From Branchiostoma floridae (Eukaryota > Chordata > Leptocardii > Amphioxiformes > Branchiostomatidae), in NCBI RefSeq assembly GCF_000003815.2, contig NC_049987.1:22770519-22834518 (forward strand): a stretch of DNA of 64,000 nt. The letters run 5' to 3'. The notes under the pieces were generated by a model. It saw only the letters and a list, made by a program, of their open reading frames with translations, searched no databases and was not told the DNA's origin. The number at the start of each line of letters is the position of its first letter. The stretch's first letter is position 1. The position numbers and the translations under genes were made by a program. Positions 1 to 64,000 of this stretch are shown piece by piece.

Positions 1-261
1 TAAGGGGTTGGATGACTTAAGCAAGAAGATTGATTTTTGTTGGTTGGTTTAAGGTGATAAAAGCTTGGGAAAGTTTTGCAGATTTTAAGGAAAAGTTTGT
101 TTCTTTATCTCAGAGAGAGAGCTTGCAGAGTTGTCCGCCGGTCGATTTCCGTCTGTGTGATTTAAGGGCTTTACGTGGAACCCCTTAAAATCCTGTCTCC
201 CCGGAGTACCAGTGTCCCAGTACATGCAAACAAGTTTCCCAGGACACAAGTCAGCTGCTCT

Positions 262-620
262 AAATCATTAATAAAAATAATCTTTATTGCAAATTCATGC
301 CAGAGGGCTAATTGCATACAGAGTAAAGTAGTAGTGTTAACATACTTAGCAAACAAGGGAAATGATATTCATAGATAAATCAAAAGGGAATAACGTCTAA
401 ACTAAATCTATTTCTACTTATTAAGCTATTTGATGGGTTTGACTTCTTCCGTATGCAGTAGAAGATGAATTGTCCAACATTTTCATACATAAAGGGGTTG
501 GACAACTTAAGCAAGAAGATTGATTGTTGTTGGTCGGAAAGGTGATAAAAGCTTGGGAAAGTTTTGCAGATTTTAAGGAAAAGTTTGTTTCTTTATGTCT
601 GAGAGAGAGAAAGAGAGCAT
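262..620 (-). mobile_element. 5'-truncated LINE 3' end
   Basis: On the minus strand this carries the same ORF end and 3' UTR as the LINE at 7.4-9.2 kb: an RSQT-like C-terminus, the shared stretch at 435-470 ('gtttgacttctt...gtagaagatgaa'), and a terminal 'gagggctaattgca' followed by an AT-rich tail near 262-285. The coding part is degraded. It is a dead-on-arrival 3' fragment of the same family. Confidence 0.7.
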
Positions 621-780
621 GCAGAGTTGTCAGCTGTTTGATTTCCATACTGTGTGATTTAAAGGCTTTGGGTGGAACCCTTTAAAATCCTGTCTCCCTG
701 GAGTAAGTTGTTTAAGTACATGCAAACAGGTGTCCCAGGACATGAGTCAGCTGCTCTAGATCATTAACATCGCCACAATC

Positions 781-945
781 TCAGAGAGAGAGAGAGAGGA
801 GAGAGGAGAGAGGAGAGAGGAGAGAGAGAAGGAGAGAGAGAGAGGAGAGGAGAGAGAGAGGAGAGAGAGAGAAGAGGAGAGAGAGAGGAGAGAGAGAGAA
901 GAGGAGAGAGAGAGGAGAGAGAGAGAGAGAGAAGGAGAGAGCGAG
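781..945. repeat. (GA)n microsatellite
   Basis: About 165 bp of imperfect GA/GGA purine repeat inside the duplicated block. It is strictly purine on the plus strand. Confidence 0.95.
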
Positions 946-1110
946 CTTGCAGAGTTATCAGCCGATCGTTTTCTGTACTGTGTGATTTAAGAGCTTTAGG
1001 TGGAACCCTTTAAAATCCTGTCTCCTGGACTAACAGTGTTTAAGTACCCCTGCCAGTACATACAAACAGGTGCTCCAGGCTTTGGAAGTCGTAGCATAAA
1101 TCACTAAGAC

Positions 1111-2284
1111 CTATTCAACTGGCCTTGGTGATATAACGTTACGAAAATGGTTTAAACTATAATCATGGTACATTTAGGTTCCAATGGTAATATATCTAGA
1201 GGTATATTGAAAGCCAATCGATTTTTGTGCTGTCTACTAGTATTATAGGCAGAACCCTACATTCCTCTGCATGGAGTATTACCAAGGAGTTTCTTTAACC
1301 TCCTTGGAGTAACAGTGTATAAGTAGCCCAGTACATGTGAACTCGTGTTCCAGACCTTGTGTGAGCTGCACTAGATCATTTATATTATCCCCACAATCTC
1401 TGGGGTATCAGCGTCTGACTCTCATTTATCATTGATATTGATCGGTCCTACCGGAGTGGGTCGTACGTCTTCCAATTGGATCAATAATTACCACAGCCCC
1501 TGTACTAATGACTCGGTCATGGTGTTACGTCTGGAAAACAGATACCAAGGGTGAGAAGTCATCAATACTTTTCTAATCAGTCCCATGTCTGTTGCTTTCA
1601 TCCTTTCTTTTATTATCGCAAGTCACATTGCAATGGGGGTCTCTTGTTTTTATCGGGCTTTCTATTTAATGCACCATTTTGTTGATGTCTCGCAGCCTAT
1701 TACGACATAAAGAAAACGGTACAATACAGAAAGCCTGATGAAAACGCCTAAAAACCTCAAAAAACAGTCGGAGCCTAACTTCTGCTTGGAGAGTCGGCCT
1801 CACATGCATGCCCCATAGGATAAAGCTGTTTTGATTAACTTTGAAAGAAGTTTGTTTGGAAAGCATTTTTGTCCCCATAATTTACAGTGAGTTAGCAAGT
1901 CCTTCAGAATGCGTCAGGAAGCTAAGCCAAATTTGTTGGTCTTTCTAAATTTACCATTAAGCCGTTACCTGTAATCCTAAATCTATCTAAATCTTGCCAG
2001 CATATCTCCATGCAGACCCTTTCTTAAGTGTTATCAGAACCCCCCCATGCTGGCCCTCTAATGACTAAGCCATGGAATTACATCTGCCAAAGAGACCAGG
2101 GCGAAGAGTCGTGTTCTAATCAATTCCACCTCTAACGTTGTCACGAGCAAAGATAATTTGCGTGTAGTGGCAGCGTGGGTCAGGCTGATTGACTTCTAAT
2201 GGAGAAACTTTTCAGTTTCTTCAGGAGTTTCTGGTCAATAGTCACATGGACACAGGTGTAATACAATGTCTTTGTGATGGGAAT
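1111..2284. other. Non-coding stretch
   Basis: No ORF with recognisable similarity and no convincing exon. Apart from the repeat relative at 1235-1400 and the MITE fragment at 1650-1797, nothing is identified here. Confidence 0.6.
1650..1797. mobile_element. Fragment of inverted-repeat element (same family as 9407-9776)
   Basis: The stretch from 'atcgggctttctatt' to 'agcctaacttctgcttgga' matches one arm of the complete element at 9407-9776. The other terminus is missing, so this is a degraded partial copy. Confidence 0.6.
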
Positions 2285-2860
2285 ATATAGTCTGCACAAC
2301 CCAATTTGGCGCTGTTGGCATAACAGTTTTTGTGTTCAGAACAGAACCTGGGGGTGCTGGGTTCGAATCCTGTGTGACATGCCACCGATGTTGTGCCTTT
2401 GGGATTGCACTCTATTCTCACTCCACCCAGGTGTAAAAGTTTTAACGCTTGTTTACCTTTATTCGTGGGGTAACCTATATCCGTTTTTTTTTAAACAGCG
2501 CATTTAGGGATACATTATAAGGTGGACGGACGGTGGTTTCAAATTGTAATATTTCTAAAATATAGCAGTTTGAACTCACATTTAATTGGAATGATAGCCC
2601 TAAATACCCTGCTTTTGAAAACAACGGATATAGGTTACCCCATGGATAAAGGTGAACTAGCGTTACATACTTTCCTCACTCCACCCAGGCATAAAAATCC
2701 AGGATACATGACTACTGTTGGAGAGGTAAAAGGCAGTGAAAGGGAGGGATGGGCTCAGCCTTCAAATACAGTGCCCATAATAAGACACCGTGGATAACAA
2801 CCTAGTCTGCCCCTATGACCTAAAAAGGCAAAGGAAGTCCACCTTTTACGTTAGTGCCTA
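2285..2860 (+). mobile_element. tRNA-derived SINE, interrupted by a MITE
   Basis: The B-box-like 'ggttcgaatcc' at about 2361 is followed by 'tgccaccgatgttgtgcctt' and 'ctcactccacccaggtgtaaaa'. Other copies at 22274-22560 and 43733-43990 have the same order. The body resumes after a nested MITE (2447-2671) with 'tttcctcactccacccagg...', 'ggcagtgaaagggaggg' and 'caccgtggataacaacc'. This places the SINE halves at about 2285-2446 and 2672-2860. Confidence 0.75.
2447..2671. mobile_element. Palindromic MITE nested in SINE
   Basis: Long terminal inverted repeats: the left arm 'cctttattcgtggggtaacc' is matched in inverse by 'ggttaccccatggataaagg' on the right, and the similarity extends about 70 bp inwards. 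A second copy of the family lies at 58613-58862. No transposase is encoded. The flanking SINE motif 'ctcactccacccagg' occurs on both sides, consistent with insertion into the SINE. Confidence 0.75.
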
Positions 2861-4886
2861 TAACAGTATAAGCATTAGTTTTTTTACAAGCCAATTCTAT
2901 CTAATTGACTCTGACATGGGAAGATTCAAACATGCATTTGAAGATTACTTTAATCAACACTAATGTCTTTAACTGGTCACATGACCTGGGCAGACCAATC
3001 ATAGACCACTAAATAGATGGACTTTCTAAACTATTTACTCAGACTCTAGTTCTTATCTGTGAGACTAGGTCAGTGAGGGTAAGGAGTAATTCTATAATGG
3101 ATGTTTCTTAGAAAAGAGGAAGAAATCTTATCAGCTCCCAATTGACTTACTGTGAGTGTGACACCTGTTGCATAGTTGCAGACTGAGCCCGACCTCATTG
3201 CATACAAATGACTTTAAAATTGGCTAATAAGCACACTGGGCTGTACTCATCCTTCCATTTTGTGACAGACATTTGCTTCTTTTTGAATGGAAAAAAAAGT
3301 TTACCCATTTGAGCAGAAAATCTGAAACTAATGACCTGAAATTGATGAAAATGACAGGCTTAACATTTTAAGAGTGGGCAACATTAGCTCCCAAACAATG
3401 AGTGGGATGGAAAAAAACTTAAGCTCATAGCCCTTTATTTCATTTCAAATAAAGAAAACTGTTCAACAAGGTTTTGACTAGAATAAAGTCCTCAAAATTA
3501 TAGAGACACCTGTAACTGGCTTGCAGACCAAAATAGATGTTGACCTTATTCCATACAAATTAAATAAAAGGTAGTTTCATAGCATTTTTCAGGTCATAGG
3601 GGCAGTGGACTGTTACATGTCTAAAGGGCATGGTTTGTTTGTTTATTTTCAAACGCCTGGGTGGCCTATGGTTTTGTGAGGCAAAGCCCATCCCTCTCCT
3701 CCCACTATCTGCTTTTGAAGCCAGATTTCCCAATTTACGCCCGGGTGGAGTTAGATGATTGTCAATGATTGTTACTGCCTTTCCCAAGGACACAATGTAT
3801 TGGCCAGGAATGTAAGCACCTGTGACCTGTCAATTTCGTGTCCACTAACCTAGAAGCCTGGGTACCAACTGGAAAGTAGTTCGCTCCGGTGTTCATTATA
3901 CACTATATATATATCGCTTCTCTGCTGTTCCATCTGGGATCCTGGACCATCTTAACATCTGGAATCGTCCAAATTTTGGGCGCCGATTGGGCTTTCCAAC
4001 ACCGGACAAGCCCTCCGTCTGCTTGCAGGAGGCCTGTTGTCATCGCTCGCTCCAGAACCTATTCCTTGATTCACTCATTCACTGGCGTCACCACCAAACG
4101 GTTTGAATGTGCAGGCCTCCAGATAGATAGCAGAAGCGAACAATATGAACCACTACCTGGATGGTACTGGCAGGCTATTAAGCCACTAGTCCATTTGATG
4201 CCACAATAATTACATTCGTCAAATAGAGGATACAGGTCAACAAGATTATGGCTGACTGGGCAGCTCAAGTTGACCTCATTCCTGAAAGACTACATCACGA
4301 CTATTATGTTTGTCTAAGAAAGAGGATTTAAGAGATGAGACTTCATCTTTGCAGACAAGCTTCTCAATCCCTTTGGATTGTCCTGCACGGAAATGATAGC
4401 ATTAGTCATGATCAGGGTGTAACTAAATAAGTCAGTGAAGCTTACCTAAGACTGTAAGACAGTTCACACATTACCAGGCTTGCAAATTTGTATCAAGGGG
4501 ACAGGGCTGTCACCAGCTTTAAATTTTTTTCCATTCAATTTATTGTTTGGGAGCACATGCTGTTAATATTCATTGTTCAATCTGTCAATATAATATTCAA
4601 AAGCTTACAAAAATACATCTTGAATACAACTTCATGTCGCAAAATTCATTTTTTTTGTACGGACAGTTGGAATCTTTCTTTGTCCCAGCAAATTTCCTTC
4701 CTGAGATGGAAGGAAGGGTCCTGGAGACACCTGTTGTGAGAGGACAAACATAACAAACTGGTCAGCATTGGACTCACCCCCATATATCTTAGTGGATCAG
4801 TCCACCCGGCTATTCTGAGCATTGGAGCGTATTGCTGTGTGAAGCAGTCTGAATTTTTATCTTTCTCTTCCTTTCACCAACCACAG
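2861..4886. other. Non-coding stretch
   Basis: No exon or ORF of recognisable family. The only identified content is a minus-strand SINE relic at 3655-3830 and a short fragment near 4655-4745 related to the dispersed repeat at 46966. Confidence 0.55.
3655..3830 (-). mobile_element. Degraded SINE, minus strand
   Basis: 'ggcaaagcccatccctctcc', a degenerate 'cgcccgggtggag' and 'tgcctttcccaaggacac' match the reverse complement of the SINE body seen at 22274-22560. Confidence 0.6.
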
Positions 4887-5042
4887 AAGAAGCAGAAGAC
4901 TGTCCAGTGAGAAGATCTGGATCTGTTACCATGGCAACAGATGGGATCCGTTACCATGACAACAGACGGGAGCCGTTGCCGTCGCTAACATGAAACCAGT
5001 GGTGACAGGACATAAAACTACGAAGTCTCACGTACAAATCTG
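4887..5042 (+). other. Candidate non-coding exon
   Basis: A pyrimidine-rich tract ends in 'caaccacag' at 4886, and 156 bp later 'aaatctg|gtaggt' offers a donor at 5043. The interval holds the three RFX-like repeats listed separately and a few short ATG-initiated ORFs, the longest about 20 codons. It could be a 5' untranslated exon of the receptor gene 12 kb downstream, whose first coding exon also begins at a clear acceptor. It could equally be an unrelated short transcript. Splice signals alone make this weak. Confidence 0.25.
4925..4989. promoter_or_regulatory. Three tandem RFX X-box-like sites
   Basis: GTTACCATGGCAAC at 4925-4938 is a perfect palindromic X-box. GTTACCATGACAAC follows at 4950-4963, and a degraded third unit (gttgccgtcgctaac) at 4975-4989. 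The spacing is 25 bp, so the sites arose by tandem duplication. X-boxes bind RFX factors, which often drive ciliary genes. Binding here is inferred. Confidence 0.45.
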
Positions 5043-5992
5043 GTAGGTCCATCTAATTTTAACTCAGCTTTTGATAGCTAGTAATACGATGTACCATACA
5101 GAACAGTATTTCTGTGACTATGCATACAAGCCTGGCTATTGCAGCCTCTAGAATGACATTCATTTAATAGCTTGGAGGAGCTTGGAGTTATAAGTATTAG
5201 TAACTTATGTGTAGGCATAAGTGACGTTAAGGTGTAAATAGTAACCATGTAATATGTTTGCCATATTAATCTCCAAGCAATCAAAGCTGGCCAAGGAGTA
5301 TAGCCGGCTAAGGCAGTCAAACGGGCACCCTACAGGAAGTTTGATACTATACATTACGCACCGTTGATCTGGTTCGAGATTATGCCATATACCTACATGT
5401 TTCTAATAACTTCAGGAAGACTAGTGCAGTGTTTAGTACATAATACTCACTGATGCCGATCTTTCAAATAAACAAATAAATAAAAGGTCCCCTGTGCAAA
5501 GTAGGGAAAGTCCCTTCTGTGATGTTTTTTGTTGATGTATCAACATTACAGCATGCTATATTAAGCACCCGGCATATCTCCCAGTACAGAACTGTCATCA
5601 CCTCTGGCATATTCAGTCTGATCATCAACAAAACAACTCCGAAAACACACATTCAACATTTACCATTAATTAATTGGCAAATTCAATATTAAAAAAATTC
5701 TTACACATTTGCATAATGTATGCATAGTAAAGTTCAGGTTTACATTATTTAGTAAGTATATATTTATTATATCTTTTGAGGCCACAGGAAGCACTTTTTA
5801 TAGATGACATCCTTTGGATGACATGGACTGTCAAGATACGGACTCAGAGAAAAAAGGTGGCTAAACATTCAAAATAGACACAAACATTGTTACAATCTTT
5901 TAATAATCCTGTGAATGTAATCTCAACAAATGTGTCCAAAACCTGAGACCTTAACTGTATCTAAAGTATGGCTGTATAAAATATTCGCCAGC
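5043..5992. other. Non-coding stretch
   Basis: AT-rich DNA without recognisable exon, repeat family or RNA gene. Confidence 0.5.
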
Positions 5993-6213
5993 CTACTGTA
6001 AATGCATTTACTAGTAAGTTTGCAGGGATTAACTTTTGGGGTAGCGGTAAAATGGTGTGTTCGCTGTGGTCAAAGTTCGCTAGTTCACTGTAGCACTAAA
6101 GACACATACTGTTATGGAAAAATGTTCATGGTGGTTTTAAGTTTTCGGTGAAGTGGCCAACACGAATAACCGTGAACATAAAACTACTGCAAACATTTCT
6201 GCATTTACAGTAA
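5993..6213. mobile_element. Short MITE with 'tactgtaaatgca' termini
   Basis: Termini 'tactgtaaatgca' and 'tgcatttacagta' are inverted repeats about 220 bp apart. Internal motifs ('ggtaaaatggtgtgttcgct', 'aaccgtgaacataaaac', 'actgcaaacatttctgc') recur at 13258-13482 and 53662-53872. Non-coding. Confidence 0.7.
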
Positions 6214-7379
6214 TTACTGTATCTTGTGGTGGTCAGTTGTCCCAGCTGCCACTGTCTGTATCAAACTGATCCATGAGGGATGGGAGTTTTTGCAGTATCC
6301 TTGACCCCAGGGCTATTAACCAGGGGTTTGGGTAACCAGATATCGATACATATAGCAGGACCCTATGCTGAAGCTTTGACATTGCCATTTTCTATTCTCT
6401 ATAATCAGTTATGCTGTTTACTGGTTGCTATCACCACACTGGGAGAGGCAAACCATCTTTCAAGGCATTAGCCCTTTGTGATAGCCTCGGCTAGTTGGGC
6501 GACCTTGGCCACCTGTAATTACTCTCAGAACGAATAAATAAATAAATAAACAAGTCATCAGAACAAGGTAATTTAAAAGCATTATCTGATAGGACTTTTG
6601 AACATCCCCTGTGCACTAGTGGTGAAATTTACAAATTGCTGATCAAATTTCAGAGATAAAGCTGCATTTATTTTAGACACAAGCCTTAGGGTTATCGTCA
6701 TGATCTGCACCTGTCAGTTTCTAAGAAGTCTTCATTTTCTTTCTTTGCTCCAACGAGCTTTCAGTCACTTTTGGTGGACCCTTCTGATGTGAATCTAAGA
6801 CTTCTCAGAAGTCTTATAATAAGTGAAAGTAAGATGGAAAGAATGGAGGGGGAACAAAATGTAAATTATTAAAGAATGAAACAAAAGATTAGATTTTATT
6901 TGATGGTAGAAAAATGACCAATAGACTGTACAATATATGATAATCATACAAAAAATTGTAATTTCTTTGATTGCAAAATAAAAAATCAGCATAGTTTTGT
7001 GTGTATCTGCATTAAGGGTCGTCCAGACAACGATTTACTGCGAATTCAGAAGAACCCCCAACATATTACGTTAAAAGGAAGGCAATCACGAACGCAAAAA
7101 GAGTTCTTGCCTCGTTTCGAATTATGTATGAATAAGACGGCTTGCCCAACAAATTTCTCGAAATCTAAATAGGTTGCCAACAGACTCTCTTTTATATGAA
7201 GTTTGATATTATTGCATGCCACCATATAATCCACAGACTTGTATCATAACTATATAATTAAGAAAATGCTTACTGATAGTAATACTAAAATAATATCATT
7301 ATATTTACATGTCTTTATCTAAATCTCCAGCTCCAATTGTTGAACTGTACTAAGGCCTCAGACTGTCTGTCTTTCCGGT
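6214..7379. other. Non-coding stretch
   Basis: AT-rich. Short ATAA repeats occur near 6535-6550. No exon or recognised element before the LINE 3' end. Confidence 0.5.
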
Positions 7380-9236
7380 CTAACCTATTAATGATAATAA
7401 GAAGAAGTTTATTTGCAAGTTCTTGCCCGAGGGCTAATTGCAACATGAAACATACAGAGAATATAATAAACATGTATAAAATGAAATACTTTGGTATAGA
7501 TAACAATGGTGACAAGTGTAAACGAGTGACTATTCTATCAATGGTATGGACTGCTGAGAGCTACAATCTACGTATTTAGGGTTTGACTTCTTTTCTGGAA
7601 GCAGTGGAAGACGAAGTGTCCCACTTTTTCTATGATGCGTGGGTTATGTGACGTTAACAGCGTTATAGTTTTGTTTTCGTCGGTAAGCGTTTGGAAATTT
7701 TTGTGGAATTTGCATGCCTCTTCAAATAACTCCTTTCTTTCCTGATCGTTAGAGAGGCAGTTAGAAATAAAATGTATTTCGTCTTCCACCGGTTTTGCCA
7801 TACAATGGTTACAGGTTCTTTCGCCCACAGGTAGCTTTTTGTACCGCCCTCTCTCAATTTCAAGGGGGTGGGCGCTAATTCTAAGTTTGCACATTGCCGA
7901 TCTGACCTCGAATTTATCTAGTAACGTTAAATAAGTTTCCATTGAGTATCCCTTCTTTAGTTTCTTGAAAAATCTTAACTTACCATTATCTGTGGACAGT
8001 CTATGAGAAAATGTCTGGATATATATATCTTCTAACCTTTTTCTTAACGATGTACATATATGCTTATTGTCTAGCTGTGAATTCATAGAGTTCCATAGGT
8101 AAGAGTAACCAGTATTGTCTAGAATTTCCTTTACGTGTTGTAACCAGTATTTCTTACGGCTGTTATTCGGTATAGATTGCTGACAGAGTAAAGCGTCTAC
8201 TTGTAAGGGATGTGTTGAGAAGTCCAACTGTTTGAGGCGCAGCCAATACTTAACTGTACGTATGGATATATCTATGTCTATTGGGTACATTCCAAGCTCT
8301 GCTCTACTAGCTATGTTACTTGAATTTCTATGTACACCGAGAACATTTTTACAAAAACGGTTCTGTGTAATTTCTGCTGGGCAACTGTCATCTGAATAAG
8401 CTTTACCCCAAATCTCACAACCATATAATATAATAGGTTTGATACATGTACTAAATAGTTTGAGCAGAGCCTTTGGAGACAGAGATGAATGCATCAGGGA
8501 TTTCAGACTGAAAATGGCTTTGCGTGCTTTCAAGGACAGTTGTTTCTTTGCTAGAGAATAGGTACCTGAGGGGGATAACGTCAGGCCTAAGTAAGAATAG
8601 GAGGTTGCAATATCTATAGTATCTTTACCGAAAGTAAAATTCATGTTTTTGAAGATTCGTCCGAGTTTGTTGAAAATCATAACTTTGGTTTTCTTTAGGT
8701 TCACCTGAAGTTTCCATTTCTCGCAAAATGCATGGAGTTTATCCAGAGCGCATTGTAAACCTGTTTCAGATTCTGAAAACAACACTACGTCGTCAGCATA
8801 TAGCAGGGAGGATACAAGTAGATTATGCAGGGAGGGTGGGGCACAGTCAGGGCTGTCTAAATCTTTTACCAGGTCATTTATGAATAAATTGAAAAGGGCA
8901 GGGCTGAGGTTACACCCCTGCCTTACGCCTCTGTCTGTTGTGAATAGGGGTGTCAGACCAGCTGGCGTTTTAACACATGTTTGTGGGTTGCTATACATGG
9001 ATTTTATTACACTGTACAATTTTCCGCCTATTCCTGAGTTCAGTAATTTATAACGAAGACCTTCCCGCCAGACACTGTCAAATGCTTTTTTAAAATCTAC
9101 GAAGCATGCATACAGGCGTTTGTTAGTGTTATTGTATTTAGATATTAATGTGTCGATGACAAAGAGGTTATCATTAGTTCCAAAGTTATTTCTGAAGCCG
9201 GCTTGGTTGGCGGAAATGAGATAATTTATTAATGAC
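7380..9236 (-). mobile_element. 5'-truncated non-LTR retrotransposon (LINE)
   Basis: The minus strand runs from an abrupt 5' truncation at about 9236 through the reverse transcriptase ORF to a 3' UTR. That UTR ends in 'tagccctcgggcaagaactt' and a short A/T-rich repetitive tail near 7385-7405. The 3' end matches fragments at 262-620, 20100-20320, 26130-26215 and 53580-53660. The repetitive 3' tail and 5' truncation are typical of CR1/L2/jockey-like target-primed elements. The exact clade is not determined. Confidence 0.85.
7568..9236 (-). pseudogene. LINE reverse transcriptase, 5'-truncated ORF
   Basis: The open frame reads through from 9236 with no internal stop and ends at TAG 7568-7570. 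It lacks the endonuclease domain and the N-terminal fingers of the reverse transcriptase. RVT_1 landmarks are visible in order: QAGFR, VDFKKAFDSV (first catalytic Asp), RQGCNLSPALFNLFINDL, LLYADDVVLF (the YADD active site), and VNLKKTKVM. About 330 residues later a C-terminal Cys/His motif (CNHC...HFISNC) is typical of this LINE group. Internal Met codons are not genuine starts, because coding similarity continues upstream of 9019. The ORF is intact but cannot be autonomous. Confidence 0.9.
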
Positions 9237-9406
9237 CGTCAAGTAGAACACGCCCAAGACTCTAGATTTACTAACTGGCAAGCTAGCTTAAGTCAATAAA
9301 TTTAAAAGATTTAGCTATGCTTACAAATCATAATCCCTGGTGTAAAACTGCAGCACAGACCCTATAAACTAAATCCTCACATTGCAGTATAACGTTACTA
9401 GTTACT

Positions 9407-9776
9407 CTCCAAGCAGAGGTTAGGATCTGGAATTTCTAAAAAATTTTTTAGTCATTTTTATCAGGCTTTCTACTTTGTATTCCATACAAATAGAAAGCCC
9501 AATAAAAATATAGTAGGCATCCTTCCATCTTTACAGATGATGGTAGCGCTCTGTAGCCAGCGGTGAGGGCTGAAAGCGAGAAGTGGCAAGCACACTACCG
9601 CTACGCCTACACACTAGACGCATCACACAGCCATTTACAGACAATAAAAATATAATGCCCAATAAAATGACTAAAAAAACATTTTCAGCACACCTCTTTT
9701 ATACAAAATAGAAAGCCCAATAAAAACGACCAAAAAACCCTTTAAAAAACAGCAGGAGCCTAACCTCTGCTTGAAG
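9407..9776. mobile_element. 370-bp inverted-repeat element (MITE)
   Basis: The left end 'ctccaagcagaggttagg' pairs with the right end 'cctaacctctgcttgaag'. A second inner pair, 'atcaggctttctactttgta' and 'atacaaaatagaaagcccaa', extends the arms. A 3-bp duplication 'act' (9404-9406 and 9777-9779) may be the target site. A partial copy lies at 1650-1797. No ORF. Confidence 0.7.
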
Positions 9777-10061
9777 ACTATATACTAGCAACATTGTGGA
9801 ACAATTTCTACTGAGTAACAGGAGCTGGTGATGATGATATGTAACGATGGCCTAAGGAAATACAGAGTGGAATTTTGAGCATCAATGCTTCAGGGAAAGT
9901 AGTCTTAGGAATGTGGATCTTGTTACATCACAGCTGACTAGCCTGGGTGCCAGGCTGTTTTCAGGGCCTCACACACAGGTCAACTCTGTCCCTGCCTCAA
10001 TATATAGTGTGCCTGCGTGTAAGAAAACCTTAATACTACAGCCCCCTTGAGATGGACCCAG

Positions 10062-10213
10062 AGCCAGACTGTTTCCAGAGCCCATACACAGGCTCCTTGG
10101 CTTTAGAAAAAAAATGCCCCCCCCCCCCCCCAGATGGACCCAGAGCCAGACTGTTTCCAGAGCCCATACACAGGCTCCTTGGCTCTAGAAACAACATGCC
10201 CCCCCCCCCCCAG
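10062..10213. repeat. Two-unit tandem repeat with poly-C tracts
   Basis: Two nearly identical units of about 80 bp ('agagccagactgtttccaga...ctccttggct'), each ending in a run of 12-16 C residues. Confidence 0.9.
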
Positions 10214-10369
10214 GAAATTTCAAGCAGACCCCACTAAGTTAGATTCTGACGAGACACAAGAGATATCAGAGATCGGGACATGCCAACTATGGTAGTGGGA
10301 CATGTGGCTTACCGGACAAAGGTTATCCTCTAGGGCAGTGGGTCTGGTATCTAGGCTACGTATAGCTGA

Positions 10370-10860
10370 TCCGGCAGACGGACTGGTTCTACAGGGTTAG
10401 TTTGAACACACACCTATAACCGGAAGTTGTACAGTATAGGCAGGGGTATACATTGGCGAGCCCAGGCGGTACAAGGTAAGATATGAACCAGTCCTAGTAA
10501 GTTACATTGAGCGTTACGATTCAGTCATTTAATAGACTGAGCCATCCACAAACGTATGTGACGGCTGATCAGGCAAACTGGTTATACTGTACGTACACTG
10601 GGTTAGACAGAAAAACATAATTACAGTATCGTCAGTGTTGCACCATGGAGAGTCCCCGACACAGTTGTAGTAAAATTTACAGCTGTCATAAGGGTTATCA
10701 TTCGGCCATTTGATACATATTTCTGATCACAGACAGACAGGATTGGTTATACAGGTTTTAGAAAGAACAATAGTATCGGCAGGGTTATAAAATAGAGAGT
10801 CCCAACACTACAAAATGTACAACAACGTTGAACACATTCATGCACATGTAATGTTATTCC
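10370..10860. repeat. Diverged tandem repeat, about 170-bp period
   Basis: Three units share 'gctgatc...cagacggactggtt', then 'agtat(a/c)g(g/t)cagg', then 'gagtcccc' and 'cattc(g/a)gccattt'-like blocks in constant order. Strongly diverged and non-coding. Confidence 0.6.
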
Positions 10861-12383
10861 TTGTAGAACGTGTAGTTGCATTTACAGCAGCTGCTGTTCT
10901 AAGGTAAGATTCAGTCAAAAAACGTCACAGCTAACCACTCAATCAATCCGTTTTATACGTTAGGCTTAAGTTATAGGCAAAATTATACACTCAGACTTGA
11001 AGGGAACTGGCATCGTTTTCCCACGTTTTGAGTCAGGTCACTAAAGACAGTCTCTATTACCAATAAGACTGGTGTATAGTATTACATGTTACACTGTGCG
11101 TGCATGTACATTTTGTACAAAATAAGGGTAAAACATGGGCCATAAAACTGAGGGATAAAGCATTTTAAGACACTGTAACACATGCAGCACACACTTCAAA
11201 GAATGTCATTACGCAAAGGTAGCCTAAGGGAAAATCGCCCGGCTTACAATTTCATAACAATATTCTGGAGCACTCTTTTTTCACCTCTAACTCAAGATAT
11301 TACATTCAAAATGTACTATGATTTTGGCACATATCTGCTATAGGAGACTTGGGCACGTCTTGATAACATTATTGAGCAAGACACATGTATCTGCCCAATT
11401 ACTAGTGCCCATTTACAGGCTAGGGGAGAGTCATAATTATAGGCGTCATGTCCCCAAAGTAGGTCATATTTCTTTGCTTATGTATACTCAAAAGATTGTG
11501 ATCAAATTGATTGTAAGCAAGACTAAATTGTCTTCTGACTTCCGCTTATGATCATATTTCCTTGTAGTTTGGTACTCTAATAATGACCGTAGCTAACTGT
11601 ATGAAAAGTAATGTTTACTGTGTAACAGTATATTCCCTTACTTTGGATTCTGGTTGACTTTCCGGTTTGCTCGACTAATGATCACTCACCCGATTAATCA
11701 GTGTGTCAGTCAGTTGTGCAATTATCAGCTACAAACATAATCCTTACAACAACACATAACACAGGGTAAATAGACTCACAGTAGTCTGTAAACACTGTTA
11801 TCCTTCGCTAAGGCAACTGCTCATTACAGGCACTACATGAGGGTGAAAGTGTTTCCCAAGCTACTAACTAAAGGAAGTTAATAACATTGCTGTATTCATT
11901 GCTGTATTCAAATGGAAGGAGTTTTCAATCATGTAAACAAACTACTAGTGCCCTGATGAATTAAAGTTTTACATTGTTAAGCAGTACTTGTTAGATCAAT
12001 TTGCTGGAAATCTGAAAAAATAAAAATAGATAAAGGAAAATAAAGAAAAGAGAACCCCTAACTACCAACCGTAATTTTTTCAACCATAATCGGAAACACA
12101 ACAATTTTTTACTAGGCTTAAGGGGTGATGCATCAATATCAGACATCAAAGAAAGGTAATTCCCCTGAGCCTTGTATGAGTCATGGGAAATGGACACATT
12201 TTTCATTGTTAAAAATGAGCGATGAGCACCCATAGCTGGCCATTTGCCATTCAGAGTTCTCTTTGCGAGACGTCTTGAGTGTAAGAAATGAGCTAGAACC
12301 GACACGGCTCGTTTCTAAGAAAAGGAAACAAGATTTAGTTGACTCTGAAAGGAGGCACTTCAGAAAGCCTGTTTGAGTTTGCG
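10861..12383. other. Non-coding stretch
   Basis: No recognisable exon, RNA gene or repeat family. Short ORFs here show no family signature. Confidence 0.5.
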
Positions 12384-12715
12384 CTAATGGCTTCCTGAAA
12401 AACTCCAGAATTCAATTAATTCGAAGAATCCATTTCTGGACTATTTCCTCTCCTCTCCAAGACTATCTTATATATGATATAGTTCAGAAATACATCATAG
12501 CATATCCAATCGCCAATTGATCTTATGGCATATTTGCTACGCTAATGGTTTCAATTTCCTGAAAAACTCCAGAATTCAATTAGTTCGAAAATAAATTTCT
12601 GGAATATTTTTACTTCACTTTACAAAATATGGTTACTCAATATATTAATCAGAAATACATTGTAGCATATTCAGACATCAATTGATCTTATAACATAGTA
12701 TTACAGAGATTAAGA
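12384..12715. repeat. Two-unit tandem repeat, about 160-bp period
   Basis: 'gctaatgg...ttcctgaaaaactccagaa' at 12384 recurs at 12541. Each is followed by 'tttctgga(c/a)tattt', 'cagaaatacat' and 'caattgatcttat' in the same order. Confidence 0.8.
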
Positions 12716-13257
12716 TGTAAAGCTTAGTATGTAGCTCTGACATCAATTGATTATATTATAAGCAGGAGGGCACTATTTCTTATCAATCAGGCAGCTGAGA
12801 CATATTGATAGGCCATTTTGGTCTGGCATTTTATAGTCAAAAATAAAAGCTGGCAAAGAACTGACCACTCAGAGGACATAGAAGATGTGCTCTACATACA
12901 TGGTTACTTGAATGTATAGTTTCATATGCAGGCATATAGAATATATCATGGAAAACCTAGATTGGTCCTCTTGGTTTTGTACATATAAATCATAAAATCA
13001 CACTATAAGTTACAGTTACTGTAATTACAGATACAAAACCAAATTACTAATTGATCAATCTCTACAATGTACATCCAATTAATTCTGCCTTAATGATAAT
13101 TGCAAAAAAGAAACTAATAGGCCACCAAGGATGTGATGCATTTGACCATGACATTGCCGTGGGCGTTGTGGGAATATTGGTTCTGTCTGGAACCAACCGG
13201 AGTGTTATTGGAAATTGGCTCTGTGTCCATCTGTATCCATAGCCTGGACAGGTGCAC

Positions 13258-13482
13258 TGTACTGTAAAATGCATAAATATTATTAAGTTCGTGGAAATTT
13301 AAGTTTATGGGAATTTCATTTCGTTGTAGCTGGAAAATGGATTGTTTGCGGTGGTTTTGTATTCTCAGAAGTGCAATATACATTTTAGTAGTCACAGTTA
13401 TTATAATGAAATAATGTTTGCGGTGCTTTTGAATCCACAAAACTAAAACCACCACAAACATTACTGCATTTAATTTACTGTA
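13258..13482. mobile_element. Second copy of the 'tactgtaaatgca' MITE
   Basis: Same order of motifs as 5993-6213 ('tgcggtggttttg', 'aaaaccaccacaaacattac', 'tgcatttaa'), with degenerate inverted ends. Confidence 0.65.
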
Positions 13483-14224
13483 ATCTATAAGTCCATAAAA
13501 AGACCGCGTTTCCCCATAACATTTGTGTGTACCACTTAAGATTTGTGTGCTTTCACCTACTAGTGGTGATTTGAGCGGATTTCAAGTTTGTAGCATGCTT
13601 ATAATAGGCACCCCTGCAGAGGCAGCAGACAGGAACATAAGTGGCAAGCAGCTATGTGTCCATCTGTATCCATGGCCTAGACAGGAATCCTGTAATCTAT
13701 GAGTCCATAGAGACTGTAGGAACGTGAGCATGGACTCATGTGGGTACGTGTAATTACTGCAGCCGATATAGTAAAGAGGAAAGTTTTAGTCTTAGATCTA
13801 AGTTTAGCTTTGCCTTTATCGCAGTCAGCTTGATAGAATGGTCATCTCCCAGGGCCATTCGTCCACCCACAAGTGCCCCATTAAGCTGAAAACCAAATTT
13901 AACTCAGACAGTGTGCACTGGACATTTGACAAGACAGATGGTGTAGAGTCCTCTTGGGCAGAACAGTCGGACAGCATGCCTTCTGATTTTGCAAATTCAA
14001 AGATACAGTCACTGTAAAATAAAACTGCGCTTCGAAAAATGAGAACATAGCAGTTGTCCAATTCAGCATGTACATTGGGAAAGGTACTTAGACTTTGGAG
14101 ACAGTTTTAGTATTCATCAGGCCAAACAGATCTGCACTGTAGATTGTAGTCTGAGAATATTTAGCTTGGATTGGCTGTCTGAGAGAATTAACTATAAACT
14201 GTGTTTACTTTGAATACTTTGATG

Positions 14225-14528
14225 CAGGGTTGTAGCCAGCCTGAAGACATTTTCCGTCCCCTTCGATGCAATGTTCCTAGGGGAGTCTGAGGCATGCTCC
14301 CCTGGAAAATTTTAAAATCTAGACCCTCTGAAATATTGTTTCCTACATTTTGAGGTGTAAATTTTGCTGGTAGCATATGTTTTGGTGAAGAATTTAAGGG
14401 AGACAGTTTTTTATACCTTTACATATTGATTTTTGGCCATCACAGAGGATGGAAAGGGCAAATTTTTTCCGTCCCCAGCTGTAAAATTTCATCAAAGGAC
14501 GGAAGGACGGGTGCTAACTACAACCCTG
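14225..14528. mobile_element. hAT-like MITE with target-site duplication
   Basis: Termini 'cagggttgtagccagc' and 'gctaactacaaccctg' are inverted repeats. The flanks are 'ctttgatg' (14217-14224) and 'ctttgata' (14529-14536), an 8-bp duplication with one mismatch. CAGGG ends with an 8-bp duplication are characteristic of hAT elements. 304 bp, no transposase. Confidence 0.8.
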
Positions 14529-14837
14529 CTTTGATATCCTTTTTCCTAAATTGTGAATTTCAAGTTTGATAGTGTGAGTGGCAAGGGCCAAACATGCTCA
14601 AGTCCTTGAATTAAGCAATACACAAAGTGCAACTCAATAGTCTTACCGATAACTTACAGCAAAAGTAACTGAAGGAGGTTTAAAATTACCTTCATGCTCC
14701 AAAGATAGCCCCCAAAAAACAAATAAATTGAACCAACGAATTTCAAGGTATCTCTAGTATCTGTACAATGTACATTTGTATATACTATGCCAATAGTTCT
14801 CCATGTCAATGTCACTGCACCAGACAGTCTGTCAGCA

Positions 14838-16024
14838 CAAGGAGCTTTTATCAGGAGGAGAGAGCAAGAATTTTTTTCCATTCAGCTATGTTCGTAGCGG
14901 GCGACAAAATTTGATTAACACCCACGTGTCAAAAACCCGCATCTACATACATTTCACCCACGCAAGCTTTTGTTTTCCCTTTGTTTTGTGGTCATTCATG
15001 GTGGGGCGGCCTGGGGATACAAACATTGTGTGTAGCGATCTGATTTTTGCGATTTTGTCGACGATGTTGAACAGAAGAGTAACTTCGGAATACCTACAGC
15101 GGCGGCAATATTCTCTCTGACTGAGGGTGAAATTTGAAAGCCATACGGCGACCGGACAGCGCCGCCGCTCGGGTACGGGCTAAGCCTAAAGGCAAAATTG
15201 TCTGAGGCAAAGTCTACGAAAAAAACTGGTAATATTCCTACAATTAATGATGACTGTGAAAAACCTGACTCAATGATCACAGGAACCAAGTTTTTTTTAA
15301 GTATGCAACAGATATATTTCATAAATCGATACAAATACAAAGTTCAAAATTATGCCTGGAGAACTCAAGACATTATATACGAAAACCCGATCGTAACGAA
15401 AACCATGAAAACTATGCTCTCCCGCCTTACCTTCACCTTATTCCAGGCCCGATGTATCCTCTAAAAACACGGGTGGTTCGACAAAAATGAGCAAGGTTCG
15501 ACCAACAGTGAACACGCCATTTTACCGAGCACATCATCAACAGTTACGAAAAAATATCAGCTAAATGAAGAAAAACGTCATATTTTTTTAGTAGCCATCT
15601 GAAAATACATGTGAAAATTCATAATTCTATCGCAAGAAAACAGACCTCGATCCGCGAAAATAGGCCTAAACTGGCCCATGTTTGTTGTACGGCGAAGAGA
15701 AACATATCAAACTGTCCGCCATTGTGCGCTCTACCGCAAGATGACGTAGTCACATGCCTGCCGAGTTTTCCAAATAAGGGAATCGTCGGAAACCTGACCC
15801 ACTTCGCCTCTTGCCGATCGGGCTTCGGGCTGGCTCGAGGGCTATGACGTAATGGCGTGGCTCATTAGCATAGAAACCGTGCCAACCGGCGCTACGAACA
15901 TCAGATCAGACGGGCGCCGCGCAGGGCAGTAAACAAAGCCGGCGCTGCGGGATTTAACGGGCCAAACAAAGCCGCACAGCGGGCGGGTAACTTCATACTC
16001 TCTCCTCCTGATAAAAGCTCCTTG
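14838..16024. mobile_element. 1187-bp TIR transposon, non-autonomous
   Basis: Perfect 27-bp terminal inverted repeats (14838-14864 and 15998-16024) begin CAAGGAGCTTTTATCAGG. A perfect 7-bp duplication GTCAGCA flanks them (14831-14837 and 16025-16031). A second perfect 12-bp inverted pair, ATGTTCGTAGCG, lies subterminally at 14888-14899 and 15890-15901. The interior is more GC- and CpG-rich than its surroundings and contains TGACGTA motifs and a CACGTG. The longest internal ORF (114 codons, minus strand) resembles no transposase I know. The CAAGG start fits hAT loosely, but hAT duplications are normally 8 bp. Confidence 0.85.
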
Positions 16025-16031
16025 GTCAGCA

Positions 16032-16950
16032 TTAGCCAGAAAAAAAATATTGCTGTTTTAGATTTACTGTCTTTTATGCAGGTCGCCAACACTTTCATAT
16101 TAGCTTGCTTCATTTCCTATAAGGTCAAAAGATCACATGCACTAAACTTTCAATCATTGGCAGATCAATTTGCCCATTCAGGGGCAAGCAAAAATTAATG
16201 TTATATCAATCTCTCTGACCAGCAATTCAGCATCAATATAGGTGCGAAGGACATATTCCATCAGAATGTACATGTAAGGTTACTGTAGAAATGCTAAAGC
16301 CTGCAGCTGCAACAGATTCAACAAGAAGCATGGTTGTGAGTCTTCAATAGTTTAATAGGCAACACTGACTTTATTTTATGACGTCCTCTGTAGAACCCAA
16401 AACTAATGTGCAAGGGCGAAAAAAAAAAGAAAAATCCATTAAAAAATGCTGCTACACCACAGGACTAAACGTGCAGACCATTCTTTGTCAGGCTTGGTTT
16501 GTCCTAAGATGTAATTATGTTTACCCCCAGTAAGACTGTAAGAGACAACTGTCGCCATGACATGTTATACTATGTAAAACTACATGTATTGCCATTCTTG
16601 TTCAAAGAGAGAACATTATGGCGCTGTGGCACCATGACCTGACCATGAGCCCCCTTACTTGGCAAGCATAAAATTATGATGGACCAAGAATCCATACTAT
16701 TGGGCGATGTGTGGCCACATGAGAACAGCAAAAATCAATGCGCGCATGGATGTCATCCATAAAATTAAGTTAGTGTAGCCTTACAAGGTCTAGAGCAGTG
16801 ACTTAACTAGCTTTTCTGATTAGCAATCTGCACTGTAGGTGTGACAGACACTTTCCACAACAGATGCAGTATACATGTAAGGCTGTACAGGTCATAACAT
16901 TCACCAAGGAGCATGACTGTGTCCTGTAACACTTTTCCTTTTGTTCCCAG
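16032..16950. other. Non-coding stretch upstream of receptor
   Basis: No exon or repeat family recognised. It ends in the pyrimidine-rich acceptor 'ccttttgttcccag' at 16950. Confidence 0.5.
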
Positions 16951-17344
16951 GGTTTGAAGAGTGACTGCTGACTCTCTACAGTGAAAAGTACTTTGTGCAG
17001 CTACTCTGAGCAGACTGAAGGAAGCCTCTTTACTTCACGTCACTTTCCGACAAGCAAAAGCTCTACAGGAAAGGAAAATGAGACTTAAACAAGCTTACAG
17101 TTCAAGCTCACGGATATCTCGCACAGAGGCACTGAGATAAAGCTTAACTTGTGAAAGATGTAAACTCGTCGGTTCATGCCCGCCTCACAGTTACCCTCTA
17201 CAAGTTAGGACCTGCCTTAACATGAGAACTACCAGGATATGTCAGATGGGAAGTGGCGAGATCACGTGAAATCGGAAAGATTTGTCTGAAATCGTAGTTT
17301 AGGACAATTTTCGTGCAATTTCTAAGGAAGTGAAATCATCAAAA
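16951..17344 (+). other. Probable 5' UTR part of the receptor's first coding exon
   Basis: A strong acceptor ends at 16950, and no coding similarity appears before the ATG at 17345. This suggests the exon starts at 16951 with an untranslated leader, spliced from a further upstream non-coding exon that I cannot place with confidence. Confidence 0.4.
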
Positions 17345-19467
17345 ATGCTACAGATTCGTGACATGACGTTTGTAAAGGCTACACTGTATCTACTTTGCTA
17401 CATGTGCCTGGTGTGGCGGAACACTGTTGCCATGGAAGGCTACTTGTCGTATCATGGCGACATCATGTTGGGCGGGTTGTTCTCGATGCACACGGTACTA
17501 CAGACCGCCCAGGACGACCAGCTTGCCACGGAGGCAAAGTGCGAGAACTTCCGTTATCGTGGTTTCCGCGAACTCAGCGCCATGCGGTATGCTATCGAGG
17601 AGATAAACAATAGCTCTACGCTGCTACCCGACATCCAACTCGGCTACAACATCTTCGACGACTGTAACCACGTGAAAAAAGCGCTGGCGGCGTCGCTACG
17701 GTTTGCAGCCAGGAACAACATCGCTACAATAGGTTTCGACGACGACTGCCAGTGCAACTTTGCGAACCCAGCAACGTTAGGCATTGTTGGACCGACCAGT
17801 TCTGACAAAGCGATATCCGTCGCCAACCTCCTTGGGCTTTTTGACATACCTATGATCAGCTATGCCGCTACCAGCAAGACGCTAAGCAACAAATCCCAGT
17901 TCCCAAACTTCCTCAGAACTGTTCCCAGCGACTTCGAACAGCCCAAAGTCATGGCGGAAGTTGTTGCACACTTCAACTGGACGTGGGTGGGAACCATAGC
18001 GGGCGACAACGCGTACGGCAGACCAGGAATCGAAAAGTTCCTCACCGAAGCCGAAAACAAAAGTATCTGCGTCGCTTTTACAAAGTACATCACAGCGACG
18101 GAAGGGATCGACGAAGCCCTTGACGCGATAGAGAGAAACCGGGATGTCAAGGTAATTGTTGCCTTTATCGATGGTTCGAAACTGGAGCCACTAATACGCC
18201 GTATAAAGCGGCAAGACATCACATGGATCGCGTCCGAAGCCTGGTCTACTTCCTCTTCGATACTCAAGTTCACCAACGTGACTCGAGGCACACTTGGCAT
18301 CCAGCTACGCACGGGGAGAATCGGGGGGTTCTGGGAATACCTAAGCAGCTTAAGCCCCCTTAAGGAACCTCATAACAAACTCCTACAAGCCATGTGGGAG
18401 GAGGAGTTTAACTGTAAGTACGAACGTGACAACACAACGTGTGATTCCCCACCCCCTGGGGATGTTACCCCTACCCCTGGGATCAACGTGGCTGCCCAGA
18501 ACTGCACCTCGACCCTCTGTACCAAGCAGGAGAGTCTGGAAGGTTCGAAACTGCTCGACTACAACGATCTGGAGCTGACGACAGCCTTCCACTCGTATGT
18601 GGCTGTCTATGCTTACGCACATGCTCTACATGACATCTTTGAATGCCGTCCTGAAACCAGCCCACTGGCTGATAGGTATGTCATTATTTCTTGGTAAAAA
18701 CTTAGCAAGACATTTGATCGATATCATGTAAACAGAGGGTTGGGACAAGTGGGAAGAAAACTTAAATCTATCTTTATTCTGCTGCACCATTAGGCTTAAA
18801 CCTGGTGCTATGTTTTCAGGTTGTTTTGCCAGCTGGTTTAGCACTTTTTACAAAAAAAAATTGAAGAAAAAAACAAATAACATTGGTGGGGCCACATCAC
18901 TGAAACTTTTGGTTGAAACTACTTCTTGTCCTTTGTGTCAGTTCTTTGTTTATTTATTTGTGTATTTACTTTCCTGTGACCACCCACCACCTCATACTGG
19001 ACATTTGGGAAGAGCGGCTTTGGCCGACAGGGCCATCCACTTAAGATAAAGAGAATAAAAGGTCATGTATGATACATACATTTTGTATATTATGTATAAT
19101 TCTGTACATTTTGACATTTTTCTTATGTTTCTATAACACTTTAGGTCCTGCCCCAATGTGTCAGCCATCACCCCTCGCGAGCTGCTGCAGTTTGTGCGGA
19201 ACGTCAACTTCACCGACTCCGTGGGCGAGACCGTGACCTTTGACCAGAACGGGGAACCGGCGCCGCAGTACAGTATCCTGAACTGGCAGGAGCAAAACGG
19301 GAGGCTCGAGATCGTCCGCGTGGCAAATGTGGTGGGGAGGCAGGGGCTGGAGCTGAACCACAGCATAAGGATACAGTGGAACAATGGGGACAACATCACG
19401 CATAATGACGTAAGTAGAATGAGAATTATCTACTGCTCAAAATGCTGTTAACGCACACAGGCACGTG

Positions 19468-19502
<35 letters not shown>

Positions 19503-22221
19503 CAGACATATACAGCAACAATATCACACACAATGATCTCTCTCTCTCTCTCTCTCTCTCTGACCGGTTTAGCGTCCGTTCTTCCCTGTAGCAGGGGTTG
19601 GACGTGTCGCCATGAAGTTTTGGTTTAACTGCTGTAAGTAAGTAAAATATGGGAGCATGCACACACACACCACAAGATATACTGGCTTCTGCCTCAGACT
19701 GTTTTGACATAGCTCCTGGTTGAAGACAGCCCTGCCACTTTGCCAGCTAAATTTACTGTTTTCTGATGGTTGCTTTTAACTGTTTTGTTGCTTCCAGGTT
19801 CCAGTCTCAACCTGTAGCCAGACTTGTGAGCCGGGTTTCTATAAGGGGAGGATACAGGGGAAACCAACTTGCTGCTGGGACTGTCTGCCGTGTGGGGAGG
19901 GCAACATTTCTATAACTACAGGTAAAACATTTCTACTGCATTCCATGGGTAACAACGATAAAGTCAAAGAAAATCATGATCATAGAAATATTATGTACAA
20001 TACAATACAATTCAAGCTTAAGGACTAACTGAAAATCCATGGATGTAAAACTGAATGCATGATAGATATGACATACAGTCATGTAGATGGAACTAGTTTT
20101 GTTGCGCTGATTTTATTGTGGGTTTGAGATAGTGGAAGACGAACTTACCCACTTCTATTATAAATTATAGTTGGATTTTTTGTTCCTAATAGTAGAATTG
20201 TTTTCTTATGGAGAGGAATAGTGCGTAAGAAATAATGCATTTTGGACGCTTTTGTAAATAATTAGTTTCTTGCTTGTCCTGAAACAGCTAGAGATGACAC
20301 ATAATTGATAATAAGTTTTGTTTGGCACAACACATAGATCAGTCACCTTTCTATTTTTCCCACAGATGCAGAAATCTGCATACCGTGTGGCGAGCGGGAA
20401 TACAACAGCCTGGATCACACCGAGTGTCTCGCCCGTGAGGTCGACTTTCTCGACTGGACAGACCCCATGTCTATCGTGTTTCTTGCGCTGGTCTGCCTCG
20501 GAACCATTCTGACCATCCTAATCACGATCCTGTTCTTCGCAAAGCGGAACACACCGGTTGTGAAAGCATCGAGTCGCGAGCTACTCTTCATTCTGCTACT
20601 GGGTCTCTTGCTGTGTTTCGTCAGCTTCATACCCTTCATTGGATATCCCACCCACGCAACCTGCATACTGAGGCCTTATCCTCTTGGTCTGGGTTTCACT
20701 ATTAGTATTTCTGTTATCCTCGTGAAGACAAACCGCGTGCGTGTCATCTTCGAAGCCCGGCTACCAAGCAGCCTGCACCGCAAGTGGCTGGGGATTCGCA
20801 TACAGCTGCTGTCGGTTTTTCTCGCTGTTCTGGGGATGCTTGTCGTTCTGATCGTGTGGAGTGTTGTTGCACCACCTTACCCCGAAGAGAATTTCAAAAT
20901 TGAGCGAGACAAGATCTTCCTGGAGTGCAAGGCTGGCACGTGGGTCGGCTGGGGAGTGATGATTGGCTACATTGTTGTACTGGCTATCTGCTGCTTCTAC
21001 TTCGCCTTCAAGGCGAGAAAACTGCCGGAAAACTTTAACGAAGCCAAGTTCATCGTCTTGAGCATGCTGATCTTCTTCATTGTGTGGATTTCGATCATCC
21101 CTGCCTACATCGGGACCGAGGGAAAGTTCGTTGTGATGACCCAGGGAATCGCGATCTACGCGTCCAGCTTCGGGCTGCTCGCATGTTTCTTCTTCCCGAA
21201 GTGCTGGGTGATCCTGGTGACGCCCGAGCGAAACACGATGGCCTACATTCGGGAGTCGACCACCGAGCACTCCTTTGTCACGGCCGCGCGCGTCACAATC
21301 AGAAAGCAAACCGAGGATACACAAACGTCCACCGGATCCAAAGGATCCTCGGGCAGCCTGTTCAGAAAGAGTAAGAAGGACGGAAGCGGATCGCGCAAAA
21401 AGGGCGAGGCTCTGAAAATGGAGCCGCAGGGGAACAAGAACACATCCAACAACAACAGGCTTAGTCCTCTGCATATAAGTAACACTCCGGAGCAAGTCTT
21501 CCGCGAAAGGAGCTGCTCTTCGCCCACAATCATCATCACTGAACACCAGGAAAATACACACACCATGCAAACAGAAGACCAGTCCACTGTCCATATAAAC
21601 AACGAAGAAACAAACCACAGCAGCATTGTGCCAAATAAGAATGTCTTGTTTCGTCCTCAAAACCCAGAAGTTAAAGATGAGGCAATGCTGGCGCACTTGT
21701 CGAAAAACCCTACAGCTTCAAAGAAGCCTCATTTCACATTTGACGTAGACACAGAAAGACAGTCGTCACCTTCTGGCTTACCGGACGCAGAAAAACAACA
21801 AGAGGAGGACAAAGATGAATCAAACAGAAGCATCACATTGAGTGAAAGTTCTGAAGACTCCATAGATTCGAACACAGGCTGTCCGTTACTGACGGCCTAC
21901 TCGGATGAACTACCCCCTCCGAGGGAGAATAGCTCCTCTGACGAACCTTTCCAAAGTGTGTCCGACGCGCGTGTACAGCCAATCGAAGGTGCGCATGACA
22001 CGTCAGATTCCGTGCAATCTTCTCAGATTGTGTTGGAAACACCTGTACAACCTTCTCAAGTGTCTGACACAACATCTGTTCAAAAGGCACAACCTCCACC
22101 AAAAGCGTCTGACTCTGAGGCATCCGTACAGTTCCCCCAAACATTGGACATGTCAGTGCAATCAGCTACAACAAAGACCAACAGGACTACAATAGAGGAC
22201 ACTGATGTCACTTTTGTATAG
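17345..22221 (+). CDS. Calcium-sensing-receptor-like class C GPCR
   Basis: Four exons join in phase: 17345-18675, 19145-19409, 19798-19921 and 20366-22221, giving about 1191 aa. In order: a signal peptide; a ligand-binding Venus-flytrap domain (about 35-535) with CaSR-like blocks FRGFREL-type YRGFRELSAM, AIEEINNSS, NLLGLFDIPMISYA, YGRPGIEKF and ASEAW; a nine-cysteine NCD3G linker across exons 3-4 (STCSQTC...CLPC...CIPC...TEC, all nine Cys present); seven membrane segments (about 605-865) with VKTNRV, ARKLPENFNEAKFI and PERNT; then a 325-residue Ser/Thr/Gln-rich cytosolic tail. ASEAW retains the Glu used for agonist binding in CaSR, but SYAATS differs from the vertebrate SYASSS. The plasma-membrane receptor probably senses cations or amino acids through G proteins; ligand unknown. 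The GTG 15 bp upstream is not a start. ATG 17345 has A at -3, and ATG 17363 is an alternative. Most of the flytrap domain sits in one exon. Amphioxus may have several paralogues, so no symbol is assigned. Confidence 0.93.
19467..19562. repeat. (CA)n and (CT)n microsatellites in receptor intron 2
   Basis: A CA tract at about 19467-19501 and a CT tract at about 19536-19561, both intronic and clear of the splice sites. Confidence 0.95.
20100..20320 (-). mobile_element. LINE 3' fragment in receptor intron 3
   Basis: 'gggtttgagatagtggaagacgaa' (degenerate) and the downstream 3'-UTR-like sequence with an 'ataattgataataag' tail resemble the 3' end of the LINE at 7.4-9.2 kb, in the same orientation. 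Confidence 0.45.
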
Positions 22222-22273
22222 CAGCAGCAGAAGTCACAAAATTTGAGTCTTTGTTTGTAATACAAAATGTATT

Positions 22274-22560
22274 GTGGTATCATGTTGGTACAACAAGTGT
22301 TTGACGCAAAACCCAGAGGTTCTGGGTTCGAACCCCGACATACCACCGATGCCCTCGGGAAAGGCACTTTACAACACTTTCCTCACTGTACTCAGGTGTA
22401 AAAGTGTGTACCTAACTTTGGTTGGGGAGGCTACAAGGCAGTGGAAGGAGAGGGTTGGGCTGTTACCAATACCTTGCCCAAGACACAGTGGATAACAACC
22501 CACAGTGCCAACGGCCTCAAAGAGGCTATGGTACTGCCTGTACTTTTACCTTATGAAGAG
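22274..22560 (+). mobile_element. tRNA-derived SINE
   Basis: B-box 'ggttcgaacccc'-type sequence ('tgggttcgaaccccgacata'), then 'ccaccgatgccctcgggaaa', 'ggcactttacaacactttcc', 'ctcaggtgtaaaagtg' and 'cacagtggataacaaccc'. Same family as 2285-2860 and 43733-43990. Confidence 0.8.
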
Positions 22561-23643
22561 GTAATACTTAGACTGGTCCACAGATGATGTGATTTCACAT
22601 CCCTTGTGTTGTGAAACAGCATCATAGTAGATTGTAAGGGAGAGGGCTTAGAACAAGTGGCATGTTGCTGTGAAAGTGAAATTTTTTTAGCAAAAGTGAA
22701 ATTTTTTAGCAAAAGTGGAAAATTTTGGACAATGTTGAAATAACAACAATCATGTCTGCCACTATTGGAATGAATTTTAACATTATGTTGCAAGGCATTG
22801 AAGAGTGGTAAAAACGTTATATACAAAAGTGAGCTCTGTTAAATTTGTAGATCTGATACTGTAATGTCTATGCAAGGGATCAGGGCAGTTGAGGACACAT
22901 GATGGTCAGGTTTATCTAGACACTACCGTCACACTGTCTACAACTAAAGGGATGTGGAATACAACCATCACAAGTACTGTAACAAACTTTGAAGGCAAAG
23001 AGTAAGAAGAAGAAATTGATAGCCTGGGTACCATCATATTTCTAGCGGGGCTCCTTACACTTACACCCACCAAATTTTTTTAGGGCAGAGAGTGCAAGGA
23101 GCCCTCGCTGGTAGAAATAGTACCCACTGCCCGCCACTGGCTAGCAACTTTATAGATTAAATCCTTTCGTGTACAGAATCTTCTCCTGATCAAAGCTTGG
23201 ACATAAGAATTATGTCTATAGCTAGTACATGTACAATGAAAATTTAAAGCTTTTATATAATGATAATTCAGGAAAACAAGCACAAACTTAGTTTTATTTT
23301 TCATAGGAAGCTTGAATATGTTTTATTTGTACATCTCTATTGTCTTCTCAATGTGTAGAGTTTGTCAGCTTTGTGGTTGTAAATATCTTGCATGTGAATT
23401 TTGAAAATTATAAATATGATGATTTTCCATCATTTTTATCTATAATTTTACAATTTAATCCAATCTGGCTATGCAATGAATTTTTTTACGGGTTGAAATG
23501 CATGTATTACTATTTTCTATGAAAACTTGTATCTAAAATTCTGTCATTCAAAGCAAGAAGAAATGTCTTTGATCTTTGTATAAAAATTTTTATTTTCTAT
23601 CATGTTCTTAAGTTTGTAATTGTGAAATAGTGATTGTTACTAC

Positions 23644-23649
23644 AATAAA
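23644..23649 (+). terminator. Polyadenylation signal AATAAA
   Basis: AATAAA lies about 1.4 kb after the receptor stop codon and is followed by GT/T-containing sequence. It is the most plausible 3' end before the convergent TAF2 gene, whose stop is at 24144. Confidence 0.45.
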
Positions 23650-24143
23650 CGACAGAGATGGCAGAGAGTTCCACATTCAAGTGGTCAGACAACCGTGTGG
23701 GTCTGTTTTACAGTCAGGTCAACAACTTGTCTCCAAGCAGGTCTACCAATAGCTTAACAGTTATCCAAAAGGCCAAAAAAGTATCCAATTGGCCAGCGTG
23801 AATGTAAAGGGCCAAAACTGGCCACCCTCTGGCCAACTGAATACTGTTTGGGTCATTTGGATACTCTCATGCCGCCAGTAGATTTGTTTGGCGATAAGTC
23901 AACAATGTACAATGTCATGTAGTATGTGTAAGTTATGAATGATTTATGAACACGGTTAACAGAAATTGATGACAATGATGGATGAAGGAAATGAATGAAC
24001 AGCATTAAAACTACATTCTTTTAGTACTACCGTGTTAAACTGTTGTTCTTGATTTCTCTGACAACTTTACAAACACAACGTCAATACTGTACAATCTGCC
24101 CAGGCCTCACCTTTCCCATCATGCACCAGCGTGAGAACACCAA

Positions 24144-27100
24144 TCACGGCCTGGGGGACTTGACGGGTTTACTATGACCCCTGTCGTCATGGGAACCATG
24201 TTTGGATTTGTGCTTGTGTTTGTGCTTGTGTTTCTTCTTCTTCTTCTGTCTGTGTGAGGATGACTGTTCGTGGTGGTGCTTGGAGCCGGACTGGTGTGGG
24301 GATGATTGGCTAGACGATTTTTTATGGTCTGGTCTGGGTTTGGATGCAGACGCCGACACATCTGAAACTGAAGAATAGATAGATTAGATTACTCTGTGTG
24401 ACTTGAGGACTGTTCATGGTGGTGCTTGGAGCTGGACTGGTGCGGGTGGGGGGATGATTGGTTGGATGATTTCTTATGGTCAGGCCTGGGTTTGGATGCG
24501 GATGCCAATGAATCTGAAACTAAAGAATAGATAGATTAGATTACTCTGAGACCTGAGGACTGTTCGTGGTGGTGCTTGGAGCTTGACTGGTGCGGGTGGG
24601 GGGATGGTTGGCTGGACGATTTCTTATGGTCTGGTCTGGGTTTGGATGCAGAAGCCGATGCATCTGAAACATAAGAATAGATAGATTAGATTAATCTGTA
24701 TAAGGACGACTGTTCGTGGTGGTGCTTGGAGCTGGACTGGTGCGGGTGGGGGGATGGTTGGTTAGATGACTTCTTATGGTCCCACTTAGGTTTGGATGCG
24801 GACGCTGACACATCTGAAACTGAATAGATAAAGATTATATGAGTCACTGTGTGAAGATGACTGTTTGTGGTGATGCACATTGCTGGACTAGTTGGGGGTG
24901 GGGGGATTTACATGCATTGGTTCAATGATTTCTTATCATCCGGCCTGGGTTTGGACGCAACTGCTGACACACCTGAAACTATATAGAGAATAGAGTAAGG
25001 GTTAGATTATTTTTGCAAGGACTACATGACGTAGTGCTAGTGGTGGTGCTTGGAGCTGGATTGGTGCGGGTGGGGGGATGGTTGGCTAGACGACTTCTTA
25101 TGGTCCTGCCAGGGTTTGGACACAGCTGCTGATACATCTGAAACTACAGATTGTGAAAATGGTGATACAAAAATCTCAATACATGTATCTTCTCAAAAGG
25201 TTGACTTGATACATCTTTTAACAGGTGGGTGCCCCCTATAAGTTTTGAAAGTTGATTTCCAAGGGGGCCCAACATGAAACAATGTGTTTCGTTCAGTCAA
25301 CAACATACCATGTGAAAACAAGGCATCAAAACAAAATGAGTGTCCATTTCACCTAGGAGCTTTCATCAGATAAAACCTTCTTGATTTCACAGTGGCAAAC
25401 ATTCAAAGGCCAAACCAAAAACATCAAAAGATGGAGTGGAGGTCAGAGGTCAAGGTTCTGCATCAATTCAAAAGGCACATGATGTGATCCTACCTTTGTT
25501 GGCAGCTATCTCTGGAGGCAGCCCGACCTGGGGTGTCGTTGGCTGCTCTTGTTGCTGTTTCTGCACCTCAGGACTGGCTGCTGCCTGCTCTTCTGGTGGC
25601 TTCCCTCCTCCTCCTCCAAGCTGACAGGCACAACAAGGTTCGTGAATAATTTTCGTTACATATACACATATTGAATATCAGCCAGGATGGTGGCCCAGCT
25701 GACTAGACGACCTTCAGAAGTGGAGAACCTTTGTGGACAGACAGACAGCCCCTACGGCTACACAGCTATGGGACTGATGATGATGATATTGAATAATTTT
25801 GTCAGGACAGAAAATCACTGGATAACAAGGTTGTTTATACACAACCAAGGAGTGTAACTAGGAGTGGGTTACGGAAACCATGTTTTATTTTAGACCAGTC
25901 CAGAAAAAATGGACCTGGAAAAATCAGTGGACCTTGTCTAGACCTGGACCTAATCCTCTGGACCTGTAACATACCTGTGCCTGAATTTTCTGTACCAGTA
26001 CCCACTCCTATTTATGATAATACATTTGGTACCGCATTGGTAGCAGCGACACCTAGCTGCAGTACCAGCAATCAGAATTACCCTGAGGAAGCTGACAGAT
26101 GGTCACCGATACGCTGAGTCTAAAATCAAACTTAATGGGTTCAAGTTCTTTTTCTGACACGGTGGAAGATAAACTTTAGGATCCCTCTTTTTTGGTTGTG
26201 CGTGGGTTCAGTGATATTGATAGACAATAGTCTATCACCTTGGTAATCAAAGAAATGTGATGAGGTTGAACTATGACCAATAACCTTTCAACTATGACCT
26301 CTCACCTTGATCTTGATCCTCATCTTGTTGCTGCCCTCCTGAGGCTGGACCTCCAGGGTGGGGTCAGATGGGGTCAAGAGGGGCGTTGTTGGGGGAACGG
26401 GATCCGCCTCTGCCTGGAGAATTGTAAAAAACAACAAACAATAAGTACTGACATCACACAGCGGCATCAGTAAGTGTTGACCTTGTCTTGAAAGAGATGG
26501 ACAGAAACGTTTGTAAAGGCATAGGCTGTAATATGACTTGGTTTGAGGCAGAAGAGCTTCTAAAGCCATCCTAGGCTGGGTGCTATACAGGCTATGTAGG
26601 AATCTGATAGCCAGTGTAAAACTTTCGAACAATCTGTTGTCAAGTCACCACATCTTCTGACAAATTGTCTTCTATTCTTTAAAACTGTGTGGACTGTGAC
26701 TCACTTTTCTCTTCTAAGGGTATAACTATCTCATCTAGCCACAATCTCTACTTAAGAATTCAAATTGATTTCTTTCCTGTTTCGTGACTAAGTACAGACT
26801 AATCTTTGCTTTGCACAGTCTGATGGTGTTATATCTTATCTAGCCAAACATTCTTCTTAAGAAGTCAAATTGATTCCTTTCCTTCATTACTGTGCAGATT
26901 CTGACTTACATGTATCTCTTATCTTAATCTATGGACATAATTCCTACGAATGAGGTCGAATATTGATTCCTGCCCAACTGTGCAGATTCTGACTCACTTT
27001 TCTCTTCATCCCATGTGGTTCCCCTGCACCACTGCTGGACTTGTCGTCCTCTTGTAGAACCGCTGTAGCTTTCTTTCCTTTTTTGTTGTTGTAATATCAT

Positions 27101-30100
27101 GATTCTGACTAAATGGTCTCTTGGCACTGTGTGACCAATCATATTGAGCCACACTCTAAGATATCAAATTGACTTCTTCTTTTACTGCCCAGATTATAGA
27201 TAGACTTCTCGCTTATCCATTCACATCCCTACAAGCTAGCAACAGTTAAGAGACGCAAACTGCAGTTGTTCAGGCACGTGAACCGACATAACAACCTGGC
27301 CAAGACGATCCTACAGGGAAAGGCTAAGTAAACCCTGGCAAGGGAAAGACGAGCCTGGAGACAGCTGTCTGACTAGATAGGTAGGTATATTGCTTCCTGC
27401 CCATTACTGAGCAGACTCACTTTTCTCTTCACCCCATGTGTTTCCCCTGTGCCGCTGCTGGTTTTGTCATCCTCTTGTAGAACAGCCGCTGCCTTCTTCT
27501 CCTTCAGGTTTACGAGTAGCCCGAACTCTGGCGGGGGGAGACACGACGGGCGCGACCGACCAAACATGGTGTAGTACAGGTCCACCAAGTCACATCGCAG
27601 CCTCGCGTCGTACGACAGACCTGAAGAAATAAACTTTGTATTGTGGATCTCAAAATTCAGCCTCTTAGCTGAGCTTTAATCAACAAACATGTCTATATTT
27701 TGAAAATTTAACATAAAGCCATGCCAACACAACACATTTGTAATACTTTGGAATCCTTGAAAATCGTATTTTATCTACTGTAGAAACTAAAAGAATAATA
27801 TTTCTATCATTGATTCATTGTTTTAACATATCACAGTTTGCTATTTGTATGATTTATTATTGTAATGTCCTCACAATTCAGCCCTCCAGAATACCAGGAG
27901 AACTGTTATGTGTACTGTATAAACCACTCTACTACTACATTTTTTACAAATAATATACAGACCCGTGTTCAGTGTTGTCCACAGACGCTCCACCAACGAC
28001 TCCTTGTTAAGTTTTGAGTCTTCCTTGGGGGTGAAGGGAGGATTCTTCAGGAGAAGCTGAAGGAGCTGCAAAAGCAACAACAAATTAGTTACATCCAGAT
28101 AATCAATATGTCAAAACAAATTGAATTACTCAATCTCTTCAACAATTACTGGATAAGATTTGGATATTACTTGTCCACATTTCAGGTGACATCCATCACC
28201 ATTTTTGAGTGACATCCCTTACGTGTGACGTTGACACGTTCAACTGGTTTTCCAGTTACAGATTTGTTCTGTCAGTTTAATCTGATGACACTGAAGAAGA
28301 GTGATGGATGTCATCCCAGAAGTAATTTCCAAATCTTATCCAGTTAGAGATTGAATATCCCAAAGTAGTCTAGGGTGGCCTGGCTTGAACAAAGTCAGAA
28401 TGGTATTATTTCCTTGGAAATTTCCCCAGATAGAAATGCTGTATTTTGCAGCTCAAGGTAGATTCAGAATGAAGATACCATACGTCATACGAATCTGTCC
28501 TGTTACCTTGTGTCTAACATACGGGATGGGGTCAATTTCCACATAGTCCAGCAGCCAGCCCAGCACTTCCTCGTCCTGGTCCACATGCACAAAATCCGTC
28601 AAGATCTCCATGGCGACCAGACGGACGTCGACATACTGTCCAGGGTCGGCATAGCTCTTGAACAGAGCGGCGTTGCTGGGCAGGTGGCCGTTCTTTTGTA
28701 GGGTTCGGATGGCCTTCAGGCAGCTGACGGTGATGGTGAACTGGTAACATGGCAACAACTTCTCCAGGTTCAGGAGTCGCACAACGTCTTCTAACACAGC
28801 CTGTAGATAAAACAGGTAGATTCCTCATCATCAGTACCACAACAACAACAATGACAGAACAGCATTTGGAGCAACTTGTATCATGGCAAAAGGTTTCAAG
28901 TCAAGGTTAAGGTGTCATACAATGGCTTCTAACACGGCCTGTAGATAGGACACTAGGTAGATTCCTGATCATTGTACTCCAAGGTACTTTTTAATGAAGC
29001 ACAAAATAATCATTACCTAACAACTGCCACTGACCCTCTAACAGATAAGACTATAGGATGCATTATCTCCAGAAGTAGCATTTCCTAGGATTAGGGCAAT
29101 TTTGTCTCCATGAGTGGCACTTGCTAGGATAAGGCTAAAAAAAGATTAAAAATTTAAAATTCTTCTCCACTAAGGTAGAAGTTCACTGACTACAGCAGAC
29201 GAAACTACCTGAGTCAACCCACCTTTGTCTCCGGTAACAGAGCCTGTTCTGTCCTGGAGTCCGTGGACGTGTCCAGCATGGTTACCGACGGTGTCACCGT
29301 GGCAGCCAGAGCGTCGATCAGCGAGGCGCGGTAGTAGTTGTCGGAGAACTTGTTCTTCCCGTTGTCGTTGTACTTGATCAGCTGCAGGATGAACTGGAGG
29401 ACGTCCTTCGGGCAGCGACCGTGGGCGTCACGCACCGCTCCCATGGCAACAGGCATGGTCTTCTGCAGGAAATAACCCTGTGGGAAAGGGGAGGAGGGGG
29501 ATTGTTTCTTTAATTTCTGCTGCTGCCATGCCGCGTGCCTGCAAAGCTGGTGTGTTACGCCGAAGCTATATAGAAAGAGATACAGAAAGAAATTTAACTG
29601 ACAATTTAAACCCGTGTGACAGTGTGTTTGTTTCTGCATGTTTCATTGTCAGTCAGAAGATGTATGATTGTAGGGGTGGCCAGTTACCGAAGTTACGAAT
29701 TGAAAGGATTATGATGATAACAGTTACTGTATTTCTCAGAGATCTGATGACATCAAAATAATTAGATTCGTTCTAGATATTGACATTGTGACAAATGTAC
29801 ATGTGAAAGCATTTTGGTGAATGTAGATCAGTTTTCAGTCCGTAGTTCTGTTTGAGTGAGGTGTCCAGAATTGTCAGATATTCAGTAGTCTCAATAGATT
29901 TTATGTAGATTTTTTCTGACTCAAGTAAATTAGAGTGTAAAAGAGGTATAATTGCAACACTGAGAGAGATCCTAAAGATCGTGAGACAGTCGTCTATACC
30001 AGAGAATGTAAAAAAAATTCTCCATACTAAGACACAAAACTGAAAAAGATTTCAAATGGGAAGGACTGTCTTACTGACCTGTAGGTTGGAGAAGTTGTTG

Positions 30101-33100
30101 CACTTGATGAGGTTGGTGTACATCTGGGTACAGAACATGCGCTTGAACATGGACATCATGGCAGGGGGACCCATCCACGAACTCACCATGGCATTGGCAA
30201 CCTGAAGGGTGCAAAAACAACATTAAAACAACCTGAAGGGTGCAAAAACAACATCAAAACATGGACATCATAGCAGGGGGACCCATCCATGAGCTCACCA
30301 TGGCATTGGCAACCTGAAGGGTGCAAAAAACAACTATCAAAACAACCTGAAGGGTGCAAAAGCAACTATCAAAACATGGGCATCATGGCAGGAGGGCCCA
30401 TCCACGAGCTCACAATGGCATTATAATGGCAACCTGAAGGGTGCAAAAACAACATCAAAACATGGGCATCATGGCAGGAGGGCCCATCCACGAGCTCACC
30501 ATGGCATTGGCAACCTGAAGGGAAACATTCACAGTTGTTCCTAGGCATTACAAACTTTCAAGATACATGTATTGAGTAAGGAGGTCACAAAAGCAAGATC
30601 ATCAATAGACTGATACATGCATCAGTGCAATTTGACTACTACATAATGTTGACTCAGTCTGTCAGATGTACAATAAAAGCTGACATTACAACTTTTCTCA
30701 CATACCAGTGCATCAGGAACATTGTGTTGTGGCACACAGAATACACCACACTTATGGCTGTAGAGTATCCTTAACATTAGAAAAACAAAGTAATTATGAC
30801 TCAGGCCATCCTCTTCTGTGCCCTTTTGGATTCCCCCATATTAGCCTGAGTGTCATCCTAGTTATTTTACCAGGGCTCCCATATTTTCCCCTAAACAACC
30901 AGATGGGAGCCCCTGGACTAATTAGAATGACACTCAGGCTACCCCCACCTTGCTGAAACAAAAGGCAACCTTCTTCCACATGCAGTACAGACATGAGTAG
31001 TACACTAAGTACCACACATTACACAATCATATATCAAGTGTTACTTAGGGACTGTACGATATTTATCAGGGGGGGAGGGCTGGTGCATTAGGGGGGGAGG
31101 GCCATGTTAATTTTTTTTGAGGTGGGGGGAGGGCCATGTTAATTTTTTTTGCGATAGGGGGGAGGGCCATGTTAATTTTTTTGAAAGAATTGTTTATACT
31201 ATTTTTTGTTTTGATATCTTGACATGGCCCTAAAACTGATAAAATAAGCCTTCTGAATAGCCTAAAATGCAAGAGCTTCCGGGGGGCTTCGCCCCCCTAG
31301 GTCCACCAAAGTGGCGCTGCCCTGGGCCAGCGTTCCCGCCAGGCATACATCATTCCGTCTACGGACTTATTTTTTTCTGGAAAGACGCACTCGGCTCGGC
31401 TGAGTTTCCCCAAATATTTAAGTTACAAAAGCGGTGCGCGGTAAATATGTGAAGAATCCAAAACTATACACTTTATTTTTTATTTACAACATTTCTTTTG
31501 TTTCAAAAGGACAAAATTTGCGGCAGAAAAGGGTCCGCAATATTGTTGTCAAGCGTCGATCGACAGCACATGGCGCGGCACGCCCCCCTCCCCAGACCGA
31601 CTGTCGATCGCACGCACGTTGGGACGTCTTTTGGCTACTCCTTCAAAGCTAAACTGGCACTGATCACTGCCAAAGACGCAGCAGATCACCCTCCTTCGAA
31701 TAATTTGTATAACGTTCTTGGTCTACTCTACTCTATGTCAAAAGAAATCCAGCGGTGAGCCAAAGATTCCACGCCGAAAACGGGGTTACCTGAGGTCGCA
31801 GGAAACAAACGCACGCTCCTGGAAAATGACGGCGCGGCCTTGTAAAACCCGTAATTTTCCTCTCAAATTGCAGGAAATTCTGTTTTAGAGGGTCTGAAAA
31901 TCCAAATTTTCCCGGGGGAGCATGCCCCCGGACCCCTGCCCCGACGCTGTGAAAAAATCCTGGCAAGAACACTGGTGCCCTTGTGCCCTGACGTCGATTA
32001 AGATTATTTTATCGGTTGTTTTTCTACCCGTTTGATTTTGCCTGTCGGGGGGGAGGGCCATGTTGATTTTTTTGAGGTGGAGGGGGAGGGTCACGTTAAA
32101 TTTTTTTGAGATGGGGGGGAGGGCCATCAAAAAATTTTTTGATCAGACTTCCAATGCACCAGCCCTCCCCCCCAATAAATATCGTACGGTCCCTTACCTT
32201 GCTGAGACAGAACGCGGCCTCCATCCGTACGCGGTAGAAGCAGCTCTCGTTCTCCAGGATGTCGGTGAGCGCCAGGCGAGACGCCGGCGTGGGAAACTGC
32301 TCAAGCGCCATGATCGAGTCGTGCTGCGCGATGATGTCACGCTCGTAACGCAGCTGGTACTGCCACATGAAGTCTGGCTGCTGCCACTCAACCTGAACAA
32401 ACAAACAAACAAACAAACAAGTAAACATTAATGGTACTGCCACATGAAGTCTGGCTGCTGCCACTCAACCTGAACAAACAAACAAACAAAATATAATAAA
32501 TAAACAAGCATTACAGGTACTGCCACATGAAGTCTGGCTGCTGCCACTCAACCTGAACAAACAAACAAACAAACAAACAAGTCTGAAATCTTCAAAAAGA
32601 TGTAGGAAGGCAAAGTCGTAACTGATCCATTGCGCAGTGGGCATTTCAATGTAGAAAGGCCAGCTCTATAAAGGTCTACTGCTCTGTGAAACTTGGAGCT
32701 TCCTTCTGCTTGAAGATGACAGGAGTCCATCATCCAAACCTCCTGACAGATAGATGATTGTCTGCACTCAGTATACTACTCATACTCATGAACTCTAACC
32801 TTTCTGACAAGGGTCAGCTGAGGGTCGACGCGTATCCAGAGGACGGGCGAGTCTGCATCCATGGCGCTCAGGTCCATGTCTACCTCCTCCCCGTTCACAA
32901 GGGGGATCTTCTTCTTCTTGTTCCTGAATATAAAACAACAAAATGTTGGACTTTGAATTTTGTCACAACAACCTTGTCACATCACACCAGTTTCTTTTCC
33001 TTGACTGTGGCTAGGCTGTCCATACGAATATCCCCTGACCACGCAACTGTTGAAAACATCATGGCCAAAGGCACTAGCCAAAACTATCATGCAAGGAACC

Positions 33101-36100
33101 ATCCATGGAGGTAGAAAGAGGGATAGGCAATGGAAAAGCTGGGAGAATAATATCAGAGCATGGACAAATATGACACTGAGTCAAAGAATACGAAAAACAG
33201 AAAACCAAGAAGGGTGGATCTTCTGTGGTGCCCTAATACTAGTAGTTGACTAAGGGACAGATGAGATTAGCTTAGAGACCATACTTTTCTGCAAATGTCT
33301 TTCTGACCAACAAGATGTAGAGCATTTTCCCCTCAAGCCAGTATCACAACATGTTTGAAAGTGATTTGGGAATCGAACCTGCGACTCTTGGAATGACAGA
33401 CCAGCTCATGCCTAGTGGTGTTGTCCTCGATCTGGACAGAGTGGTTGAAGGACCCGTCCAGCTCTTGGATGGTGACGGTCAGCGGACCCTAAAGAAACAA
33501 AAAGGAAGTGTTTGTGAGTATACTATAGGTATAGATTTGAAGTGTTGTTATCCTATTTAGTGGGAGTCAGTAAGACTTGACATTTTTGGAACTTCTTTCA
33601 CACCCTGGAGTGGGAAATCCACACCACCCAACTGCTTTCAGGGTTTAACATTTAGTTTTCCAAAATTCACTTGTCCTTTCGGGCAAAATTTACTTGCCCG
33701 AACCAGCTTTCTGCTTGTCCCAAAGACGTGCAGCAATGGAATTCTTCTATTATTGGCTCTATTTTTCTGTGTTGACCAATGCTTGATACGGTAACTGTGA
33801 TAAGCAACAAGAATATCAATATCTCATGGAAAAATCTTACTTGCCCGATCGGACAAGTGGGGAAGGACATTCACTTGCCCGATGGACACTTTCACTTGCC
33901 AGGGACAATCGGGCTAGTGGACTTGTCCAACCCTGGCTTTACTCTCTTGCGCTCCCATGTGATTTGAAAAAAAAAATGTCCATCAAACTAGCCTCTCTAG
34001 TTTGTTACAAGACGAAAGGATTTCTTGGATAACTTGCAAGATTACAGAAAACTATGTTTTGGGATCTCAAGTACATGTATTACATAACAGCATCCTCACC
34101 ACATATTTCTGGATCCCGTGTTCTCCCACTTTCTGGTTCAGCTCCAGCTCCACTAGGTTCCGTTTCCTGTTAAACACGAAGCTGCCGCTGAATTGCACCA
34201 CTCCCCCCTGATATACCCACTGGTCTAACAGGAGGTGGATGTCCTTACCTGGGGAAAAAACAAATAAATAAACAAACAAACAAACATATAAACAGGCATA
34301 ATTGGTGAACCACTCTGCCCTGGTATACCAACTGGTCGAGGAGCCGGTAGATATCCTTACTTGTACCAGAGAAAAGCAGCATGTTTGACCAGAGTTGGGT
34401 AAGAGGCTAAAGTTTAAAGGCTAGGCCCTTTGAACGGAGCTGAGAGAGTAAATATGAGTTTGATGAAGCTATCAATGGACAGGAGCATGTTGGACCAGTG
34501 GGAGTTGGAATAGAGGTTAAAGGTTACACCCTTTGACCTGACCTGAGAGGATGATAATGAGTTTGACGAAGCTGGCAGGCGACAGCAGCATGTTGGACCA
34601 ATGGGAGTTGGGTTAGAGGTCAAGGGTTAAAGGTTATGCCCTTTGAACTGACCTGAGACAGTGGATATGAGTTTGACGAAGCTGGCAGATGACAATAGCA
34701 TATTGGACCAGTTGGTTGGGCTGTACTTCTGACTGGCTGCTGATGTAGCGAGGGACAATAGCTTGTTGAAGACCTGGAACACAAAATAACAAGAGATGAT
34801 ATTTCTTGCAGTGTGTGTGGTTCAGTTTCTATCATTCAAGCTTGTTAAATGCCCTGGGAGTAAAATTCCATCTCAGATAGTCAACAATTCAACTGTTACA
34901 ATTTTTAGCATTTGCTGCTGAATTACAGTACAACTCTTGTCTAGACTACTCAATTGGTTGAAGGTACCAAAAAGTTAACTTACCATGCAGTTTTACAGCA
35001 GACGTCTTTCTGGCAGATACAAGTATGAATGATCAACGTTGCTCATTTAGGATTTTAAATCGTACCTTGTGGAGAGATATCATAACTCTAACACATGTAC
35101 ATCTTGGTAAAGCTTGTATTAGACTTAGTAAGTTACCTGTAACAACGACTCAAAGCCGATCTTCTGTTCCACCAGTCGGGTGATCAGGTGAGACTTCTTG
35201 GCGGCCATCTTGCTGTGGATCCAGGACGTGGTGTGGGGATGGCGTGTGTGGAAATAGCGCCCTCTAGCGCTCGTGTCCTTACTGTGCAGTACTACCAGCT
35301 CCTTCTCTGTCTCGTAGTGAACCAGTTTCTGCTGCTCGCTGTGTATCCAGTACCTGTAAAGTACAGTAGTCTATGTAATCTTTTTCTGTTTAGTACAATA
35401 CTCTACATTAATGTATGATAGCAATGTTTTTCTGTAGAGTACACTTTGTTATATGTAATGTTTCTGGACAGTACAGTACTCAATGTAATGACTTTTTTGT
35501 TTCGGTCTCTTACATTTTTGTATAAGTCCATGTGTGCTGGACAGCTAGTGGTCGGAAGACACAATTAATTATCATTCATTCATTCACTCACTGATTCACT
35601 CACTCACTAACTCACTGACTCATACATTTATTCATTCATCTTCTCAACTGTACTCTTTCTACCCTTCTTGTTTCGGTGTCTCATGTGGGCTAAGCAACTA
35701 GTAGACATGTTGATAAACATTCATTCATCCATCCAATTCACCTGTACTCGTTCTTCCCAAAGAACTTCTTGATGTACTGTCCGAGCAGGTAACCAGCGAT
35801 GCCCTTCCCCACCCAAACATCCGACCAGGAGTGCATACAAACATAACAGCCAAAGAACTGCTGAGCCACAGCGTATGCGATCACTCGCCGAGTGTACGGA
35901 GTCTGGTCGATGATCCGTGGGGTGTGCAGAAGGTTGGTGTTGAAGATAGTGAGGGAGGCGAAGGAGCCAGAGTTTTCGTAGCTCTGGTCGACGAAGACGG
36001 CTTTGTAGCAAGTGTAAGGATACCTAGAAAAACATAAACAACCGATGTTAATGGACAAAATGACTTACAAACTCAGATTACCATGGAAGCTCATCTGTGT

Positions 36101-39100
36101 TGGTAGTAATCATTGTACAATGTTAAACTTGCTTCCAACACAAAGTATACACAGATCATGAACTCAGGTCGGTGTTGAAGATGGTGAGAGAGGTGTACGA
36201 GCTGGTGTTTTCGTAGCTTTGATCAACGAACACGGCCTTGTAGCAGGTGTAGGGATACCTAGAAAATTAAGATAAATGTACAGAATAACTGATAAACTCG
36301 GGTTGGTGTTGATGATGGTGAGGGAAGTGTATAAGCCAGCATTTTCGTAGCTCTGGTCGACAAAGACAGCCTTGTAGCAGGTGTAAGGATACCTAGAAAA
36401 ATATCCAGATGTAAGCATAGAGTGACTGATAAAAATAAAAGTGATATATACATGTAATACTCATGTTGGAGTTAAAGATAGCGAGGGAGAAAACGAGCCA
36501 GCGTTTTCATAGCTCTAGTTGCCTTGTAGCAGGTGAGAGGATACCTAAAAAAACATCGAGACTATGCATGATGTACAAAATGACTTGATTGATGGATGTG
36601 CCAACTACTGAGTATCTCATATCTTAAACCAGCTTAGACAAGAACAAGAAATACTCATGGCTTCAAGTAACAGAGTTATCAACTAAGAAATGAAATTTTT
36701 TTTTTTAATTGGGCTATACAGACACAGATACAGAAGGTGATGTGTTACACCAACGGGTGGTTAAACCGGCTATACAGATACAGATACAGAAGGTGATGTG
36801 TTACACCAACGGGTGGTTAAACCGGCTATACAGATACAGATACAGAAGGTGATGTGTTACACCAACGGGTGGTTAAACCGGCTATACAGATACAGATATA
36901 GAAGGTGATGTGTTACACTAAAGGTTGGTTATACTGGCTAATATATACAGATACAGAAGCTGGTGTGTTACACTGATGGTGGTTATACTAGCTGTGCAGA
37001 TAGAGAAGCTGGTGTGTTACACCAAAGGGCAGTTAGTAGTAGTAGTAGTAGTAGTAGTATCCAGTATTTCATTTAGTTATACTGTCTACATGATTACAGA
37101 TCATCATCATTCAGATAGACACAGATCCACGTACCTCCAGCTCAGCAGCTCCTCGTAGAACTCCAGGATGCGGTGGATGCTGTCTGCTGTGTGCTTCAGG
37201 AGAGGCATGAGGTGTGGCAGGCAGAAATACGTCACCTGGAAGGGTTAGAACAAACAGTGTATTATAGAGGCTGCTGGTAGGCTGCCATCAAGCCCCCACG
37301 TCTATGTGCATGCATGTACGTAATGTAGAACTCCAGGCTGCGGTGGATGCTGTCTGCTGTGTGCTTCAGGAGAGGCATCAGGTGGGGCAGGCAGAAATAC
37401 GTCACCTGGAATTTATCAGAAGATATTATCGCAAAAAGGCAAGATAAAGAAACATTTTGGGAAGAGGGGCAAAATAGTCACATGTTGTCTTTACAATTTA
37501 AGTTCTGCTATTTTGTTTACAACCCGTTACTTTGTTTACAAGCCTCCACATCTATGTGCAAACATGTCTAACCCTTGCCTGACAGGAACAACAGATGATA
37601 AAACAGATGGTGAGTGAGTGAGTGAGTGAGTGAGTGAGTGAGTGAGTGAGTGAGTGAGTGAGTGAGTGAGTGAGTGAGTGAGTGAGTGAGTGAGTGAGTG
37701 AGTGAGTGATACGGGTGTTCAGTAACTTCTCATTAAATCTTCTGATCATAGACCATTATTTCCTGATTCTACATCTCAGTTTTGTTGTTACATATGGGTA
37801 TATGTACCACATCTTTTGTATGTGTGCCATGGTTTTCTTTTTCATAGAATATTATTTTGGAAACCAAATGAGCCAGAGAAAAGACACACGTCACCTCATG
37901 CATGTGGGGATCCACCAGGATCTCAAACGGGCCGATCGCCACGGCGATGTTCGGCGCGGACGTCGGGATACTCAGCACATAGTGGAAAGTCTTCTTCTTC
38001 GAGTCGGCGGTGAAAACTGTGTCCACAAGGTCACCGCACGACACGGCTGTCATGGCAGCGTCGACGGTGAACTCCAGCTTCCAGCTTTGGAGAAAACAAT
38101 AGACCAATTTTATGCAACTTAATGCAGGGCTCGAAATAGCACCTGCATATTGCAGGTTAGTGCAGGTAAAATTGGAGCTGTGTGGGTATTTGTGGTGTCT
38201 ACCTGCACCTAACCTGCACTGGTCCATGTACTGGGTTTTATACACAAATGTCCTATGATGTAGGTGTATATGGATTGTTATTACCTGCATTGAGTGTCAC
38301 CACCTATAAAGTATAAAAGAAAAAATAGCAATGGTTCCTGAACAGTTTTAGTATGATCCAAACTTCCTAAATTCAGAGTGGTGCAGGTAAAATTTGTCTG
38401 GTGCAGGTAATTTTCAATGTTACCTGCACCAGTGTAGGTATGCAGTGTAGGTAAAACTATTTCGAGCCCTGTAATGGTTTTTGGTTTAATATAATTATTG
38501 TAATTCATTGCTATGCTCTCTGACCTCAGTTCGTAATTCTTAATTTTAAGCCTGTACTTGTACATAATCTATATACACTTAAGTGTGCATCTGTTTCATT
38601 TATTTGTACAGTAGAAGCCAGTTAATTGCACAATGAATTACCGCACACTTCTGTTAATTGCACAGAATCCCCTAATCCCGAACCTGGACGGTCCAGCTAG
38701 ATGCCAGTAACTTCGCATTATTGCATCGTGCGGATAATTGCACGAAATACGCTGGCAAATGGGGTGTGCAATTAAGCGGCTTCTACTGTATTTTGTCCTT
38801 TTATTGTTGTCAAGCCTTGGAAGATTGGGGGCTAAAGGCAGGGTTTAACAAGTTTTATAAAATTCACTTGTCCCATTGGGCAAGTACATGCATAATCTAC
38901 TTGCCCGAACCAGCTTTCTGCTTGCCCAAAAATTGAACTAACATTTTTCACTATTTTCTTTGACCTGCAGTGATGGAATTCTTTTATTATTGGCTCTATT
39001 ATTCTGTGCTGACCAATGCTTGATGTGGTAACTGTGATAAGCAACAAGTATATCAAAATCTCATGGAAAAATCTTACTTGCCCGATCGGACAAGTGGGGA

Positions 39101-41807
39101 AAGACATTCACTTGCCCGGTGGACACTTTTACTTGCCCAGGACAATCGGGCTAGTGGACTTGTCCAACCCTGTAAATGGCATCTCAATAAACTGGACTCA
39201 CGTGCAGAGTTCGGAGTAGGAGTCGACACACGGGAACCAGAGACGCGACGAGTTCTCCAGGCCGTAGCTGAAGACGTGAGCGCCGCGCTCCGCCATTGTT
39301 CCTTCCATGTCGGGGACAACGAACTGCAGGCCGCCCTTTGGCTTCTCCAGGCTGAACTCAATACTCACCTAGGGAGAAAAAACGGTACCATTATCAACTG
39401 CGCCCCCTAACTCTGCCCTACGAACTGCAGACCGCCCTTCGGTTTCTCCAGACTGAACTCAATACTAACCTAGGGAGAGAAAAAGGGTACTGTTATCAAC
39501 AGCGCCCCCTTACTCTGATATATGAACTGCAGGCTTCTGGGGGAGAGAAAAGTGCCCCCTAACTCTCACATACAAACTGCAGGCCGCCCATTAGCTTCTC
39601 CAGACTGAACTCAATACTCACCTACATGTATGGAGAGAAATGGGGTTACCAACACGCACAATAGCGCCCCCTAACTCTGACTAACAAACTGCAGGCTTCT
39701 CATTACATGTATTAGGGAAGGGAAAAAGTGTTACTGTGAACTGCAGCCAGCTCTTTCTCCAGACTGAACTTGAGATACTCACCTGGGACAAAAAAGTGTT
39801 ATCTGTATAGAAGTGCCTCCTAACTGCATAGTCTGGGGATAGTCTGGCATTCAGGCTATTACCCCTCCCAGAAACTTCCATGTAATCTATGACTCTAATG
39901 GTTCTAACCTGTAGTGGTCAGCCTTCAGACACGTTTGTGTAGACCTCGTGCGGAAAATTGATGTTGAGTTTGCCGTTCCCCATGTCGGAGTCTAACTATG
40001 GGGTGCTCTGGTAAAGGCTCTGGTCCCAGTAACAACAAAAGTAACAACAAAACAACAGAAACTTCTATGTACTCTGTGAGCATTCATTCTAACCTGCAGT
40101 GGTCGACCATCTGAGACATTGGTGTACACCTCGTGTGGAACGTGGATGTTGAGTTCGCCGTTCCACATGTCCGAGTCTAACTATGGGGTGCTGTGGTAAA
40201 GGAGGCAGGCAGGTCTGGCATCCAGACTACTACCCCTCCGAACAACAATGGAAACTTCTATGTTCTCTACACATTGGTAACCGTTCTAAGTCTAACCTGG
40301 AGTGGTTGGCCGTCAGCCACATTGGTGTACACCTGGTATGGAATGTGAATGTTGAGTTCGCCGTCCCCCATGTCATAGAGGAAGAGATGGCCTGAAAATA
40401 GTTTGGCTACCACCCCTACTAACAACATATCATCTAGGAGCCTTTGTTTTTACCTGGAGAGGACGACCATCAGACACGTTGGTGTACACCTCATGTGGAA
40501 CATGAATGTTGAGTTCACCATTCCCCATGTCCGAGTCCACAGAACCCACCGCCGAGACGTGACACGTCGAGAAGTAGTCCAGATTCCGCTGCCGTGTGTC
40601 TCCCTGGCACACCTGGGGGCGGGACAAACCACTTGTAAAAACTTCAAGGGGTGTGATTGTGGTCTAATTTGAGCCCTTCATGTGGGAGACCAACTTAAAC
40701 ATTAGTGTTACAAGATAGATAAAGCAAGCAGAACAGCTCTTTGAAGTTGTGGTCCATTGTTCATTGAGCTAATTGAAAAGAGATAGGCATCCAGAGTTTC
40801 TCTGGTACGATATAATGCAGCTTTAAATTACATGCATGCAGCATTAACAATTGTCTTCACTGTCACAACCTCTGTGAGCAAATCTAAATCAAGATCATTA
40901 TCACTTTCATCAAATCCAGTAGTTTCATGATTTAAGACACTTGACAACATTTACCTCAAGAGTTGGGTCACTATAGTCAAAGGCTGCCTCAGCCCCGTTC
41001 ACAGTAACTCGGTAGATCCTGCACTGCTTACTGTTCAGCTTTACCCGCGACAGAGTCGATTTCTGCAAAACAAGAAGCAGCATGTCAGTGTCACTGACAA
41101 AAGACACAGGATGCTGTCTGAAACATCTGACCGTTTCCAACATCACATCCAGTCACTTGAGTACTAATAGTAACTGCTTTTTGGCATACCTGGATGTAAG
41201 AAGCAACATGTTTCAGGGGCCAACATTGGATGTCAGGAAAAGATTTAGAATGTTTGTGGACTGCAGATGGTGCATAGGGTGGAATCCATCTCCATTTCTG
41301 TAGCCTTGGGCCAAGCTTTTGTGCAATCACTACTACAACAGGGGACTAGTCCACTGGTAGTGGTGTGTGTTCAACTACCATACTCCTTCCCAGATGCTGA
41401 TCCCTACTAGTTAGCAGAGAAATGTTTACAATATTCTTACTACCGGGTAGTAATGTCTTGGGTATGACTCAGCCGGGGATCAAACTACTGAATGCAAGAC
41501 AAACACTCTACTCAGTCGGCTATTTCCTTGGTACAACTGAACATACCAACTTCTATCTGTTTCTGTATCTGTAGAACTGGTAAAGCCACCCTTTGGTATA
41601 ACACACAAGCTCCTGTATCAGTTTCCGTATAGCCGGTATATGTTAACTGACCTGAGGAATGATAGTGAGCTCCACATATCCGATGATGGCCCTGTGCTTG
41701 AAGTTCACCCCGGTGATACACAGCGTCTGGTGACTGACTTTGTACGGCCGAGCCAGCAGAGGGTCCTGGCCCTTGTCTTTGTCCTTCTTGGAGTTGGTCT
41801 TGGTCAT
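24144..41807 (-). CDS. TAF2: TFIID subunit TAF2
   Basis: 21 coding exons join in phase: 41807-41652, 41062-40955, 40612-40454, 39368-39202, 38084-37894, 37235-37135, 36023-35742, 35353-35137, 34773-34653, 34248-34100, 33488-33379, 32923-32800, 32392-32198, 30201-30079, 29477-29223, 28800-28507, 28065-27963, 27620-27421, 26413-26306, 25620-25494 and 24361-24144. They give about 1168 aa, close to the 1199 of human TAF2. The order of blocks is that of TAF2: [141 protein letters not shown] and a His/Lys-rich tail ([16 protein letters not shown]). The protein belongs to the M1-aminopeptidase fold. The zinc-ligand HExxH position reads AVAQQFFG, so it is non-catalytic, as in other TAF2. It acts in the nucleus in TFIID, with TAF1 contacting initiator DNA. 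A 5' untranslated exon probably ends at 42829. Confidence 0.95.
24395..25165 (-). repeat. Five tandem partial copies of TAF2 last coding exon
   Basis: Upstream of the true last exon (24361-24144) lie five copies, spaced about 120-180 bp and ending on the acceptor side near 24520, 24665, 24815, 24980 and 25145. Each keeps a 'tttcag'-type acceptor and the start of the exon (ASASKP...DHKKSS...[11 protein letters not shown] frame). None reaches the Lys/His run or the true stop. Most lack an obvious GT donor, so they are likely pseudo-exons, or alternative terminal exons that would truncate the tail. Confidence 0.85.
25858..26012. mobile_element. Short TIR element in TAF2 intron 19
   Basis: The ends 'taggagtgggttacgg' and 'gtaccagtacccactccta' are inverted. 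The internal 'ccagtccagaaaaaatggac' and repeated 'gacctggacct' resemble the hAT-like element at 59232-59664. Confidence 0.55.
26130..26215 (-). mobile_element. LINE 3' fragment in TAF2 intron 19
   Basis: 'gggttcaagttctttttctg' and 'acggtggaagataaacttta' match the end of the LINE ORF and early 3' UTR at 7575-7640. Confidence 0.45.
26985..27062 (-). repeat. Partial copy of TAF2 exon 18 (donor end)
   Basis: 'gactcacttttctcttcatc' through 'tcgtcctcttgtagaaccgc' repeats the 3' end of exon 18 (27421-27485) with its donor. A shorter relic is at 26693-26715. Confidence 0.8.
28918..28968 (-). repeat. Partial copy of TAF2 exon 16 acceptor edge
   Basis: 'ggcttctaacacggcctgta' and the following bases to 'gtagattcctgatcatt' repeat the exon 16 acceptor edge at 28787-28832. 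Confidence 0.75.
30202..30525 (-). repeat. Tandem partial copies of TAF2 exon 14 acceptor edge
   Basis: The acceptor-proximal part of exon 14 ('ggcattggcaacctgaaggg' on +) is repeated with an accompanying 'gtgcaaaaacaacatcaaaa' intronic piece. Full-length partial copies end near 30311, 30436 and 30520, and two shorter relics also occur. Confidence 0.9.
31048..32193. mobile_element. Harbinger-like TIR transposon in TAF2 intron 13
   Basis: Inverted termini of about 45 bp begin GGGACYGTACGATATTTAT at both ends and continue into the 'gggggggagggctggtgcat' block. The target duplication is TTA (31045-31047 and 32194-32196), as expected for PIF/Harbinger. Each end carries three tandem 'ggggggagggccatgtt' subrepeats, inverted relative to each other. 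No transposase domain was recognised, so it is probably non-autonomous. It lies exactly at the exon 13 splice donor (see findings). Confidence 0.85.
32425..32570 (-). repeat. Two partial copies of TAF2 exon 13 acceptor edge
   Basis: 'ggtactgccacatgaagtct' plus 'ggctgctgccactcaacctg' (first bases of exon 13 with acceptor) occur at 32433-32472 and 32517-32556. Each is followed by an (AAAC)n run like the one next to the real exon. Confidence 0.95.
33639..33935. mobile_element. CAGGG-type MITE, copy 1 (TAF2 intron 11)
   Basis: The ends 'cagggtttaaca' and 'tgtccaaccctg' are inverted. A 5-bp target duplication GCTTT flanks at 33634-33638 and 33936-33940. The body, with repeated 'cttgcccgat' motifs, is shared at high identity with 38839-39172. 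Confidence 0.85.
34296..34378 (-). repeat. Partial copy of TAF2 exon 10 acceptor edge
   Basis: 'ccactctgccctggtatacc' and 'aactggtcgaggagccggta' with 'gatatccttact' are a diverged repeat of exon 10 at 34195-34250. Confidence 0.8.
34415..34650 (-). repeat. Partial copies of TAF2 exon 9 donor edge
   Basis: 'gagtttgacgaagctggcag' followed by a 'gacagcagcatgttggacca'-type sequence, plus the flanking 'ccctttgaactgacctgaga', occurs twice (near 34452-34500 and 34540-34600), downstream of the real exon 9 donor. Confidence 0.85.
36164..36545 (-). repeat. Three tandem copies of TAF2 exon 7 acceptor half
   Basis: Copies at about 36171-36258, 36298-36393 and 36465-36543 repeat the first about 85-95 bases of exon 7 ([18 protein letters not shown] frame) with its 'tacctagaaaa' acceptor. 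The first two copies retain the reading frame. The third is degraded. Confidence 0.93.
36712..37030. repeat. 56-bp tandem repeat in TAF2 intron 6
   Basis: Units of about 56 bp ('ggctatacagatacagatac...acgggtggttaaacc') occur about 3.5 times perfectly and twice in degraded form. Confidence 0.9.
37321..37412 (-). repeat. Partial copy of TAF2 exon 6 acceptor side
   Basis: Near-identical (few mismatches) to 37152-37240: 'gtagaactccaggctgcggt' to 'cagaaatacgtcacctgga', including the acceptor. The frame is preserved but no donor is present. Confidence 0.95.
37609..37708. repeat. (GTGA)n microsatellite in TAF2 intron 5
   Basis: About 25 uninterrupted units of GTGA. An (AGT)n run also occurs at 37034-37060 in intron 6. 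Confidence 0.98.
38125..38471. mobile_element. CAGGG-type TIR element in TAF2 intron 4
   Basis: Perfect 15-bp inverted ends CAGGGCTCGAAATAG with a 5-bp target duplication TAATG (38120-38124 and 38472-38476). The interior has repeated 'gcaggtaaaatt' motifs. No ORF. Confidence 0.88.
38839..39172. mobile_element. CAGGG-type MITE, copy 2 (TAF2 intron 4)
   Basis: Same family as 33639-33935, with the ends 'cagggtttaaca' and 'ggacttgtccaaccctg'. It carries an extra segment 'aaaaattgaactaacatttt'. No perfect target duplication remains. Confidence 0.85.
39400..39800 (-). repeat. Tandem partial copies of TAF2 exon 4 acceptor edge
   Basis: At least three copies (about 39420-39478, 39570-39630 and 39680-39790, the last degraded) repeat 'gaactgcaggccgcccttcg', then 'ctccagactgaactcaatac', then the acceptor 'cacctaggga'. 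They are separated by 'gcgccccctaactctg'. Confidence 0.92.
39900..40400 (-). repeat. Three tandem partial copies of TAF2 exon 3 donor side
   Basis: Copies at about 39908-39995, 40093-40178 and 40298-40378 repeat the last about 85 bases of exon 3 ([18 protein letters not shown] frame, diverged) with the donor 'cc(a/t)ac...aacctg'. They are joined by 'gagtctaactatggggtgct'. Confidence 0.93.
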
Positions 41808-42829
41808 GATGTGTTGCTGCTATTGTCTGACCAAGCCTATTGAGGAAATCAAGGACATTATATGAGACTTCCTTGAGGAAATCAGACAGCAATTGTTTTA
41901 ACCCTTAAACTGCCAAACCTGGATATATCCTTCACACATATACATGCCCTGTGTGCCACGCCCAGATATATCCGGGATAGCATATCCCCCCGAAGTAGCA
42001 GCTCTGCGCGCGTGTAGTGCACGAACCCCGGAAGTTAGGGACTTCTGCCTTGTTTGGGGGTTTCTTTTTGGAGGTCATTGGCAACCCTGGCACTGATAGC
42101 ATTTTATAGGGCTGAAACATACACATATCAAATTTCAATCTTGTTCATACTTACGAATATGCATGCGCAGCAACAGGAATTGTGGGTAATGTGTCAAAGG
42201 TGAGGGCCCCTGAGACACAAACAAAACACATCTGGAGTTCTGGACGTTGTGTTATGCAAATCGAGATTATGGACGAGATGAGAACCTTTCACCTTTGACA
42301 TATGCTTGTTGCATGCACACTCAAAAGAGGGAATAAGCTTATAGTGACAGTAATTAGCACATATCAAGAATGTTTATCGATGGTACCTCCTTTCTCACAT
42401 ACAACAAATAAATTATCCTTGGCAAAATTATGGTAGACTTGTGTGTGTGTGGGGGGGGGGGCAGTCTCTTATTTACAATCTCCCAATCCCCCATTTATGT
42501 TTTCTATATGGTGCACAGAGGAGGTTGTTTAGTGACCAATTTCCCTTAACATCTGCAAACAAACCTCTTAATATTTCAAAATAGTATTGCAAATGTAGTT
42601 TTCCCATCAAAATATCTTGTTATGTGCAACTTGCAACTGCAAGCCATCTTTCAAAATCATAGATGATACACTTGCTACGCCGATATTCACTTAGCAAACG
42701 GATTTCGACAATAAAAGCATTACTAGCATTCATCAGTTACAAACTTAGGTGACTATCATTACCTATTTCTCGGCTCCTGTCGTTGGTATTTCACAGAAAA
42801 CGTGATTTTGAGCAAGAAAGTTTCTCACC
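41808..42829 (-). other. TAF2 5' intron / leader region
   Basis: The acceptor candidate 'tttcctcaatag' near 41850 precedes the ATG exon. A donor 'ggatttg|gtgagaaa' at 42829 offers a 5' untranslated exon starting near the CCGCCATTTT motif. Between them no coding exon is seen. Confidence 0.4.
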
Positions 42830-43088
42830 AAATCCAAAAACCGCCATTTTGTGAATCCTCAACTTTGACCTCACTCCCTGTACTTCTCACCCAAATGTAA
42901 AGCATGGAAAATATATGAATGTTCATGAAGAATATCTACGTGCTTAAACTTTGATGTACAATATATCAATAAACATATTTTTCCATGTAACTGACTTAAA
43001 TTAGATGTTTTAATGCATCTCTCAGGGTTATTTTTATTGAATATTTATTCCCTGTTGCGTTTAGTCTTGTTGTTTTCGTTAGTGCAAC
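42829..43088. promoter_or_regulatory. Probable bidirectional TAF2/MPHOSPH8 promoter
   Basis: About 250 bp between the likely TAF2 leader exon (-) and the MPHOSPH8 ATG (+). CCGCCATTTTG at 42841-42851 is a YY1-type element when read on the minus strand (CAAAATGGCGG). The MPHOSPH8 start itself is 'caacATGGCG'. No TATA box is seen at the expected spacing. Divergent housekeeping genes commonly share such promoters. Confidence 0.5.
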
Positions 43089-46000
43089 ATGGCGTCCGAA
43101 TCGGAAAGCGCGGAAGAAGAAAACGTCTCCGGACAAGAAACGGACGAAGACGACGGCCTAGATCCCTCCATTTTCGAGGAGGAAGATGTGTTTGAGGTGG
43201 AGAAGATCGTGGGCATCACCACGTACCAGGTAAAACACTGCACACCTGGGTTTAAGAAGGTGTGTTCGCGTGAGGCGTGCTTGCATGGCGCGCGCGGGAG
43301 ACACATGTGGGTGTTTATAACTCTCTGCTTAAAATTTGTTTGCACGCGTGGGGTATGTCTGTCCTTATTTGCATGCGTCTGTTCATATGCGTGCTCGTAC
43401 ATACTTTTTTAATGTGTGTGACTCCCCCTTCTGTGTGTGTGTGTGTGGTTGTATGCATATAATATATAGTTGTGGCTACATTCAGATTGCAACAGGGATA
43501 TAATTTGCAATGTTGACACACATGCATCTGAGTGATATGTATGGTTATACATGTGTGTGTGTGCGTGTGTCTGTGCATGCGCGTTTGTGTGTCTGTGTGT
43601 GTGTGCGCGTGCAAGAGCATGTCTGAGTCACAGCACAACGATGTATACTTTGCAAAAAAAAGTTGTTTTTTTTAAATAGAGGTTAAAATTAACTTGTTAT
43701 AACTTATAGTTATATGCAAGGTAACGTGTGAGATCGCGTGGCGCAATCGACAGCGTGTTGGGCTCAGGCCCAAGAGGTTCCGAGTTCGAACCCTGCCATG
43801 CCACCGATCTTGTTGAAGTTGTTCCCTTGGGAAAGGCACTTTACACAACTTTCCTCACTTAACTCAGGTGAAAAATGAGTACCTAGCTTCAGTTAGGGCC
43901 ATCCGTCAGATAGGACGTTATCTGAGGTCCTGTGTTTGGAGGTAGCCACACTCCAATCACGTAAAAATAAAGGGTAGAGTAGAGTAGAGTTTCCGGTTAG
44001 GAAAAAACCCTCCATGTATTTAACGAAATGAGTAACGTTAATTTGTAGCCTATATAACGACCTTCCCGGTCGGTATATAGGCTACAAAAATCTTCAGTAA
44101 GTTGGATTTGGTAGCCTCAAAAGAAAGAAGAAGAAAAACGAGTAACAGTTACTGTTCAAAGCATCTGGATAGATTGTGAAAATTGTGCTGTATATTTTAT
44201 TTCGTTGTGACTGACCAAGATCTAACAGGCTGTTGTACAGATCTTGCTAACAAAAAAAAAAGCAGATGGTATCTGTCCATTCAACAGGTATTCAACCCAA
44301 ACCTCTATGTATTGATATGTAAATAAGTTAATTAAGGTGAGTACACACACAGTTGAGAAACTTGATACAAAATGGTATATAGTTATACCTCAATTTCTTG
44401 TCAAAGAAAAAAACTTTTCATGACCATGGGTTAAAGAAAATTCAAGTTACATGTTTCCCAGTAATTAGCATTCAATAAGCTTGTACATAAAGATGTATGT
44501 AATTTAGCTGAAAATTCACTTCATCATTTGTCAAAATTTGATACCTGTGACCAGAAAATTCACAGTTGGGTACACATAATAATGAGTCAGTAGATCTGTC
44601 ATCAATCAACATTAATAATTTAGTATTTCGTAGCTTTTATCATCAATACAGTTACTACAGCTAATACATTTACCTTGTCGTTGAGTAATTAACTTCCATT
44701 GGATCACAAAAGCAAGCTTAGTTGAGTTTTCTTACAGTAAATTATTATTTAATTAGTATTTTGTCAGTATCACCAAGGACGTTAACGTCCTTGGTATCAA
44801 CAATAAAACCAATTGCTTTTGATAGAAAAGAAGTAATTATTGTGATTCAGAATAGCTTATCTGTCAATTTTCCGTCGTGACAGCAATTTTAATGTTATTT
44901 GCTTGTAAACTGAAAAGAGCTGTTTTTCAGACCTTAGAGCTTGTAAATATTTACTGCAAGCCCCCAAACCCAGACAATTACATCTGCTGATGTTTATGCA
45001 TTATTAAGGTTAGGTCCCATACTAGTAATGGTTTGGACACCATTTACTACTATATATATTCTATTAAGCTTTCTATTTTGCCAGCTGGCAGACAAAATTT
45101 AGAAAAACCCCTGAAGATTATAACTGTATACTTTATGAAATTGTCTCATTATAAACCTTCTTAAATGCAACAGTGCTCGCCTTTACAACAGCAAAGTCTG
45201 AAATTCATAATATTATGAGAAATGGAAAGAAAATTGATAAAATATGAAAAAAAAATATTTTTAATTAATGATCTATTAAGCAAATAACAGCTACAAATTT
45301 CTTTATATTCTGGTTCAGTAAACTGCACACAAGAACAAAAGCAATAAAATGTGCAAACTGTATGATCATTAATTATGACATGCACTGTAGTACTGTTATT
45401 ACTTAAACAACTGTTAAACACATATTGATAATAAGTAGAATCTAGACAATCATGCATTTCCTATCTACAGTTAATTCCAAATTAGATTCGAATAGGAAAG
45501 AGATAAAATAGCATGTATATTAATACTATAATAGTATAAAGAATGACTTGTTCATTTATGGATTCATATATATATAGTTGTGTGATTCATTACATTTAAA
45601 AAATCAATACTCTGTTTAGGATCCATAAGCATACAGTAACTAGAGCCATTATATGCACTGCTCAAAAGTCATTTTTCATTTTTTTGAATATAGTGTGTCT
45701 AGTCAATGTGCAGATGTACTGGTGCACCTTCATTGGGAATTTTGGTGCACATAAGACATTTGGGGTACACACTGTAAGGAATACAACAGATATTTCATTT
45801 CTGTTTTTTTTTTCTTGTCTTGAATTTACTACATGTACTTGTGTTCTGTTACATACTTCACTTGTTATCGAAATTCAAAAAAGTATCTAGTTGAAAAGGC
45901 AATCCGACCCTAAAAAATTAGGTGCACATTGCCAATTTTGGGTGTATATCTTACCAGTAAATGTACAAAAAGGTAGCCATTTTTGAAGCCATAAGAAATA

Positions 46001-49000
46001 GGTAAATAAGATAAATGAATAAATTAGCCTGGCAGTAGGTTGTTACCAGTATCCACTATGTGTAGAGCATTGTATTGGAAGGCAAAGCCCATCCCTTGTA
46101 GTAATTTTAATACCTGGGTTAGATGAGAAATAGTACAAGGACACAACTGACACAGTAACAGGACCTATTGTTTATAACAACACATAAATATATAAAACAA
46201 AACACACATCCCTGGTAACTTCCTGGATCTCAGGAGCCTCACACAAACCTGCACCAGTACTACAAATTGTAGCTTGGCACTGCCGTATAAGTACAGCTGG
46301 TTTCAGGGGAATTCGAAGAATGGAGGACCATGAGAATGATCAGGTACAGGTGGTCTAGCTGACTGTGTGGTTACAGACTTTGGTTATCTTTCAGGATGTG
46401 AAATACTGGGCACCTATGCAAGTTCTATTTTGTACAAAATTGCACATAAATTTTTGACCTTGAATGCTATTAAGCGCTAGATAGACTGATAAACCTAGAC
46501 AATTGTGTAGAATTACTCATTCACTGCATCTAGACTGTGATCAGAAGAGTACAACCTGTACTGTACAACCTTGTGCATGTCTGAGTTCCTCAGTTATTAC
46601 CTCCATAAAATATCATGGAGATTATATTTTCACTAGCGTCTGTGTGTCTGTGTGTCAGCACGATAACTCGAGAACGGCTGGGTGTATTGGTTTCATACTT
46701 TAAGAAGAATGTGATGTAAGCTGGAAATGAGTAGATTTTGGGCCCCCTAGTGGCTTCCCTTGGTACTGTAGCGTAACATTGGGTTTGCTATCCCGTGATC
46801 GTACAAGCTATGGTCAAAATTTTTGAGTGTTGAATATCTCTCGTATTATGCATGATTATACAAGTCATGTAACTTGCAGGACTGTATCTAGCTTTAGATA
46901 TTGTCCATCCAACTCATTGTACGGGAGCCCATGTTGTTGATTTTTGATGCTAAATCTGTCATTTTGAGTCATATGGGTGGAAATATATTGCCATCAATTT
47001 CATGTCATGTAGTTCACACTTTTGGATGAATGAGGTGAATTTTTTCTCCATCCCAACCAGCAAATTTTTGTCCTTGGACGGAGAGACCGGTCCTAGAAAC
47101 ACTGTGGTAAGCGTGTGCCATTTGCTGTAGATTCAGCTTGAAACATAAGGACAAGGTTGGCTCTAACTACATGTTACATATGAATATTCATCCATTCTCC
47201 CTCCAGGGCCAGACGCTGTCCCAGGTTTGATGGAAAGGTTAAGGTTCTTGAAAATTCTTCACCATGGAAGGTGGATGTCCCCCTACAATAGTGGCACCTA
47301 TATCACTTACTGCGACTAACCAAAAATTTGAACCCCCTATAATAAAATCCTACCTAAAAGCCTGGCTATAACTACGTATACATGCTATGAATATTTATCC
47401 GTTCTCCAGGGCCAGATGCTGTACCGGGTGCGATGGAAAGGCTTTGGGTCAAGCGACTATAACATAAGGACAAGTTTGAAACATACATGTAAGGACAAGG
47501 CTAGCTTTAACTGTTATATAAATATGTATCTGTTCTCCAGGGCCAGACGCTGTACCGTGTGCGATGGAAAGGCTTCGGGTCAAGCGAGGACACCTGGGAG
47601 CCGAAGGAGAATCTGCTCTCCTGCGAAGATCTGGTGGATGACTTTGTGTCCCAGCGGGAGGCCAAGCGCCGCGTAAAGCAGGGGCCGGGCAGGAAGGTGA
47701 GACATGGGGTTTCCTAACAATTTTTTGCTTGTCCCTCAAGAATGCAGTTTTAGATTATAAACAATGTAGAGTTTAACCCCCTCCATATGTATTTGTGATG
47801 GGAAAAATGCTTGATCTTCCTTCACTAGAAGAAGGAGGTCATCCCCCTTCCTGTAGTATCGTGTGTGCTCCCTTGGCTGGCTTCACCTAAAGATCTTGTA
47901 TTTTAGAGGTCCCTGATTGCTTTCCAAGCTTCCAGTTTCATCAGGTTAACGTCGGTTCATCATTGAATAAAGAGACTTTTGTTATACAAACATTGCTTTG
48001 TTCACACCAACGTTTCAGAGATCGTCTGTCATGTTCTTCGGGGCAATTCTGACTGGTTGACATTGTACTGGAAGACAGGTGTCGCTGCTTACAGTTCAGA
48101 TGCGGTCCATCCCATTTACTAAACATGTTCTTCCCTCCCCATGTACAGAGGCAGAAGCTTGAGGACTGAGGGGGTGAAGAGGAGTATGTGGTGTAGTTTG
48201 GCCCTCTCACTAAACATGTTCTCCCCTCCCCACACACAGAGGCAGAAGCTGGAAGACTCCAGTGTGGAGGGCTCCACCAGCCTGACAGACATGTCCACAG
48301 ATGAGGAGGCAGTGAAGAGGAGTATGTGGTGTAGTTTGGCCCTCTCACTAAACATGTTCTCCCCTCCCCACACACAGAGGCAGAAGCTGGAAGACTCCAG
48401 TGTGGAGGGCTCCACCAGTCTGACAGACATGTCCACAGACGAGGAGGCAGTGAAGAGGAGAATGTGGTGTAGTTTAGCCCTCTCTGACACTAAACATGTT
48501 CTCCCTCCCCATGTACAGAGGCAGAAGCTGGAAGACTCCAGTGTGGAGGGCTCCACCAGCCTTACAGACATGTCTACAGATGAGGAGGCTGTGAAGAGGA
48601 GTATGTGATATAGTTTGTCCCACTGATCACTAAACATGTTCTCTCCTCTCCACATACACAGGCAGAAGCTGGAGGACTCCAGTGTGGAGGGTTCGACAGT
48701 AAAGAGGAGTTTGTGGTGTATTTTATCCCATTCTGACACTAAACATGTTCTCCCCTCCCCATGTACAGAGGCAGAAACTGGAGGACTCCAGTGTGGAGGG
48801 CTCCACAGTGAAGAGGAGTATGTGGTGTAGTTTGGCCTACTCTGACTCTAAACATGTTCTCCCTCCCCATGTACAGTGGCAGAAGCTGAAAGACTCGAGT
48901 GTGGAGGGGTAAAGAGGAGTATGTGGTGTAGTTTGGCCCACTCTGACACTAAAGATGTTCTCCCCTCCCCATGTACAGAGGCAGAAGCTGGAGGACTCCA

Positions 49001-52000
49001 GTGTGGAGGGCTCCACCAGTCTGACAGACATGTCCACAGACGAGGAGGCAGTGAAGCGGAGTATGTGGTGTAGTTTGGCCCTCTCTGACACTAAACATGT
49101 TCTCCCCTCCCCACACACAGAGGCAGAAGCTGGAAGACTCCAGTGTGAAGGGTTCAACAGTGAAGAGGAGTATGTGGTGTAGTTTGGCCCTCTCTAACAC
49201 TAAACATGTTCTTCCCTCCCCATGTACAGAGGCAGAAGCTGGAAGACTCCAGTGTGGAGGGCTCCACAGTGAAGAGGAGTATGTGGTGTAGTTGGCCCAC
49301 TCTGACACTAAACATGTTCCTCCCTCCCTATGTACAGAGGCAGAAGCTGGAGGACTCCAGTGTGGAGGGCTCCACCAGCCTGACAGACATGTCCACAGAT
49401 GAGGAGGCTGTGAAGAGGAGTATGTGGTGTAGTTTGTCCCACTCTGACACTAAACATGTTCTCACTCCCCATGTACAGAGGCAGAAGCTGGAGGACTTCA
49501 GTGTGGAGGGCTCCACCAGTCTGACAGACATGTCCACAGATGAGGAGGCAGTGAAGAGGAGTATGTGGTGTAGTTTGGCCCACTCTGACTCTAAACATGT
49601 CTTCCCTCCCCATGTACAGAGGCAGAAGCTGGAAGACTCCAGTGTGGAGGGCTCCACCAGTCTGACAGACATGTCCACAGATGAGGAGGCAGTGAGGAGG
49701 CAATGTGATATAGTTTGGCCCTCTCTGACACTAAACATGTTCTCCCCTCCCCATGTACAGAGACAGAAGCTGGAGGACTCCAGTGTGGAGGGCTCCACCA
49801 GTCTGACAGACATGTCCACAGATGAGGAGGCTGTGAAGAGGAAACGTGGCCGCCCCAGGAAGTCTCCTGTCGACCAACCGTCAACTAGTCGGTCAAGGGA
49901 CTCCTCAAGGTACACTTCCCAGCATGCCTAGGTTCATGATTCCCAGCATGCCATCATGTTTCCCAACATGCCTCATGCCTCCAAGCATTTTTTAAAAACA
50001 CAGTACAGTGGTCACTTCATGATTTTTTTTTTATGAAGACTTAAATGTCACTTTGAAGTTTCAGGTGCTCCTACAGTACTTGAGGAATAGTCATGCCTTC
50101 AAGTATCAGAGTTACCAACCTAGGATTGATATGTTCAAAAATTCAAATTTTCCCAGAACTATTGTGGAGTGGAATTTTTTATCACCAAGCACAGTAGGGG
50201 CATCTACGCTGGATAGTTTTGAAATCTGAAATGTCTTGCAGATAGATGTGCAAAACGTAAGTCTGACGGGTGTAATATGACCAGCTGCTGCCGCTCCAGG
50301 TGCTTGTTAAGCTGTTGTGTTATGCCTAGTTTTAGGGAGGAGGCTGGTGCAGGTAACTCTGGTACTTGAAAGCTTTGTTATTTCTCTTCTGGGCTGGTAT
50401 TAGGAACTTAGCAGAGGAATGAAATCTTCAATGTGTTGTCTGAATCTCCAGGGAGCCTTCTCGACACCAGCGTGATGAACAGATGGAGAGAGAAGAGGAA
50501 GATGAAGATGAGAATTCAGGAGAGAAGGAGGAAGGGAGTGATGATGATGATGACAGCAGCAGTTCTGAAGAGGACACTGTAAAGGACACGTTCTGGAGAG
50601 ACCTGGAGCAGGGCAAGATCAGTCTGGAGCTGTTCACTGGGGACATGTACTCGAAGGTATGTAACTATGGTAACCGTACTCAAACAAACACTGGTACACC
50701 TAGTAGATATTTGTGTAGGATTACGTTTGGAGCTCTTCACTCGGGACATGTACTCCAAAGTAGGTACCACACACAAGCAAGGAAACACACACAGAAACAA
50801 ACAAACAAACAAACACATTGTGTCATAAGCAGGGCAAGATCAGCCTGGAGCTCTTCACTGGGGACATGTACTCCAAAGTAGGTACCATACACAAATAAAC
50901 AAACAAACAAACAAACACGTGTACCCCAAAGTATGTATCAGACACATAAACAAACACTGGTACAAGTAGATATTTGTGTAGGATTCTATGTTCCAGTCTG
51001 GAGCTCTTGACTGGGGACATGTACTCCAAAGTAGGTACCATACACAAACAAACAAACAAACAAATAAACAGATATATTGTGTCATAAGCAGGGAAATATC
51101 AGTTTGGAGCTCTTCACTTGGGACATGTACTCCAAAGTAGGTACCACACACAAGCAAGCAAACAAGCAAACAAACACACACATTGTGTCATAAGCAGGGA
51201 AAGATCAAGCAGAGGTTATTTTATAGTTTTGCTTGATCTAATTTCTATGATTTGTAGTGGCAGTTTTTTCATACTCCCTAAAAAGAGACCTCGTCTCTAC
51301 TAGGGAAACTTATATCAAAGATAAGACAATTTAAAAAAGGAAAAAAAAAACATCCAGCCAAAACCTTAGCTTGGAGAGTATGTTTATCCCAAGAACTCCA
51401 AACCTGCAACACTGTTTTCACTACTTTGACCACAGGTGAAAGGTCGAAGGGCAAAGATTGAGTCGGAGAAGAAGACCCGTCAGCAGTCGAGGAGACAGCG
51501 GTACAGGGATGGGGATGATGATGAGGAGGAGGATGAAGAAGAAGAGGATGGGGAGGAGGAGGAGGAAGCTGGGGAGGAGGAGGAGAAGAGAGCAGGGAGG
51601 AGGAGAAGCCAGGAGTCAGCAGGGCGTGGGCGGGGCAGGGGGAGGGGCAGAGGTCGGGGGCAGGAGAGAGAGAGGGAGCGAGGGAGAGGCAGAGGGAGAG
51701 GTATGTAAAAATAGAATACCACATGGTGGATTCCGTATCAAATACTATCTTCCAAGGTACCCAATTGCATCCTTGCAAATGCGACCACATTTTCCTTGGT
51801 GCAACTTGATCTTAATCACAGGTAGCACAGTGCGCAACCTGAAATTTTACAGTTGGAACACTGCTTTTCCCCCACCTACATGCATAAGCTTTAAAAATTT
51901 GTATGTATTTTATTTCTGGATAAGATTAAACATAAGTAGTGACATATAACTGAAAGAAAAGATGAATTAAATGGATAAGTAGCTGATTTGAAGAAATTAA

Positions 52001-55000
52001 TGACTTGAAAGTGGGGCAACCTGAAATGGTGACTGCGGAACCTGGCTTTTGACTCAGGTTGCTGCCTGGGAAACCTGGCTTAAAAAAAGTATTTCCAGCA
52101 CAGAGAGTGGTGGTTGATGGTAGTTGATTTATGATTTTGCAGGCCGGGGTCAGAAGCCTGGTCGGGATGGGAAAGCCAGGTCCTCAACCAGTTCTGAACC
52201 GGACAGAGACCAGGGACGGACCAGCAAACATGGCCGCCAGTCCAGCAGGGAGAGAGAGTCGCTCTTCTCTTCCCGGGATGTCTTTACTGATGAGAGCGGA
52301 GATGAGGAGGGGGAGGATGTCAAGGAACCAGGTCAGCAGTTGTTTTAAGATACTTTTGAGCTGAGATGTCAAGGCAAGCAGTCTTTTTAAGTTTTTGTAG
52401 CTTTCTTGTTTAGAACAACCTTTTGAGATTGCAGAAAAGATACTGTAAAAGACTACATGCAACTTTCAATTTTGCAATTCAGTTAACAGAGTCATAAATC
52501 AAATGTTACAGAAACTGAAATGACAGGTTTCAATTGGCATATCATCAGATATTTCAACAGCATTTACTGTAGCCAATGTAAGATTTACACAAAAATAATT
52601 ATAATACAACTGGCTATTTTGCAAGCTCAAAAAATGTGGGCGCTTTCTGAAGTATTTTGATCCCTGGCAAGTGGAATGAATGTAGTAGTTGACGAAAGAT
52701 TTTACAGTATGTGTAGCTAAAGTTGTTTCCCGTGTTCACAGATGACAAGCTGTCAGAAAGGGCAGAGGTGACCGGGAAGGGTTCACGGAACATACAAGAA
52801 CCTGTGGCGACCCCTGACATGAGTGTGGTGACCCCTGACCCAAGTGTGATGACCCCTGACCCTAGTGTGATGACCCCTGACCTGGAGCTGCGCCTGTCGG
52901 AGAGTTCCTCACAGGTGTCACAGAAGGAGCCTGACCTTGACATGCACCTGTCGGAGAGTTCCTCAGCTGCAGAGGACTCCACGTCTTCAGCACAGGTGAG
53001 GGGGCACAAACTCTTTGTGTTTTTTATACACATTCACAACCGAGTGGTGTATACAAGACCAAGGCTTGATTACTGTGATTTTAGCAGCAACACCTAGCTG
53101 CAGTGAATAACAATTAAGGTCAATAACTTGGACCAGAAAGCTGTCACCATGGTTACTGGTAAAGGAGCATATACAGTCTGTGGTGTAACAAGTGGTAGGA
53201 CAGAGCTGGAGGAGCTGGTAACTGCAGATATGATTGTGATTAAGTAAGAATAAACAGAATAGTAGTTTGTTTGACTTGACCATTTGAAGACCATGTGACA
53301 CATTATGTATTTGGTTTCGAATACATGATATACTGCCTTTCTAGTTTGTTATCATTTGTCTTTATTCTATGATAGAAATTACAGAACTTGGCCCAGCATG
53401 TCTCCGGCCAGACGACCTCCCCCTCCAGACCAAAACAGCTGGTGATCTCCATCCCCTTCAACATCCTGCCCACCCCCCGCCAGGCGACCAGTGAGCACGA
53501 CAAACCCGACAGTGTCATGGAGAAGTTTACGCAGATCGTGGGCGTGCCCTGTGTTCTGAAGGGCGCTGATGCAACCGGTAATGATGATATTATCTTTATT
53601 GGAAATTCATGGCTGAAGACTTATTGCAAGTATACACAGAAAATACATTGTACAACACTTAAATTAATGCATTTAAGTTTGCTGGGATGTAATTTTGCAG
53701 TAGCAGCAAAATGGATTGTTCACGGTGGTTTGGAGTTCGTTGTAGTGCCATATGCTGTAGTCACATACTGTAATGGAAAATTTTTTGCTGTGGTTTGAGT
53801 ACATGTTGGAGCAGCCACAGCAATAACCATGAACATAAACCACTGCAAACATTTCTGCCTACAGTTTATAATGAAATACACAAGTGAAATAAAAGTAGTG
53901 AAGTACCGCTACTTCTAATCTAAAATGGTTCTTATAAGTTATAGTGTTTGATTTTCTTCGCAGGTCCTACTGCACAGCAGGGAGGGGAAATGTCTAGGCA
54001 TATAGCCTTGCAGCAGGCTCCACAGCAGGCACAATCCATTCAGCAGGCCGCTGGTCAGATAGCCTTGCAGCAGGCACCACAGCAGGCACAATCCTGTCAG
54101 CAGGCTGCTGGTCAAATAGCCATGCAGCAGGCTTCACAGCAGGGGCAACCCAGTCAGCACACTGCTAGTCAGATAGCTTTGCAGCATTCCATTCAGAGGG
54201 TTGCAAGCCAGATAGCCTTGCAGCAGGCTTCACTGCAGGCCAGTAGCCAGGTAGCCTTGCAGCAGCCACCACAACAGGCCGGCAACCTTATAGCCTTGCA
54301 GCAGCCACCACTGCAGGTACCACCTGGCCATATAGCCTTGCAGCAGGCTCTACAGCAGGGGATATCCAGTGTGCAGGTAACTAGCGGGATAGCCTTGCAG
54401 CAGGCTGCACAGCAGGCTCCTAGCCAGGTAGTCTTGCAGCAGGCAACACTGCAGGCACCACCTGGCCATATAGTCTTGCAACAGCCACCACAACAGGCTA
54501 GCAGCCTTATAGCCTTGCAGCAGCAACCAAAGCAGGCTACCAGCCAGATAGCCTTGCAACAGCCACCACTGCAGGTACCACCTGGCCACATAGCCTTGCA
54601 GCAGGCACCTCAACAGGCCACTCGCCAGATAACACTGCAGAAAGCTTCTAACCAGATAGCCTTGCAGTCTGTCGAGATAGCCTCGCAGCAGCCACCTCAG
54701 CAGCCACCACGCAGTGCCCAAGTACAAGGTCAGCTGACCTCGGACCCAGAAAAGGTCATAGGTCATAGGTTACCAGAGGTCACAGATAAACAGGCTACGC
54801 AGAGGAAAGGGGAAGCATCAGTGGAAGATCAGCAAAAAATGGCTGCTGGCAGCAAGGGTGACACTAGTGCAACTAAGGAGGCTTCAGACAAAAGGTCATC
54901 ACCACACGAACTAAAGGAAGATGTGAAAGTTGAAAGGTCACCACCACATGAAGATACCAAAGTTGAAAGGTCACCACCATGTGAAGATGCCAAAGTTAAA

Positions 55001-58000
55001 AGGTCACCACCATGTGAAGATGTCAAAGTTGTAAGGTCACCATCTCAGGAAGTAAAGGAAGATGCCAAAGCTGAAAGGTCACCACTGCAGGATCCAAGGA
55101 AGAAGTTCAAAGTTGAGAGGTCGCTGTCATCTGAGACAAAGAAGGTCAAGGTTGAAGAAGCAGAAGACACTATCGAAGACGTAGTTGGACAGATGGAACT
55201 GCAACTGCAGAAGGAGATGAGCAAACAAGTCTCCAATGTTGTGGCAGGAAAAATGGAAGAAAAGCAGGAGAAAAAAGATGGAAGCAAGCCAAGGATCGAG
55301 GAGAAGGACAAACAGGTAGAAAATTCAGGGAAAACTGCTTCCCAAAATGTCGATTTTGAAAAGGAGTCTTCTTCTAAGAAAGAGGAAAATAAAGACGTTG
55401 TCAGCAAAGAAATAGATTCTCCAGAGGAAAAAGAGGATCAAGACAGCAGTAGGGAAGACATGGAAACAAAAAACACCGACAGCAAGAAGAAGAAGAGGAG
55501 AAGGAAAGAGCAGGAAAAAGAGGGGAAGAAGCAGGATAAAGGGAAGAGGAGACCGAGTCAGGAGAGGCAGGAAGAGAAGATGGAGATGAGGCCTCCCAGA
55601 CGAGGAAGGACCGCAGCAGTTGTGGAGGAGGAGGATGAAGGTAAGAACAGTAAGAGGAAACCTGAAGAATGCTGAGAGGGCTGTATGAAAGAAGGGCCTA
55701 ATATTTACCGTCAGATAATGTGTATGCGGTTCATGTGCCCAATGTTAATACCATAGGATGCAGCTATATTAGGCCTGTGTTTAAGTAGACAATACCAATG
55801 TCTTGAGCTTATGTTTTGTTGAAGCATATAGAGAAACATTCAAACTTACAAGTTCCCTTATTACTGGAACTAAATGATCAGCAACTGTTTGTTATGTAAG
55901 AAAGGGCAAGCAATTCCCTCAGAGAATGTGTACATTGTACATGGCTTTCTTATGTAATGATCATCGGGTTATGGAAATCTACTGTTTGTATAATATATGT
56001 TGTGTCATAATGTACAGTGAGGGATAGTCACATAGAAAGGAGCATTAAGGATGTTGTGTCATATCTTCCCCCATGCAGACAGCGGCCAGAGTGATGTTTC
56101 TTATGAGTTTGATCTGGACGAGGTGCCATTTGATGAGGATTGGCTGGTAAGAATCACTTAGTATCTTGACGAGATACATGTAGTATTCTGCAGAATATTG
56201 TTCTTGGGTCCATGTCATGTATTTATCAACTTTTGTATCCTGAACTGTTTTTCATTTTTTCTGCTCTATTTGCAATTGTTGTTGGAACATACAGTTTTTT
56301 TTTTGTTATCCTTTCGAAGATATAGGAGAAACTTTGTATCTGTATCGGATTCCCTATGATTGTCTGAAAAAGTATGACTATATCTATCAGGTGAAGGCAA
56401 ACCTTAACAACAGTGTTCCTGGCCGGAGAAACTGCCTTATTAGAACTAAAAACTATGGAGCAGGTCACACAGAGGTGTGTAATTGCTAGGCTTGCAAAAT
56501 TTAGACTGATGTGTATGCTGACGCAAGGGATACGGGGAGCCCCTGTTTTGGAAGCTACCAACTCAAAGATATTGAGGACAAATAGGGGTTGTCATGCAGA
56601 GATAAGTACATGTTCAACTGTCCTTCACAGGTTTGTACAATCTGTACTATTCAGCTGCCAAATGTTGGCTATTCATATTCAAAAAATCAAACCATGCATG
56701 AAAATAAGGTGGAAAATTGTTTGTATTGCATCTGTATCCCTATCCTTATGCCAGGTGTCCGAAAAAGTATGACTCGTCACTGTACGTGAAAGTCAACTTG
56801 TTTCTGATGGTGTGTAATTGCTAGGCTTGCAAAATTTAAACTGACGTGTATGCTGACACAAGGCATTATGGGAGCAAGTTTTGGGGAGCTACCAACTTGA
56901 AGATAGGGATGTCGAATAGGGGTGGTCAGGATGACAGACAAGAATGCAGAGATTACTACATGTACGACTGTTTATACAGTGTGTAATCTGCTGCCAGATC
57001 TAGATTTTGTCTCTTCATATTCATACCAAAACCATGCATCTCCCCCTGTTGTACCAGGCCCTGTCACAACAGAAAACTGAGGAACTGCCAGCCAGGGACA
57101 TCACCAATGGTGAGCTGGGTTTTGTTGATACAGGTTGTAACTTGTGGCAATGTACATTTTCAGTCTATCAGTTCCATTTTGGTACCAAATGTAAGACAGG
57201 CTTGTTTTTTGTATTATATACATTCCAATGTGCATCTGTATATAGCTAAATTTATAGTGGATTATCATACTTATGTTGTATTAAAATAACAGTCATGTTC
57301 GAAATATATTTTTGTCTATTTCATGTCATAAAGTTAAGCTTTTTGGGATGAATGGAGTGAAATTTTTCTGTCTTATTGTCTGAGTTGGAGGGACAGGTTG
57401 TGGAGACAGCCTTGGACTTGTGTAACACCTTTGTCTTTTTCCCATTTCTCTAGATCTGCAGGGTCACAAACATAGCAGAGATGATGATAGGAATATGTCA
57501 ACAATTAAAAAAGGTCTTTATTCATTTATTAATTGTAACCCTGTCCCATTGTCCAGCGGAGTTCTGTGAGGCAGTGAAGAAAGGGGATCACCGTACGGTA
57601 AAACAGGCGCTGCGCTCAGACAACCTGTACAATCTGGAACACACAAAAATTACACTATATGCCCACACATACAATGTAGAAAGCTCGTACCTACAAACTT
57701 ATATGTGCTACTTTGTCCTTATTTTCCGAGTTTCGTGAGGCAGTGAAGAAGGGCGACCACCAAACAGTAAAACAGGCACTTCGTTCTGACAAGCTGTACA
57801 ACCTGTTACACGAGGACCTCAGTGGGATGACCCCTGTCATGTTCAAAATAAATTTTCTATCTATTTCGTTTCAGGAACTTAGGCTTTTGGGGAAGAGTGG
57901 AGTGAAATTTTCTGTCCTAACAAGTACAAATCCATCCAGGAATGGAGGGACAGGTTGTAGAGACAGATCTGGACTTAAGTAACACCTTTTCCGTTGTTCA

Positions 58001-60803
58001 GCGGAGTTCTGTGAGGCTGTAAAAAAAGTGTGATCACCGAACAGTAAAACAGGCACTGCGCTCTGACAGGCTGTACAACCTAGAACACACAAACACTACA
58101 TGTATATTCCTACACAGAAAGCTCTTACCAACCTCCTTGCTCTTATCGACAATCTTTTCCTATACATGTAACACTATCCTTATTTCCAGCGGAGTTCCGT
58201 GAGGCTGTGAAGAAAGGCGACCACCGTACGGTAAAACAGGCACTGCGTTCCGACAAGCTGTACAACCTGGAACACGAGGACCCCAGTGGGATGACCCCCG
58301 TTATGTTCGCGGCCGCCGAGGGTCACGACGAGATTCTCAAGGCGCTGCTGCTCAAGGGGGCAAAGGTCAACGCCCGGCAGAAGTACGGGGCCACAGCACT
58401 CATTTATGCTGCCGAGAGGGTAGGTCCTGCAAACAATACCTTATACACACCATTTATGAGATTACTATACAATCATGCATCTTTTCCTTTGTCTTCTAAT
58501 ACCTGACCTATGCTACTGTGAACAGGCAATTTGTATGTTTTTTTCATGATTTTCAAGCTTGGATGCTTGGATGCAAATTTTTAAACAAAAGTCAGCACTT
58601 GATATCTACATGTATGTAACGCTAGTCCACCTTTATCCGCGGAGTAACCTATATCTGTTGTTTTTAAAACACACGGTTTATAGGGATACCAAGTCAACGG
58701 TCGGTGGTGTCAAACTGCAATATTTCAAAATTATTCTCATTTCAAAATATTGCAGCTTGGCCACCGTCCGTTGATTTGATGTCCCTAAATACCCGTTTTT
58801 GTTCTAAAGAAAATGGGTATGGGTTACCCCGCAGATAAAGGTATTACAATTACTAGCATTACAATTGCTAAGTGATTTTACTTACCTGTACATCTCTTCG
58901 GGGAAAACATCATCAGTCCTACAATGTTTTGCACCCATGTTTCCCCACCAGGGCCACAGGAACACTGTCGCCTTGCTGATCGAGTGTGGAGCATTTGTCA
59001 ACATTCAGCAGTACACAGGGGAAACTGCACTGATGAAGGTACATGTAATCTAATGCTACTGTTCATACTTTATGTGGACACTACACCAGTGTTCATTTCT
59101 TTATTCAGTAAAGGCCTAAGGGCAAATGAAAATTTTGACCTACTGTAGCATTTTAAGCATATTTAACCAAAGTTATATGTCTGATACTGCATGTACATGT
59201 ACATGTAGGTGTCTGGGATTTAGTTAGCTACTAGGGCTGGGTACCGGTACAAAACATTCAGGTCCAGGTCCGGTTCAGGTCCAAAGGATCAGGTCCAGGT
59301 CCGGACCTGAACCTGGACCTGATTCAGTATGACACATACCAATGGTCCATTTCACTACAAAGAAATCTGTTTGGTGGAGTATTAGACTTACACTGGCGTT
59401 TTAAAATCCTACAACGCTAACTGCACCTGTGCGATTGGCTGTAAAGCTTGGTAGAAATTACTATAAACTCTACTCTACTTCACTCTTGTTATTTTCTTTA
59501 ACCTGCAAGCGCCAAAACGTGTGAATGCCTGATAAGATAATCTGTTAATTTTCTAATAGTTCCAACATCCGGTCCACCTAATCTTTTCAGGTCCGGTTTT
59601 TCTGGACCGGTCCAATAAGAAAAACCGGTTTTGTACCGGTACGCTGTACCGATACCCAGCCCTATTAGCTACGTGTATTTGTTGGGTTTACAGAATGTTC
59701 ACTACATACCAACAAGATTGTCTAGGATTCATGTACATCATAATGTTGCTTCCAGCCTACTTGTACATGCATAATATTACGGTCTAAGGGCGAGGGGGAC
59801 ATGGTTTGGACATGGGACTTGCTTTATGCTTACTTGGCATAAGGAAAGGTACAATTTTAGGCCTGTAGGAAGGACTGTTCATAGTCAAACCTGGCCAGGC
59901 AACTGCCTGCAGCCACAAGCAAAAGTAAAGTTTAACAGTTTTGTTCAATTTTATATAGTTAGGACCCTCTGCTAAGCAACCAAGTGTCATTTTTTTGTTT
60001 GTTTAATTACTGTATATGGTTTAATTGTGTGTTTTGTAGAATGGTCAGTTAGTCATTTGTTTGTTTATTTGTTCTCAGGCCTGTAAGAAGGGTTTCAAGC
60101 AGATTGTGAGGCTGCTTCTGGAGGCCGGTGCTGACCCCTACCTGACCTCTAGCACGGAGAACACGGCGCTACAGCTGGCAAAACTGTACAACAACCCCGG
60201 GCTGCATGAGCTCATGAGTCTGCACATCAACAGGTAACCTCTAACCTCTGATCTATAGCCCCTAACTCGCAACATTTAGGCAAAACTGTTCAACAACCCC
60301 GGGCTGCATGAACTGATGAGCCTCCACATCAACAGGTAACCTTTAACCTTTAGTCTTTAACCCCTAACCCCCAACCTTAATGTAGCGGTTCAATAACCTC
60401 CTTAGCGGTCTATTCTCTACGCAACATCATTGTATGTCAGTTTAGGTCAGATCTCTATAATAAACATTTTCATCTATCTCATGTTAAGGGTTTGGGGATG
60501 AATAGGATAATTTTTTTACTGCTGTTTTCTGTCCTAAGAAGCAAATTTAATCCAGGTACAGAGAGACAGGTCTTGGACACAACTCTGTATCCAAGTGACA
60601 CCCAGGTGACACATTTTTCACTTAAAGTTAAATTTGTTTTCTCTGCAGGATTACAAACGTAGTAGAAATGACGGTAGGCAAGTACCTTGCAAACACGGCC
60701 AAGATCCTGACTCCGCCCCTGCTGCCCATCCACTGTCACCCCATCAGGGAGTCCGTGGAGTACTACCTGTCATTCAACCATGTGCAACAGCCAATCATAC
60801 AAG
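43089..60803 (+). CDS. MPHOSPH8: M-phase phosphoprotein 8 (HUSH chromodomain-ankyrin protein), 3' incomplete
   Basis: Fifteen exons in phase: 43089-43229, 47541-47696, 49761-49909, 50452-50656, 51436-51700, 52143-52331, 52742-52995, 53376-53577, 53964-55640, 56079-56146, 57058-57109, 58190-58419, 58952-59038, 60079-60233 and 60649-60803. They encode about 1328 residues, against 860 for the whole human protein. Domains: acidic N-terminus; chromodomain (about 36-90: EEDVFEVEKIV...LYRVRWKGFGSSEDTWEP) with aromatic-cage residues Phe, Trp and Phe in place of the usual Tyr; AT-hook KRGRPRKSP in exon 3; acidic and RG-repeat region (exon 5); Gln-rich repeat and charged KVERSPP repeats (exon 9); ankyrin repeats (exons 12-14: DPSGMTPVMFAAAEGHDEIL, YGATALIYAAE, TGETALMKACKKG, ENTALQLAK); and the start of the C-terminal domain (exon 15). 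In vertebrates the protein reads H3K9me3 and works with TASOR and periphilin in the HUSH silencing complex. The last exon ends with a donor and the terminal exons lie beyond the window. Confidence 0.93.
43733..43990 (+). mobile_element. Full-length tRNA-derived SINE (MPHOSPH8 intron 1)
   Basis: A tRNA-like head with A-box-like 'gtggcgcaatcga' and B-box 'gagttcgaaccct', then the family body 'tgccaccgatcttgttgaag', 'gggaaaggcactttacacaa' and 'cctcacttaactcaggtg', ending in a (TAGAG)n tail near 43975-43992. It is the best-preserved copy here. Confidence 0.85.
44042..44089. repeat. Hairpin-forming inverted repeat
   Basis: Arms 'tttgtagcctatata' and 'tatataggctacaaa' are perfect 15-bp complements. 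The inner 'cgacc' and 'ggtcg' add five pairs around a short loop. Confidence 0.9.
44772..44795. repeat. 24-bp perfect palindrome
   Basis: The half-site ACCAAGGACGTT is followed directly by its reverse complement, with HpaI-type GTTAAC at the centre. Confidence 0.97.
46966..47105 (+). mobile_element. Dispersed repeat found four times in MPHOSPH8
   Basis: Blocks 'aaatatat', 'tttcatgtcatg', 'tggatgaatgaggtgaa' and 'ggacggagagacc' occur in the same order at about 57290-57425, 57840-57965 and 60458-60600. The ends are not resolved and the class is unknown. Confidence 0.55.
47197..47480 (+). repeat. Two partial copies of the chromodomain exon (MPHOSPH8 exon 2)
   Basis: The acceptor plus the first bases of exon 2 ('ccagggccagacgctgt') recur at about 47208-47240, degraded, and at 47410-47455. 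The second encodes GQMLYRVRWKGFGSSD in frame before breaking off. An upstream 'aacataaggacaagg' block is copied with them. Confidence 0.92.
48148..49760 (+). repeat. Tandem array of 13 copies of MPHOSPH8 exon 3 before the terminal one
   Basis: Copies begin near 48148, 48239, 48377, 48519, 48660, 48769, 48880, 48979, 49120, 49230, 49338, 49479 and 49619, each after a 'tgtacag' or 'acacacag' acceptor. Seven are full units (RQKLEDSSVEGSTSLTDMSTDEEAVKR, period about 140 bp). Four are short units missing TSLTDMSTDEEA-like residues (period about 110 bp). Two, at 48148 and 48880, carry early stops. Each keeps the intronic 'gtagtttggcc...cactaaacatgttct' segment. Only the fourteenth, at 49761, continues into the AT-hook and a standard donor. 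Confidence 0.95.
50725..51145 (+). repeat. Four partial copies of MPHOSPH8 exon 4 donor edge
   Basis: 'ggagctcttcactggggaca' plus 'tgtactccaaagtaggtacc' (LELFTGDMYSK frame plus donor) occur at about 50729-50768, 50838-50886, 50999-51042 and 51099-51145, separated by (AAAC)n-rich spacer. Confidence 0.95.
53580..53660 (-). mobile_element. LINE 3' end abutting MPHOSPH8 exon 8 donor
   Basis: 'atgatattatctttattgg' and 'aaattcatggctgaagactt' match the 3' tail and terminal UTR of the LINE family (compare 272-300), beginning at about position +4 of the intron. Confidence 0.6.
53662..53872. mobile_element. Third copy of the 'tactgtaaatgca' MITE
   Basis: 'aaaatggattgttcacggtg', 'aaccatgaacataaaccact' and 'gcaaacatttctgc' in the same order as 5993-6213 and 13258-13482. 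Confidence 0.7.
53990..54730 (+). repeat. In-frame coding minisatellite (Gln-rich, MPHOSPH8 exon 9)
   Basis: About 245 residues built from degenerate units around IALQQAPQQAQ and IALQQPPLQVPPGH, encoded by repeats of 'atagccttgcagcag'. The vertebrate protein has no counterpart. A second small repeat follows at about 54920-55090 (KVERSPPHED-type units), then a Lys/Glu-rich probable coiled coil. Confidence 0.92.
57553..58095 (+). repeat. Three partial copies of the first ankyrin exon (MPHOSPH8 exon 12)
   Basis: Copies at 57556-57645, 57728-57845 and 58001-58090 repeat the start of exon 12 (EFREAVKKGDHRTVKQALRSDKLYNL frame). The first and third keep 'ttgt(c/t)cag' acceptors. The second runs furthest (to GMTPVMF) and breaks directly into the dispersed repeat of 46966. 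The third has a frameshift after AVKK. Confidence 0.95.
58613..58862. mobile_element. Palindromic MITE, second copy (MPHOSPH8 intron 12)
   Basis: 'gtaacgctagtccaccttta' on the left and 'gcagataaaggtatt' to 'actagcattac' on the right are inverted, with 'ggtaacctatatc'-type inner arms shared with 2447-2671. Confidence 0.75.
59232..59664. mobile_element. hAT-like MITE with perfect 8-bp target duplication
   Basis: The ends TAGGGCTGGGTACCGGTAC and its slightly diverged inverse (gtaccgatacccagcccta) are flanked by a perfect TTAGCTAC duplication (59224-59231 and 59665-59672). The interior has repeated 'caggtccaggtccgg' motifs. 433 bp, non-coding. Confidence 0.92.
60278..60344 (+). repeat. Partial copy of MPHOSPH8 exon 14 donor edge
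   Basis: 'ggcaaaactgttcaacaacc' to 'ccacatcaacaggtaacc' repeats 60177-60240, including the donor, with a few substitutions. Confidence 0.95.
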
Positions 60804-60944
60804 GTTAGTATCATGCTTCCAACAGTACTGGTTTCTAAACGGTGTATTTAAAGGTAAAGTAAAGGTTGTACTGTTTAGTAGCATTTTTGAGGCTATAGAA
60901 GCTTTGGGTTGTTAATAATTCACTGTATCTAGGATACAGTATAG

Positions 60945-61095
60945 GAAGGCGGAGCCCATAACTCTCCTTCAACTGCCTTTTACCTCCCCAACTGAAGTCA
61001 TGTACCTATTTTTACACTTGGATGGAGTGAGGAAGCTCTGCCTTTCCCAAGGACACAAGGCCCAGTTCTAACCAGCGATGCCAGGAATCAAACCT
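60945..61095 (-). mobile_element. SINE fragment, minus strand
   Basis: 'ggcggagcccataactctcc', 'ctttcccaaggacacaaggc' and a degenerate B-box 'ggaatcaaacctgta' match the reverse complement of the SINE family. Confidence 0.7.
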
Positions 61096-61404
61096 GTAAA
61101 CTTGAGTTCTCTAGTGACTCCACTTAGCCATTCTGTATTTCCCACTTGCTGTGGTGGGTATCTGTAAACTGAAGGAAAAATGGAAATCTATGGATGTCTA
61201 CCTTTATCCTTACTCTTGGCAAATTGGTTTCCTCTCTACACACAGTGGAGTAGTGTAGGTATAGTGTAGTGTTTAGTTACAGAAAAAAGCATTTCAATTT
61301 CGAGCCCTCGTATTTACATGTATAATGTGTGTTACGTCCATTCTTGTGTCGGTTCCTTACATTCCCTATTAGTGAGACAGACCACAAGAAGCTCCCCAGC
61401 ACCT

Positions 61405-61650
61405 TAAACTCTCACTGTCACAGCAGCTTGTAGTGATTTCTACCTCAGGAAATATTTCTTTATTTACTGGAACACGTTAATTTTATATATTTTATATAAA
61501 GTGTTTAGTTTCACCTATAACCCTCACTGTCACGACAGCTTGTAGTGATTTCCACCTCTTTACACAGCGGAAACATTCTTTAAACTCAACTAGGACACGT
61601 TAATTTTTATATTTCTGAGCACAAGCAAGCTTCCGTTACTGTTTAGTTTC
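61405..61650. repeat. Two-unit tandem repeat, about 120 bp
   Basis: 'ctcactgtcac(a/g)(g/a)cagcttgtagtg' and 'aacacgttaatttt(t)atat' occur twice in order, followed by 'gtgtttagtttcacc'-type sequence. Confidence 0.85.
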
Positions 61651-61799
61651 ACCGCAGCAATTCATTAAAACTGTCCATAAAGCTGCTCCCGGAAGCTTTG
61701 TAGTGCTTAATTGTCTGAAGTTTTCAGGCGCCAGTTATACTCCACAGGTGCAGTGTAGTCACAGATATGCTTGACTGTTGACAATATCTTGGTGTAACG

Positions 61800-63075
61800 T
61801 CAGCCCTTGTAGGGTTGAAGCTAAACTTGTGTTATTGACATGCTTTGAAGGCCCTTAGTTTTGACAGTGTAGACACCAACAGGCTTTGTAATGTCAAAGG
61901 GTTTTTAAGGGTTGAAGTTTACTGTATGTAATGCTTTTTAGCCTTAATGTACAAAAGTACTGCTTTTAAGTCAATGCTTTAAAGTGCCGTTCATCAATGA
62001 AGACAATTGGGACTGTTTGACCCCAATAGCTGTGATTGACACAGGAACTCCACAAAATAGTGTGTTTGCTTTTTGTTAAACCTACCTGGGTGGAAGCTAT
62101 TCTTAGTGCTGTCAATGCTCTGAGGTGCCTTTGGTTTGTAACTTCAATGTGTAATGTAAAACCTTGTAGTGTTGGACCAACATCGTTTTGCAAATGCATT
62201 GAGGTGCCTTTTGTTTAACTCCATTTCCAGTTGTGATTGCCAAAGACACCCTACAAAATGGCAGGTCTGCCCTTTGTCAAACATACATGAACAGGTGCAC
62301 TGTAGACACACAAACATAAAAGTTTGTGTTGTCAAACCTCACTAATTTGAAGCTAAACTTGTGTTGCCATTTTGATCTGAGATGCCTTTAAGTTCTGAAG
62401 GGTCACTGGTTTAAGTTGTGTTTTAAACAAACACCCTACAAAATGGAAGGTCTGCGTATTGTCATATTGAACCTGGTTAATTGTAAGCTATTCTTGTGTC
62501 ATCAGTGCTAGCTTTAAGGCAGGTGCCCTAGTTCTAAGGGGACTTCGTTAAAAGAGAATGGTTGGTCTGTGTATTGTCAAAAAATCTAACTGGGGGTTAC
62601 CCAGACTTCTGTTTTCAAGGCTGATAATGTGAAGAAAACAACAAGAGTCATGGAGCAGTTACACCCCAGTGGGGAATGTCACAGTAGATTTTTATGGACA
62701 AGATTATAGCCATATTCATGTTTACAAGGCTGATGATGAAAAGTAGTGGACAAGGCTCAAGAAATCTGCTCAAAAGTAGTCACTCACGCAACTGGATATG
62801 ATTTTGGAAACGGTCAGACGTGTCAAATAACATCTGTTATCTTTCGTCAGTGACACTGACACTCAAGATATCTGTTTCATAGTAAACCTGTCATGCTTTG
62901 AGGTACGGTACCGGTAGGTCTCAAGAATAGATGTGAGTGACACAGACACCCACAGAACAGTGGGCCTGCTTATTATCAAATCTAACTGTGGGTAACCCAG
63001 ACTTCTGTTTTCAGGGCAGATAAGGTGAAGAAAGCAACAAGAGTCATGTAGGGCGCAGTGGGAATCCTGTTGCAT
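61800..63075. repeat. Diverged long-period tandem repeats
   Basis: The motifs 'gaagctaaacttgtgttat', 'ccctacaaaatgg(c/a)aggtctgc' and 'tattgtcaaa' recur through 61800-62600. 'aaatctaactg(g/t)gggt' with 'cagacttctgttttca' and 'caacaagagtcatg' occurs at about 62580 and 62975. Non-coding, and probably intron of MPHOSPH8. Confidence 0.6.
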
Positions 63076-64000
63076 GTTACAGTTACTGTAATTCTTTCCT
63101 GTTTCTTAAAAGATTTCTACTGTTAACAGATTAGATGATGACTGAGCAGAGAAACTGTAACAGACTACAATACAAAAATGTGTGAAAGTGATCTCAGTGT
63201 GAAAGTGAACCAGTTAAGCTGACTGAAGAGCTAAGTTTAGCTTGTGACACAGAAGACATTTTACATATGCTATCTACAATATTTGCAGGTTTCTTTTACT
63301 GGGAAATTCCCATAGCTCTTTTTTATGAACAATGGACCACTGCTTAAAGTTCCTTCCTAAGTAAGGACTGCAACCCTTTCTAGTAGCATGCATATCAGGT
63401 TAGGGACACGGTTCAGGATTCAAACATCCAACCTCTTGGTCCAGAGGCAAGGTCATTAACCATGAACTACACATGCTACAAATGCAAGTTGTTTCCACAT
63501 GTAGGGCCCTGCTAATAGGAAGTTTGCGTAATTGGCCAGTTTGATAACAGATGTGTAGATGGTGCCCGAGGTTCCGTGTCTGCAGACAAAGTGGATAATT
63601 TCCTGTAAGGGTCTGCAAGCCTTTTTCTTTGAGGCATAGTCAATTATCTTAATAAGTTAATTCATTGTAATCATAGCCAGCATGCTCTGATTCAATCAAT
63701 GTTAAAGGACCTAACACTTCTTCTCCTAATGTTAGAGGAGTGACTCTGGAAGCCACCAATGTCTTTTTCCCTCTAGGATGTACAAAATGTATTAAGTCCA
63801 ACAGTTGGGAGCTATTTTGCTCATTCCACTTACTAGAAACACTCTTGCTCCATCACCTCGGGTGACCCCTTTCTCTAGTAGTCTATCCATAGACCTTGTA
63901 TTTTGGTTGCTCTTATTTTCGTAAGCAGTTCATCTCAATGGTGTTGATGATATCGGTTGCAGTATAGTTAGTACACACTTATGAAGACAGTGACACAGTA
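63076..64000. other. Non-coding stretch to window end
   Basis: No exon matching the remaining C-terminal MPHOSPH8 domain was found, and no other gene or repeat family is recognised. Confidence 0.5.

Follow-up and report, generated by a model that had tools for sequence, protein, structure and literature searches.

Partial exon-edge copies in the amphioxus TAF2 and MPHOSPH8 genes are an unusually dense case of mirage minisatellites

Why are the introns of two adjacent amphioxus genes so rich in partial copies of the exon edges beside them? The original prediction described such copies in a window of 64,000 nucleotides of the Branchiostoma floridae genome (the whole stretch of DNA analysed here), and offered three causes: local duplication anchored near splice sites, selection tolerating only partial copies, or an assembly artefact. 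Exon borders were placed by splice-aware protein-to-genome alignment, guided for TAF2 by the TAF2 of the solved structure and for MPHOSPH8 by open reading frames of the window itself. Junctions of the two models are GT-AG, apart from the last MPHOSPH8 donor, which is set one base early, and the spliced frames are open. For the TAF2 draft, query residues 7–985 align to TFIID subunit 2 with 1418 bits. The MPHOSPH8 draft contains a chromodomain, and its C-terminal part resembles M-phase phosphoprotein 8 (8qfb_B, E = 2.3e-57), with several ankyrin or designed ankyrin proteins ranking higher; the CaSR-like gene of the window carries domains PF01094 and PF00003. TAF2 and MPHOSPH8 lie head to head with their start codons 1.28 kb apart (41807–43089), which suggests a shared promoter region. 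The window also holds a reverse transcriptase ORF of 556 residues (7571–9238, minus strand, PF00078), by its look a non-LTR-like fragment, and a same-strand dispersed repeat of about 93% identity occurs in two TAF2 introns (33683–33935 and 38890–39172).

Each splice edge was used as a query against the 2.5 kb on either side, with reversed-flank decoys as the control. This edge finder detected one or more same-orientation partial copies at 15 of the 67 edges of TAF2 and MPHOSPH8 (10 of 33 acceptors and 5 of 34 donors; Table 1), with at least 46 copies in total, 36 of acceptor edges and 10 of donor edges. The total is a lower bound because the finder demanded a reach of 5 bases past the edge; a third copy of TAF2 exon 3, nearer the exon, lies outside it. 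As repeats the copies exceed chance, since the same finder gave copies at 0 of 67 edges with reversed flanks. Among the 16 copy-bearing edges of the original prediction, 15 are clear, its MPHOSPH8 exons 12 and 14 being taken as the present exons 11 (acceptor) and 13 (donor); the sixteenth, the TAF2 exon 10 acceptor, is weak, appearing as a 67% chain in a relaxed comparison only, with a similar peptide noted. The predicted range of one to thirteen copies per edge and their occurrence on either the acceptor or the donor side agree with our measurements, and so does the keeping of exon orientation: matches no more than 2.5 kb apart over the whole window (E ≤ 1e-6) comprise 149 direct and 5 inverted rows, one pair being able to give two rows. 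The CaSR-like gene is free of copies as predicted (0 of 246 points), with no repeat coverage across its span.

Table 1. Gene models, exon-edge arrays and further repeat families, in window positions
Feature	Position	Strand	Remarks
TAF2 gene	24144..41807	-	21 coding exons; splice-aware protein-to-genome alignment
MPHOSPH8 gene	43089..60802	+	14 coding exons modelled in window; 3' end probably goes on
Array, TAF2 exon 21 acceptor	24249..25150	-	5 copies
Array, TAF2 exon 18 donor	26952..27504	-	1 copy
Array, TAF2 exon 16 acceptor	28739..28982	-	1 copy
Array, TAF2 exon 14 acceptor	30146..30522	-	3 copies
Array, TAF2 exon 13 acceptor	32355..32582	-	2 copies, one identical over 67 bases
Weaker copy, TAF2 exon 10 acceptor edge	34194..34420 (extent approximate)	-	Relaxed chain only
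Array, TAF2 exon 9 donor	34374..34720	-	2 copies
Array, TAF2 exon 7 acceptor	35931..36586	-	3 copies
Array, TAF2 exon 6 acceptor	37155..37411	-	1 copy with 6 intron bases
Array, TAF2 exon 4 acceptor	39316..39825	-	3 copies
Array, TAF2 exon 3 donor	39853..40537	-	2 copies by edge finder, plus a third at about 40295-40374
Array, MPHOSPH8 exon 2 acceptor	47135..47587	+	2 copies
Array, MPHOSPH8 exon 3 acceptor	48118..49849	+	13 copies; unit lengths about 109 and 138-141 bases
Array, MPHOSPH8 exon 4 donor	50607..51207	+	4 copies
Array, MPHOSPH8 exon 11 acceptor (earlier numbering 12)	57534..58308	+	3 copies
Array, MPHOSPH8 exon 13 donor (earlier numbering 14)	60177..60399	+	1 copy
Tandem family, intron only	26727..26883	.	
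Tandem family, intron only	31091..32127	.	
Tandem family, intron only	36712..37029	.	Period 56
Repeat family, intron only	56474..56928	.	
Two repeat families, intron only	57292..57989	.	
Two repeat families wholly within MPHOSPH8 exon 9	53999..55122	+	Periods multiples of three

The original prediction knew of no precedent for this pattern, and in that respect it has to be corrected: the exon-edge copies of TAF2 and MPHOSPH8 are the known amphioxus "mirages", here in an unusually dense case. The name reportedly comes from a 2002 paper by Cañestro. As described in the accessible text of two later papers (PMC3087553, PMC3902484), mirages are minisatellite-like tandem duplications over an intron/exon boundary, on either side of the exon, and are found in Adh3, the globins BflGb6 and BflGb9, PGBD5, and troponin C, the last cited by the PGBD5 paper. 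The same text gives unit lengths of 10–72 bases for Adh3, 150–160 for the globins, and 60 and 108 for PGBD5, an identity of 81–100% for the BflGb6 mirage, and AG or GT retained in many, not all, units. The copies in TAF2 and MPHOSPH8 are likewise boundary-spanning tandem copies on the acceptor or donor side that mostly retain AG or GT. Published units of 10–160 bases compare with smallest offsets of 31–427 bases in our 15 edge-bearing families, and the BflGb6 identities with about 63–100% here. Published mirages, so far as the accessible text goes, affect one or two boundaries per gene, whereas 15 or 16 of 67 edges are affected in these adjacent genes; and that text gives no rate against random points, whereas such rates are given below for TAF2, MPHOSPH8 and CLTC. 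The accessible portion of PMC2206037 contains no mention of edge copies. Two further systems are comparable in part. Tandem whole-exon duplication also yields local tandem copies of exon sequence, but these comprise a complete exon with both splice sites. The Rogers model of intron gain by AG/GT tandem duplication, for which potato RdRp is reportedly a case (PMC4974935), likewise duplicates splice sites, but it yields a new intron, whereas the copies in TAF2 and MPHOSPH8 sit in existing introns.

The unusual feature of the locus is its local repeat density. Self-comparison and Tandem Repeats Finder reveal many tandem arrays in the window, and tandem coverage reaches 22–25% in the 10-kb blocks from 30001 to 60000, compared with 7, 5 and 14% in the first three blocks. 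The comparison loci outside the window were CLTC, the clathrin heavy chain gene of the same genome, and 20 random 10-kb stretches whose places were fixed before reading; 4 of the 20 contain N, one of them at 6033 of 10,000 bases. Mean tandem coverage in the random stretches is 7% (median 3.7%, highest 37%). Points with copies number 30 of 480 in the random stretches and 18 of 243 in window positions 1–17300. The maximum of 37% belongs to a single stretch (L011, G000:C8:2743001-2753000), and other dense regions therefore exist. Within the window, long coding repeats that keep the reading frame, of the types IALQQAPQQA and EDAKVERSPP, are present in the 1677-base exon 9 of MPHOSPH8, and all nine Tandem Repeats Finder rows for this exon have periods divisible by three.

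If splice sites anchored the duplication, through a link to splicing or to R-loops for instance, exon edges should be favoured over other positions. Rotation tests shifted the edges relative to the repeats of their own gene, for TAF2, MPHOSPH8 and CLTC, whose model has 29 exons (the first incomplete, the first donor GC, and 963 bases of one intron left out). Edges were hit about as often as expected: 10 of 40 against 9.3 in TAF2 (coverage 0.23), 5 of 26 against 6.7 in MPHOSPH8 (coverage 0.26) and 1 of 56 against 0.9 in CLTC (coverage 0.016), or 16 of 122 against 16.9 when pooled. At the other three margins the pooled values were 12–16 of 122 against 15.7–17.2 expected, and an edge excess was absent in all 12 rotation settings (P for excess 0.23 to 0.91). 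The same finder was run on random intronic points lying 100 bases or more from any exon, and copies were present at 90 of 250 in TAF2 (edges, 10 of 40), at 75 of 250 in MPHOSPH8 (edges, 5 of 26) and at 6 of 227 in CLTC; for exon-interior points the figures are 12 of 120 in TAF2 and 58 of 120 in MPHOSPH8, the latter owing to the coding repeats of exon 9. The original prediction had named equal copy rates around random intronic points in a genome-wide survey as evidence against itself, and within TAF2 and MPHOSPH8 copies are indeed no rarer at random intronic points than at edges. Counted edge by edge, the copies show no preference for splice edges, and splice-site anchoring is unsupported at that level.

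The intronic points include those inside edge-bearing arrays, and whole repeat families were therefore also placed at random. Among families outside exons, 15 of 21 hold an edge against 8.1–9.6 expected (P 0.0007–0.008, margins of 3 and 5 bases), and each edge-bearing family holds exactly one edge, both of which speak for anchoring. At a 10-base margin, however, the excess fades to 11 of 21 (P 0.08–0.23). Restricting the families to identities of at least 85% leaves 10 of 15 holding an edge (P 0.006–0.023), and to at least 88% or 90%, 6–7 of 9 (P 0.007–0.10); at the 10-base margin these filtered sets give 7 of 15 and 4 of 9 (P 0.14–0.52). By gene, the values are 10 of 13 for TAF2 (P 0.0175–0.18) and, for MPHOSPH8, 5 of 10, which becomes 5 of 8 once families inside exons are dropped (P 0.075–0.60); these single-gene tests are weaker, most of all for MPHOSPH8. 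A per-family preference for one edge, up to about twofold, is possible. The family-level excess may also be a detection effect, in that an array containing a constrained exon would stay recognisable longer. The anchoring proposal thus fails per edge and keeps a margin-dependent excess per family, and we consider a splice-site-anchored mechanism unlikely. The control comparison suggests that local repeat density and selection can give an edge-centred look even where no mechanism targets splice sites.

The copies are partial, as the original prediction stated. None of the 23 repeat families encloses an exon in full (2.9 expected; P 0.013–0.017, all families), a deficit that loses significance in the identity-filtered subsets (P 0.16–0.19) or in each gene with footprints treated as segments (P 0.066 and 0.098). 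The splice site remains attached, also as claimed, with AG or GT retained in 44 of 46 copies. In 45 of 46, a splice site of the same type as the one copied is present within 14 bases of its expected place with a score above the lowest 10% of real sites, as judged by matrices built from real sites that are kin to the copies and by taking the best site within 14 bases. Partner sites of equal quality accompany 9 of the 36 acceptor copies and 7 of the 10 donor copies, compared with about 13 of 36 and 6 of 10 estimated by chance from background densities. Partner sites being at about background, each copy would be a fragment with a splice site on one side, which exon definition should pass over, and a reading of the copies as cassette exons was rejected on the same count. 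The proposal that selection tolerates only partial copies accords with both the missing whole-exon families and partner sites no commoner than background, and selection would be the cause of the missing whole-exon copies.

Together, these data lead us to a reading that we hold to be probable, namely that the copies are mirage minisatellites produced by dense local minisatellite turnover with loss of whole-exon copies. Short tandem duplication, by unequal exchange or slippage, would be locally very frequent with more or less arbitrary breakpoints, and would fall on small exons by chance. Whole-exon duplicates would be spliced in, and their absence presumably reflects purging by selection. One-edge duplicates would survive as intronic fragments, because a single splice site without a dependable partner should not be defined as an exon, and they are expected to be silent in mRNA. 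The copies would derive from the working exon, sometimes probably from the exon of another haplotype, and then decay.

Divergence of the copies bears on an assembly artefact, in which mis-joined haplotypes or repeats would set the exon edges of other alleles in tandem. Across the 11 multi-copy arrays, divergence from the exon edge ranges from 0 to 37%, and 33 of 42 copies diverge by more than 10%, beyond allelic diversity, although amphioxus heterozygosity is as high as 3.2–4.2% in the accessible text of PMC12862219. A globin mirage was once wrongly assembled in a draft genome, but resequencing of the PGBD5 mirage argued against assembly error, both as given in the accessible text of PMC3087553 and PMC3902484. 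The identical 67-base copy at TAF2 exon 13 would suit a mis-join; arrays of up to 13 copies and stops in 5 of 46 copies would not. An artefact is very unlikely to account for most copies, and is possible for near-identical pairs. We also rejected a conveyor-belt order with the youngest copy beside the exon: only 57 of 110 pairs are concordant, and copies farther from the exon are no more diverged (P 0.23).

It is extremely improbable that the units are mobile elements carrying splice sites, like introners. The good splice sites on the copied units and the presence of a reverse transcriptase ORF within the window would fit such an origin, but the units are made of host exon and intron, and the single unit searched for dispersal, that of MPHOSPH8 exon 3, had 7 matches to an exact 23-base piece in the 513 Mb assembly, all of them in its own array.

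The codon pattern of the copies is the feature that dead copies do not predict. Of the 46 copies, 44 are informative, the TAF2 exon 16 copy and the MPHOSPH8 exon 4 copy at 50728 aligning to intron only. Across the same 11 arrays, with the working exon excluded, columns variable from copy to copy are few at codon positions 1 and 2 (29/191 and 25/189) compared with position 3 (84/189), while intron columns vary at 182/449 and splice dinucleotides at 2/22. Changes unique to a single copy number 25, 22 and 64 at the three positions, and the third-position share of 64/111 exceeds the one third predicted by dead copies (P 1.6e-7). Third positions make up 37/63 of the unique changes after removal of the most changed copy per array, 24/32 of the states common to some copies only, and 17/20 of the differences between the exon and all copies. 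A dead copy beside a constrained exon would, by reasoning, allow up to one half at third positions, and one copy per array gives 75/117, above one half (P 0.0015); for the most diverged copy per array the third-position test gives P 0.12. The TAF2 exon 3 copy at 40072 differs by 11 silent codons and 1 changed.

Two accounts of this pattern involve function. The exon parts might be used, being included in some mRNAs and maintained by protein-level selection, as the codon and splice-dinucleotide columns, the copy at 40072 and the kept AG or GT sites would all allow. Stops are present in 5 of the 46 copies, however, so that copies need not code; 23 of 46 are flagged for a frameshift, a figure that padding of the copies makes a maximum; and partner splice sites are at no more than background. 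Moreover, the accessible text of PMC3087553 and PMC3902484 reports regular splicing as undisturbed by the Adh3 and globin mirages, and copies derived from other haplotypes would carry a codon signature like this one. We regard such use as quite improbable. The broader idea that the copies are not wholly dead, with selection on coding sequence and splice sites acting through partial splicing-in or through haplotype exchange with the working edge, is unlikely as well; if true, mirage arrays would form a reservoir of tested exon-edge variants.

Under the favoured reading of turnover and decay, departures from the working position at staggered times would, by reasoning, account for part of the codon pattern. 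What is left, for copy-unique changes an excess at third positions of 0.0895 per cell minus about 0.032, is of the same order as the synonymous diversity of B. floridae, 0.0397 in the accessible text of PMC12862219, as expected if the copies recently were working edges on other haplotypes. The same text indicates a small CpG share of mutations, which weakens a mutational explanation.

Its density of decoy exon edges makes the TAF2/MPHOSPH8 locus a natural system for studying how splicing passes over them. It also bears on the globin paper's proposal, in the accessible text of PMC3087553 and PMC3902484, that mirages are a route to new introns. In mirage-rich amphioxus genes, errors are likely in both gene models and short-read mapping. 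A further locus, the VCP gene of the same genome, apparently carries another strong mirage array, judging from 8 matches of one exon part, overlapping residues 87–134, within 2.5 kb (G000:C15:18637735-18640230); terminal fragments of six other proteins served as queries in that search, and 28 of its 75 candidates were scored. Additionally, closely spaced candidate acceptors occur at two exons of the window, with spacings of 6 bases at TAF2 exon 21 (24361–24367) and 5 bases at MPHOSPH8 exon 11 (58190–58195).
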